DNA from: Apium graveolens
Taxonomy: Eukaryota; Streptophyta; Magnoliopsida; Apiales; Apiaceae
Direction: 5' to 3'
Length of the DNA: 64,000 nt
Assembly: GCF_009905375.1 (NCBI RefSeq)
Contig: NC_133650.1
Location: 67,821,648 to 67,885,647, forward strand
Program-made: the position numbers and the translations under genes
Part shown: in pieces, positions 1 to 64,000 of the stretch
Position numbering within the stretch: position 1 is the first letter of the stretch
Layout: the number at the start of each line of letters is the position of its first letter
Notes under the pieces: model-generated
What the model was told of the DNA's origin: nothing
Databases searched by the model: none
Seen by the model: the letters and a program-made list of their open reading frames with translations, nothing else

Positions 1-292
1 GGGAAGATGGCAAGTGAACAAGTTTCTGGTGATCAAATCTATCCTTGATATTATTCCAAAGGGTAAGGGGATTTTTGATAGTGAGGTATTCAGATTTTAG
101 ATCTTCGTGTATGTGATGCTTAAGAAAGATAATTGCTTTTGCATTTTGTTCAACGGTTGGGATTTTTTCTGGGTCAATAGTATATTTTAGGCCATTAGCA
201 CTAAGGTGTAATTCCGCATCAAGGACCCATGACAAATAATTACTCCCCGAAACATCCAAGGCAACAAACTCTAATTTTGCAAGATTCGCCAT
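1..292 (-). CDS. Copia gag, N-terminal fragment (runs off window)
   Basis: This is the beginning of the capsid (gag) polyprotein of a Ty1/copia retrotransposon. The ATG is at 290-292 on the minus strand, and all 97 codons up to the window edge are open. The stretch NYLSWVLDAELHL followed by a GL(K/N)YTI-like segment, and a later LWNNIKDRFDHQK stretch, are typical of the N-terminal gag region of plant copia elements (DUF4219/UBN2-type families). The start fits because a leader, a primer-binding site and an LTR follow in order to its right. The coding part beyond codon 97 is outside the window, so intactness cannot be judged. It belongs to the oldest element of the nest. Confidence 0.75.
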   Translation of the reverse strand, partial: MANLAKLEFVALDVSGSNYLSWVLDAELHLSANGLKYTIDPEKIPTVEQNAKAIIFLKHHIHEDLKSEYLTIKNPLTLWNNIKDRFDHQKLVHLPSS

Positions 293-414
293 TCTGAATA
301 GATTTTAAATAAGATATAATATGTCATATAATATTTAAATAGACAAGTTAAAATAACAACATTATACAAAAGTTATGACGGCATAGCCGACCAGAAAACT
401 TTTGATTATTACTT

Positions 415-537
415 GACGGCAGCGCCATCTTTGTAGTAGTATTACTTGACGGCAAAGCCATCTTTATAGTAGTATTACTTGATGGCAGAAGCATCTTTAT
501 AGTATTACTTGACGGCAGAGCCATCTTTATAGTATTC
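415..537 (-). repeat. Tandem repeat in copia leader (four 27-33 bp units)
   Basis: Four units (415-447, 448-480, 481-510, 511-537) each hold a GACGGCA-(G/A)-GCCATCTTT-TAGTA core. They lie between the primer-binding site and the gag ATG, so they are in the untranslated leader of the old copia element. Read on the minus strand the units are a multiple of three and give a repeated KMALPSSNT peptide in a 63-codon frame (348-539). There is no independent sign that this peptide is made. Confidence 0.8.
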
Positions 538-688
538 AATCAGTAATATAAATAAATATGTAACAATAATTAGAATAAAATGATTAAAAAAAATCGTACC
601 TCTTTTATGAAATAGTTTTAGTTGATAGAGACTCGTGGGTCAGAATAAGTCATACTTCTTTCGAGAATCAAGCTTCAGTTGGCAGAGA

Positions 689-701
689 CTCGTGCTGATA
701 A
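689..701 (-). other. Putative primer-binding site of the old copia element
   Basis: On the minus strand the sequence TTATCAGCACGAG directly follows the LTR end ...TATAACACA. This junction pattern is common in plant copia elements and marks where minus-strand DNA synthesis is primed. The tRNA was not identified with certainty. The same GACTCGTG core recurs about 60 bp away at 629-636. Confidence 0.5.
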
Positions 702-987
702 TGTGTTATAAACCTTGAATGGAAATATTGGTTATGTTTGATGTAGAGGAAGTATATGAAAATAGAAGATATAGAGAGAAAGTTGTGTCTCATTTCATTA
801 GCTAAATGAGCTATTTATAGTAGTTGGTTTACAAGGCTTACTAAGTAAGCTATTCAAATCTTCTTCATTAAGTATTACAAAACTTCCTCGATAAGTTTTA
901 CAAGTCTTCCTCGATAAGCTTTACAAATCTTCCTTGGTAAGATTTGAGAGACTTTCTCGATACGTTTTGACAATCACTTTATATTTA
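702..987 (-). repeat. LTR of old copia element, main part
   Basis: The LTR runs on the minus strand and is cut by element A at 987/988. Its remaining 16 bp lie at 41997-42012, giving a short LTR of about 302 bp that begins TGTTAAAATATT and ends TATAACACA. It holds imperfect repeats of a CTTCCTCGATAAG(T/C)TTTACAA unit near 880-950. The boundary at 42012 is inferred from the terminal TGTTA and CA signatures only, because the second LTR is outside the window. Confidence 0.55.
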
Positions 988-2014
988 TGTTGTGGATATG
1001 TTATGAACTTGATGATTTCATTAACAAAACACCTTAGTAGATTTTACTTAGTGAAAAATTTAGCACTCGACGGATAAGGAATATAGTCCCGATGGATGAC
1101 TCAATATAGTTCCGACGGATGATGATCAATTATCCATCGAGTGAGTAGCTTATGTAATAATGAGTCTGTAGCACATTTCTGCATACACCTTGTTTAGATT
1201 CTGTAGTAGCACTCAAGTCATGTTGACTTTAATTAGATATGCAGAATAGGTTGATTAATTGTACATAGATGATGTCTTGTAATTCTGTATAAATGAAATG
1301 AAGTCAAGTGCCAGATTGCTACCCGACGGATAAACAATAATGCCAATCGATGGATGATCAACTAGGCAACCCGACGGATGATCATGTACCCGACGGATAA
1401 TCAATTCAAACATCAGTTAACAGTGACAACACAGTCACATGCGTCGAGTGTATGCAAAAGGAATGTGGAAGCTTATTCAACTGGGTTTTAGAGAACAAAG
1501 AAGCATTTCCATTTCCATGCTATTATGAAGATATTCAAAGATGCTGGAATAGAGTAATGAAGCAGTAGATTATTAGACTTGATAGGTTTTTGTTTTATTA
1601 TCTTGTCTTATTACTTTGTAATCTTGGTGATATATAAACCAAGAAGTAGCAAATAGAACAGCAAGAATACTAAGCAATTATATTCTTAGAGAAACATTTG
1701 TAAGCTGTATTCTTAGCATTTCTCTGTGAACTTAGTTGTTCATATTTGTAAGTAGCTGTGAGCAAATCTTGCTACACAGAGTTCTCTTGATATAATATAT
1801 ATCTCTGCTGGATACATTCAAATCCACCAGAAAGTTTTTAAAGACTTGTATTTTTAATTACTTGTGTTTTGATTTTACTAACTTCTTATTCTGCACCTTG
1901 TAAATCAAACACTTATATATTATTAAGATAGAACATTTTATAATTTGAGAAAAAGGTTCAAGAATTCCATTCAACCCCCTTCTGTAATTCTTGTTGCACT
2001 GTTAGGGATTAACA
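988..2014 (+). repeat. Element A 5' LTR
   Basis: 1027 bp, bounded by TGTTG...TAACA. It matches the split 3' LTR (13266-13386 plus 41088-41991) throughout, with about 40 differences counted by eye. The first 400 bp carry eight copies of the CCGACGGAT motif. Near 1631-1650 a TATATAAACC stretch is a plausible core promoter for the genomic RNA. The 3' end is followed two bases later by the primer-binding site. Confidence 0.93.
1066..1398 (+). promoter_or_regulatory. CCGACGGAT motif cluster in A 5' LTR
   Basis: Copies of (C/T)CGACGGAT or its one-base variants start at about 1066, 1088, 1111, 1322, 1346, 1370 and 1389, with the reverse form ATCCATCGAG at 1132. They lie upstream of the likely transcription start, where enhancer or repressor sites would sit. 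The same motif recurs in gag, pol, the pol-env spacer and env. Its function is not known. Confidence 0.75.
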
Positions 2015-2016
2015 AT

Positions 2017-2028
2017 TGGTATCAGAGC
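2017..2028 (+). other. Element A primer-binding site (tRNA-iMet)
   Basis: TGGTATCAGAGC lies two bases after the 5' LTR. It is the standard plant copia primer site, complementary to the 3' end of initiator methionine tRNA. Confidence 0.9.
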
Positions 2029-2075
2029 AAGCTCTTGATAAATAAAGAGTTTAAAGATCACAACAAAACAGCAAG

Positions 2076-4476
2076 ATGAACAAGAAGGATGTTGGAGTCA
2101 AGATTCCTTTTCTGGACAAAGATAATTACCATCACTGGAAGGTAAAGATGCATCTTCATTTACTTTCTCAAGATGAGGCCTATATAGATTGCATAGAAAG
2201 AGGCCCTCATGTACCAATGAGAGCTGCAACTGGAAATGAACCATCTGTCCCCAAGCCAAGGCATGAATGGTCTAATCCTGATATTGAACAAGTCATGAAA
2301 GATAAGAAGGCCATGAATATCCTGTTCAATGGAGTTGATGGTGACATGTTTAACAACAACATCAATTGAAAAACTGCCAAGAAAGTTTGGGATACAATAC
2401 AGATTATCTGTGATGGCACTGAAAGAGTTAGAGAAAACAAGATGCAACTACTAATTCAGCAATATAAGCACTTTCACAGTGAAGATAGTGAGTCTCTCAC
2501 TGAAATTTTTAGTAGATTTCAAAAACTACTAAATGCTCTGAAATTGCATGGAAGGGTCTATCAGACAAAAGACTCCAATCTTAAGTTCCTTAGATCTCTT
2601 CCAAAGGAATGGAAACCTATGACAGTCTTATTGAGAAACTCTCAAGATTACAAGGAGTTTACTTTGGAGATACTGTATGGCATCCTGAAAACTTATGAGC
2701 TTGAAATAGAGCAAGATGAGGAGATGGAGAGAGGAAATAAGAAAGGAGGATCCATTACACTAGTTGTTGAGTTAGAAAAAGAGAAGGAGATGAAGATGGA
2801 AGCTGTTGAATCAACTTCAAAGGTCTGTGAAAATAAGGGCTAGGGGCTGGTAGCAAAAAATGAAGATTCTTTGAGCCAAGATGACATGGAAGATATTGAT
2901 GAACATCTAGAATTTCTCTCCAAAAGATTTTCCAAGCTCAAGTTCAAGAAGAACTTTGGAGCAGCTAAGCCAAATAGAAACATGGTGGATAAAATCAAAA
3001 TTCAAGTGTTTCAAATGTGGCTTGGCAGGGCACTTTGCCAGTGAGTGTAGAAAGTCAGATTCCAGCAAAAAGAAGTTTGAGCCTGTGGATTATAAACAGA
3101 AATACTTTGAGTTGCTCAAACAAAAGGAAAGGGCTTTCATTACACAAGAAAATGACTGGGCAACAGATTGTCTGGATGAGGATGAGGATGTCAGCTATGT
3201 CAATCTAGCCCTAATGGTCAAGTCTGATGAAACAGAGACAAGTTCTTCAAGTAATCAGGTAATCACCACTAACCTTGCACATTTATCTAAAGCTGAGTGT
3301 AATGATGCAATAAATGACATGTCTACAGAATTATATCATTTGTGTGTTACACTTAAGTCTCTTACTAAGGAAAATGCTAAAATCAAAGAAAACAATTTGT
3401 TTTTAAGTGAGAGGAATAATGTGCTAGAGTCTCAGTTCATTGAATTTGAAAAATTGAGAATTAAGTGTAAAATTGCTAAGGATGAATTAACTGAGTCCTT
3501 GAAGAAAGAAGAGATCTTGAAGAAACAGCTTGAACGAGAACAGGAGGTGATTAAGGCATGGAAAACATCTAGAGATGTTCATGCTCAAATCACCAAAGTT
3601 CAAGGTATTGAGTCCTTTTTTGATGCAGCCTGGAAGAAGAATAAGGAGAAGCTGGAATCCAATTTGGTTAAAGGATTGCTAACAGATGTAGACTCGACGG
3701 ATGATGAGGGTCATCCGTCGGATAACAAAAAGGGTTATCCGTCGAGTGATATAAATCCTCATCCATCGACTGTAAGCAAACCTGTGAGTAAAGCCAAATT
3801 TGTCAAGTTAAATGAGAAATATGGATCAGTTTCCAAGAATTTTGTTCCAGGAGAATCCAGTCAAGTGAAGAAGGAGAAAAAGGCTAATGTTGGTCATATG
3901 ACTGTCAAGCAATTGAGTGACAGACTGGAAAAGATTGAGGTTAAAACAGAGGCTAAAAGGAAAAATAATAGAAATGGTAATGTAGGAATTAACAAGCATA
4001 ACAACTACACACCTGATAAATATGCTCCAAGAAAAATCTGTGTCAAGTGTGGTAGTGTAAATCATTTGTCTGTTAATCACAAAACTTCCATGCCTACTTC
4101 CATATCTGTGCCACCTCATTTTCCCAACATAAATATCATGCCTTCTATGCCTATGAATGCTATGTCTACACAGAATATGAATGCATAGTTTGCTAATATG
4201 CCATTTGCACCTAATCCTTATTATGCTGCATTTAGTATGCCACAAATGCCATTTAGCATGCCTTACGGGAATAACATGTTTACTAATAGCATTTCATTCT
4301 CTGTTAATCAAAATATACATGATAATTCTACTGTAATGAATGGTTTCAAAGGTCCAACTCAAATGACTAAGGATGAATCTAATATCCCCAAGTCAAATGA
4401 GAACAAACCTAAGAAACAGAAAAATAAAGCTAACAAGGCAGGACCCAAGGAAACTTGGGTACCAAAATCAACTTGA
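2076..4476 (+). pseudogene. Element A gag (capsid/nucleocapsid), broken
   Basis: The ATG at 2076 opens a gag whose N-terminus (FLDKDNYHHWKVKMHLHL) and middle (SNLKFLRSLPKEW, YGILKTYELE) are typical of SIRE-like plant copia capsid. A CCHC knuckle (C-x2-C-x4-H-x4-C) lies near 3009-3050, followed by a long coiled-coil-like Glu/Lys segment and a second knuckle near 4040-4080 whose last Cys is His here (Cys in element D). In-frame stops fall at 2367-2369, 2841-2843 and 4186-4188, and there is a frame change between 2843 and 2956. The natural end is the TGA at 4474-4476, shared with D. The 3692-3770 linker holds four CCGACGGAT-type motifs. Confidence 0.9.
3692..3770 (+). promoter_or_regulatory. CCGACGGAT motif cluster inside A gag
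   Basis: Four motif copies lie in 79 bp: CTCGACGGAT, ATCCGTCGG, ATCCGTCGAG and ATCCATCGAC. CGACGGATGA at 3695-3704 and TCATCCGTCG at 3711-3720 form a perfect 10-bp inverted repeat with a 6-base loop. They encode a loose STDD/HPSD/YPSS/HPST linker between the coiled-coil segment and the C-terminal knuckle. Confidence 0.7.
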
Positions 4477-4496
4477 TTTGATTTTGATGTGTTCAG
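4459..4496 (+). other. Intron-like gag-pol junction of A (38 nt)
   Basis: The segment begins with GT after the gag codon TGG, contains the gag stop TGA and a TTGATTTGATTTT tract, and ends TTCAG before the first pol codon. Pol is in a different frame from gag here, and removing exactly these 38 nt would bring the two into one frame. D has the same layout with 38 nt and B with 39 nt. A 38-nt intron is very short for plants, so splicing is only a hypothesis; frameshifting or an upstream donor are alternatives. Confidence 0.45.
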
Positions 4497-5924
4497 GGAA
4501 ACAGAAAGAATCTATGGTACTTGGATAGTGGTTGTTCAAGACACATGACTGGTGATTCTACCCTGCTCACAGAGTTCAAGGAGAGATCTGGCTCAAGTAT
4601 TACTTTTGGAGATGACAGCAAGGGTTATACTGTGGGATATGGCTTGATTTCAAAAGACAATGTCATCATTGAGGAGGTTGCCTTAGTGGATGGTCTCAAG
4701 CACAATTTGTTGAGTATCAGCCAGCTTTGTGATAAAGGCAACTCAGTAACCTTCAACTCAGAAGCCTGTGTTGTGATAAACAAAAGAAACAACAAAGTGG
4801 TTTTCACTGGTGTGAGAAAAGGAAATGTGTACCTAGCTGACTTCAACTCATCAAGTGCCGAATCTGTTACTTGTCTTCTCAGCAAAGCAAGTTAGGATGA
4901 AAGTTGGTTATGGCACAAAAAGCTATCTCATCTAAACTTCAAGACCATGAATGAACTTGTAAAGAAAGAACTAGTTAGAGGCATTCCTCAAGTGGATTTT
5001 TCTAAGGATGGACTGTGTGATGCTTGCCAGAAGGGAAAGAAAATTAAAGCATCATTCAGAAAGAAGTTTGATTCAACAATTGAAGAACCTTTGCAACTGC
5101 TTCACATGGATTTGTTTGGACCAGTCAATGTGTTGTCCATCTCAAGGAAAAGATTTTGCCTAGTAATTATAGATGATTTCTCAAAGTTCTCTTGGACATA
5201 TTTCCTAAAGTCCAAAGATGAGGCTAGTGAAATCATCATCAATCACATAAGGCAAGTCAATAATCATCCTGATTTCAAAGTTAGAAGAATTAGGAGTGAC
5301 AATGGAACTGAGTTCAAGAATTCTGTCATGAGAGCATTTTGTGAAGAAAATGGGATTTTGCATGAGTTTTCAGCAGCAAGAACTCCACAAAAAAATGGAG
5401 TAGTAGAAAGGAAGAACATATCACTTATTGAAGCTGCAAGGACAATGCTTGAGGAGTCTAAATTACCAACATATTTCTGGGCTAAAGCTGTAAATACTAC
5501 ATACTACACTCAAAATATTTCTTCGGTTAATCAAGCAAAATGCATGACTCCCTATCAATTGTTCAAGAACAAGAAGCCAACTCTAAATTTTTTCATGTCT
5601 TTGGCTGCAAATGTTATATCTTGAGTAATCAAACTGATCAGAATGGGAAGTTTGATGCTAAAGCAGATGAAGGAATTTTTGTTGGATATGCTATTGGTAA
5701 AGCATATAGAGTCTACAATCTAAGAACTAACATTATTGTGGAATCAATACATGTTGTGTTTGATGATAAAAAGATTGAAGGACTGTAAAATGGAGATTAC
5801 CATGAGAGCCTCAAATTTGACAATGTGGAGATGGTTAGTGATGACAGTGATGATGAAAGTGATCAAGAAACGGTATCAAAGGATAATGCAAAAAAATCTA
5901 CTACCAATGAAGCACAAAATTCAA

Positions 5925-6031
5925 CATCTGTCGAGTTGCATAATGCTTCATCCGTCGGGAGATAATCTGCTTTATCCGTCGAGAGACAACCAGCCTCATC
6001 CGTCGGTACTCAAAATTCACCATCCGTCGGG
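5925..6031 (+). promoter_or_regulatory. CCGACGGAT motif cluster in A integrase-RT linker
   Basis: Five copies in the reverse orientation (ATCCGTCGG/ATCCGTCGAG and one ATCTGTCGAG) are spaced 20-25 bp apart. They are read as SVG/SVE, a different reading phase from the gag copies (HPS/YPS), so conservation is at the nucleotide level rather than of one peptide. Confidence 0.7.
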
Positions 6032-6354
6032 TCATCAAAAGATTCTGGAAGTCAGAATAGACCACTTACAGAAAGTTCCCTTTTCTCAAATCAAAGATCC
6101 ATTAACTCAGGGGGAGTTTCTAACAATCAAAACTCAATCACACATCAAGACAACAATGAGGCCTCTTCATCTAGAGCTAATCTACCTCAACAAAGGAAAT
6201 GGACAAAGGATCACCTCTTTGAGCTCATCATTGGTGATGTATCTTCTAGAGTTCAAACAAAAAGAGCAACTCAAGAAGAATGTCTATACATCAGCTTTCT
6301 TCTAAGGGAGAACCAAAGAAAGTAGAAGAAGCTCTGTTGGATCCTGATTGTATT

Positions 6355-6560
6355 TTAGCTATGCAGGAGGAGCTAAACCAATTTGAGAGGAATAAGGTAT
6401 GAATCCAATCCTAAAGATGAGTAGCTAAACCAATTTTAGCTATGCGAGAGGAGCTAAACCAATTTGAGAGGAATAAGGTATGAATCCAAGCCTAAAGATG
6501 AGGAGCTAAACCAATTTTAGCTATGTAGGAGGAGCTAAACCAATTTGAGAGGAATAAGGT
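6355..6560 (+). repeat. Local triplication within A pol
   Basis: Three imperfect copies of an ~82-bp segment containing GGAGCTAAACCAATTTGAGA follow each other. Element D has one copy at the matching place (58540-58580), where it encodes the start of the RT region (EELNQFERN). The extra copies bring in-frame stops, so the duplication is damage specific to A. Confidence 0.8.
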
Positions 6561-8000
6561 AGAAGAAGCTCTGGGGCCCAAGCCTAAAGGAAAGAATCCA
6601 ATTGACACCAAATGGGTATTCAGAAACAAGATGGATGAAAATGGCATAGTAGTCAGGAACAAAGCTAGATTGGTTGCTAAGGGCTACTGTCAACAAGAAG
6701 GAATAGATTTTGATGAAACTTTTGCTCCTGTTGCAAGACTTGAAGCCATTAGAATTTTCTTAGCCTATGCAGCCCATGCCAATTTCAAATCTATCAAATG
6801 GATGTCAAAAGTGCCTTTATGAATGGAGATTTGGAGGTGGAAGTCTATGTCAGTCAGCCTCCAGGTTTTGAAGATCCAAATTTTCCAAAATATGTTTACT
6901 ATCTCTTGAAAGCACTTTATGGACTAAAGCAAGCACATAGAGCCTGGTAAGACACTTTGTCAAAGTTTCTTTTAGAGAATCACTTCACTAGAGGTACTGT
7001 AGACAAAACTCTTTTCTTTAGAAATGTTAATGGCTCTAGTATACTTATTCAAATTTATGTAGATGACATTATTTTTGGCTCTACAGATGAAAAACTTTGC
7101 AAAAAGTTTGCCCCATTGATGCAAAGTAAGTATGAAATGAGTATGATGGGAGAACTAACTTACTTTCTTGGTTTGCAAGTTAAGCAAGTTAGTGATGGAA
7201 TATTCATTAGTCAAACTAAATACATTTATGATCTTTTAAAGAAGTTTGATCTAATGGATTGCACATCTGCAAAAACTCCTATGGCCACTGCAACAAAGCT
7301 TGAATTAAACACTACTGAAAAGTCTGTGGATATTTCAAGTTATAGGGGCATGGTTGGCTCACTTCTGTACTTAGCAGCTAGTAGGCCAGATATAATGTTT
7401 GCTACATGTTTGTGTGCTAGATTTCAGGCTGATCCTAGAGAATCTCACTTAGTAGCTATTAAGGGAATATTCAGATATCTCAAGGGAACACCAAAACTTG
7501 GTATTTGGTACCCTAGAGATTCTGGTTTTGATATAACTGGTTATTTAGATGCAGATTATGCAGGTTGTAGAATTGATAGAAAAAGTACAACAGGAACCTG
7601 TCAATTTCTAGGAAACAAGCTTGTGTCCTGGTTCAGTAAAAAGCAAAATTCAGTTTCTACTTCTACAGCTGAAACTGAATATATTGTTGCTGGCAGTTGC
7701 TGTGCACAGATTTTGTGGATGAAAAAATAATTGCTAGACTATGGTTTGCAAGTGGAAAGAATTCTCATTTTCTGTGATAACACAAGTGCAATTGCCATCA
7801 CTGAAAATCCAGTACATCATTCAAGGACAAAGCACATAGACATCAAGTACCACTTCATAAGGGAACATGTAATGAATGGTACTGTGGAACTACATTTTGT
7901 TCCAAGTGAAAAGCAGCTTGCAGATATATTTACCAAGCCACTGGATGAATCCACCTTTTCAAGGTTGGTAAGTGAGTTAGGTATGCTAAATTACTCTTAA

Positions 8001-8523
8001 ATCCTTTCAGACAATTTGCAAGAGTTAATTCAGCCATAAACTTAATTGATTTTTCAGTCTTGGATGAAATTTTGGCTAAGTCAAAATTTACATCTCGACG
8101 GATGATCATTATCCATCGAGTTTGATCATCCGTCGGTATACATTTTATTAATAAAATCAATTACTTTTCTCGAATATTTTATGACTCGACGGATAACTGA
8201 TTTATCCTCATCCGTCGAATTGTCTGAATCTTAGCCGTTAATTCCCTGAACTTTATCCATCGAGTATACTTACAGTTTATAAGTATAACACGATGGATAA
8301 TTGAAGGAATTTTTACAGTTTATTTTTTAAACGGCTATTTTGGGCAATTCTTATTGGTTACTTTATTTTACTTTATTATTTTTGACAATTATTTTTGAGA
8401 TAGTATAAAAGCTTAATTCATTTCCATTACTTTTCTTTTATCATTCTCAAATCATCTGCTCTAAATTCTCTCTTTCTCAAAAGCAATTATCATCTCTATC
8501 TCTGCAATTTCTACTCTCTAACA
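8001..8523 (+). other. A pol-env untranslated spacer with motif cluster
   Basis: This 523-bp stretch lies between the end of pol and the envelope-like ATG. All frames contain stops, so env cannot be reached by simple readthrough. Seven CCGACGGAT-type motifs lie at 8093-8300 in both orientations, some as inverted pairs such as CTCGACGGAT...ATCCATCGAG at 8094-8120. Its 3' part is a CT-rich leader that follows a TATA box. Confidence 0.75.
8403..8412 (+). promoter_or_regulatory. TATA box before A envelope-like ORF
   Basis: GTATAAAAGC lies 112-121 bp upstream of the ATG at 8524, followed by a CT/CAA-rich leader typical of plant 5' UTRs. Element D has the same TATA box at the same distance. Confidence 0.55.
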
Positions 8524-11500
8524 ATGGCACCAGTCGTCAAGATCATGTCACAAACTGGATTCATCTATGAGAAGAACAACTTCACGGCTCTAGTAAACAA
8601 GGGAATTAAACAGTCTGGTGACTACCACAAAATGATGGATTTTGTGAAGCACTGCAAACTCAACTATGCCATGCTAGAATCACCCACCATCTTCTGTGAG
8701 GTTGTTGAGGAAATCTGGTCAACTGCTGTGTACAACTCAACTGATAAGACCATCATACTCACTATTAAAGGTAAAGAATTATGTATTAACAGTGATGTTG
8801 TTAAAGCATGTTTCAAAATTCCTGATAATACTGTAACTTCACCACACACAGACACTGACATTGTTAATATGCTTAACTCCATGAACTATGCACTCTCTAC
8901 TTCTAAGTTAAGTGAAATTAGGAGGTTGGGTCTTAGGAAAGAATGGAGTTATCTATGTGATGTAGTTACTAAGGTATTCTCTAGTAAAATCGGTAATTTT
9001 GATTCTGTCAATATCTCTATGCTTAACATGCTTTACATGCTAGTTACTGATAAGTACTTTAACTTTAGTGATCTTGTTTTGTTTGAGTTGGGGTTTAAGT
9101 TAGGAGAGTTAAATAAGAGGGGTAAAAATGTTTACTATGCTAGATTTTTCATGATGTTAGCTAACCACCTCTCTGAGGGAATTGTGCTTGAGAACCCAAC
9201 CAACAAACTAGATTGTTGGGTTCAAGAGAGAAGAATTATTGCAGATTTGAATAGGGCAAACCATCACAAAGAGGTGCCACTCCTCTATTTCCCTATAATG
9301 GAAGCACCTCATGTAAGTGAGGTAAGTTCATCTGTCTCTACTATTCCAACCTCACGAATTTCTTTGAATTCTAGTGTAGCTATGACAACTGTGTCAATGA
9401 CCCAACAGTTGCCTACCCAAGTTACCAAACCATCAAAGATTTCTAAATCCAAGTCAAAGAAAGCCCCCTCTGGTATCTCTCAAAAGATGCCAGTTGAAAA
9501 ATCCACCAAATCTAAAGAGGGGAGTGTGAAGGTGGGTAAGGTAGGTGAGGGACAGGGTGAACATAAAAGAAACCCTAAGGATAAGGTTGGAGAGGTGAGT
9601 GTTTCCCAGCCTAGCCACACTGCAGTTTCCCAACAGACTGCAGTGCTTAATAAGGAAATTAGCTTATTGCTAGTTGCATCCTCCCAAAAGGATGTGACTA
9701 TTGATTAAAGCTCTCAGCCAAGAGCACAGGCCAAAAGGGTAAGGGACACAAGCTCACCCCAAACTTATACTAGAAAGAAGAAACCAAAAACCCTTGGGGA
9801 TCCACAGGGTCCACACACTGTGCAAACTGGTGTTAAAGACACAGTCAGTGCACCTTTTCAAAGTCAATTTGATGTGGCTCTAATAAATGTGGAGTCACAG
9901 CCAAAATCTTTAGTAATAGAAGCACCCCAAACACCAAATTCTCCCACAAACTCTCTGGATGTGGATATGATCAACACAACAATTCCTAATTCCCCTTCTT
10001 TAACTCTGTTGGGGAAGCCAAAATCTAGTGCAAGTGAGCATCATCTTTTGGATGATTTATTGGCTCACTTGCCAATTCTTTCAAGAACTGTTGAGACATC
10101 TGTGCCAAAATTTTCATCAATCTGCACAGAGTCCACAATAGTTTCCACTCCAAACTCATTTATTCCTACTCTCTCGATGGATATTGTTCATCTGTTGTGT
10201 AGTGATTGTATCCCGACGGATAAGCTTAATAGCAGTTATCCGTCGGATAGTCAAACTGCTAACTCAACGGATATCCCTTATCTGTCGAGTGTCTTTGCAC
10301 AGCTTTCAATTTCATCAATTATCTCAAGTGCAGAAGACTTAGTGGTAGTACAATCACTCCTAGGATTGAGGGAAGGGAGTGAACTGAGTGAGAGTCCGGG
10401 TGCTCCCAGGAAAAAGGAGAGGAAAAGAGTGAAATATGCAATCCAGTTCTTCAGGATTGGCAAAAGAGAGTGTGTGGAGTCCCATCTTAGATGGTGAAGG
10501 TGAGGGTGTGAGGGTGGGGAGCCAAGGTGAGACCTTGATACAACAAAAGAGAGAAAATGAGAGAAAAGCAGGTACTGAAGATATAAGGATGGATGTTATT
10601 GTAAGTGAGTTAATGAATGTCCCGGATGTAGACAGGGAGGGCATATCTCAGCAACCTCAAGCTGTTATAGATTCCACCTCCCTTGATGTTGAGACATTTA
10701 CTCACCCTGTTCCAGCATATCAACTTCTAGATGAACAGGGCAATGACAATGCAGAAAGGATGCTTAACTTGGCGCATACCACACAGTCAATGTTAAGGGC
10801 TAAGGATGCCATCACAGCTGGTGATGTTGATTATGAGACTGGTGGTTCAGAAGATTTCTTTGGAGGTGAAGGTGGAGATAGTGAAGAAGAGCCATTGAAT
10901 ATAGGGGGAGAAGTAGGCTCTAGTTAAAGATCAGGCATGCCATCTTGGGCATTTTCAAAGCACTGTGATGAACACTACTTCAAGACAACCCTAATTCAAC
11001 TCATAAATCAGACAAATTCTACTCTTCAAACCACCACAAATGCCAACACCAAAAAGCTCCTTCAAGCACATCTTGCTTCTCTGCAACTACAACAAATTCA
11101 AGGTTTTCAACATGCTCGAGATGTCAACACTATCAAAGGTGATATTGATGAGATAAAAAAGGCCATTTCTGACAAGATGGACTCTAAACTTCCAGAAGCT
11201 ACAATGCTTGACATCAAGAGACAACTCAGGAAAAATTCTGATCTTGCCACAAAGATAGATGCCTTAGACACACGAATGTCATCAATGGAAGCATCTCTTA
11301 CAACAATTCATCTACACCAAGCTCAACAGACAGACTTGCTTCAAAAACTGGTGGATGCACAGACCTCCTCTACTCAACTTGCTGATAACAAAAAGGGGAG
11401 AAAGAGAATTCTAGGAGTGAGGGGGAACAAAAAGCGGTCAACATTGAAGTTAGCTAAGTAATTGTGCCTTCAATTACTTTCACCAAGCCACCAGCCAAAG

Positions 11501-13077
11501 ATAGCATTGATCTGATAAATGAAGCAGTAGCCAATCTAAAAGCAGCTGAAAAAAAGCAGTTGATTCCAATCAATTGGGAGAAAAATGATGAGGAAATTCA
11601 AAAGAAGTTTGGGCTAGCAAAGAAGCCAGAAAAGTCAGCCATTCATCACTCTCAAGTCAGGCAAATCTCTATGAATGAAATGAGCATGAACTATCTGGAA
11701 AAAGGACAACCATCCTGCATCAAATCTCCAAAGGCTGAAGTACTTTTGAAGCCAAGGGTGAATTATCCAAAAACCTCACTAAAGAACCCTTTGGACAAAG
11801 TGTATGAGACACCTAAGCCTGATGAGAAGATACTGTTGTCAAGATCCATTGCCTTCTACAAGGATCCAGCTGATTCAGCTTTAATAAGGAGAATAGCTAA
11901 AGTTTTCGGGAATGGTAAAGAAATTTGTGTGGTGGCTGGACATCCTCAATTTGTTGAAGCAAAGAGAGAAGAAATGGCAAGATTGAAGCAAAAAAAGAAG
12001 CAAGCTGCTCTAGATGCTAAAAAGGCTAAATAAAAGAAAGAGCAAGCTGCTATCTTGGCCAAGCTACAAGCTGTGAAACAAACACAACAAATTCCTACCC
12101 AGCCATCTGAAATCACTGAATCTCAATATCCAAAGAAGCAAGTTGAACCACAACAGAAGAAATCTCACAGATACAAGGAATTGGCCAAAAGAACCAAAAG
12201 GAAATTGAACTTTGTTGGTAAGGAATTGGAGGATCAGTCTCCCAAGGAATCCACTCTAACTACAACTCAAGCATCAAAACCCTCAGTGGTATTTGAAGAT
12301 ATTAAGGTGGTGGATCCTTACAGGAACATTCATGGTGAACCTATTGTGCCTAAGGATGAACCAATAGACTGGGAAAGTCTACCAATTCCTGACTTCAATT
12401 TTCCAATCCTTAACAAGCCAAAGAGAACAAAGTCAAGAGCAGTCAAGAAAGTGAAGTTGTCACCTCTCAAATCCAAATCTCTAATCAAAGCTCAATCCAA
12501 AGTCAACAAGGGAGATTATATGTACTTATGTGATATCAAGGAATTATCTGATCTAAACCTCTATCTAGATGAACTGGAAGAAGTTAGAGGGATTGATGCC
12601 TACAGGAATCTACCTGAAAGGTTAGTTTTCAAGTACAAGGGAGGAAAGGAGATTCAATGGCCACTTCACAGGATCCTTCAAGAAAGCCAATCTGTGCTGA
12701 TAAAGGTTTATTCATCATTCAATAAGAACTTTGGATTCAATGTAACTGCAAGAAGACTGGTTCTAAAGAAGATTGAAGAACTGAGGAGTATTAGAGCTAA
12801 AGATGCACTCCAAAAGACTCTAACTATTCCTTACACAAGAAGTAGAGTGCATCTAAGGCCCTACTGGCTGATGGAGTTCATGGATGACAAAGGAGTTAGA
12901 AGATTTTTCATATTAGAAGACCAATTGAGCATATCTAGCAATGAGATTCTTTTGGAGATGCAAGAAAAGCTAAATCTCTCAGAATCTGATGAACTGGAAT
13001 TCCACAAACAGCTCCAATATCAGATAGAAGAAAACAACAGAAAGCTTGGAAAGAGATCCAGACCTTCAAGGAACTAG
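8524..13077 (+). pseudogene. Element A envelope-like ORF (ORF3), broken
   Basis: A long third ORF beginning MAPVVKIMSQTGF lies in the position of the envelope-like gene of SIRE/Maximus copia elements. The first ~260 residues are globular (LRKEWSYLCDVVTKVF, VYYARFFMMLANHL); the rest is Ser/Thr/Lys-rich with predicted coiled coil around 10940-11400 and a second ordered segment at 12520-13060 (YLDELEEVRGIDAYRN, ARRLVLKKIEELRS). I see no signal peptide or clear membrane helix, so an envelope role is not supported by the sequence. Stops fall at 9706-9708, 10925-10927 and 12031-12033, with frame changes near 10440-10490 and 11400-11460. Function unknown; a nucleic-acid-binding or regulatory role is possible. 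Confidence 0.8.
10171..10290 (+). promoter_or_regulatory. CCGACGGAT motif cluster inside A envelope-like ORF
   Basis: Five copies lie in 120 bp. CCGACGGATAA (10213-10223) and TTATCCGTCGG (10236-10246) form a perfect 11-bp inverted repeat with a 12-base loop. The cluster sits in the low-complexity middle of the ORF, as in D at 54798-54915. Confidence 0.7.
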
Positions 13078-13251
13078 ATAAATCTGCTCAGGCTAGAGGA
13101 GCATCTTGAAAATGACTGTGAGTTAATCTTTGTGCATTTTGTTATTTGAAGCACTTTACAATTTTATCTACTCACTTTTAAAGTTGTATTTTTAGGGTGT
13201 TTTGTTATTATCAAGTTTCTTTTAATTTATGGCTATAATTCCAGTAGACAT

Positions 13252-13265
13252 AAATTGGGGGAGAT
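13252..13265 (+). other. Element A polypurine tract
   Basis: AAATTGGGGGAGAT ends directly at the 3' LTR start and would prime plus-strand DNA synthesis. The 174 bp between the env-like stop and this tract are AT-rich untranslated DNA. Confidence 0.85.
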
Positions 13266-13386
13266 TGTTGTGGATATGTTGTGAACTTGATGATTTCATT
13301 AACAAAATACCTTAGTAGATTTTACTTAGTGAAAAATGTAGCACTCGACGGATAAGGAATATAGTCCTGACGGATGACTCAATATA
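13266..13386 (+). repeat. Element A 3' LTR, first part
   Basis: The first 121 bp of the 3' LTR start TGTTGTGGATATG and stop at the insertion point of element B. The last five bases, ATATA (13382-13386), are the B target duplication. The LTR continues at 41088. Confidence 0.93.
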
Positions 13387-13998
13387 TGTTAGGTCACACA
13401 CACTGTAGAGGGGGTGAATACAGTGTAAAATACAATCAAATCGAACTTTTAATATTTCAAGTAACAGAAAACAAACTTTATTGAAACAATAAACTCTGTT
13501 ATAGTATGGAACTGTTACCTCTCAGTGATGAACAAATATCACGAGAGCTGCTAAGGTTACAATGAATAATCTTCTCGAATATGATAACACTTATAGTGTA
13601 AACCCTATGTCTGTGTTTATATACTACACAGTTACAAGATAATCGCTAATTGATATGAAATATAATTCTGCTTCCTAAAATATATCAATCAGATATCTTT
13701 TCTTCCAAGTATTCTATTTCATAGAATTCCTTCTTCATGCATATCTCTTCTTATGTTTATCTTGATCTTCTTTCCTTTAATCAGCTACTGTCCTTATCTG
13801 AACGTCCTTCAGCACTTAAGTTCTGATATCCATCTTCTGATGATAATCTCCTGATAATATAAGTATTGATATCCTTAAGTCCTGACTTCCAGTATAAGTA
13901 TTGATTCCCAGTTAAGTACTGATTTATCCAGTTAAGTAAGATCTGAAAAAACTAAACATAAATCATATTAGCCATGACATTATCAAATATATCTAACA
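13387..13998 (-). repeat. Element B 3' LTR
   Basis: 612 bp, the downstream LTR of a minus-strand element, nearly identical to 40469-41082. It contains AAGTTCTGAT at 13818 and several degenerate copies (AAGTCCTGACTT, AAGTACTGATT) within 13810-13945, the motif that recurs through B. Confidence 0.93.
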
Positions 13999-14010
13999 AT
14001 CTCCCCCAAC
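13999..14010 (-). other. Element B polypurine tract
   Basis: On the minus strand GTTGGGGGAGAT directly precedes the 3' LTR. About 190 bp of untranslated AT-rich sequence separates it from the envelope-like stop at 14204. Confidence 0.85.
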
Positions 14011-14203
14011 TTGTAAATTAGCAAAATATACAAGTTCTACAAATATTTGATGATGTCAAAAACATTAAGTACAAATGCATGAGAATTAGACTAGATAACT
14101 ACAACTTACAGTCCTTAAAGCTTTACCAATCTTTAATTTCTGATAACAACTTCAGTCTGTACAAACATCAGAATTTAAGCAGTTGTAGATCTTTGACTTG
14201 GCT

Positions 14204-16258
14204 TCATCTTCTGATCTCTCTGATGTCAGGAGTTGTTCTGAGATAGTTCTTCAACAAACATCTCTCAGCATATCTAAGTTCATCAATCATTCTCCTTTTA
14301 GCATCTTTAAGCTCTGCATTATCTTCACCAATTTGAAATATTGCAGCCCTGAGATCATTAATCTTTGCTTTTCTTATATCCTGATCCAGTATGATTAGAT
14401 AAGCTTTATCAGACTCAAGATTGAATTCCACAGCCCTGTACCCTAGAAAGGTAGTTATAATTTGAGCAGAATTGGGCTTCATTTCAACTATATCACCCTT
14501 GTGATCTCTGTACTTTGGAACATATGTGCTGTCAGACTTAACAGAATAAAGCCTTTTCTGTCTCTGAATCTGATCCTTCAAATAGTTTGCAGCAGTTCCT
14601 GTCAATCTGTCATCCACTTGAAGTAAGAATAGTACATGCTCCAATTCTTCAAAATACTTCAATGGAATGGCATTTTGCCTTATATGATAAACCCTACCAT
14701 CTGTCATGAAGTACAACAAGATGTATTCTTTCAAGTAGGTATGGTAAACCATTTGTACATATTCCAGTTGATTCAATCTCTCAGGAGTTGCTCCAATACC
14801 TGGTTCACTCAAGGATGTTGGATCATTGGTAGTGTTCTGTATTCTTCTTTCATCAGCACTTCCCAATCCAGTTTTATCCCTTGCTTCCTTTCCAGTAACT
14901 ACTCTAGCTTCAAAACCACTTGCAGCAGTCTTCAAAGGTTGAGTCTATTTTGCTTTAGTGAATCCTGGTAGGAGTGTCTTTGGTCTATCTTCTGATATCA
15001 AGTTAACTTGAGCTGTGTCAGAGATTACTTGCTTCTTTTGAATATCAGAACTTACAGTTTCTTGACTCTGAACAACTTGAGCCATGTCAGAGGTTGTTTT
15101 AAGAACTTTTCTTGAAGTCAGAGCAAGATCATCCTTTTCATCAGTGATTTCTTCATTCTCATGAGGCACATAAACCTTGATAGGTTCACCAACCTTTTCT
15201 TTACCCTTGGATCTTGGATCTATCTGCGGTTGTGATTTAGCCAATGTTGCTTCAGTACATGTCCTTTCTTTGATCACAATCCCTTTGAGTTTTGGAAGTG
15301 GCTTTTTACCAGAAGCTTCAGATTTAGATGTGACTTTCTCTGATTTATTCTCTGATTTAAGTCTGGCTTCTTCTTCCATTAAACTCTCCAAGTCCATTCC
15401 TGGATTTTCCTGAAGAAATAACTGTCTTGAGATTTCTTCATCAAGATCTAAAAGTTCATCAGAACTTATCCTTTTACCAGTAGCAGAACTTATTCTTTTC
15501 CCAGTATCAGAACTTGTCCTGTGACTTGTGATTTCAGCTTTTCTTGATGTGAAACCTCTACCTTGACTATGACCTCTACCCATTCCAGAGCTTCCTTGAT
15601 CATCCTTTTCATTATCCTTCCCTTTCAGTGTCTTGTCAGTCTTGCATTTGGACTTAATTACTGTCTCCCCCTTTTTGGCATCAGCAGGAAGTAGAAGAGA
15701 GACAAGCAATTCCACTGAGGCTTGGATTTCAGTAAGTTGAGATTGCTGAGAAGCTTGATTTGTCAGAATATCATTAATCTGAGCTTGTTGTTTCTCTTGA
15801 GTCTTCTCAATATAAGCTATCCTGTCAAAGGTAGGTTGGAAGAACTTTTTCTTATCAATCTTTTGAACTTGTTCCTGTTTGATGAATTCTTCCTGGATCT
15901 TGTGTAGCTTAGCATGAGTAGTTGAAAGAAGACCTTGTAGATGTTTAGTACTCAATGCAGTGACTCTAAGCTGGGTTTTGAAATCATCAGAATTTAACAG
16001 TTCATCAGCTTTAGTCAAGTGCTCAGCAAGATGCTTTTCATTTGGAACACAGGAAACTGAGTTCCATTCCTTAGTCCACTCCTGTCCTGCAGGAGTTTCA
16101 CTCCAAGGCACTGGTGCTTCTCTGGTAACAAACTTCTTAACAAGTTCAGACTTAAGAATAGTTTGTTGAGGAACATCTGCATTCGGAGCAGCATCACCAG
16201 TATCTCCAGCATTTGCAGCATCAGAACTTACAGAATCAGTATCTTCTAATAAAACAAC
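14204..16258 (-). pseudogene. Element B envelope-like ORF, C-terminal part
   Basis: This is the downstream part of the B third ORF, cut from its N-terminal part (30640-32299) by element C. The last bases 16254-16258 are the target duplication ACAAC. It encodes an acidic, Ser-rich linker with repeated SSD tripeptides, a coiled-coil-like segment near 15720-15960, a Lys/Ser-rich stretch, and a conserved tail (LNQLEYVQMVYHTYLKEYIL) at 14600-14800. An in-frame stop lies at 14945-14947. Copies of TATCAGAACTTA lie at about 15043, 15458, 15506 and 16219. The frame that appears to continue upstream to 16315 is just the LTR of C. Confidence 0.8.
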
Positions 16259-18303
16259 TGTAACACCCCCAGATCCGGGGTCGGGAATCCGGGTTGTCAC
16301 GGTCTTTCTTTCCACAATATCACTTTACTTAATTAATAATAAATAACCTCATACTGTGACCCCACACTAACACACACCACAACCCGTTATAGTCTCAGAG
16401 ATGAAATTGAAATAAGTACAAGTCTTTGAATCCACAATTTAAAATTTTTACAACCCAAAATGATTACTTGATAATTTACAGTTAATTTCCATTATCTGCC
16501 ACAAGTTATAATTATACATAATTTGATTCTCAAAAGTAGATGGTCTAAACTACAATGGATCTACCTCTGCAGCTATAGCAGCTACAATATCAGCGGGAAG
16601 ACGCGGGACGCTTCCCACGCGCTTGCGCTGGGTCTGCTGGAGTCTGGCCATCTCTCCTAACTGTTGTTGTGTGATGAAGAAATAAAGCAAGAGTGAGCCT
16701 TACAGCTCGCAAGATAATATGTATAGTGATAACAATAATATAAGTATCTAAATGGATACTTAATAGCATCTCTATCATATGCAAGATAATTACTTGCTAG
16801 ATATAAGTAAAAACAAGGAATGAAGCTACCAATACTTCACCACACTTATATCATATAAAGTTACTTGAACTGCCACCGTTCAAAGTATTATAAGTTTTAA
16901 GAAAAACATCCCATAGATGAGACCACAAGTTAAGACTTGAATAGATTCAATCTTTGAAATATTATTGAATGAAAAAGTTATGAGATACTTTATTTAGTCC
17001 TGATATATATATATATATCCACATATATATATCCCGAAAACATTTCCTGGAACCTCTGTTATGTGAAGTATGAACAGAGTTCGAAACATCCAATGAATTT
17101 TGGAAAGGAAAAGAATTTTGGCATAAACCCGATATCTTGCTGATCAGGCAAAGATACCCATAAGTAACCTTTTCTACTAGTAGATGGACGAATTCCCCAC
17201 TGGTCATCACCCTGGTCATAATTAAGACCTATGCTGGACTGCCACTCAGCCACTTATGCATTTGATGGACTCCCACTGAGCCACTTACACAATAATAGAC
17301 CGTACCCCGGCCTGTCGCTTATGCCGACTCAATGAGAGGGGCTTACTTCCCGAACGTTGGGCAAGTAATCAATTCATTTACCAAATCTGCAACCTTGTTG
17401 CGAATATAAAATACACCACAGAGCCGGATTCCCCAGGTTTTGAGCGAGTATTTAAATCCCCTTTAAAAAGGAAGATCTTAAATATAAAAATGAGTTTTGG
17501 GATCCGCTCTGACTTTTAAAAATCATTTTGAAGACTCGAAAACACTTTAAAGAGTGTTTGGAGTAAGGCTGATTTAATGAAGTAAATCAGTCCCCAGAAT
17601 ATTAGAAAATATCTGAATATTATTAATTAAATAATATTCCCATAAAGAATAATCTTTATAAAAATAATTGAAGTAGAAGTATTAACTTATACTTGAAACG
17701 AGTATTAAATAACCAAAGATATACTTATATGAAAGTATTATCTTTATTTGAATAATCGAAAATAAGTTTGATTATTGACACCTTATTCTTTAATAAAATA
17801 AAGAATATACCTCAGCAAATAATCGGAGTCATAGATCCTCAAATGAATATTCAAATAATATTCAATAAATAAAATAAGCTGAGTCATAATACCTCGAATG
17901 AATATTATAAATAATATTCATTAAATAAAATAATTACATCCTCAAATGAATATTCAAATAATATTCAATAAATAATATAAAAGAGTCATAAGCCCTCGAA
18001 TGAATATTCAATAATATTCAATAAATAATATAAAAGGAGTCATAAGTCCTCGAATGAATATTCAAATAATATTCAATAAATAATATAAAAGAGTCATAAG
18101 CCCTCGAATAAATATTCAATAATATTCAATAAATAATATAAAAGGAGTCATAAGTCCTCGAATGAATATTCAAATAATATTCAATAAATAATATAAAAGG
18201 AGTCATAAGTCCTCGAATAATATTCGAAATAATATTCAATAATAAAATAAAGTTTAAAGTTATCGAATAAACCTTATTCGATTAATAGTTTGGAAAACTA
18301 TAA

Positions 18304-18345
<42 letters not shown>

Positions 18346-20440
18346 ATATCCATATATACAAGATTACTCGGGATCCTCGACTCCCGGTTTTCGAAAATAT
18401 TTTCACCTTTGGGTCCCTATACTAAGGGTATATGCAAGATACCGCTATCCTCTAGCATAGGTATTATCAACTGAACCAACAGATATATATTTCAAGAATA
18501 TGAAACAGGCATGCATATATACCATATCACATGCTACAATATATATCGCAAGAATTTGCTAAATAACCAACATGCATCTATTGCAAGATAATGCATATAC
18601 AAGTGTATACATCACAACAACAGTATAACGGATAGAATACTTGCCTGAGCGACTTGGGGGTGAGAAAGGCTCGGGACGAGTCTGATAACCTATAAACAAC
18701 AAGTAAGTTGGAATCAAACCAAAATCACTTGTAAACCTATACTTTAACTAACTTAGACTCTAACGCTTGTTTTGCGCTCACCGATTCGCTTAAGTCACTC
18801 GGGTACCCTCGGCTCCACCATTTTTAATAATTTAACCTTTACGAGTTTTAAAGCGATTCCTTCGCGAATGTCTTACCAACTGCCTAACACACTTACCATA
18901 AATGTTTCATACATTAATTAACCCTTTTTGGTCTTTAACCTATGTTTCAAAGTAAGGCGAGGGAAAAAGTTTCGTTCGCGAAACGCCGTTACTTGAAACG
19001 GTCGTTTCTCCTAAACCGTGCATCGGAATCGAACGAACTACATATCAAAACGAAGCTCGTAACATGAGCTATCTAATCATGGCAGTGGTCATAATCTAGC
19101 AGGGGGTTCTCGGGTCCTAATGCTATGCACAAAAACAGTCCAAAGAAAATCGAACGTTACGACGGCTATGTTTACGCGATTTCCCATTTTTTAAACTACC
19201 CACAATCAACACAAACCATCCTCAAATCCAACACACAACAAACACCCATCCTTATCACATCATAACAACCCCAACCAATTCAATTTAACCATTCATACAT
19301 ATGCTTAAACTTTACTTTAATCATTCTTAAGTTTCTTTAAATCAAAACCACAAAATTACCATTTCATTTCACTACCATTCCAAATCTCAAACTCTAATCA
19401 TAACAACAACTACAATAACATCCTACTCATCAAAATCACCTTATAATATATATGAACCTAGGGTTTGAAAATGGTATACCTTCCTTGAAGTGGTGGGTTG
19501 AGCTAGGAAGCCTTAAGAAGCTTGGAGAAGCCTTAGGAAAGCTTGGATCTTCAAGAAAAACAAGAAAAAGTTCAAGTTAAAAACTTGAAAACACTATTCA
19601 TTGTCATCTTCTTTGATTAAATGGAGAAGCTAGAGAAAGAATTAGTGGCTTAAACTCATGATATAGCCATAACTAAGCATAAAGATGGTTAGGGAATTTT
19701 CTTACCAATTAAGGATGCTTGGATCTTGATTTTGGAAATTTTAGCTTTGAAAAAAAATGAAAAGCCGAGAGCTAGGTGATGAACAAATGCCTTGGCTGAT
19801 TTTTTGATTTTTGATGAAATGATTTGCTAGCTTGGTTGGCTTGGTTTTGCTTTTTAATTTAGTAAATTACTACCTTGCCCTTGAATTTGTGTGGTCCTTA
19901 ATCAACCACACCTCCCTTCTTCCCATGTCATGCTTACCTCATCCTCATGATGTCATCCTTCCTTCCTTGTCTTCTTTCTATTGGTTGGATGACATCACTC
20001 CCATTAATCCCTTTGATTAGCTTCCTAATCGTTTGCCTAATGACCGCTGATCTGTTGTACGGTTCGCTTAACTTTCGTTCTCGTTTATCGTTTGAAGGAT
20101 CATACCCGGGATCTTATTACTTAGGTTCCCTTAACCTTTCTCAATACGTTATATTCCTTTTTATGATCCTCTATTATAATCCTTTAATTTAAATCCTTTT
20201 TATCCTGTTACCTTATACTCAATTCTCTCCGTATCTTGTGGATTTCCGGGAAAAACCAAAGTGTTCGGAATTGGGTTCTGACGATATTTACATACACTTA
20301 TATACTTCATATAGTACTAATAAAATCCCAGAATATCCATAACAGAACCCCTATATAGTGTGGCGTGAAAAGTTTTCTCATTCAGCTAAAACACTATTCA
20401 CAAGGGTTACAAAAAGTTGAAAAATTTTGGGGTTATTACA
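16259..20440 (-). repeat. Element C 3' LTR (4182 bp)
   Basis: The downstream LTR of the minus-strand element is bounded by TGTAACACC and GGTTATTACA in plus orientation. No credible gene is seen; short frames of 60-85 codons occur identically in both LTRs and look like chance. It contains an 8-unit tandem array (17826-18253) and a long (AT)n run near 18306-18344. Confidence 0.95.
17826..18253 (-). repeat. Eight-unit ~54-bp tandem array in C 3' LTR
   Basis: Units start GAGTCATAAG(T/C)CCTCGAATG and end in ...AATAATATAAAAG. Most contain GAATATT-CAAAT-AATATTC, a 7-bp inverted repeat with a 5-base loop. The same array occupies 28037-28463 in the other LTR with only a base or so of difference. Confidence 0.88.
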
Positions 20441-20454
20441 GTCTCCCCTCCTTA
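20441..20454 (-). other. Element C polypurine tract
   Basis: On the minus strand AAGGAGGGGAGAC lies directly upstream of the 3' LTR and just after the gag-pol stop at 20474. Confidence 0.85.
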
Positions 20455-20473
20455 AAAGGATTCCGTCCCGGAA

Positions 20474-23400
20474 TCAAACAGAAAACAATTGGGGGTACTT
20501 TTCTAGCATTGCGCTCTCTAGTTCCCAAGTCGATTCTTCCACATTATGATTCTGCCATAGTACTCTGACTAGCTTGATCACTTTGTTCCGAAGCACCTGC
20601 TCCTTCTTATCCATAATCCTTACTGGCTTCTCCACGTAAGTTAGATCTGGCTGCATATCCACCTGCTCGTACTCCACTATGTGCCTGGCATCCCGATGAT
20701 ACCTCCTTAGCATTGACACATGGAACACATTATGAACTTGTTGCAAATTAGGGGGTAGGGCTAGCTCGTAAGCTAACTTTCCAATCCGTCTTAATATCTC
20801 AAAAGGTCCAATGTATCTTGGGCTTAGTTTTCCTTTCTTTCCGAACCTCATTAATCCCTTCCAAGGGGATACTTTCAACAGTACTAAGTCCCCTACTTCA
20901 TATTCCTTGTCCTTTCGGGCTAGGTCTGCATATTTCTTCTGTCTGTCTTGGGCTGCTACAAGTCGCCCTCTGATAAGATCCACTATATCTCTGGTCCTTT
21001 GGACCACTTCGGGTCCGAGCATCTTCCGCTCTCCTACTTCATCCCAGTATAAGGGAGATCGACACCTTCTTCCGTACAAGGCCTCATAAGGCGGCATCCC
21101 GATGCTAGCATGAAAGCTATTGTTATAAGAAAACTCGATCAACGGCAGGTGATCATCCCAACTTCCTTTAAGGTCTATTGCACAGACTCTCAACATATCC
21201 TCTAGTGTCTGGATGGTCCTTTCACTCTGTCCATCCGTCTGGGGATGGTACGCGGTACTCATATTTAACTTGGTCCCCGCACATTCCTGAAAGCTCCTCC
21301 AAAATCTGGAGTTGAACCTAGGGTCTCGGTCTGAGACAATGGACGCTGGGACTCCATGTCGTGTCACTATTTCCTTAAGGTAAATGTCCACCAGTCTATC
21401 GACTGTGTATCTCTCATTGATAGGAATGAAATGAGCTGACTTTGTCAATCGGTCTATAATTACCCAAATGGCGTCGTGATTGGCTTTCGTCCTTGGCAAG
21501 CCTACAACAAAATCCATCGCTATCTGTTCCCATTTCCATTCGGGAATCTCCAGGGGTCGCAAAAGTCCACTGGGTCTCTGGTGCTCTGCCTTTACTCTTT
21601 GGCAAGTCAAACACTTGTTTACCCATTCTGCTACGTCCCTCTTCATGTTGGGCCACCAGTAATATTCCTTCAAATCCCTATACATCTTGGTACTTCCCGG
21701 GTGAATGGAATACCTTGAACTATGGCTTTCATCCAAAATCTCATCTTTGAGTTCTTGAACATTCGGAACCCAAATTCGGTAGGAATACCTCATTATCCCT
21801 TTATCATCTTTCTCAGTATGGATCTCCTCTCCAGTCATTGACTTTCTGTCTTCATTCATTATTTTCTCTTGGCACAATCTGATCTTTTCCAATAATTCTG
21901 GCTGCATTGAGATCTCAAAAAGCTTTTCAGTTCCGGTTCCGGTTACCTTTACCTCTATTTCCATTTTCTCAAAATCCCTTATCAACTCTTCCGAGGTCGT
22001 TATCATTCTGAGTCTTTCCTTTCTACTAAGGGCATCAGCCACCACATTGGCTTTCCCTGGATGATAGAGAATCTCACAATCATAGTCCTTGATTAGTTCT
22101 AGCCATCTCCTCTGGCGCATGTTGAGCTCTTTCTGCGTAAATATGTACTTGAGGCTCTTATGGTCTGTGAAAATCTCGCACTTCTCTCCATACAAGTAGT
22201 GCCTCCAAATTTTTAAAGCAAATACTATTGCCGCGAGCTCAAGGTCATGAGTAGGATATCTAACCTCGTATTCCTTCAATTGTCTCGACGCATACGCAAT
22301 AACTCTACCGTGCTGCATAAGCACACATCCTAATCCTTTGTGCGATGCGTCACTATATATCACAAAATCTCCTTTTCCATCCGGCAATGCCAATACCGGA
22401 GCCGTTATCAACCTTTTCTTTAATTCCTGAAAACTGTTCTCGCATTTCTCCGTCCATTCAAACTTCTCTGTCTTACGAGTAAGTCGTGTCAAAGGGGCTG
22501 CGATCTTCGCAAAGTCCTGTACAAATCTACGATAATAGCCGGCCAATCCTATGAAACTCCTCACCTCCGTGGGTGTGGTTGGCCTTTCCCAATTTGAGAC
22601 CGCCTCTATCTTGGAGGGGTCGACCAATACTCCTTCTTTATTGATCACATGTCCTAAAAACTGTACTTCATTCCGCCAGAATTCACACTTCGAGAATTTG
22701 GCATATAACTGCTCCTCTCTGAGTATTCCTAGAGCTATCCTCAAATGCTCTGCATGTTCTGCCTCAGTCCTTGAGTAGATCAAAATATCATCGATAAAAA
22801 CTATCACACACTTGTCCAAGTACTTCTTAAATACTCTATTCATTAAATCCATGAAAGCTGCTGGGGCGTTGGTTAATCCAAAGGACATTACCAAGAACTC
22901 ATAATGCCCATACCTGGTACGGAACGCTGTCTTGGAAATATCTTCGGGCTTAATCTTTAGTTGGTGATATCCAGTTCTCAGGTCAATCTTGGAAAAATAA
23001 ACAGCATCCTTTAGCTGGTCGAACAGATCGTCTATTCTAGGTAATGGGTACCTGTTCTTTATGGTTAGCTTGTTCAACTCTCGATAGTCTATGCACAACC
23101 TCATGCTCCCATCTTTCTTCTTAACAAATAAAACTGGTGCTCCCCACGGAGACACACTGGGTCTTATCATACCCTTATCCAAGAGTTCCTGCAATTGGAT
23201 AGCTAATTCCTTCATTTCTAACGGGGCTAACCGGTAAGGTGCTTTTGAAACTGGCGCCGTCCCTGGGGCCAACTCAATAGCAAATTCAATCACTCTATCG
23301 GGTGGTAATCCCGGAAGGTCTTGGGGGAATACATCCTCAAATTCGTTGACTACTGGAATATCTTGTAAGTTGGGCACCTCCTTCTGCGTGTCCACCACAT

Positions 23401-25183
23401 AAGCTAGGTAGGCCTCACTTCCTTTTCGTAGCATCCTTTTGGCCTGAGCTATGGTCAAAAATTTCTGCGTCTGCCTCTTTCCTCTAAATATAACTTCTTT
23501 CTTCCCGGGGATATTTAACTTAACTTTCTTCCCTTTACAGTCTATCTGAGCATCGTTGCTAGATAGCCAGTCCATCCCCAAAATCACATCAAACTCCCCT
23601 AATTTAAAAGGAATCAGATCAACACTGAAAGATTGCTCCCCTATGCCTATCTCACAGGCGGGGTGAATCTGGTTAACAGGAATAATTTCATGATTGGCTA
23701 TTTCTACTTGTAAGGGTTCTATCAAGGGTTTAGCCTTAAGTCTTAACTTACGCGCAAAGTCCTTTGATATAAAAGATTTAGTTGCTCCCGAATCAAATAA
23801 AACATTTGCACTGACTGAATTTAGAGAAAGGGTACCTGCTATCACATCTGAATCTTTCATAGCATCCTGGACTGTCATGTTGAAAGTCCTCGCAGTAGGT
23901 GGCTTATTAGAAGCAGCCCTGCTTGCTCCCGAAGCTGCTGGTTTGTTCATTGGGCAATCCTTCTTCCAATGACCCTGGCGTCCACACTGATGACAATTGG
24001 TGGTTGGAACAACGGCAGGGGTTGATGATGGGCACTTAGTTGAATAGTGGCCCTCCCGACCGCACTTAAAACAGGTTACTGGCCTTCCTTTACACTCCCC
24101 AGTGTGATTCCTTCCACATGTGTTACAGGCTGGCAATGGGGGTCGAGACTGGTTGGAATAGGACATTCTTGACTTCTGGCCGCCCTGGCTCACACTCACA
24201 CTCATTGGCCGCTTAAACCCAGTGTTCCTTCCTGGTAGGGACACTGCTCCTCGATTAAATCTAGTTGGGAAGCTCCTTCCTGCGGAACCTCCACCCATGC
24301 TCATACTTTTCCTCTTTATTCCTTTCTTCTCTCTTTCCTTCTGCATCTGCTCACTTCCAACTTCTACAATCGTTGCTTTTTGCACCAGAGTGGCATAGTC
24401 CGTAAGCTCAAGGATTGCCACCCTATTCTGAATCCATGGTTTCAGTCCCTGCTGAAACCTCCTAGCTTTCTTTCCCTCAGTGCTCACAAACTCCGGCACA
24501 AACCTTGATAATTCAGTAAATTTCGCTTCGTACTCTGCTACAGACAAATCATTCTGCTTTAGCTCCAAGAACTTGAGCTCCATCTGGTTTTCCATAAACC
24601 TCGGGAAATACTTTCCCAGAAACAACTGACTAAATCTCTCCCAGGTTATAATAGCATCTGTCTCCATGTTTTTCTTGGCCTCCCACCAGTAGTTAGCTTC
24701 TCCTTTCAGAAGGTAGGTAGCAAATACAGTTTTCTGTGCCTCATCGATACTCAAAATCTCAAAAGATTTCTCCATTTCCTTTAACCATGCCCTTGCCTCA
24801 ACTGGGTCGGCTGATCCGTGGAACTCAGGGGGCTTAAGGGACTTAAAAGCCCTGAAAGAGTTTGCCACTGCATTGTTACTTCCTTGAGGGGGTGGGTTGG
24901 GTTGACGTTCCAAATTCTGTCTTAGGAGTTGCATAAACTGGCCCATGGGATCCATGCCTGGGTTTGGTACTGGTTGCTCAACCTCGGTTTCTCCTTCTTC
25001 AGCCTCTATCTCAAATCCCTCAACATCATACGTTTCCTCTTCCTCTTCATACAGGGAGTCATCCTGTTCCACATAATCCTCATCTTCCTCTTCACTGTGT
25101 TCTTGGTTTCTATTGTCCTGATTATGGCTTCCCTGGTCCTCAGACCCAGGGTTCGCCCTAGTTCCAATCTTTCTTGGCGGCAT
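20474..25183 (-). CDS. Gypsy gag-pol polyprotein with chromodomain-like tail
   Basis: One open frame of 1569 codons with an ATG at 25183. Residues ~1-80 are acidic; ~95-290 form the retrotransposon gag domain (SAYEAKF-like [13 protein letters not shown]). Three zinc knuckles follow at about 350-410 ([40 protein letters not shown]), then protease ([12 protein letters not shown], ~460), RT (FIDDILIYS, ~795), RNase H, integrase with an HHCC region, MDFVVGLP (~1220), SDRDPRF and the [14 protein letters not shown] segment, and a tail ([26 protein letters not shown]) that is chromodomain-like as in Tekay/Del. RT before integrase defines Ty3/gypsy. No stop or frameshift is present. Confidence 0.97.
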
Positions 25184-25594
25184 GATTCTGATAATAATAA
25201 AAACAATTATTGGGAAAAATTCAACGTTAGGTCACAATCATATACAACATTGTGCCTTGCACAGCTCTTATAATGGGGAGAACGTATATCGCAATTCTAT
25301 TATTTTAAGAAAGTTCTAATACGAAGTGCAGTAATAATAATAATAAAACAGTGATCCCGTCACTATGGAACTGAACCGAAAGGAAACAAATATATACATA
25401 CTGCGAGAATACATAGTTTGATCTGGTCAAAAGTACAACAGTGCTACAGTCATCTGTCCCAAAAGTGATACACAAGAGTCTATCTGTCTAGTCAGAAAAA
25501 GGGATGCTATATACAAGTCAACTATCCCGGAAATTGGCTCTTACTAAGGCCTCGGCTAACTAGACAACTAGACTATTCCATCATCAATCCTGAA
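25184..25594. other. Element C untranslated spacer between ORF0 and gag
   Basis: This 411-bp stretch between the extra ORF and gag has a short ATAATAATAATAA run near 25333 but no ORF or RNA gene that I recognise. Confidence 0.6.
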
Positions 25595-26272
25595 TCACAC
25601 ACCGGAGCGGGTCAGCTCCCAAACCCTTTCCATCGCACGACGGAAGATATAGTCGGCCTGCCGCCTGGAGATCCTACCATGCCTGTCCCCCTGAAGAGAT
25701 CTGAGTCTCGCTCGGGACGTGAGCTCTATCCCCGTAAGCTCCCTCCTCAAGGATCGGGGTATAGAAGCCCTGGTCTCATAAGCTCGGGTACGCCTACCCG
25801 CCCTCTCTGCATCCAACTCCCTCCTGGCCTCATCCAGTCGGGCCTCGGCAACAGCCACTCGGGTCCTCAAAACATCCTGAACATATCCATGAGCTAACGA
25901 AGACTGCCTCTGGGCAGGGTCAAGAGGTGGTGAATCCGGAGCCGCTGAGGGTGCCTCCTCGGTCTGCCTAGGCTCGGAAGTATGGGTCTCTGAGCTGTCA
26001 TCATCAGGAATCCAAGATAGTGGTGGAGGGGTAGGGGCTCTGACCACCGGAAGTGTGGGTAAAGGGATACCATCATACACTACCATAGGTCCAACACACT
26101 CCTCAGCTACTGGGACCTCATCCGGGTCCTCCTCATCTGAAATAGCAATGACCTCCGTCTCTGACTCCTCTGAGGGGTCCTCCTCATCCTCCTCCATCTC
26201 AGGCTCCTCCTGATCCTCAACATCCAGCAATGCCTCATCATGCTCACGCTCGTACATCTCAGGGTCCTCCAT
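25595..26272 (-). CDS. Extra acidic/coiled-coil ORF upstream of C gag
   Basis: A 225-codon ORF starts at an ATG (26270-26272), 180 bp downstream of the primer-binding site and 411 bp before gag. Residues 1-60 are very acidic (Glu/Asp runs), 65-125 Pro/Ser-rich (PLPTLPVVRAPTPPPLSW), and 130-225 form an Arg-rich helical segment likely to be a coiled coil (AVAEARLDEARRELDAERAG; RQADYIFRRAMERVWEL). Standard gypsy elements do not need such a protein; additional ORFs are known in several plant gypsy lineages. It is undamaged, like gag-pol, which suggests it is maintained. I recognise no catalytic motif and propose no function beyond possible protein-protein or nucleic-acid binding. Confidence 0.7.
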   Translation of the reverse strand: MEDPEMYEREHDEALLDVEDQEEPEMEEDEEDPSEESETEVIAISDEEDPDEVPVAEECVGPMVVYDGIPLPTLPVVRAPTPPPLSWIPDDDSSETHTSEPRQTEEAPSAAPDSPPLDPAQRQSSLAHGYVQDVLRTRVAVAEARLDEARRELDAERAGRRTRAYETRASIPRSLRRELTGIELTSRARLRSLQGDRHGRISRRQADYIFRRAMERVWELTRSGV

Positions 26273-26453
26273 CTCAGGCGCCTACACATTAAACGAGCTA
26301 AGTTACTATCATGATACTTATAAGGGTTCCCGTAAGGGTTTTAGCTGTCAGTACTACTTTAAGTAGTCCGACCATGAACTTGGAAAGAGTTCTTATTATC
26401 TTTGTGAGTTTATTATTTTATCGTCGCATCATCTCTGAGGTTTATAACGCTTA

Positions 26454-26465
26454 GCTCTGATACCA
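26454..26465 (-). other. Element C primer-binding site (tRNA-iMet)
   Basis: On the minus strand TGGTATCAGAGC lies four bases after the 5' LTR end at 26470, complementary to initiator methionine tRNA. Confidence 0.9.
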
Positions 26466-26469
26466 TTTC

Positions 26470-29400
26470 TGTAACACCCCCAGATCCGGGGTCGGGAATC
26501 CGGGTTGTCACGGTCTTTCTTTCCACAATATCACTTTACTTAATTAATAATAAATAACCTCATACTGTGACCCCACACTAACACACACCACAACCCGTTA
26601 TAGTCTCAGAGATGAAATTGAAATAAGTACAAGTCTTTGAATCCACAATTTAAAATTTTTACAACCCAAAATGATTACTTGATAATTTACAGTTAATTTC
26701 CATTATCTGCCACAAGTTATAATTATACATAATTTGATTCTCAAAAGTAGATGGTCTAAACTACAATGGATCTACCTCTGCAGCTATAGCAGCTACAATA
26801 TCAGCGGGAAGACGCGGGACGCTTCCCACGCGCTTGCGCTGGGTCTGCTGGAGTCTGGCCATCTCTCCTAACTGTTGTTGTGTGATGAAGAAATAAAGCA
26901 AGAGTGAGCCTTACAGCTCGCAAGATAATATGTATAGTGATAACAATAATATAAGTATCTAAATGGATACTTAATAGCATCTCTATCATATGCAAGATAA
27001 TTACTTGCTAGATATAAGTAAAAACAAGGAATGAAGCTACCAATACTTCACCACACTTATATCATATAAAGTTACTTGAACTGCCACCGTTCAAAGTATT
27101 ATAAGTTTTAAGAAAAACATCCCATAGATGAGACCACAAGTTAAGACTTGAATAGATTCAATCTTTGAAATATTATTGAATGAAAAAGTTATGAGATACT
27201 TTATTTAGTCCTGATATATATATATATCCACATATATATATATCCCGAAAACATTTCCTGGAACCTCTGTTATGTGAAGTATGAACAGAGTTCGAAACAT
27301 CCAATGAATTTTGGAAAGGAAAAGAATTTTGGCATAAACCCGATATCTTGCTGATCAGGCAAAGATACCCATAAGTAACCTTTTCTACTAGTAGATGGAC
27401 GAATTCCCCACTGGTCATCACCCTGGTCATAATTAAGACCTATGCTGGACTGCCACTCAGCCACTTATGCATTTGATGGACTCCCACTGAGCCACTTACA
27501 CAATAATAGACCGTACCCCGGCCTGTCGCTTATGCCGACTCAATGAGAGGGGCTTACTTCCCGAACGTTGGGCAAGTAATCAATTCATTTACCAAATCTG
27601 CAACCTTGTTGCGAATATAAAATACACCACAGAGCCGGATTCCCCAGGTTTTGAGCGAGTATTTAAATCCCCTTTAAAAAGGAAGATCTTAAATATAAAA
27701 ATGAGTTTTGGGATCCGCTCTGACTTTTAAAAATCATTTTGAAGACTCGAAAACACTTTAAAGAGTGTTTGGAGTAAGGCTGATTTAATGAAGTAAATCA
27801 GTCCCCAGAATATTAGAAAATATCTGAATATTATTAATTAAATAATATTCCCATAAAGAATAATCTTTATAAAAATAATTGAAGTAGAAGTATTAACTTA
27901 TACTTGAAACGAGTATTAAATAACCAAAGATATACTTATATGAAAGTATTATCTTTATTTGAATAATCGAAAATAAGTTTGATTATTGACACCTTATTCT
28001 TTAATAAAATAAAGAATATACCTCAGCAAATAATCGGAGTCATAGATCCTCAAATGAATATTCAAATAATATTCAATAAATAAAATAAGCTGAGTCATAA
28101 TACCTCGAATGAATATTATAAATAATATTCATTAAATAAAATAATTACATCCTCAAATGAATATTCAAATAATATTCAATAAATAATATAAAAGAGTCAT
28201 AAGCCCTCGAATGAATATTCAATAATATTCAATAAATAATATAAAAGGAGTCATAAGTCCTCGAATGAATATTCAAATAATATTCAATAAATAATATAAA
28301 AGAGTCATAAGCCCTCGAATGAATATTCAATAATATTCAATAAATAATATAAAAGGAGTCATAAGTCCTCGAATGAATATTCAAATAATATTCAATAAAT
28401 AATATAAAAGGAGTCATAAGTCCTCGAATAATATTCGAAATAATATTCAATAATAAAATAAAGTTTAAAGTTATCGAATAAACCTTATTCGATTAATAGT
28501 TTGGAAAACTATAACCATATATATATATATATATATATATATCCATATCCATATATACAAGATTACTCGGGATCCTCGACTCCCGGTTTTCGAAAATATT
28601 TTCACCTTTGGGTCCCTATACTAAGGGTATATGCAAGATACCGCTATCCTCTAGCATAGGTATTATCAACTGAACCAACAGATATATATTTCAAGAATAT
28701 GAAACAGGCATGCATATATACCATATCACATGCTACAATATATATCGCAAGAATTTGCTAAATAACCAACATGCATCTATTGCAAGATAATGCATATACA
28801 AGTGTATACATCACAACAACAGTATAACGGATAGAATACTTGCCTGAGCGACTTGGGGGTGAGAAAGGCTCGGGACGAGTCTGATAACCTATAAACAACA
28901 AGTAAGTTGGAATCAAACCAAAATCACTTGTAAACCTATACTTTAACTAACTTAGACTCTAACGCTTGTTTTGCGCTCACCGATTCGCTTAAGTCACTCG
29001 GGTACCCTCGGCTCCACCATTTTTAATAATTTAACCTTTACGAGTTTTAAAGCGATTCCTTCGCGAATGTCTTACCAACTGCCTAACACACTTACCATAA
29101 ATGTTTCATACATTAATTAACCCTTTTTGGTCTTTAACCTATGTTTCAAAGTAAGGCGAGGGAAAAAGTTTCGTTCGCGAAACGCCGTTACTTGAAACGG
29201 TCGTTTCTCCTAAACCGTGCATCGGAATCGAACGAACTACATATCAAAACGAAGCTCGTAACATGAGCTATCTAATCATGGCAGTGGTCATAATCTAGCA
29301 GGGGGTTCTCGGGTCCTAATGCTATGCACAAAAACAGTCCAAAGAAAATCGGACGTTACGACGGCTATGTTTACGCGATTTCCCATTTTTTAAACTACCC

Positions 29401-30639
29401 ACAATCAACACAAACCATCCTCAAATCCAACACACAACAAACACCCATCCTTATCACATCATAACAACCCCAACCAATTCAATTTAACCATTCAAACATA
29501 TGCTTAAACTTTACTTTAATCATTCTTAAGTTTCTTTAAATCAAAACCACAAAATTACCATTTCATTTCACTACCATTCCAAATCTCAAACTCTAATCAT
29601 AACAACAACTACAATAACATCCTACTCATCAAAATCACCTTATAATATATATGAACCTAGGGTTTGAAAATGGTATACCTTCCTTGAAGTGGTGGGTTGA
29701 GCTAGGAAGCCTTAAGAAGCTTGGAGAAGCCTTAGGAAAGCTTGGATCTTCAAGAAAAACAAGAAAAAGTTCAAGTTAAAAACTTGAAAACACTATTCAT
29801 TGTCTTCTTCTTTGATTAAATGGAGAAGCTAGAGAAAGAATTAATGGCTTAAACTCATGATATAGCCATAACTAAGCATAAAGATGGTTAGGGAATTTTC
29901 TTACCAATTAAGGATGCTTGGATCTTGATTTTGGAAATTTTAGCTTTGAAAAAAAATGAAAAGCCGAGAGCTAGGTGATGAACAAATGCCTTGGCTGATT
30001 TTTTGATTTTTGATGAAATGATTTGCTGGCTTGGTTGGCTTGGTTTTGCTTTTTAATTTAGCAAATTACTACCTTGCCCTTGAATTTGTGTGGTCCTTAA
30101 TCAACCACACCTCCCTTCTTCCCATGTCATGCTTACCTCATCCTCATGATGTCATCCTTCCTTCCTTGTCTTCTTTCTATTGGTTGGATGACATCACTCC
30201 CATTAATCCCTTTGATTAGCTTCCTAATCGTTTGCCTAATGACCGCTGATCTGTTGTACGGTTCGCTTAACTTTCGTTCTCGTTTATCGTTTGAAGGATC
30301 ATACCCGGGATCTTATTACTTAGGTTCCCTTAACCTTTCTCAATACGTTATATTCCTTTTTATGATCCTCTATTATAATCCTTTAATTTAAATCCTTTTT
30401 ATCCTGTTACCTTATACTCAATTCTCTCCGTATCTTGTGGATTTCCGGGAAAAACCAAAGTGTTCGGAATTGGGTTCTGACGATATTTACATACACTTAT
30501 ATACTTCATATAGTACTAATAAAATCCCAGAATATCCATAACAGAACCCCTATATAGTGTGGCGTGAAAAGTTTTCTCATTCAGCTAAAACACTATTCAC
30601 AAGGGTTACAAAAAGTTGAAAAATTTTGGGGTTATTACA
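26470..30639 (-). repeat. Element C 5' LTR (4170 bp)
   Basis: The upstream LTR of the minus-strand element and hence its promoter copy. It matches 16259-20440 almost base for base; differences include the length of two (AT)n runs and single changes, for example near 28320, 29351, 29495, 29806, 30029 and 30061. The terminal ...TTACA at 30639 is followed by the target duplication ACAAC. Confidence 0.95.
28037..28463 (-). repeat. Eight-unit ~54-bp tandem array in C 5' LTR
   Basis: This is the counterpart of the 17826-18253 array, with the same units and order. Each unit carries the short AT-rich inverted repeat described there. As it lies in the 5' LTR, it could affect transcription or packaging of the element RNA. 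Confidence 0.88.
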
Positions 30640-32299
30640 ACAACAGTGTGAGTAGCAATGGAGGCTTCAGCATCCTCTAATTGCTGATCTGGTTCTAAGT
30701 TCTGATCAACAGCCATATCCTGATGCTCACCTAAATTCTGATCATCAGCATCTAGATGCAGAGAAGGTGTAGGAGATAACTCTGTAGTTTGAACAGCATC
30801 AGTAGCAGGTGTTGTTGAAGGATTAGTTGCTGTTGGAGCTTCTAAGAAAATTACTTCAGGCACAACCAAGTTTTGAACATCAATATCAGCACTTGTGCCT
30901 GGATCAACAGGAGATACAGATGGTGTGTTGACCTTTTCAGAAACAGCTTCCTGAGATGGAGTTGATGAAGAAGAAGTGACTTTAACAAATTCCTTTTCCT
31001 GTGAGATCAGAGATTCTTGATCCCCTAACTGAGTTGCTACTGCTTCATCATCTGAAACAGGTCTTTTTGCCCTCTGTTTCTTGTATCTCTTTATAGATTT
31101 GGATTCCTTGGGAGTTTCAGGAACTGTCATTCTTCTAAGCCGCTTGAGAAGCCTAGATCCCCCAATTCCAGAATCCTTCTGAGAAGTCACTTTCTTAGCT
31201 TGTTTAACAACAGGTTCTGAAGAAGGAACCTGTTCCTCAGTATCAGATTCATCTCTCAAAGCAATCTTCCTTTTCTTGTAAGGTGTTTGAGGAACAGTCT
31301 TTGTCCTCTTAGGTTTGGAAGATGAAGGCTTCACAGTAGGTGCTGAGGATGAGGGTTGAATGGTCTGTGAAGTGGAGAGATAGGATTTGATATATTGCCT
31401 GAGGGTTGGTTGAGGAGAATGAGTGGTAGGTGCTGATGGTTGTTGTGGTGTTTGGATGTTGTTGTTGGTTGGACATCAGAATAAACAAATTTATAAGTAT
31501 CAGGATCAGCATTTACTAAGATCTGTTTTACAGACTGAGGAATCTGTAAAGGTCTAACCACTGATTTCTTAGTGTCAGCATTTATCAGGTCATTAAAGTA
31601 ACATTTTGCAACCTTAAAAGGTGGAGTTGAGGAACTGACTAATTGAGGTTCATCAGTACAAAAAGTATATATAAGTTGACAGAATCTAGCAAAGTAAACA
31701 ACATTCCTATCCTCTGTCATCCTATCCCCAATAAAACCAATTATAGCAGTTGCAAAATCAAAATGAGTTTGGTTTATAATAGCATACCCGATGTGCTGAC
31801 TCATAATAGGAATAACATCAAAATTCGAACACTTGTTCCCAAAAGCTTTAGTGATGCAGTCAAAGAAGAAGCTCCATTCTCTTCTGATATGAGCCCGTTT
31901 CAACTGCCCAAGCTTTGCCAAACTCTGTTCATACCCCAAATTGGCCATTAACTCCTGAAGAGCTGATTCCTCTGGAATTGAAAAAGTACATCCTTCTGGG
32001 AGATGTAGAGCCTTGCGTATTGTACCAGGAGTGACTGCATATGAAGAATCACCCACTTCGAAAACAATACTGGGAGTGCCATGTGTACCACCATTATCAA
32101 AGTGCCCAGTCCGCCAAAATGTCAGAACTTGTTGGCTTGAAAAGACTGAAGGATGGGTCAATGCATACCCAATCTCACTGTGTGCAAGAAGATCTTGCAC
32201 AAAATGCAATTCAGATGGAGCTTCAACATGATCAAGAATTGCAGCATAGTTATTTGGAACAAACTTAGCTCCATCAATGATTAAATCCTTAGGTGCCAT
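30640..32299 (-). pseudogene. Element B envelope-like ORF, N-terminal part
   Basis: The ATG at 32297-32299 starts MAPKDLIIDGAKF, in the same place as MAPVV... in A. The segment AHIRREWSFFFDCITKAFG...VVYFARFCQLIYTFC aligns in pattern with LRKEWSYLCDVVTKVF...VYYARFFMMLANHL of A, so the two ORFs are homologous although quite diverged. A frame change lies between 31335 and 31400. The next segment is Lys/Arg-rich (KPKRTKTVPQTPYKKRKIAL, a possible nuclear localisation signal) and then acidic. The ORF is cut at 30640 by element C and resumes at 16258. Function unknown. Confidence 0.8.
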
Positions 32300-32445
32300 G
32301 TGAAAAATTGAGATTTAAGAGTGCCTGTTAGGTGTTTGAGAAAATGTATGTATGAAAAACCAACGTGAGAAGAAGAAAGAGAATAAAAGCAAGTAGAGAA
32401 AAAGTATGAAAGGAAATAAAAGATTAAAAAATCTTCTCTCTGTCT

Positions 32446-32456
32446 TACTTATACTC
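32446..32456 (-). promoter_or_regulatory. TATA-like box before B envelope-like ORF
   Basis: On the minus strand GTATAAGTAAG lies about 150 bp upstream of the ATG at 32299, followed by a pyrimidine-rich leader. Position and leader type match the better TATA boxes of A (8403) and D (56671). It is weaker than those. Confidence 0.4.
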
Positions 32457-32459
32457 TTT

Positions 32460-33015
32460 TTAAAAAAAAAATGTAACCGTTGGACACCTGTCAGACATGC
32501 AGTAATAACGGATAGTTACTGGGCACGAGAAAATAGTAATCATTACTATACCACTTGCCGTTTTTCAAGGAGAAACCGTTCCACTTACCCAGATATTCCA
32601 TTAATCAAGGTGAAACAGTTTTAATTAAAAATTGAAACCGTTCCCACTAAATTATTTTTTACTGCAACATTAATATTCTGAAAATAAATCAAGTGAAAAT
32701 GACCAAAATAAATCAGATGAGTAAGTACTGATAAAGTAAAATCAGAACTTAAATTAAAACAGAATTTATATGGTCATCAGAATATGAATATTTATCAGGA
32801 TTTATCAATGCATTACAAAATATCTTAGAGACAAAATCTTGAAACAAAAACAAATTTCATTAATATATCAAGAGAATACATTCATGAAATTGAAATTACA
32901 TCAGAATTTATACAAGATTTTCCTAAGCTGCTAAACCTAACATCAACAGCCTTAGTCCTAGCTCAAGAAGCAGGGCAAGGCTGATGATGAAGAAAAACAG
33001 GAAGAAGAAAATAAA
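32460..33015 (-). other. B spacer between small ORF and envelope-like ORF
   Basis: Untranslated AT-rich DNA with imperfect repeats of an AACCGTT(C/T)C unit at 32573-32645 and TATCAGAACTT-type motifs near 32741-32800. No gene is seen. Confidence 0.6.
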
Positions 33016-33285
33016 TCATTTCTTCTTCCTACTCTCGACAAACAGAATGGCGAGTCGAATGATTCGCTCTTGCTGGCGGAGAGCTTCCAGCCTTTCCTCC
33101 TCCAATCGCTCCAGATGGCGATCGTAATCCATATAGAAGAATAGGAGGTGGGTGAGTACCTCCTGGGGCACAGACTCCCATATTTCATCAGGAATGGCAG
33201 TGACGTGCCATTCCTGCTGCCAATCGGCACAACTTAGCTCCATATTGAAGGTTTCGTAGTTCAAAAACATGTTGTATCTGACCAT
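33016..33285 (-). CDS. Small ORF in B pol-env spacer (89 aa)
   Basis: A complete 89-codon ORF starts at an ATG in a good plant context (ACACCATGG, 33285), about 80 bp after a TATATAAG box, and ends at 33016. The first half is mixed (MELSCADWQQEWHVTAIPDE), the second half is an Arg/Glu-rich helix (RHLERLEEERLEALRQQERI) ending SRKKK. Nothing similar lies in the shorter spacers of A and D. It is free of stops although gag, pol and env of the same element are broken, but it is short. I do not recognise a family. Confidence 0.5.
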   Translation of the reverse strand: MVRYNMFLNYETFNMELSCADWQQEWHVTAIPDEIWESVPQEVLTHLLFFYMDYDRHLERLEEERLEALRQQERIIRLAILFVESRKKK

Positions 33286-33361
33286 GGTGTTTTTGATAGA
33301 AAAAGTATGAAGGTAAGTTTGTGAGAAAAGATTTGATGGGAAGGCTGTTGTGGAGTGGTTG

Positions 33362-33370
33362 CTTATATAG
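33362..33370 (-). promoter_or_regulatory. TATA box before the B small ORF
   Basis: On the minus strand CTATATAAGC is followed by a CA-rich leader and the ATG at 33285. Spacing allows a 5' UTR of about 50 nt. Confidence 0.5.
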
Positions 33371-34712
33371 GCAAGAGAATTCCAGGAGACACAAAGAAAT
33401 TTAATGTTGACAGGTAAAATTAATTCTACCTCGTCTCCCTAGACTTGGAAAAAGAAAAACATTCATTGGAAAGAGAAAACATGGTTTTAATGCGCACAAG
33501 AAGCAAGTAAAAGTTGACTGTTCATGTACGAGTACCACTATCCCTAAATATAGTGACTGTTAATCTTCCACTTCAACATATCAGGTGTAAACTGAGACTG
33601 TTTTTAAATTTTATCCACAAATAAGTCAAGTAAAGAATCAGACTTTAATATCAGAACTTAGACTTATATCAGAACTTAACGGTCATCGGAACATAATTTC
33701 TTAACTCGAAAAATGAATGCCTATCTTAGTAAGTCCTCACACAAATTCTTATTTATATTCTACAGAATTTAATCATCAGAACATGCAATCAGAACTTGTC
33801 CTCAGAATTTGTGCAATGTGACACAATAACTGTTCATCTAAAACAACATAGATCACCACAGTGATTTTCATCATTCATATGGAGTGTTTAGTGTGTGTAT
33901 TAAGCTAAATATCAGACAAGGAGTAAAGTCTGATTCACTTCAGTACATCTTAGAAATAAGGCATAACTAAAACTTTGCTAAAGAGCTGTCATTATTCTGA
34001 AACCTACTGTTGAATTAGTTCATGCATGAGTCCACCTCAACTATTGTGTGCTAATTTTATGCATCGTTTTGAATTCCATTTTATAGTGGCTTCTCAGTGT
34101 AAGTGAGTCACAACTGCTCATCAGAATTTATGCTATTATCAGAGTATTTCTCCAGTAATCATAGAGTGTGAAAAGTCACCAAGAAAATATTTTATTTGCT
34201 TTTCTGATGCATATTACTTAATACCAGCAATGCACTTGGGTCTTCCCTTCCACATTTTTACTCTAGATCTCAAAGGAGTAACTGATTTTTAATCCTTGAT
34301 TCTTTTGCTTTTTCTTTTGATAAGTGAGGTTTATCAGCACTTAGTACATTCAACAGATTTACTAGCATCAGAACTTAACAGATGAGTAGCATTATTCTAG
34401 TTTATGACGTAGTAATAAGATAGATAAAGTAAACTCAACTAAGCTCAATTATCAGAATTTGCTTGTGTCAATAGATTTCCACAGAAATAATTACTTCTTA
34501 CATGGGATCCCTTGTTTATTGAAGACTACTAGTTCAGCATCTAGCACAGTTATCCTCATAGGATTGAATAGTTACTTAAACAGACATATCACTTATCAGA
34601 GTTTAGAAACATATTTCAGACACTTAAACACATTTGTCAATTAAGCACAGAATACCCAAAGAGATTAAATTCTGTAAATACTGATCATAAAGTCTGATAT
34701 AATAGAACAAAA
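33371..34712 (-). other. B pol-proximal spacer with TCAGAACTT motifs
   Basis: This 1.3-kb stretch has no gene. It holds many copies of ATCAGAACTT and near variants (ATCAGAATTT, TCAGACTTT), for example at about 33649, 33668, 33788 and 34366. It is the B counterpart of the motif-bearing pol-env spacer of A and D. Confidence 0.65.
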
Positions 34713-37700
34713 CTAAGCAGATTTAGATAAAGAACCTGAAACCATTCCAAGTTCATTTACCAATCTTGTAAAAGTGGCTTCACACAATGGTTTTGTGAAG
34801 ATATCTGCTAGTTGTTGATCTGTTGGAATAAAGTGCAATTTCATTGTACCTTCATCCACATGTTCCCTTATGAAGTGGTACCTGATGCTGATGTGCTTTG
34901 TCATAGAGTGTTGAACTGGATTACCTGTCATAGCAATAGCACTTTGATTATCACAGTAAATAGGGATTTTGAAATATGTTAACCCATAATCCAGTAACTG
35001 ATTTTTCATCCAAAGAATCTGTGCACAACAGCTTCCTGCAGCAATATATTCTGCTTCTGCAGTTGATGTGGAAATTGACTTTTATTTCTTGCTAAACCAA
35101 GAAACCAATCTGCCTCCAAGAAATTGGCAGCTTCCACTTGTGCTTTTCCTGTCAATTTTGCAACCTGCAAAATCAGCATCTGAGTAACCTATTAGTTTAA
35201 AATCTGATTCTCTGGGATACCACAATCCCAGATCAGCTGTTCCCTTAAGATACTTGAATATTCTTTTTACAGCTGTTAAGTGAGGTTCTCTTGGATCTGC
35301 TTGAAATCTTGCACAAAGACAGGTAGCATACATGATATCAGGTCTACTAGCAGTTAGATAGAGTAGAGAGCCAATCATACCTCTGTAATCAGTAATATCT
35401 ACTGATTTACCAGTATCCTTGTCCAGTTTTGTTGCAGTGGCCATGGGAGTGGATGCACTTGAACAATCTTGCATTCCAAATTTCTTCAACAAGTTTCTGG
35501 TGTACTTAGTTTGACAAATAAAAGTGCCTTCTTCATTCTGCTTGACTTGAAGGCCCAGAAAATAGCTAAGTTCCCCCATCATACTCATCTGATACCTTGA
35601 CTGCATCAGTTTGGCAAACTTCTTGCAAAGTCCGTCATTTGTAGACCCAAAAATGATATCATCAACATAAATCTGGACCAGAAGTAAGTCCTTTCCATGG
35701 TTGAGGTAGAACAGTATTTTGTCTATAGTCCCTCTGTTGAATCCACTTTCCAGAAGAAACTGAGCTAAAGTCTCATACCATGCTCTGGGAGCTTGCTTAA
35801 GTCCATAAAGTGCTTTATCAAGCTTGTAGACGTAATCTGGATGTTTGGAATCTACAAAGCCTGGAGGTTGTTCAACATATACTTCCTCTTCCAATTCTCC
35901 ATTGAGAAAAGCACTTTTCACATCCATTTGAAAGACAGTAAACTTCTTGTGAGCAGTATAAGCCAAAAATATCCTTATGGCTTCTAATCTAGCAACTGGT
36001 GCAAATGTTTCATCATAATCAATTCCCTCATGTTGAGAATATCCTTTTGCAACCAGCCTTGCCTTATTCCTTGTAATTATGCCATCACTGTCAGTTTTGT
36101 TTCTGAATACCCACTTTGTACCAACAACAGATCTATTCTTTGGTCTTGGCACTAGGGTCCAGACTTTGTTTCTTTCAAATTCATTTAACTCTTCCTGCAT
36201 TGCTTGCACCCAATCAGCATCTTGAAGAGCTTCTTCCACTTTCTTTGGCTCAATCTGAGAGAGAAAAGAATTGTAAAGACATTCGTTTGAAGTACCTGTT
36301 CTAGTGTTGACACCTGCATCAGGATTTCCAATTATCAAATCAGGTGTATGTGATTTAGTCCACTTCCTTGCAGATGGAAGGTTTTCTCTAGAACTGGATG
36401 CTCCCCCATGATCCATGCTGTCTTTATTTTCATTTTCTGATGCTCCCCCTGAAACTATGCTCTCTGAGTTGGATTCTTCAGAATTTAGATTTTCAGCACT
36501 ATCAGAACTTGGCTTATCAGAACTTGACGAATCAGAACTTGAAGAGCAGAAGTATGTTCTGATGCTTCTTGAGATGTGGTAAGATCTTGAGTATGCTCCC
36601 CCTGCATAGGTGCATCTTCCTTTGGCATAGTCACCACAGTTTCAATAACATCAGAGTTTAATCCATCAGAGTTTACAGTATCAGGACTTAGACTGTCAGG
36701 ATTTTCAGTATCAGAATTTGAGTCTTCATTTTCAAATTTCAACTGATCATGGTCAATAAAATCTTCAAGACCAGTAATCTTCTTGTCATCAAAAGAGACA
36801 TTGATAGATTCCATGACCACTTTTGTTCTCAAATTATAGACTCTAAAGGCTTTTGTGGAAAGTGGATATCCAACAAATATTCCTTCATAAGCTTTTATAT
36901 CAAACTTGGATAGCTGTTCAGGATGAGTCTTGAGAACAAAACACTTGCATCCAAATACATGAAAGTACTTCAGATTTGGCTTCTTTTTCTTCACCATCTC
37001 ATATGGTGTTTTTCCTTGCTTGTTAATGAGTGTTGCATTTTGAGTAAAATAAGCAGTCTGCACAGCTTCAGCCCAGAAATAGGTTGGAAGCTTTGCTTCT
37101 TCAAGCATTGTACGTGCAGCTTCAATGAGAGTTCTATTCTTCCTTTCAACAACTCCATTTTGCTGTGGAGTTCCAGGAGCAGAAAATTCCTGCTTAATTC
37201 CATGGTTTTTACAGAACTCTTCCATTATCAAATTCTTAAACTCTGTGCCATTATCGCTCCTTATTGTTTTCACAGAATCTTTGACCAATTTATCCAGATG
37301 TTTGACATGATCAATCAAGATAGATGCAGTTTCACTTTTTGTGTGCAAGAAATACACCCATGTGTATCTAGTGAACTCATCCACTAAGACCAATGCATAT
37401 TTCTTCTTTGCAATAGACATGACATTTACTGGACCAAATAGATCAGCATGTAATAGATGATAAGGCTCAAGAATTGATGATTCAGTTTTGCTCTTGAATG
37501 AAGATTTTCTTTTTTTGGCCTTCTGACAAGAATCACAAAGGCCATTAGGAGCAAATACTGACTTTGGCAGTCCTCTCACAAGATCTTTCTTGACCAGCTC
37601 ATTTATATTGTTGAAATTTAAATGAGAGAGTTTCTTGTGCCAATTCCAGCTTTCTTCAATTGATGCTCTACTCATCAGACAGATTGCAGAACCATCAGTA

Positions 37701-38056
37701 CTTGTTGAAAGCTTAGCTTCATAAATGTTACCACGCCTGTATCCTTTCAGAATAACCTTGCCTTTAGATTTACTCACAACTTCACAGTGTTCTTCAAAGA
37801 AATCAACATGATAACCTCTGTCACAGATTTCACTTATACTCAGCAGATTGTGTTTAAGTCCTGAGACCAGAGCTACTTCTTTAATGATGACATTCCCAAG
37901 ATTGATATTGCCATATCCCAATGTTTTTCCAATGTTGCCATCTCCATAAGAAACACTTGGGCCAGCTTTCTCCACAAAGTCTGATAGCAGGGCTTTATTT
38001 CCAGTCATATGTCCTGAACATCCACTGTCCAGAACTAGGATATTTTTCCTGTTGCC
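34713..38056 (-). pseudogene. Element B pol (PR-IN-RT-RNase H), broken
   Basis: In order: protease DSG (LDSGCSGHMTG, ~38030), the pre-integrase His/Cys domain (WHKKLSHLN...CDSCQKAK), integrase with HADLFGPV, SDNGTEF and NGVVERK, a Ser-rich linker, RT with YVDDIIFGS near 35660, and RNase H ending at 34713. Catalytic residues are all present. Breaks are few: a frame change near 36540, where three AAGTTCTGAT motifs lie, and a stop at 35082-35084 just after VSWFSKK at the RT-RNase H border. This makes B less decayed than A or D, in keeping with its lower LTR divergence. Confidence 0.92.
36501..36540 (-). promoter_or_regulatory. TCAGAACTT motif cluster in B integrase-RT linker
   Basis: Three ATCAGAACTT copies are spaced 15 bp apart (36501, 36516, 36531), with related ATCAGAGTTT and ATCAGGACTT forms at 36648-36725. 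The slot matches the CCGACGGAT cluster of A at 5925-6031. Read on the minus strand each copy encodes SSD. Confidence 0.65.
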
Positions 38057-38095
38057 CTGCAATCACAAAGACCATTAATTATTAGTTTTAAGGAC
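38057..38095 (-). other. Intron-like gag-pol junction of B (39 nt)
   Basis: On the minus strand the segment begins GT after a TGG codon, contains CTAATAATTAATGG (branch-point-like CTAAT) and the gag stop TAA, and ends ATTGCAG before the first pol codons. Gag and pol are in the same frame here and the segment is 39 nt, a multiple of three, so removal keeps the frame. A and D, where the frames differ, have 38 nt. Confidence 0.45.
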
Positions 38096-40412
38096 CCAGA
38101 CTTGCTTGGATCCTTTGGCCTTATCAAGTTTGTTAACATTTGCAGCGGATTTAGCATCAGAGTTTATGTTAACATTTTTCTTATCAGAACTTACACTATC
38201 AGACTTTGAATCAGAATTTACACTAGAAGGAACAATGGAAACTTTCTTCAAAGAAGGTTTTATTTGATAATAATCATAGTACAAACTATGATATTCCTTA
38301 CAAGTATAAATGGAATGCCATAAACTACCACAATGAAAACAAGGATTTTGTGGTTTATATCTAACAAACTGACTCTTAACTCCTGATTTTGAAGGTAAGG
38401 AGTTTATGTTCTTATTCTTCCTGCAAAAAGAAGCCAGATGGTTAGAACTTCCACAGTTATGACACGTTTTCCTAGGAGTATCAGGAACAGGTTTATAATC
38501 ATTGCTTTTATTCACACCTTCCTTTCCATTCCTATTTTTCCTAGGTGATTTAACCTTGTTTGCATTCTTAACATCTTTCAGCTTTTGCTTAAGCTGCTTC
38601 TTAGTCATTAAGCCTACGTTTACTTCAGCTATCTTTTCCTGTTTTAGTTTGACAGAAGTTAATTCCACTTTAACTTCTGATTTCACATTATCAGACTTTA
38701 CAGTTACAAACTTAACAGGTTTTAACTTTGGCTTTTGCTTAACAACAGGCTTAATTTCTACAGTTCCTTTATCATTCTTATCCTCTCCATAACCTAAGCC
38801 CTCTTTCCAATTTTCACTACTTAGCAAATTTTGAGTTGTTCTGCCAGAGTTAGTTCAAGTCCTGATTATCTCTCTTTCCTTTTCTAACTCAGTTTTTAGA
38901 GATTCATTCATTTTTAGCACTTTATCCCTAACATAAAGAGCATCATCTCTATCCTTCTGAGTTTGATGGAACATAACTAACTCTTTTTCTAAGAAATCGT
39001 TTCTTTTCTTAAAAACAAGATTTTCAGAAGTTAATCTTTCACATGTTAAAGTTTGATCTCTATAACTAACAAACATGGTTTTAAGATATCTTCTCAACTC
39101 ATTAATATCATCAGTATGAAAAGCATAAGTAGTCTGAGGTACCTTTATTTCAGCAGCTTCAGAACTGCTCTCAGCACTTTCTTTATCAGCATTTGCCATC
39201 AATGCATAGTTCTCCTCACTTTCAGAGTCTGAGGTGTCTGTCCAGCTTTTCTGCTTTGTGACAAAAGCCTTGCCTTTGTCACCCTTTACCTTCTTGCAAT
39301 CAGGAGATATGTGGCCTTTCTCACCACAGTTATAGCATTTGACATTGGTATAATCTCCTCTATCAGACTTTCCTCCTCTGCCCTCAGATCTTCTGAAATT
39401 CTTCTTATCAGAACTTGTGCCTTTCCTGGAAAACTTCTTTCCCTTCCTGAACTTCCTGTATGCAATCTTTGTAATCCCTTTCACCATAAGAGCACACAGC
39501 TTCATCATCTCCTCATCAGCATCAGTCTCAGGCAAGCTTCCAGAATCTGAGTCATCATCACTTTCAGAATTTGATGACTCAGTATCAGACTTTGTGAAAA
39601 GAGCTTTACCCTTATCTTTCCTTGAGGTAGCTGCCTTGGGGAATTCTTCTTCAGCCTTAAGAGCAACTATCCTTGACTTTCCTCCTTTCCTCTTGCTTCT
39701 TTGTTCCATCTCAAGTTCATGAGTCTTGAGCATTCCATAAATTTCATCAAGAGTTGTTTCATCAAGACTGTCGTTGTCTCTTATTGTTGTTGCCTTCAAA
39801 TCCCAACATTCAGGAAGAGCTAAACAGGAATTTAAGGTTTGAATCTTCAAGATCATACTCCTTATTAACCAGTGACAGATCATTCAAGAGTTTGACAAAT
39901 CTATCATATAAATTAGTCAATGACTCATTAGCCTTTGAGTCAAAGTGTTCATACTCTTGAGTGAGTATTGTCTTCCTGTTCTTCTTAATTGTATCAGTTC
40001 CCTGACACCTTGTTTCCAGAGAATCACATATCTCCTTAGCAGTCTTGCAGTTAATTACCCTGTTTGACATTACATTATCAATAGCACTATGCAGTAAGTG
40101 TCGTACCTTAGCATCCTTAGCAATTGATGCGATATCTTCAGCAGTATAATCACTCTTCTCCTTTGGTACGGTCTTTGCTGCTTCACCTGCAACTGCAACA
40201 GCGAGCTTGGTTGGTTTGTGAGGTCCTTCCTTGATTCTATCAAGATATTCTGGATCTGAAGCTTCCAGAAACATGGTCATCCTCACCTTTCATATGGCAT
40301 ATTCAGATGGTCTCAGTATGGGAACTCTGATGGTTTCATACCGACTTTGAATTTGTGTCTTTGGAGGTTCTTCAGTTTTGGTAGGCTTAGTTGGAGTTTC
40401 TGTGTCAGACAT
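38075..40412 (-). pseudogene. Element B gag, broken
   Basis: The ATG at 40410-40412 starts MSDTETPTKPTK; the capsid region follows (EYEHFDSKANESLTNLYDRF). One Arg/Lys-rich zinc knuckle (CYNCGEKGHISPDC) lies at about 39297-39337, then a coiled-coil segment, then CHNCGSSNHLASFC and CFHCGSLWHSIYTC near 38422-38465 and 38300-38340. Breaks: stop at 40290-40292 (a Trp codon changed to TGA), a one-base insertion near 39833, and a stop at 38855-38857. The natural stop is TAA at 38075-38077. TATCAGAACTTA-type motifs lie at 38182 and 39407. Confidence 0.9.
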
Positions 40413-40454
40413 GATTGTGTTTGGATCTTTAACTGTATGTGCGTTAACAAATAA

Positions 40455-40466
40455 GCTCTGATACCA
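40455..40466 (-). other. Element B primer-binding site (tRNA-iMet)
   Basis: On the minus strand TGGTATCAGAGC lies two bases after the end of the 5' LTR at 40469. Confidence 0.9.
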
Positions 40467-40468
40467 CT

Positions 40469-41082
40469 TGTTAGGTCACACACACTGTAGAGGGGGTGAA
40501 TACAGTGTAAAATACAATCAAATCGAACTTTTAATATTTCAAGTAACAGAAAAAAAACTTTATTGAAACAATAAACTCTGTTATAGTATGGAACTGTTAC
40601 CTCTCAGTGATGAACAAATATCACGAGAGCTGCTAAGGTTACAATGAATAATCTTCTCGAATATGATAACACTTATAGTGTAAACCCTATGTCTGTGTTT
40701 ATATACTACACAGTTACAAGATAATCGCTATTTGATATGGAATATAATTCTGCTTCCTAAAATATATCAATCAAATATCTTTTCTTCCAAGTATTCTATT
40801 CTTCATAGAATTCCTTCTTCATGCATATCTCTTCTTATGTTTATCTTGATCTTCTTTCCTTTAATCAGCTACTGTCCTTATCTGAACGTCCTTCAACACT
40901 TAAGTTCTGATATCCATCTTCTGATGATTATCTCCTGATAATATAAGTACTAATATCCTTAAGTCCTGACTTCCAGTATAAGTACTGATTCCCAGTTAAG
41001 TACTGATTTGTCCTGTTAAGTAAGATCTGAAAAAACTAAACATAAATCATATTAGCCATGATATTATCAAATATATCTAACA
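40469..41082 (-). repeat. Element B 5' LTR
   Basis: 614 bp, the promoter-bearing LTR of the minus-strand element. It matches 13387-13998 with about 12 substitutions and one 2-bp indel by eye. AAGTTCTGAT-type motifs lie at 40902-41020. Confidence 0.93.
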
Positions 41083-41991
41083 ATATAGTCCCGACGGATG
41101 ATGATCAATTATCCATCGAGTGAGTAGCTTATGTAATAATGAGTTTGTAGCACATTTCTGCATACACCTTGTTTAGATTCTGTAGTAGCACTCAAGTCAT
41201 GTTGACTTTAATTAGATATGCAGAATAGGTTTATTAATTGTACATAGATGATGTCTTGTAATTCTGTATAAATGAAATGAAGTCGAGTGCCAGATTACTA
41301 CCCGACGGATAAACAACAATGCCACTCGACGGATGATCAACTAGGCAACCCGACGGATGATCATGTACCCGACGGATAATCAATTTGAACAGCAGTTGAC
41401 AGTGACAACACAGTCACATGCGTCAGGTGTATGCAAAAGGAATGTGGAAGCCTATTGAACTGGGTTTTAGAGAACAAAGAAGCATTGCCATTTCCATGCT
41501 ATTATCAAGATATTCAAAGATGCTGGAATAGAGTAATGAAGCAGCAGAGTATTAGACTTGATAGATTTTTGTTTTATTATCTTATTTTATTACTTTGTAA
41601 TCTTGGTGATATATAAACCAAGAAAGCAAATAGAACAACAAGAACACTAAGCAAATAAATTCTTAGAGAAACATTTGTAAGCTGTATTCTTAGCATTTCT
41701 CTGTGAACTTAGTTGTTCATATTTATAAGCAGCTGTGAGCAAATCTTGCTACACAGAGTTCTCTTGATATAATATATATCTCTGGTGGTACATTCAAATC
41801 CACCAGAAAGTTTTTAAAGACTTGTGTTTTTAATTATTTGTGTTTTGATTTTACTAACTTCTTATTCCGCACTTTGCAAATCAAACATTTATATATTATT
41901 AAGATAGAACATTTTATAATTTGAGAAAAAGGTTCAAGAATTCCATTCAACCCCCCTTCCATAATTCTTGTTGCATTGTTAGGGATTAACA
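41083..41991 (+). repeat. Element A 3' LTR, second part
   Basis: The LTR resumes after B with the duplicated ATATA (41083-41087) and ends ...GGGATTAACA at 41991. Together with 13266-13386 it gives 1025 bp, against 1027 bp for the 5' LTR. Motif copies lie at about 41090, 41112, 41301, 41325, 41349 and 41368. Confidence 0.93.
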
Positions 41992-42012
41992 ATTTATTCA
42001 AATATTTTAACA
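41992..42012 (-). repeat. Old copia LTR, remaining end
   Basis: ATTTA (41992-41996) is the A target duplication, and the next 16 bp finish the old LTR on the minus strand, which would begin TGTTAAAATATT at 42012. The boundary is inferred. Confidence 0.45.
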
Positions 42013-43136
42013 ATACCAATATTTTTGAGTAATTAAACTCCAAAATATATATTTAAATTGTTACTATTGTTATATAATATTTAACTTGGAAACTAATTTG
42101 GTAGCATGTTATTTTAGTGAGACCATGCACTTTAATTTTTTCATATTTTCTATAAGTTCCCCTTTTTTGGGGAATCACAGTTTTTTGCTTGATTAAAATT
42201 AAAACAAATATTAATCTTGTGAGTTGTGATAATAAATTTGTATATTTATATTGACAGGAATTGAATATAACGTAATTTTTTTTATTAATATCTGTAAAAT
42301 ATTGATATATTTATATTTATATTATTATATTATGATATGAGAGAAAACTAATGAAAGATAAGCATATTGTTGCATCCTTAGAAAATTAGAAAATCTTTTG
42401 CAAGATTAGAGGTTCATGTCCTTTATAATTTTGGTTTAATTTTAATATAATATTATTTAGTAACATAATACTGAAGAAGATCAGAATAGGTATAAATTTC
42501 CAATAAATTTTGCTAATGAGATAATCCACAATCAGCTTCTGTCATGGTTAATTAATTCAAAATTTATACAACTATATTATAAATTAGGTTAGTATATCCA
42601 AACCAATATATAAAATTTTGCGGGTGAATTACGTCAAATATTGGAAGAATAATTACTACCTATTTATTATACCCTATAAATCAAATTATTATTATTTTTT
42701 TTCAATTGGCTTCATTCTTTATCAATTGGTATCTTTAATTGCATGTTTTATTGGACCAAACAAATTCTAGATTTAGGGTTTCAGATTTTGTTTCTGCTCA
42801 TCAGACTTGAAGGTGTGATTTTAAGTTACTACTGCCACTAATTGCAAATCAAATGACCAGAAAAGAAAACAAATAATACAAAATTATATTTTTTGGGTCA
42901 TAAATTTATAGAATGAATTAAAAGTTTCACAATATAAATAAGTCTCATATGAAAATAATTATGAGTTAAGATATGAATTATATGTTCAATTTCATATTGA
43001 TTAAGTACATTACATATTTTGATATGTCATTATTTATAACTTATAACATGCAACACACATTTACACACACAAGCTTGGTCTTCACTGGAAATAGTCCCTT
43101 TATTATTTTGAGTGAATATAAGGTTGCGTAAATTAT
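42013..43136. other. AT-rich intergenic DNA
   Basis: No ORF, RNA gene or clear transposon end is seen. It is the first chromosomal DNA outside the nested stack and ends with the solo-LTR target duplication ATTAT (43132-43136). Confidence 0.6.
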
Positions 43137-46100
43137 TGTAATATCCGGGTTATTACGTGTAATTATTTTATCAATAAATGATTATTATATGATTATTATG
43201 TGATTTTTGGTGAATTATCTATTGATTGATATTGATATTTAGATGTCTATATATGAAAAGATATGAGTAAGTTAATTTTAATATGTCCAGAATAAAATAT
43301 ATATAATCGTGATATTTTTCTGGTAATTTTTAGATCGATATATCATTTTATAATGATTTATAGATTTAACAATTATTTTCTGAATAATTACAAAACTATT
43401 TTATAAAACCCGGAATCGTCCAACTTCAACCGTTTTTACGTTTTACAACCCGAAACTCTTCGGAAAACTCCTTCATAACCTAACGTGGATATTCTGAACA
43501 TTTTTCGTGTTCTAACTTTTTCAATCCGGATTACGGTTTGACCCGTACGCGTCCCAGCATACAATTTTGAATACGATAATCATTTTGATATATCAACAAG
43601 ACCCGTATTCTCAAAAGAAGGGATATTGATACATTATTTTCGTATAAAGTGTTTTATAAGAAGGTCGGTTTGGATAATTATCCAATACGGGTATCAAAAC
43701 GGATCGTTTTTGCAGTTACTTAGTGGCTAAGTAACTAATTTATCGATCCAATACGATTCAACACGAACCAATATTCCATAAATATATATAGCTCTTTTCT
43801 TATTTCATTTAATTCGTATAATCATAACCAGACAATAATAACCAGTAAAATACAGAGAAAACCCGAATTAAACGTTACGTTCTTGAAAATCAAACGCACA
43901 AACGAAGGCGTTATCGAACTCTGATTTAAGCGTGCCATATACCAAATCAAAACTCTCGAAAATCTCTTTCAGAATCAATCAACTATTTTAGTATAGAAAT
44001 CAAGTTATTTTTCTTATTTAATTGTTTTATTTCGAATTATTTAATGATTAAAATAGAAATTTTTGTTCTTGATGTTGTTATATGATTTGATGCTAGAATC
44101 ATGTAGATAATTTTATTCTGGTCATTTTGGTATATTATATGTCAAATTTGGAGTTCAATAATATGTAGAAATTAAGGTTTAATTATGTGAATCATTAAAT
44201 TAGGGTCTATGTTCTTGAATAATTTTAATAGAAATTTGGGGATTTTTAATTGTGGAATTCTGGGTTGAAACGAGATATACCAACAGATAGATCATGCAAT
44301 AAGTAATCTAATGGTACCACTGGTTTTAACAAACGTTTCCTGTAAGGCTTTGATCGGAAAATCGAAGTTCTCCGGCGGCGGGACTTCGATTAGATTTTCC
44401 GATCAAAATAACTAATGTTTGCTGATTCTAGTAACACAGAAGTGTTCCTGGCATCGTACTCTATGATTCTGCATGTTTTTAAATTAATCTGGGCTCGAAT
44501 AAGATTTTCCGGCGAGCTCGGGGTCGCCGGCAATGGCGACCGTCGGCGTAGGTCGGGGACGGCGACAAAATTACAAAAATGCCCTGAGTTTTGCAAAATT
44601 TATGTTTCAGTCCCTGTACTTTCAGAAATTAAAAAATTAATATTTCTATTTACTAATTTTCAGAAATTACATTTTTTTAAAATTTTCAAAAATTGATTAT
44701 AATTATTCTGAAAATTCAAAAATTCATTAATTCTTTCTGAAAATTATTTTTAATTTAAAAATAAATCTTAATTATTTAATTAATTAATTTTAGTTGATAA
44801 TTAATTATTTAATTAGTCAATTATTTTAAATATTAATTGATTAATTAATTTAATTAATTATTAATTGATTTAATAATTATATTTAATTATTTATTTTTGA
44901 TTTAAAAATCCTGAAAAATAGTTTTGAACTTTAAAATATTATTTAAAATTATTTTCAAAACTCGATAATTAGTATTATATCATTTTAAAGTCAGATTCGG
45001 GTGTTCGAACCCTGTTATTTAAATTATAAAATGATTCAGAGACCCGTTTTAATTCCGAAGTATGTTCAGAAATTCATATTAAATACTTGGAAAATCATTT
45101 TAACCCCTAGTCTTCTTCGAATATTTATTTTAATTGAATATCTTAAGTGCTACGTGTTATATGTGATCTGATTGATGCATAATATGACTGTATGTGCATT
45201 GTTTGACAGTTTTATTCATAACTTTCAATCCGTACATCGGATTTGGGTGAAACGAAGGGTAGTTAGAAACTTGTAACGAATAGAACGAGATGAGATTGAG
45301 TATTGATAAAGAAATGTGATGTTTAACAGAGGAAGCGAGACGTAGAAAAGGAAAGCTAGTGGTTGGCAAGTGAATACCAGTAGTAGAGTACGAGTAAAGT
45401 AAAGGTGAATTGATAAGGCAAGTGTTCCTATTCTCCCTGATTATATTGCAAGTATTTTGAACTCTTTTCATTATGTCGCAATTATTCCAAATAGTTCTTA
45501 TTCTATATTGCAAGTACATTGAAGTACTTAACCCTAAACCTTGATTCTTATTGATCTTGAGCCATAAGCCTTATTCTTCGTAAATCATTGATTGTTGAAC
45601 TCTCAGATACGAACCATACATATACGATACTACTCCACAAATACATATATACCACCTACTAATTTTTGATATGGATTTGTTCAACATACGAACCCTATTG
45701 TCTTGTATAACACAAGACCAATCCTTGTCACCTTGAACCCTTGGTCTTCTACTTTCTGATTCTTTCTTTGATTGAAAGCCAATCTTTATGATTCCATTGT
45801 TATACCTTCTTGGAATTATGAATCACCCTATGCTTCGAGATCAATATTGTTTATGATTCAGCTTATTGATTTACATTGTTTATCATATTGTTATTCTGGA
45901 ATTGGATTGTTTTTAAATATGGACCAAATTCGTGGCCGAACCAAATTCGTGGTCATAATAGACAAATGTGTGTCTTAGATCTAATATATAGAGCAAAGCT
46001 GGGAGTTTCGCTCGGGGTTAGTGCGTGACTGATCAGCAGCCTAACCTTGGTTTTTAAAATGAAAGTTAATATCTAATTCTTATCATTGCTTATCAGGAAA

Positions 46101-46547
46101 CTTGATTTCTTATATCATTTCAATTGATCGTTGTTAATGTCAGTGACTGTCATTATGACTTGCTGAGCTAGTTAGCTCACTCTTGCAAATCTGTTTATAT
46201 TCTTTTTCAGTGAAAAAGGAAACTGGTGGTAGCGAGGATCCCCAAACAAGTGTGCGAGCTAGGTATCCAGGTTGAGATGGAATAAGCTAGCAGTTGATGT
46301 TTGGCTTAGTTGTGTTAATAGTTTTAATAAAGTTTACTTCCGTTGTAAGATAAATAAACTGGAATTTGGAACGTTGTAATATAAATAAGGTTGTGGTTTG
46401 TGGGCATACTTTAAACTGCATCGATCCGTGGATTATGGTAAGTAGGGTCATTGCATATATATTATTATATTCATAGACAGGTTTAAATATGGTTGGTGTG
46501 TGTGTTGTGGATCCCAAACTTCTGACCCGAGTTTAGAGGGCGTCACA
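43137..46547 (+). mobile_element. Solo LTR of a Tekay-like gypsy element
   Basis: The 3411-bp segment starts TGTAATATCCGGG, ends AGAGGGCGTCACA and is flanked by the perfect 5-bp duplication ATTAT (43132-43136 and 46548-46552). No gag, pol or second LTR is present, so it is a solo LTR left by recombination between two LTRs. The termini resemble those of element C in the same reading sense (TGTAATAACCCC...GGGTGTTACA), which suggests a related gypsy chromovirus. A 120-codon frame at 45157-45519 looks like chance. Confidence 0.85.
44351..44405. repeat. Imperfect hairpin in solo LTR
   Basis: TGATCGGAAAATCGAAGT (44351-44368) pairs with the right arm ACTTCGATT...TTTTCCGATCA (44383-44405), which has a 5-base insertion. 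The loop is GC-rich. It may form a stem in LTR RNA. Confidence 0.65.
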
Positions 46548-46559
46548 ATTATACCCTCC

Positions 46560-46780
46560 CCATATATATTTTTTTTATCGTAGATAACCCGTAGCCGCTA
46601 TCCTTTGGGTGCACACTGAGTTAATCCTACGGGCTCACACAATAGCCTGCAAATTACATGAACAAAGATAAACCGCATTTAAACGACAGGTTCTGACCCA
46701 GAAATCATAATCATAAATTCTCCTCCAATGCGATTCGAACCTCGAACCTGTGTCCAAGAGGATAATTTTCCCCTGCATAT
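46560..46780 (-). mobile_element. SINE fragment (5'-truncated, tRNA-derived)
   Basis: On the minus strand a B-box-like GGTTCGAATCG, preceded by CCTCTTGGACACAG, leads through CTGGGTCAGA... and GCGGCTACGGGTTATC to an A-rich tail (ATAAAAAAAATATA). This matches in pattern a SINE type widespread in eudicots. I see no A box at the expected distance, so it is probably truncated at the 5' end. It starts about 12 bp beyond the solo LTR. Confidence 0.5.
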
Positions 46781-47108
46781 TTATTGTTGGTTGGTTATAC
46801 AATTTTATTATAATCGAACTTCAGTCCATAATCTTTTAAGTATTAATGATTATAATTTTATCGACAACTTATTAAAAAGTTATATCTATAATCTGAAATG
46901 ATTATAAGGGTTTTTTTTAAAATACAATATTTTTAAAATATATTTCAAAAATAGTTTTTGTCACAGTATGTTATACAAATAAACAAAATATAAACTCATT
47001 CAATCTAAATAAATGATGTTCAATCTAAATAAATGTCCTCAATGAAGTTTACAGTATAACAGATTCCCTTTAATGTGCAAACACAATATTAGAAGAAAAG
47101 AACAGGTA
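46781..47108. other. 3' flank of methyltransferase gene
   Basis: AT-rich DNA downstream of the methyltransferase stop. Nothing else is recognised; a direct repeat TTCAATCTAAATAAATG occurs twice at 47000-47032. Confidence 0.5.
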
Positions 47109-48329
47109 TCAGTCATAGATAGATTTCAAATTTTTGTAAGCAACAACTGCATAGAAAGGGTCTGAGGAAGACATGAATCCCAGCAACCCCATTATCCAAC
47201 TCAATGGTGATTTGTCGTCTTGAACAGAGTCTCCAGTGACAGGTAATTTCCTAATAATTTCAGGCTGAGTAAACCCTGCAACACATTGAAAGTACTGTGT
47301 AACCAGCTGAACTCTACTATAAGCACTCCCCTCTCTCCATGCACTTATTGCTTTTTCATAGAACAATCTGTTACTAAAGCTCACTATAAACACCCCTCCT
47401 GGCCTTAGAATTCTGCATACCTCTGCAAATACCTGTCAATACAATTACATGTGTATCACCTAATTATGCATTTTATATTCGACTACAAAATCCGACAGTA
47501 TAAATATATAATTTTACAAAGTTACAATCTGTAACGCTGGTTAACATGACCGGTTTGAACAGGGTTGATTTTCTACCAAGTTCGGCCTGTTTTTAAATTA
47601 GTCGCTGACAAAATGTGGATCAATTCTAATATTTCCTGATAAAATTTGACGAATAAGGATTATTGATGAATTTGACGAGCTTCCTAGTACATTATTGTGA
47701 GTTGTGACTATAAAACCAGCTAGGTGACTAGTTGGTTTATAGAAAATATATACAATACATGATAAATAAGAATTAAACTTACCTACCTTTTCAGGCTGCT
47801 GAAGATATTGGACACTAACAGTACACAAAACAGCATCAAAACTACAACTCTCCAGTTCAAAATCTTGATCCTGATTAAGGTCCTTGACAAAAAAATAATC
47901 GAGCCTTGGATTCCTAGCAAGCTCTTGTGCATTAAGTCCATGGCCGACAACTCTTTTATACTGTACTTCCTCTGGCAAGTGGCTAATCCATGAGCTCATG
48001 ACATCAAAAATCTCCGTATCAGGCCTTAACTTTTCTCTATAAACATTTGTCAATGTAGAAATAAACTTGTCATCAACATGAGTAACGAATCTCGGGTAAT
48101 CATAGAATTGTTTATCGGGTCGAATATCGAGTTTGGTTCTTCCCTCTTGGCTGAGAACAAGCCGTTTGATCTTTGATTTCTTGTTATCTTGATCACTGAT
48201 GCTGTTCAGAATTAATGTTTGAAAGGATGGTTTCCTGGTTTTTGATGAAACATTACAGAGTTGGTAGGTTGTAGTAGACGATGATAAGTGTTGCCATGGC
48301 TTTGAGTTTGGTTGAATGGTAATCATCAT
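47109..48329 (-). CDS. SAM-dependent methyltransferase-like gene, two exons
   Basis: This is the only convincing host gene in the window. Exon 1 is 48329-47787 (181 codons) and exon 2 is 47432-47109 (107 codons and a stop), with a phase-0 GT-AG intron at 47786-47433 (AAG|GTAGGTAAGT ... TTGACAG|GTATTT). The 288-residue protein has a Ser/Thr/Lys-rich start (~1-50) like a plastid transit peptide, then YDYPRFVTHVDDKFI, a degenerate SAM motif (EIFDVMSSWISHLP), KDLNQDQDF, FDAVLCTVSVQYLQQPEK (~164-181) and LRPGGVFIVSFSNR (~190-203). The classic GxGxG motif I is missing, which I recall as usual for this family. The substrate is unknown. The reading frame is intact and both splice sites are good. Confidence 0.88.
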
Positions 48330-48938
48330 CAGCCTCTGGTCTATAATTTTTCTTATAAAAATATAAAAGATAGACCTTGTGACTAAATTTATTTTATGCA
48401 GTCAAGCCACTAAGCAGTAAGATGGATAAGGTTTTTTTCTCATAAAGAGAAAGAGAATACTTCAAACCTTACGCCTTGCTCCAAATTCGGAGCATATTAC
48501 CTAAATTTTACTAATTCAAATATTTTCAAATTAATTTTAATCACCACTATTTCCTTATCCAAATTTAATTTAATATAAAATAATAGTTTTCTTATTAGTA
48601 TAATAATAATCTAGTTTATTATAATTAAAATTGACTTGCGATTAATGAATAAATGTTAATGATATTTAATATCTTAATTAATAAAATGAATGTATTTTTA
48701 ATTATTTTTACATATAAGAAACATTTTGTCTTTAATTTGAATAATCAATCAAATATAATATAAATAGTTAATAATGGTTAAATATTAAATTTAAAAATAT
48801 AGAGTTTAATAGAATTTTTGTACATTATAATATCTAAAAAATAATTTAGATCGAAATTTGGATCAGATGGACCAATTGATTATGCAACTTTAAAATTTTG
48901 AATTAAAACTGTTGAAAATGGCATTAGACGGCTAGGAC
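48330..48938. other. Upstream region of methyltransferase gene
   Basis: AT-rich DNA that should hold the promoter. A TATAAG-like stretch at 48351-48368 is too close to the ATG to call with confidence. Nothing else is seen. Confidence 0.4.
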
Positions 48939-49075
48939 TGGGTCAACAAGAAGACAAATCCCGCCCAATTATTTGAGTATTTGAGTACGTTTGTCTCTGC
49001 TTATAAAATTGGGTCAACAAGAAGCCAAAGCCCGCCAAATTATATTTGAGTACGTTTGTCTCTGCTTAAAAAATT
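48939..49075. repeat. Tandem duplication of ~65-70 bp
   Basis: Two adjacent copies share GGGTCAACAAGAAG, CAAA(T/G)CCCGCC and GAGTACGTTTGTCTCTGCTT. The first copy has an extra TTTGAGTA repeat. No function is apparent. Confidence 0.8.
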
Positions 49076-49235
49076 TTATTATGATTTTTTTCATTTAACT
49101 TATTTGCCTTTAGATAAATTTAGATGTTTAAAAAAGTAATTGCATAATTGTTTAAATTAATTATGTCATTAATTAAATTAATTATATTAAAAGACTAAAC
49201 TTAAAAAAACAAATATCCTTAAATTTATAAGTTAT

Positions 49236-50677
49236 TGATAAGTGGATTTTATATCTACTTGAAACGCTTCATTAAAGACTTAAGTTGGTGTTTTGGACTC
49301 AATTTATTAGTATTTTGATGTGTTTTGTGTTTTGGCATTACAGGCATTAGTTGGATGAATAATTGAGTTTTTCAAAAAAATATTGCTGAAAGGAGGTCAG
49401 ATTATGAAGTCAAGACCATTCTCATGTTGAAGAGCATCTTGATAGCTTCACGTGGACTATTGGATCTCCAAATTCTGACATACGGAGCTCAAGTTACAGA
49501 AGAAACAAGAAATTGGAGCCAAAGATCAGAAATCCGGCGCGCCCGCGCGGAAGGCTGGGTGGCCGCGCCAGAGAGACAGAAATCACGCGCACCTGCGCGG
49601 GGGTTGGGGCAACCGCGCCAGGTCCCTTTGACAGAATCCTGATTTGACTTGCATTCGAAGATTTAAAGGGCCTAGGTCGTCCATAAGCTATATAAACCAA
49701 TAAAAAGACATTTTTAACAACAAGGAGAGAAGGGAGAACATTGAGAAGACCTAAAGAGCAGAAGAAGGCTACAGAAAAGAAGACTTTTGTATTCTTCAAT
49801 ATAGTTGTACTTCAGATGCTTGTTTTCGATTTGTCTTTGAACCCTAGTACTATTATATTGTTTATTATCATGTTTTCATTGGAACCCATGGTGACGATGA
49901 GTTTGATTTTGAACTAATCATTGTAATGGGGTTCTAACAGATTTATCTATGGATTTCAATAGTTAATTGTTTTATAATCCTTTGTGTGTGGTGATTTATG
50001 ATTTCCTAGTTTGGTTGAGCTTATTCGTCTTTGATGCGTAGCTAACATCTAAGATTGTTTGTTAATCTCTATTGAAGCGACAATGAATATAGGGATTTAG
50101 AACTTTCCATGCTAGCATAGGTTTAGGTATGAATTGACATGCATAATTCGTGGGTAATTTTAACCATCTTATTCACCCTATGTAATCAAGATAAATAACT
50201 TGATCTTAAACCATTATATTTTCAATCTTTATAGACATATATGGACTAAGCATAATTGGTGTCTATTCAACTTCTATCTTAATTGTGGATGTTTGATAGT
50301 AGGGTGTACGTATTAGGAACGTTAGCGTATACTAATTTCGTATTATCTGATTAGTTGTCATCACCATCACATACTAAGATAAAAGATGTAAACTTTGAAT
50401 GAAGTATTTAATGACGTTAGAATCCCATGTTTATTCTCATATAAGTAATTCAATCTTAATTCTCTTATTTAATATTAATTAGTATAATCTCTTAGTTAAA
50501 TCAAAACTCAAATTATTATTTGTCTTAGCAGTGAGTGATAATCATACATTGTTGCATAGGTGCATAATCTGAACTTAACCTAAACCAGTCCCTGTGTGAA
50601 CGAACTTTATTTATATCTTTTACTACTTGTAATCACGTACGCTTGCGTGTATTTTCACGTGTGTTTTAGTGTGAACA
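49236..50677 (+). repeat. Athila-like 5' LTR
   Basis: About 1.44 kb, from TGATAAGTGG to GTGTGAACA. A TATA box (CTATATAAACC) lies at about 49688-49698, 70 bp after a strikingly GC-rich patch. Its left flank duplication cannot be checked because the other end is outside the window. Confidence 0.6.
49532..49621 (+). repeat. GC-rich imperfect repeat in Athila-like LTR
   Basis: Two imperfect ~45-bp units, each with GCGC(G/A)CC-(C/T)GCGCGG and ending CCGCGCCAG, stand out in otherwise AT-rich DNA, just upstream of the LTR TATA box. A 72-codon frame crosses it, but I do not treat it as a gene. Confidence 0.7.
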
Positions 50678-50683
50678 AGTTTT

Positions 50684-50701
50684 TAGCGCCACTGCCAGGG
50701 A
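50684..50701 (+). other. Athila-like primer-binding site (tRNA-Asp-like)
   Basis: TAGCGCCACTGCCAGGGA resembles the TGGCGCCGTTGCCGGGGA site of Athila-type elements with a few changes, located six bases after the LTR end. Confidence 0.6.
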
Positions 50702-50736
50702 CATCGGTGTTAAATTTAGTTTATGTGCTTGACATC

Positions 50737-51800
50737 TGTTAGTCCCTAACAATACAACAAAAATTACAGAAGGGGGGGGGGTTGAATGTAATTTTGGCTA
50801 CTTTTTGAGATTAATGAAAAATGGTTCTATCTTAATAATATATAAGTGTTTGATTTGCAAAGTACGGAATAAAGAGTTAGATAAATCAAAACACAAGTAA
50901 TAAAAATACAAGTCTTTAAAACTTTCTGGTGGATTTGAAGGTATCCACCATATATATATATATATATATCAAGAGAACCCTGTGAAGCTTGAATAGCTAA
51001 CAGCTGCTTACAAATATGAACAACTAAACTTACAGAGAAATGCTACAGGATACAACTTACAATTGTTTATCTGAGAATGTATTTGCTTAGTCTTGTTGTT
51101 GTTCTACTTGCTACTCTTGGTTTATATATCACCAAGATTACATAGTAATAAGACAAGATAATAAAATAAAACCTATCAAGTCTAATACCATGCTGCTTCA
51201 CTACTCTATTCCAGCATCTTTGAATATCTTCATAATAGCATGAAAATGGTAATGCTTCTTTGTTCTAAAAAACCCAGCTGAATAGGCTGCCACATTCCTT
51301 TTGCAAACACTCGACGCATGTAACTGTGTTGTCACTGTCAACAGATGTTTGAATTGATCATCCGTCGGGTACATGATTATCATCCGACGGGCTGCCTTGT
51401 TGATCATCCGTCGGATAGCTTTGTTGATCATCTGTCGGGTAGCTTTGTTGATCATCCGTCAGGTAGCTATTTGACACTTGACTTCATTTCATTTATGCAT
51501 AATTACAAAAAATCTTATATTTACAATTAATCAACCTATTCTGCATATCTAATTAAAGTCAACATGACTTTTATACTACTACAGAATCTATACAAAGGTG
51601 TTTGCAGAAATGTGCTACATGACTTATTGTTACATAAGCTACTCACTCGATGGATGTCAAATCATCATCCGTCGGGACTATATTGAGTCATCCGTCGGGA
51701 CTATATTTGATCATCCGTCGAGTGCTATATTTTTCACTATGTTGAATCTACTAAGGTATTTTGTTAATGTAATCATCAAGTTCACAACATATTCCCAACA
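50737..51800 (-). repeat. Element D 3' LTR
   Basis: 1064 bp, bounded by TGTTAGTCCC and TTCCCAACA in plus orientation. It contains a (AT)n run near 50950 and an array of CATCCGTCGGGTAGCTTTG-type units (51358-51464), plus three motif copies at 51668-51722. Confidence 0.93.
51358..51464 (-). promoter_or_regulatory. Tandem ATCCGTCGG array in D 3' LTR
   Basis: Five copies of the motif (ATCCGTCGG, ATCCGACGG, ATCCGTCGG, ATCTGTCGG, ATCCGTCAG) are spaced 22-24 bp apart. The two changed copies differ by single transitions or an inversion of the core. The same array in the other LTR (63510-63625) is cleaner. Confidence 0.75.
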
Positions 51801-51812
51801 ATCTCCCCCAAT
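51801..51812 (-). other. Element D polypurine tract
   Basis: On the minus strand TTGGGGGAGAT lies directly upstream of the 3' LTR, as in A. The ~200 bp between it and the env-like stop are untranslated. Confidence 0.85.
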
Positions 51813-52008
51813 TTATGTCTACTAGAATTGTAGCCATAAATTAAGAGAAACTTGATGATAACAAAACACTCTAAAAATGCAAAATTTAAAAAGTAGTAGA
51901 TAAAACTAAAAAGTGCTGCAACATCTACTGAAAAATTTACAAGACAAAGTGTACAAAGATTTGCTCACAATCTTTTTCAAGGTGCTCCTCTAGTCTGAGC
52001 AGATTGAT

Positions 52009-55000
52009 CTATTTCCTTGATTGTCTGGATTTCTTCCCAAGCCTCCTGTTATTTTCTTCTATTTGATTTTTGAGATGTCTGTGGAATTCAAGTTCATCAG
52101 ATTTTGAGAGATCTAGCATTCCTTGCATTTCCAGAAGAGTCTCATTGCTAGAGATGCTCAACTGGTCTTCTAATCTGAAAAATCTTCTAACTTCCTTACC
52201 ATCCATGAATTCCATCAGCCAGTAGGGCCTTAGATGCACTCTACTCTCTGTGTAAGGAATATTTAAAGTCTTTGGGAGTGCATTTTTGGCTCTAATACTC
52301 CTCAGTTCTTCAATCTTCTTTAGAACTAATCTTCTAGCTGTCACATTAAATCCAAAGTTCTTTTTGAAGGATGAATAAACTTTTATCAATACAGATTGGC
52401 TCTCTTGAAGAATCCCTTGAAGTGGCCATTGTATCTCATTTCCTCCCTTGTACTTGAATACTATCCTTTCAGGTAGATTCCTGTAAGTATCAATTCCTCT
52501 AACTTCTTTCAGTTCATCTAGATAGAGGTTTAGATCAGAGAATTCCTTGATGTCATAGATGTACATGATATCTCCCTTGTTGACCTTGGTTTGAGCTTTG
52601 GTTAGGGACTTGGATCTGAGAGTTGATGGCTTCACTTTCTTGACTGCTCTGGTCTTTGTCTTCTTTGGCTTCATGAAATGAGATAGATTGAGTTCAGGAA
52701 TTGGTAGACTATCCCAGTCTATTGGCTCATCCTTTGGAATGATAGGTTCACCATGAAAATTCTTGGATGGATCTATCTTGAATTCTTCATGTGCCACATA
52801 GGGCATGGATGTTTGAGTTGTTGTACAAGTAGACTTTTGGGAAACTGATCTTCCAATCCTTCTTCATCAAAGTTCACTTTTCTCTTGGAGTGAAGTTTGT
52901 ATCTAAACCTTCTTTTCTGCTGTGATTCTTCTTGCATTTTCAGATCCTTAGATCCAGTGGTTTCAGATGGTTGTTCAGAAATTTATTGTGTGGGTTTCAC
53001 AGCTTGCAACTTGGCCAAGATAGCAGCTTGCTCCTTCTTTTATTTGAGCTTTTTAGCATCTAGAGCAACTTGCTTCTTTTCTCGCTTCAATCTTGCCTTT
53101 TCTTCCCTTTTTGCTTCAAAAAATTGAGGGTGTCCAGCCACCACACAAATTTCCTTACCATTTCTGAAAACCTTGGAAATTCTCCTTTTTAATGCTGAAT
53201 CATTTGGATCCTTGTAAAATGCAATAGATCTTGATAACAGTTTCTTCTCATCAGGCTTTGGTGTCTCATACACTGTATCCAAAGGGTTCTTTAGTGAAGA
53301 TTTTGGGTAGTTCACCTTTGGCTTCATAATTAGATCCGCCTTTGGGGATTTGATGCAGGATGTCTGGCCTTTTTCCAGATAGTTCATGCTCATATCAGTC
53401 ACAGAAATTTTCCTGACTTGAGAGTGATGAAAAACTGATTTTTCTGGCTTCTTTGCTAGACCAAATTTCTTTTGAATATCCTCATCAATTTTCTCCTAGT
53501 TGATTGTACTAAACTGCTTCTTCTCATCTGCTCTCAAAGTAGCTGCTGCTTCAATTATTAGATCAATGCTATCTTTAGCTGGTGGCTTTGTGAAAGCAAT
53601 TGTTGGCATAATTGATTTACTCACTTGAATGTTGAGCACTTTTTGCTCCCCCTCACTCCTAGAACTCTCTTTCTCCCCCTTTTTGTTATCATCAAGCTGA
53701 ATAGAGGAGGAGGTCTGTGTAGCCACCAGTTTCTGAAGCAAGTATGTTTGTTGAGCTTGGTGTAGATGGATTGCTGTAAGAGAAGCTTCCATAGCAACCA
53801 TTCTTTTGTCCAAGGAAGCCACCTTGGTTGCAAGATCAGAGTTTTTCCTGAGCTGTCTTTTGATGTCTATCGTTGTTGTCTCTGGAAGTCTAGCTTCCAA
53901 CTTGTTAGACATGTCTTTCTTGAGTTGATCAACTTCATTTTTGATGAGGGAGACATTTTGACTTTGTTAGTAGCCTGATATTTGTTGTAGTTGGAGAGAT
54001 GCAAGATGTGCTTGCAGAAGCTTCTTGGTGCTAGCATTTGTTGTTGATTGAAGTGTAGACCGTGTTTGGCTGATAAGTTGGATAAGAGTGGTCTTGAAAT
54101 AGTGTTCATCACACTGCTTTGAAAATGCCCAAGATGGCATGCCTGATCTTGAACTAGGGCCTACTTCTCCCCCTATGTCCAATGGCTCTTCTTTACTATC
54201 TCTACCCTCACCTCCAAAGAATTCTTCTGATCCACCAGTCTCATAATCAACATCACCAGCTGTTGAAGGCAAAGTTGTGATGGCATCCTTAGCTCTTTGC
54301 ATGGACTGTGTGGTATGCACCAAGTTTAGCATCCTTTCTGCATTGTCATTGCCCTCTCCAGCTAGAAGTTGATATACTGGAACAGGGTGAGTAAATGCCT
54401 CAGCATCCAAGGAGGTGGAATCTACAACAACTTGACTTTGCTGAAATAATTCCTCCCTGTTAGCATCCTGGACATTCATTAACTCACTTGCAATGACACC
54501 AACCCTTATATCTCCTGTACCTGCATTTCTCTCATTATCTCTCTTTTCTTGCATCAAGGTCTCACCTTGGCTCTCTACCCTCACACCCTCACCATCTAAG
54601 GTGGGACTCCTCATACTCACTTTTGCCAGTCCTGAAGAAATGGACTGCATTGGATCACTCTTATTATCTCCTTTTTCCTGTGAGCAACCCAGACTCTCAC
54701 TCATGACACTACCTTCCATCAATCCTAATAGTGATTGCACAATTACTAAGTCATCTGCACTTGTGACTATAGTTGAACTTTGGAGTTGTGCAGAGACACC
54801 CGACGGATGAGAAATATCCATCAGTTTAGTAATTTGACTATCCAACGGATGACTGCTGTTAGGCAGATCCGTCGGGATACAATCACTACTCGGTGGATGA
54901 ACAATATCCATCGAGTGAGTAGAAATGAATGAGTTTGGAGTGGAGACTATTGTGGACTCTGTGCAGATTGATGAATATTTTGGCACAGATGTCTCAACAG

Positions 55001-56561
55001 TCTCAGAAAGAAATGGCAAGTGAGCCAACAAATCATCTAGAAGATGATGCTCACTTGCATGGATTTTTAGCTTCTCCAACAGAGTTAAAGATGGAGAATA
55101 TGGTTGTGATGTTTGAATCATGTCAACATACAAAGAGTGTGTGGGAGAATTTGGTGTTTGAGGTGTTTCATCTTGTACAGATTTTGGCTGTGACTCCATA
55201 TTTGTTGGAACCACATCAATTTGACTTTGAGATGGTGCAGTGACTGGGTCTTTAGCTCCAGTTTGCACTGTGTGTGTACCCTATGCATCCCCAAGGGTTT
55301 TAGATTTCTTCTTTCTTGTGTAGGTTGGTGGTGAACTTGTGTCCCTACCCCTTTTATTCTATGCTCCTAGTTGAGAGCTTGTTTCAATAGTTACATCCTT
55401 TTGGTAGGATGAAACTAGAATTGAGCTTTTATCCTTATTAACAACCACAGTTTGTTGGGAAACTGTGGTGTGGCTTGGTTTGGGTACACTATGCTCACCA
55501 TCCTTATCCTTAGGGCTTCTTTTATTTTTACCCTGTCCCTCACCTGTCTTTTTCACCTTCATACTCCCCTCTTTGTGTTTAGTGGATTTTACAACTGGCA
55601 TCTTTTGAGAGACACCAGAGGGGGCTTTCTTTGTCTTTGTTTTTGAAACTTTGGTTTTGGTAGCTTTGGTAGGCCTTTGTCTGGTCATTGACACATATGC
55701 CACTGCTACACTAGAAGGCAAAGAAATGGTTGAGGTTAGAAGAGTAGAGACAGTTGAAATTACCTCACTTACTTGAGGTACCTCCATTACTGGAAAGTAG
55801 AAGAGTGGCACCTCTTTGTGGTGATCTGCTCTATTGAAATCTGCAATAATTCTCCATTCTTGAACCCAACAATCTAACTTGTTGGTTGGGTTCTCAAGCA
55901 CAATATCCTCAAAGAGGTGGTTAGAAAGTATCATGAAAAATCTAGCATAATAAACATTCTCACCCCTCTTATTAAGCTCCCCTAACTTAAACCCCCACTC
56001 AAACAAGACTAGATCACTAAAATTGAAGTATTTATCAGTTACTAGCATGTAAAGCATGTTGAGCATGGAGATATTGACAGAATCAAAATTGCTAATTTTA
56101 CCAGAAAATACTTTAGTAACTACATCACACAGATAACTCCATTCTTTTCTAAGACTCAATCTCCTAATTTCACTTAATTTAGAGATGGTGAGTGCATAAC
56201 CCATGGAGTTTAACATGTTAACAATATCAACGTCTGTGTGTGGAGTAGTGACAGTGTTATCAGGAATCTTAAAGCATGCTTTAACAATGTCACTATTAAC
56301 ACATAATTCCTTACCTTTAATAGTGAAAGTGATGGTCTTGTCAGTTGAGTTGTACACTGCAGTCGTCCATATTTCCTCCACAACCTCACAGTAGATAGTA
56401 GGAGACTCCAAAATGGCATATTTGAGCTTACAGCCTTGCATAAAATCCATCATTTTGTGGTAATCGCCAGACTGTTGAATCCCCTTGTTCACTGGAGCCG
56501 TGAAATTGTTCTTCTCATAGATAAAGCCAGTTTGAGACATGATCTTGACGACTGGTGCCAT
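52009..56561 (-). pseudogene. Element D envelope-like ORF (ORF3), broken
   Basis: It starts MAPVVKIMSQTGF at 56561 and matches the A ORF in all segments: globular N-terminal part, Lys/Ser-rich middle, coiled coil (53770-53910) and C-terminal domain (YLDELKEVRGIDTYRN, ending at 52009). It stays in one frame from 56561 to 53040 but has stops at 55359-55361, near 55280, at 53967-53969, 53496-53498 and 53040-53042. The last is shared with A. A frame change follows before 52806. Motif cluster at 54798-54915. No membrane helix is apparent. Confidence 0.8.
54798..54915 (-). promoter_or_regulatory. CCGACGGAT motif cluster inside D envelope-like ORF
   Basis: Six copies or one-base variants (CCCGACGGAT, ATCCATCAG, CCAACGGAT, ATCCGTCGGG, CGGTGGAT, ATCCATCGAG) occupy the same place as the A cluster at 10171-10290. 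Confidence 0.7.
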
Positions 56562-57083
56562 TGTTAGAGAGTAAAAATTGCAGAGAGAGAGGGTAATTGC
56601 TTTTGAGAAAGAAAGAAGTTAGAGCAGATGAATTGAGAATGATAAAAGAAAAGAAATGAAAATGAATTTTGCTTTTATACTATCTCAAAAATAACTGTCA
56701 AAAATAATAAAGTAAAATAAAGTGACCTATAAAAATTGCCCAAAATAGCCATTTAAAAAATAAACTGTAAAAATTCCATCACTTATCCGTCGTGTTATGC
56801 TTACAAACTGTAAGTATACTCGATGAATAATGTTTCAGAAAATCAACGGCTAGGTATGAGACAATTCGACGGATAAGGATAAATCAGTTATCCGTCGAGA
56901 TATAAAATATTCCAGAAAAATAATTAATTTTATTAACAAATTGTATATCGAAGGATGATCGAACTCGATGGATAATGATCATCCGTCGGGATGTAAATTT
57001 TGACTTAGCCAAAATTTCATCCAAGACTGAAAAATCAATTAAATTTCTGGCTGCATCACAACTTGTAAATTATCTGAAAAGAT
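56562..57083 (-). other. D pol-env spacer with motif cluster
   Basis: This 522-bp untranslated spacer has the same length as in A. Seven motif copies lie at 56783-56991 in both orientations. The part next to the ORF is a CT-rich leader. Confidence 0.75.
56671..56680 (-). promoter_or_regulatory. TATA box before D envelope-like ORF
   Basis: On the minus strand GTATAAAAGC lies 110-119 bp upstream of the ATG at 56561, in the same place and sequence as in A. Confidence 0.55.
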
Positions 57084-60000
57084 TCAAGAGTAATTAAGCA
57101 TACCTAACTCACTTACCAACCTTGAAAAGGTGGATTCATCCAGTGGCTTGGTAAATATATCTGTAAGCTGTTTTTCACTTGGAACAAAATGTAGTTCTAC
57201 AGTACCATTCATTACATGTTCCCTTATGAAGTGGTACTTGATGTCTATGTGCTTTGTTCTTGAATGCTGTACTGGATTCTCAGTGATGGAAATTGCACTT
57301 GTGTTATCATAGAAAATGGGAATTCTTTCCAATTGCAGACCATAGTCTAGCAATTGGTTTTTCATCCACAAAATCTGTGCACAGCAGCTGCTAGCAGCAA
57401 TATATTCAGCTTCTGTTGTAGAAGTAGAAACTGAATTTTGCTTTTTACTGAACCAGGACACAAGCTTGTTTTCTAGAAATTGACAGGTGCCTGTTGTACT
57501 TTTTCTATCAAATCTACAACCTACATAATCGCATCTGAATAACCAGTTAGATCAAAACAAGAATCTCTAGGGTACCAAATGCCAAGTTTTGGTGTACCTT
57601 TGAGATATCTGAAAATTCTCTTAATAGAAATTAAATGAGATTCTCTAGGATCAGCCTGAAATCTAGCACAAAGACATGTAGCAAACATTATATCTGGCCT
57701 ACTAGCTGTTAAGTATAGAAGTGAGCCAACCATGCCTCTATAACTTGAAATATCTACAGACTTTTCAGTAGTGTTTAATTCAAGTTTAGTTGCAGTGGCC
57801 ATGAGAGTTTTTGTATATGTGCAATCCATTAGTTCAAACTTCTTTAAAAGATCATAAATGTATTTAGTTTGACTAATGAATATTCCATCACTAACTTTCT
57901 TAACTTGTAAACCAAGAAAGTAAGTTAGTTCTCCCATCATGCTCATTTCATACTTACTTTGCATCAATTTGGCAAATTTTTTGCAAAGTTTTTCATCTGT
58001 AGAGCCAAAAATAATGTCATCTACATAAATTTGAACAAGTATGCTAGAGCCATTAACATTTCTAAAGAATAAAGTTTTGTCTACAGTACCTCTAGTGAAG
58101 TGATTCTCTAAAAGAAATTTTGACAAAGTGTCATACCAGGCTCTAGGTGCTTGCTTCAATCCATAGAGTGCTTTCAAAAGATAGTATACATGATCAGGTA
58201 GATTTGGGTCTTCAAAACCAGGAGGCTGACTGACATAGACTTCCTCCTCCAAATCTCCATTTAGAAAAGCACTCCTGGCATCCATTTGATAGACCTTGAA
58301 ATTGGCATGGGCTACATAGGCTAAGAAGTTTTTGATGGCTTCAAGTCTTGCAACAAGAGCAAAGGTTTCATCAAAATCTATTCCTTCTTATTGACAGTTG
58401 CCCTTAACAACTAATCTAGCTTTATTCCTGACAACTATGCCATTTTCATCCATCTTGTTTCTGAATACCCATTTGGTGTCTATTGGATTCTTTCCTTTAG
58501 GCTTGGGTACCAGCTTCCAAACATTGTTCCTTTCAAATTGGTTTAGCTCCTCTTGCATAGCTAAAATCCAATCAGGATCCAACAAAGCTTCTTCTACCTT
58601 CTTTGGTTCTTTCTTAGATAGGAAACTGCTATATATACACTTTTCTTGAGTTGATCTCCTTGTTTGAACTCTAGAAGATACATCACCAATGATGAGCTCA
58701 AAGGGGTGATCCTTTGTCCATTTTCTTTGTTGAGGTAGATTAGCTCTAGATGAAGAGGCCTCATTGTTGTCTTGATGTGTGATTGAGTTTCGATTATTAG
58801 AAACTCCCCCTGAGTTTGTAAATCTATGATTTGAGAAAGAGGGACTTTCTGTAAGTGATCTATTCTGACTTTCAGCTTCTTTTGATGACCCAACAGATGG
58901 TGTATTTTGAGTTCCGACGGATGAAGCTGATTGTCTCCCGATGGATGATGCAGATTGTCTGTCGACGGATGAAGCATTTTGTAACTCGATGGATGTTGAG
59001 TTATTAGCTTCATTGGTTGTAGATTTTTCTGCACTATCCTTAGTTGTAGTTTCTTGATCACTTTCATCATCACTGTCATCACTAACCATCTCCACATTGT
59101 CGAATTTGAGGCTCTTATGGTAATCTCCATCTTGTAGTCCTTTAATCTTTTTATCATCAAACACAACATGTATTGATTCCATAACAATGTTGGTTCTCAG
59201 ATTGTAGACTCTGTACTTTACCAACAGCATATCCAACAAAAATTCCTTCATCTGTTTTAGCATCAAACTTCCCAATTTGATCAGTTTGATTTCTCAAGAT
59301 ATAATATTGGCAACCAAAGACATGAAGAAAGTTTAGAGTTGGCTTCCTGTTCTTGAACAATTGGTAGGGAGTCATGCATTTTGCTTGATTAACCAAAGAA
59401 ATATTCTGAATGTAGCATGCAGTATTTACAACTTCAGCCCAGAAGTATGTTGGTAACTTTGATTCTTCAAGCATTGTCCTTGCAGCTTTAATAAGTGATC
59501 TGTTCTTTCTTTCTACTACTCCATTTTGTTGTGGAGTTCTTGCTGCTGAAAACTCATGCATAATCCCATTCTCTTCACAAAATACTCTCATAACAGAATT
59601 CTTGAACTCAGTTCCATTGTCACTCCTGATTCTTCTAACTTTGAAATCAGGATGATTGTTGACTTGCCTTATGTGATTGATGATGATTTCACAAGCCTCA
59701 TCTTTAGACTTAAGGAAATATGACCAAGAGAACTTTGAGAAATCATCTATAATTACTAGGCAAAATCTCTTCCTTGAGATGGACAACACATTGACTGGTC
59801 CAAACAAATCCATGTGTAGCAGTTGCAAAGGTTCTTCAATTTTTAAATCAAGCTTCTTTCTGAATGATGCTTTGATTTGCTTTCCCTTTTGACAAGCATC
59901 ACACAGTCCATCCTTAGAAAACTCCACTTGAGGAATACCTCTAACCAGTTCTTTCTTTACAAGCTCATTCATGGTCTTGAAGTTTAGAAGGGATAGCTTC

Positions 60001-60422
60001 TTGTGCCATAGCCAACTTTCATCTTGACTTGCTTTACTGAGAAGACAAGTAACAGATTCTGTATTTGATGAGTTGAAGTCAGCTAAGTACACATTTCCTT
60101 TTCTCACTTTAGAGAGAACCACTTTGTTGCTCCTCTTGTTTGTCACAACACAGTCTTCTGTAGTAAAGGTTACTGAATTGCCTTTATCATAAAGTTGACT
60201 GATACTCAATAAATTGTGCTTGAGACCATCCACTAAGGCAACCTCCTCAATGATGACATTGTCTTTTGAAATCAAGCCATATCCCACAGTATAACTCTTG
60301 TTGTCAATTCCAAAAGTAATACTTGGGCCAGCTCTTTCCTTGAACTCTGTGAGCAGGGTAGAATCTCCAGTCATGTGTCTTGAACAACCACTATCCAAGT
60401 ACCACAGATTCTTACTGTTTCC
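57084..60422 (-). pseudogene. Element D pol (PR-IN-RT-RNase H), broken
   Basis: Domains are as in A: protease DSGCSRHMTG (~60390), pre-integrase His/Cys domain, integrase with HMDLFGPV, SDNGTEF and NGVVERK, linker with motif cluster (58912-58995), RT with YVDDIIFGS (~58015), and RNase H ending at 57084. Breaks are a frame change near 59210, a stop at 58388-58390 (a Gln codon changed to TAA) and a one-base deletion near 57530. It lacks the A triplication and thus shows the family's normal RT start. Confidence 0.92.
58912..58995 (-). promoter_or_regulatory. CCGACGGAT motif cluster in D integrase-RT linker
   Basis: Four copies (CCGACGGAT, CCGATGGAT, TCGACGGAT, TCGATGGAT) are spaced about 24 bp apart, matching the A cluster at 5925-6031. 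Confidence 0.7.
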
Positions 60423-60460
60423 CTGCACATATTAAAATCAAATCAAGTTGATTTTGGTAC
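60423..60460 (-). other. Intron-like gag-pol junction of D (38 nt)
   Basis: On the minus strand it begins GT after TGG, contains the gag TGA and TTGATTTGATTTTAAT, and ends TGTGCAG before GGA, the first pol codon. The layout and length equal those of A, and the frame relation between gag and pol is also the same. Confidence 0.45.
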
Positions 60461-62837
60461 CCAAGTTTCCTTGGGTCCTGCCTTGTTAGCTTTCTTCTTT
60501 TGTTTCTTAGGTTTGATCTCATTTGACTTGGGGATATCAGATTCATCCTTAGTCATCTGAGTTGGACCTTTGAAACCATTCATTAAAACAGAATTATCAT
60601 GCACATTTTGATTAACAGGAAATGGCATGCTATTTGCAAACATGTTATTCCAGTAGGTCATGCTAAATGGCATTTGAGGCATACTAAATGCAGCATAATA
60701 AGGATTAGGTGCAAATGGCATATTAGCAAACTGTGCATTCATATTCTGTATAGACATAGCATTCATAGGCATAGAAGGCATAACACTCATGTTGGGAAAA
60801 GAAGGTGGTACAGTCATGGAAGTAGGCATGGCAAGTTTGCAATTAACAGATAGATGATTAACACTACCACACTTAATACAGATTTTTCTTGGAGCATATT
60901 TATCAGGTGTATAGTTGTTATGTTTGTTAATCCCCACTTTACCATTTCTATTGTTTTTTTAGCCCCTGTTTTAACCTCAATCTTTTCTAGTCTGTCATTC
61001 AATTGCTTGATGGACAGATGACCAACATTCACTTTCTTCTCCTTCTCCACTTGACTAGATTCTCCTGAAATAAAGGTTTTGGAAACTGATCCATATTTTT
61101 CATTTAACTTAGCAAGTTTGGATTTACTCACAGGTTTGCTCACAGCCGACGGATGAGGATTTATGTCACTCGACGGATAACCTTTTTGATTATCCAACGG
61201 ATGACTCTCATCATCCATCGAGTCTACATCTGTTAGTAATCCTTCAACCAAATTGGATTCCAGCTTCTCTTTACTCTTTTTCCAGGCTGCATCACAGAAA
61301 GACTTAATACCTTGAACTTTGGTGATTGAGCATGGACATCTCTAGATGATTTCCATGCCTTAATCACATCATGTTCACGATCAAGCTGCTTCTTCAAAAT
61401 TTCTTCTTTCTTCAAGGACTCAGTTAATTCCTCCTTAGCAATCTTATATATTTTATTCTCAATTTTTTAAATTCAATTAACTGAGACTCTAGTGCATTAT
61501 TCCTCTCACTTAAAAACAAATTGTTTTCTTTGATTTTTGCATTTTCCTTAGTGAGGGACTTAAGTGTTATACGCAAATGATATAATTCTGTAGACATGTC
61601 ATTTATTGCATCATTACACTCAGCTTTAGATAAATGTGCAAGGTTAGTGGCGATTACCTGAATACTTGAAGAACTTTCTATGTTTCATCAGACTTGGCCA
61701 TTAGGGCTAGATTGACATAGCTGAAATCTTCATCCTCATCCAAACCATCTGCTGCCCAGTCATTTTCTTGTGTAATAAAAGCCCTTTTCTTTTGTTTGAG
61801 CAACTCAAAATACTTCTGTTTATAATCCACAGGCTCAAACTTTTTCTTGCTGGAATCTGACTTTCTACACTCACTGGCAAAGTGCCCTGCCAAGCCACAT
61901 TTGAAACATTTGAATTTTGATTTATCCACCATGTTTCTATTTGGCTTAGCTGCTCCAAAGTTCTTCTTGAACTTGAGCTTGGCAAATCTTCTGGAAAAAA
62001 ATGCAAGATGTTAATCAATATCATCCATATCATCCTGGCTCAAAGAATCTTCATTTTCTGCTACCAGCCCCTTTCCCTTGTTTTCACAGACCTTTGAAGT
62101 AGACTCAACAACTTCTATCTTCATCTCCTTCTCTTTCTCTAATTCAGCAACCAGTGCAATGGAACCTCCTTTCTTTCTCCCTTTCTCATTCTTTCATCTT
62201 GCTCTATTTCAAGCTCATAAGTCTTTAGAATTCCATACAGTCTTTCTAGTGTAAACTCCTTGTATTCTTGTGAATTTCTCAACGAGACTGTCATTGGTTT
62301 CCATTCTTTTGGAAGGGATCTCAGGAATTTGAGGTTAGAATCTTTGGTTAGGTAGACTCTTCCATGCAGCTTCAGAGCATTTAGTAGCTTTTGAAATCTA
62401 CTAAAGATATCAGTGAGGGTTTCACCTTCTTCACATTGGAAATGCTTATATTGCTGAATTAGTAACTACATCTTGTTTTCTCTAACTTGTTCAGTGCCAT
62501 CACAAATTATTTGAATGGTGTCCCAAACCTCCTTGGCTATCTTGCAATTGATGATGTTGTCAAACATGTCACCATCAACTCCATTGAATAATATATTCAT
62601 GGCCTTCTTGTCTTTCCTGACTTGTTCAATATCAGGATCCGACCATTCATGCTTTGGCTTGGGAACTGATGGCTCATTTCCAGTTGCAGCTCTTATTGGT
62701 ACATGAGGACCTTTCTCTATGCAATCCACATAGGCCTCATTTTGAGAAAGAAAATGAAGATGCATCTTTACCTTCCAGTGATGGTAATTATCTTTGTCCA
62801 GAAAAGGAATCTTGACTCCAATATCCTTCTTATTCAT
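60443..62837 (-). pseudogene. Element D gag, broken
   Basis: The ATG at 62835-62837 starts MNKKDIGVKIPFLDKDNYHH, as in A. The first knuckle (CFKCGLAGHFASEC) lies near 61875-61915 and the second (CIKCGSVNHLSVNC) near 60840-60880, here with its final Cys intact. There is a stop at 62466-62468, where A has Gln, and further frame changes near 62190, 62000, 61680, 61420 and 60960. The motif cluster is at 61144-61222. The natural TGA lies at 60443-60445. Confidence 0.9.
61144..61222 (-). promoter_or_regulatory. CCGACGGAT motif cluster inside D gag
   Basis: Four copies (CCGACGGAT, TCGACGGAT, CCAACGGAT, ATCCATCGAG) occupy the same linker as the A cluster at 3692-3770. Confidence 0.7.
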
Positions 62838-62883
62838 CTTGCTGTTTGTTATGATCTTTAAACTCTTTGTGCTTCAAGATCTT

Positions 62884-62895
62884 GATCTGATACCA
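62884..62895 (-). other. Element D primer-binding site (tRNA-iMet, one mismatch)
   Basis: On the minus strand TGGTATCAGATC lies two bases after the LTR. It differs by one base from the TGGTATCAGAGC of A, B and C. Confidence 0.85.
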
Positions 62896-62897
62896 AT

Positions 62898-63954
62898 TGT
62901 TAGTCCCTAACAATACAACAAGAATTACAGAAGGGGGGGTTGAATGTAATTCTGGCTAATTTTTGAGATTAATGAAAAATGGTTCTATCTTAATAATATA
63001 TAAGTGTTTGATTTGCAAAGTGCAGAATAAAGAGTTAGATAAATCAAAACACAAGTAATAAAAATACAAGTCTTTAAAACTTTCTGGTGAATTTGAGTGT
63101 ATCCACTATATATATATATATATCAAGAGAACCCTGTGAAGCTTGAATAGCTCACAGCTGCTTACAAATATGAACAACTAAACTTACAGAGAAATGCTAC
63201 AGGATACAGCTTAAAATTATTTCAATAAGAATGTATTTGCTTAGTTTTGTTGTTGTTCCACTTGCTACTCTTGGTTTATATATCATCAAGATTACATAGT
63301 AATAAGACAAGATAATAAAACAAAACCTATCAAGTCTAATACCATGTTGCTTCACTACTCTATTCCAGCATCTTTGAATATCTTCATAATAGCATGAAAA
63401 TGGTAATGCTTCTTTGTTCTCAAAAACCCAGCTGAATAGGCTGCCACATTCCTTTTACAAACACTCGGCGCATGTGACTGTGTTGTCACTGTCAACAGAT
63501 GTTTGAATTTATCATCCGTCGGGTACGTGATTATCATCCGTTGGGCTGCCTTGTTGATCATCCGTCGGGTAGCTTTGTTGATCATCCGTCGGGTAGCTTT
63601 GTTGATCATCCGTCGGGTAGCTATTTGACACTTGACTTCATTTCATTTGTGCAGAATTACAAGATTTCTTATATTTACAATTAATCAACCTATTCTGCAT
63701 ATCTAATTAAAGTCATCATGACTTTTATGCTACTACAGAATCTATACAAAGGTGTTTACAGAAATGTTCTACATGACTTATTGTTACATAAGCTACTCAC
63801 TCGATGGATATCAAATCATCATCCGTCGGGACTATATTGAGTCATCCGTCGGGACTATATTTGATCATCCATCGAGTGCTACATTTTTCACTAAGTTAAA
63901 TCTACTAAGGTGTTTTGTTAATGTAATCATCAAGTTTACAACATATTCCCAACA
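62898..63954 (-). repeat. Element D 5' LTR
   Basis: 1057 bp, the promoter LTR of the minus-strand element. It has the motif array at 63510-63625 and further copies at 63800-63880, and ends TTCCCAACA before the duplicated ACATC. Confidence 0.93.
63510..63625 (-). promoter_or_regulatory. Tandem ATCCGTCGG array in D 5' LTR
   Basis: The motif recurs five times, and the last three copies are identical units of 24 bp (each with TTGATCATCCGTCGGGTAG). The A LTR has dispersed copies here instead of a strict tandem array. Confidence 0.8.
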
Positions 63955-64000
63955 ACATCAGTGGTCGTTAAAGTTCACTGACCCGGATATTTTACTGGTT

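What the first reader, a model, noticed from the sequence alone, without database searches (positions are those of the whole stretch)
988..63954. A short motif, CCGACGGAT, punctuates family A/D from LTR to LTR
By eye about 37 copies (one-base variants included) lie in A and a similar number in D. They fall in five places: LTR upstream half, gag linker, integrase-RT linker, pol-env spacer and env linker. Copies occur in both orientations and in different codon phases (PTD, HPS, SVG), so the DNA or RNA sequence is conserved, not a peptide. I saw none in B, C, the solo LTR or the host gene region. An element-wide recognition site for a protein, possibly the element's own, or an RNA structure or packaging signal would explain this.
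Basis: partly seen in the sequence, partly recalled or inferred. Interest (0 to 1): 0.9.

Follow-up and report, generated by a model that had tools for sequence, protein, structure and literature searches.

The report
Private DNA tags in plant retrotransposons
A very common plant jumping-gene family carries one short DNA word at set places along its whole length, and related families in the same genome carry different words at matching places, as if each family has its own recognition tag read by a protein.

Summary
CCGACGGAT occurs 15 times exactly in A, 15 in D and 0 in the rest of the window; shuffles give about none. It sits in the LTR, gag linker, integrase-RT linker, pol-env spacer and env linker, in both orientations and three codon phases. 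The elements are Sirevirus-type Copia. LTR and pre-env 'RM' boxes in Sireviruses were published in 2010 (PMC2829016), so that part is known.

New here: sister families carry other words. The interior of a close relative (L089) has TCAACGGAT 20 times and YCGACGGAT never, at the same places; the same base pair differs on either strand while flanks stay alignable. Element B carries TCAGAACTT. Genome-wide close pairs: 39,688, 151,532 and 57,662 against reversed controls of 1, 5 and 3; mixed A/A2 pairs, one order, 882. In all three, listed LTR pairs are sense and integrase-RT pairs, about 4 kb past the PBS, antisense.

Best reading: family-private double-stranded DNA sites for a co-diversifying binding protein, probably element-encoded, resembling VANDAL/VANC anti-silencing. 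The binder is not identified.

The parts
988..41991 (+). Element A, Sirevirus-type Copia, 5-bp target duplication ATTTA; interrupted in its 3' LTR by B (13387-41082)
   Evidence: boundaries read; rve and RVT_2; PBS and poly-C
988..2014 (+). A 5' LTR; motif arrays 1067-1120 and 1323-1398, sense, plus one diverged copy ATCCATCGAG facing the other way; TATA-like 1631
3694..3745 (+). A gag-linker motif cluster, + and - copies
5950..6030 (+). A integrase-RT linker cluster: four antisense copies at 24-bp steps
8095..8218 (+). A pol-env spacer cluster, + - + -
10213..10248 (+). A env-linker cluster, + -
13266..13386 (+). A 3' LTR, first part (motifs 13345, 13367); continues at 41083-41991 (motifs 41091-41377)
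8524..9708 (+). A env-like protein piece, 394 aa; candidate reader; 81% identical to D's piece, 24% to B's
12055..13077 (+). A env-like C-terminal piece, 340 aa; no BLASTP likeness to B's C-terminal piece
50737..63954 (-). Element D, same family as A, target duplication GATGT; LTRs 62898-63954 and 50737-51800
   Evidence: boundaries read
63514..63852 (-). D 5' LTR motif arrays
61146..61202 (-). D gag-linker cluster
58914..58970 (-). D integrase-RT linker cluster (motif antisense to D)
56785..56989 (-). D pol-env spacer cluster
54800..54875 (-). D env-linker cluster
51360..51721 (-). D 3' LTR motif arrays
55359..56561 (-). D env-like protein piece, 400 aa, open as found
13387..41082 (-). Element B, second Sirevirus family, target duplication ATATA, inserted in A's 3' LTR; carries element C inside
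   Evidence: boundaries read; PBS 40455-40463; domains
40902..41007 (-). B 5' LTR array of TCAGAACTT/TCAGTACTT, sense to B
13818..13923 (-). B 3' LTR array
36501..36719 (+). B integrase-RT linker cluster, 6 copies with <=1 mismatch, 5 of them antisense to B
32723..34460 (+). B pol-env spacer copies, 11 with <=1 mismatch to ATCAGAACTT, 10 antisense to B
31331..32299 (-). B env-like protein piece, 322 aa

Best explanation
CCGACGGAT (fuller form WCYCGACGGATRA) is a family-private recognition word for a sequence-specific protein that binds double-stranded DNA. Copies sit in tandem arrays in the LTR and recur about every 1.9-2.3 kb (3.1 kb before the 3' LTR) in linkers between protein domains, where short in-frame repeats can be tolerated. 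SHOWN: enrichment, placement, orientation, codon-phase freedom, different words in sister families at matching places, and a concerted one-base-pair difference across one sister element. INFERRED: one trans-acting factor reads all sites; it changes along with the words; it is encoded by the element (the fast-diverging env-like protein is my first candidate, gag the second); and multivalent binding along the whole provirus opens or de-represses chromatin, as VANC does for VANDAL transposons, while private words limit the effect to the family's own copies.
For: Enrichment over shuffles and over reversed controls. Sister element interior L089: 20 TCAACGGAT and 0 YCGACGGAT, against 1 and 34 in A+D, Fisher p=4e-14 (sites within one element are not independent events). 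At 13 aligned sites the first CpG of A's motif reads, on the motif strand, CA 9, CG 2, TA 1, gap 1 in L089; the second CpG is kept in 6 of 7; other aligned CpGs of A are kept in 0 of 10. A strand-consistent change at one CpG with the other kept is not what random deamination gives. A and L089 align at 74% (gag-INT), 84% (RT) and 69% (env), so the difference is by point substitution, not block replacement. Mixed pairs (one order searched) 882 against 39,688 and 151,532 pure pairs. Same placement and orientation in three families among listed pairs: LTR sense A 11, A2 23, B 12; about +4 kb antisense A 9, A2 8, B 31. In A, 38 of 72 CpGs lie in exact CGACGGAT sites while CpG o/e is 0.17. A-B identity: env N-piece 24%, gag 29%, integrase 57%, RT 68%. 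In sunflower, SIRE elements are reported with strongly reduced CG methylation over the central part (PMC12844716, passages).
Against: No binding or methylation data from this species. Pfam shows no DNA-binding domain above cut-off and no DUF1985 (VANC's domain) in the env-like pieces, only weak Transposase_32, E 0.019 and 0.04, and chance-level matches (for example Myb_CC_LHEQLE 0.14, EZH2_N 0.13). Env is not singled out: gag is nearly as diverged. Both structure models are too poor to use, pLDDT 36 and 38. Element-wide data for the second word come from one sister copy read in letters plus places of pairs. 40 of 62, 62 of 100 and 48 of 100 pairs had no listed PBS in range. Published Sireviruses without env have RMs in the LTR only (PMC2829016), so an env-encoded reader cannot be the whole story everywhere. 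Two of 13 aligned first CpGs were unchanged. The 1.5-kb stretches L077 and L078 also hold 1 and 2 CCGACGGAT, further upstream than the TCAACGGAT array; a neighbouring A-type LTR would explain them, not checked.
Confidence: 0.5

Rival explanations
1. Host transcription-factor sites: each family recruits a different plant factor, as enhancers in the LTR and as internal promoter or enhancer elements for env.
For: LTR arrays lie upstream of a TATA-like box at 1631 (another TATA-like stretch at 1288 lies between the two arrays). PMC2829016 found mainly stress-factor-like matches for its RMs and proposed regulation.
Against: Does not readily explain copies inside gag, integrase-RT and env coding linkers in matched orientation, nor why sister families differ concertedly by one base pair at all places read.
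Confidence: 0.28
2. RNA signal: opposed copies form hairpins in genomic RNA for packaging, dimerisation or small-RNA production.
For: Seven opposed clusters fold better than shuffles, z -3.3 to -8.6; the matched changes keep the pairs. A role of maize Sirevirus LTR palindromes in small RNA is recalled from a 2016 paper that is not held.
Against: INT-RT linker of A (z -0.46) and LTR arrays (z -0.86, -0.37) do not fold beyond shuffles, yet show the same word difference between sisters.
Confidence: 0.1
3. Passive spread: tandem duplication and template switching copied a selfish short repeat around the element, without a reader.
For: 24-bp periodicity and variable copy number of LTR arrays.
Against: Sequences between the words differ between the places and stay alignable between families while the word differs; orientation is matched across families; mixed pairs are rare.
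Confidence: 0.07
4. CpG decay: TCAACGGAT is only a deaminated TCGACGGAT.
For: The difference is a CpG transition; single decayed copies exist in A and D.
Against: Among changed aligned sites 9 read CA and none TG on the motif strand, with the second CpG kept in 6 of 7; 151,532 close pairs of TCAACGGAT. B's word is not a decay product.
Confidence: 0.03

Closest known systems
Sirevirus repeated motif (RM) boxes, Bousios et al. 2010 (PMC2829016; parts 1-4 of 7 read)
   Same: Short high-copy words in the upstream half of the LTR and upstream of env, different between families, CpG-containing in A and A2, in Sireviruses with the same PBS junction and poly-C signal
   Different: Published RMs are palindromic, 12 of 13 with a CGG-CCG core; these words are asymmetric (CCG-A-CGG order in A; no CGG in B). 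In the parts read RMs are reported in the LTR, the linker and, in two elements, the start of env, not in gag or between integrase and RT, and no concerted switch between sister families is described
VANDAL/VANC anti-silencing system, Hosaka et al. 2017 (PMC5735166; abstract and passages seen)
   Same: 8-9 bp words in tandem repeats, different words in related families, one-base C-type/T-type variants in sub-families, fast-evolving element protein
   Different: DNA transposons (Mu-like, recalled); VANC has DUF1985/DUF287; motifs there lie in non-coding parts; binding and demethylation shown there, untested here

Membership tests
Sirevirus (Copia) | Integrase before reverse transcriptase (Copia order) | tested here: met
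   rve in 4947-5624, RVT_2 in 6957-7730 of A
Sirevirus (Copia) | CA/A(T or G)TGG-TATCAGAGC LTR-PBS junction | tested here: met
   A 2020, B 40455; exact form not found in D; 57,369 in the genome, control 0
Sirevirus (Copia) | Poly-C integrase signal near LTR 3' end | tested here: met
   1975 (A), 62933 and 50772 (D), 40492 (B)
Sirevirus (Copia) | AGGGGGAG PPT with AT/TG, multiple copies near the 3' LTR | tested here: inconclusive
   terminal form is TGGGGGAG-AT/TG; internal AGGGGGAG copies exist, none within 0.5 kb of the 3' LTR in A or D
Sirevirus RM boxes | High-copy motif in upstream half of LTR and before env | tested here: met
Sirevirus RM boxes | Palindrome with CGG-CCG core | tested here: not met
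   context counts; B word
VANDAL/VANC system | Short private words in tandem arrays, differing between related families | tested here: met
VANDAL/VANC system | DNA transposon with transposase VANA | tested here: not met
   Copia retrotransposon
VANDAL/VANC system | VANC protein with DUF1985/DUF287 | tested here: not met
   no such Pfam match in 6 env-like pieces at E<=10 (HMMER filters may drop weak matches)
VANDAL/VANC system | Element protein binds the words and removes methylation | not testable with these tools
   no binding or methylation data here

The most novel reading that the evidence does not exclude
Sireviruses, very abundant plant retrotransposons, run a private-tag system: each family encodes its own DNA-reading protein (possibly the long-puzzling 'envelope' product, which would then not be an envelope) that finds its word along the whole provirus and counters silencing, converging on the VANC strategy of DNA transposons; words and readers switch together when families split.
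Probability: 0.38. Interest if true: 0.9.

Novelty: new variant of a known kind. Interest (0 to 1): 0.73.

Why it matters
The function of the env-like gene of Sireviruses is unproven (so stated in PMC2829016), and how these elements reach tens of thousands of copies in silenced genomes is unclear. A motif that differs concertedly at scattered places, coding linkers included, implies a dedicated reader and gives a direct test: probe the element's proteins with matched and mismatched words.

Tried and rejected
Peptide conservation: rejected, three codon phases and copies in the non-coding LTR and spacer. CpG decay and passive spread: see rivals. Structure of the env-like pieces: models too poor, pLDDT 36 and 38, so no fold search was made. 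PDB sequence search: no hit for P0001, one chance-level hit (E 0.32) for P0006. The shared protein database was off, so relatives in other species could not be listed. The stretch past L057 (L087) showed no element domains; L088 showed an array arranged like the LTR array of its family, so neither tells about interior copies. Of 40 sampled LTRs, 20 have an 8-mer above the maximum of 30 shuffles; some of these 8-mers are AT-rich repeats, not the family word (L060, L067, L083); only 1 of the 12 B-type LTRs with an array passes, because they mix TCAGAACTT, TCAGTACTT and variants; L065's word only equals the shuffle maximum. A pair pattern for ATCGACAAG (asked six times) and one for ATGACAATC (asked once) did not complete. 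Paper tools: searches and look-ups 24, 33, 59 timed out. No held paper has both 'Sireviruses' and 'anti-silencing' (2012-2026); other listings. Seen: PMC2829016 abstract and parts 1-4 of 7 of its text; PMC5735166 abstract and passages; PMC12844716 passages; PMC8051603 start of abstract in a listing. The library holds open-access papers only.
Full report
What was checked. The window is contig C4:67821648-67885647 of a 3.33-Gb genome. Its size and the length of contig C9, 289.79 Mb, match the published celery assembly (3.33 Gb, 11 chromosomes, scaffold N50 289.78 Mb; PMC8051603, listing); this identification is inference. CCGACGGAT occurs 30 times exactly, and 58 times with at most one mismatch. 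A and D hold 15 exact each, the other 37 kb none; shuffles give about none.

The elements. A (988-41991, target duplication ATTTA) and D (50737-63954, GATGT) belong to one Copia family; B (13387-41082, ATATA) is a second family inserted in A's 3' LTR (boundaries read). Integrase precedes reverse transcriptase; A and B have the Sirevirus LTR-PBS junction, D's exact form was not found; A, B and D have poly-C signals. That junction occurs 57,369 times in the genome, reversed control 0. Extra env-like pieces follow pol. A's N-terminal env-like piece is 81% identical to D's, 58% to L089's and 24% to B's. Between A and B, gag pieces are 29% identical, integrase 57% and RT 68%; the C-terminal env-like pieces show no BLASTP likeness.

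Placement. In A the word lies at 1067-1398 (LTR), 3694-3745 (gag linker), 5950-6030 (INT-RT linker), 8095-8218 (pol-env spacer), 10213-10248 (env linker) and in the 3' LTR; gaps in A and D are about 1.9-2.3 kb, then 3.1 kb. LTR copies are sense, INT-RT copies antisense at 24-bp steps, the others mixed. Codon phases 0, 1 and 2 occur. CpG o/e of A (988-13383) is 0.17, yet 38 of its 72 CpGs lie in exact CGACGGAT sites.

Families and words. I took the first 40 of 100 listed PBS places, all on contig C1, and fetched the 1.5 kb upstream. Clustered by LTR similarity, with the window's three LTRs added, they show different repeated words: CCGACGGAT in seven A-type LTRs; TCAACGGAT, 12, 11 and 6 exact copies, in L052, L077 and L078, which cluster with A; TCAGAACTT or TCAGTACTT in 12 of 15 members of B's cluster; ATGACAATC or variants in an eight-member cluster; ATCGACAAG in L055 and L057; others in L061 and L074. 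L062, L066 and L071 of B's cluster, and L063 and L085, show no clear array, and L065's word does not exceed shuffles. In the A, A2, B and ATCGACAAG types the arrays are nearly all sense; in the ATGACAATC type they are mixed. L077 and L078 also hold 1 and 2 CCGACGGAT further upstream than their arrays.

Inside the sister element. In the 7-kb interior of the L077 element (L089), TCAACGGAT occurs 20 times and YCGACGGAT never, at gag linker 226-270, INT-RT linker 2453-2576, pol-env spacer 4475-4630 and env linker 6589-6705. Aligned with A and D, matching sites differ by the same base pair on either strand, with flanks alignable. At 13 aligned sites the first CpG reads CA in 9, CG in 2, TA in 1, gap in 1; the second CpG is kept in 6 of 7; other CpGs of A in 0 of 10. 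The listed TCAACGGAT pairs show the same layout in five C1 elements, in whole or part (882641-894449, 2833315-2845517, 2855426-2867569, 3864284-3876385, 4054927-4067232). B carries its word at LTR, gag, INT-RT, pol-env and env places; 18 exact copies against 0-2 in shuffles.

Genome scale. Close same-direction pairs (forward+reverse; reversed control): CCGACGGAT 19,843+19,845 (0+1); TCAACGGAT 75,914+75,618 (3+2); ATCAGAACTT 28,560+29,102 (1+2). CCGACGGAT followed by TCAACGGAT: 456+426 (0+0); the other order was not searched. I set listed pair places against listed PBS places on C1 (62 of the 100 listed A pairs, those below 6.74 Mb; all 100 A2 and B pairs). A has 11 pairs in the LTR, sense, 9 at about +4.0-4.6 kb, antisense, and 2 at +6.4-6.6 kb; A2 23 sense in the LTR, 6 in the gag linker, 8 antisense at +4.0 kb, 1 at +6.0 kb; B 12 sense in the LTR, 31 antisense at +3.8-4.0 kb and 9 antisense elsewhere. 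40 of 62, 62 of 100 and 48 of 100 pairs had no listed PBS in range. Pairs of one array count several times, and opposed copies are not seen by this pattern. Within these limits three private words keep the same two main positions and directions.

Mechanism. Mixed direction, phase freedom and a concerted difference by point substitution point to a reader of double-stranded DNA. RNA hairpins form where copies face each other and so cannot be the common cause. A host factor can explain LTR arrays but less easily coding-linker copies and concerted switching between sisters. The closest working model is VANC: a transposon protein that binds a 9-bp word in tandem repeats of its own family and causes loss of methylation, with related families using other words and sub-families using one-base variants (PMC5735166, passages). 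In sunflower, SIRE elements are reported with a dramatic CG-methylation drop over their central part (PMC12844716, passages); in the passages seen the authors do not link it to a SIRE protein. The env-like piece is my first candidate reader because it diverges far faster than pol; gag is nearly as diverged, and Pfam and structure prediction give no DNA-binding evidence for env. This step is inference.

Known and new. LTR and pre-env repeated motifs in Sireviruses are known (PMC2829016). New, as far as the parts read and the listings show: the word also in gag, INT-RT and env coding linkers, asymmetric words without the CGG-CCG palindrome, matched positions and directions across families with different words, and an element-wide concerted difference between sister families. 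A 2016 paper on maize Sirevirus LTR palindromes (recalled) is not held and could narrow this.

Noticed in passing
window 40452-40463 and B motif copies: B's word TATCAGAACTTA differs by one base from its own primer-binding stretch TATCAGAGCTTA; the word may derive from, or interfere with, the tRNA primer site.
   Followed up: no
L089:6580-6710: Env linker of the TCAACGGAT element holds three opposed pairs and folds with z -8.6; strong cruciform or hairpin potential.
   Followed up: partly
window 17826-18251 and 28037-28462: Element C, Ty3-type with a sub-cut-off chromodomain match, carries eight copies of a 54-bp tandem repeat near both ends.
   Followed up: no
window 6352-6561: 2.6 copies of an 81-bp tandem repeat in A in the reverse-transcriptase region; the BLAST pieces suggest that D and L089 hold one copy there.
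   Followed up: no
L055, L057, L061: LTRs with a composite array at about 37-bp steps in which ATCGACAAG alternates with a GAGAACTC-like word; possibly two readers or a dimeric site.
   Followed up: no
window 1089 and 13367; 1347 and 41326: The two LTRs of A differ at motif CpGs by C-to-T type changes, so motif CpGs still decay after insertion and are not permanently protected.
   Followed up: partly
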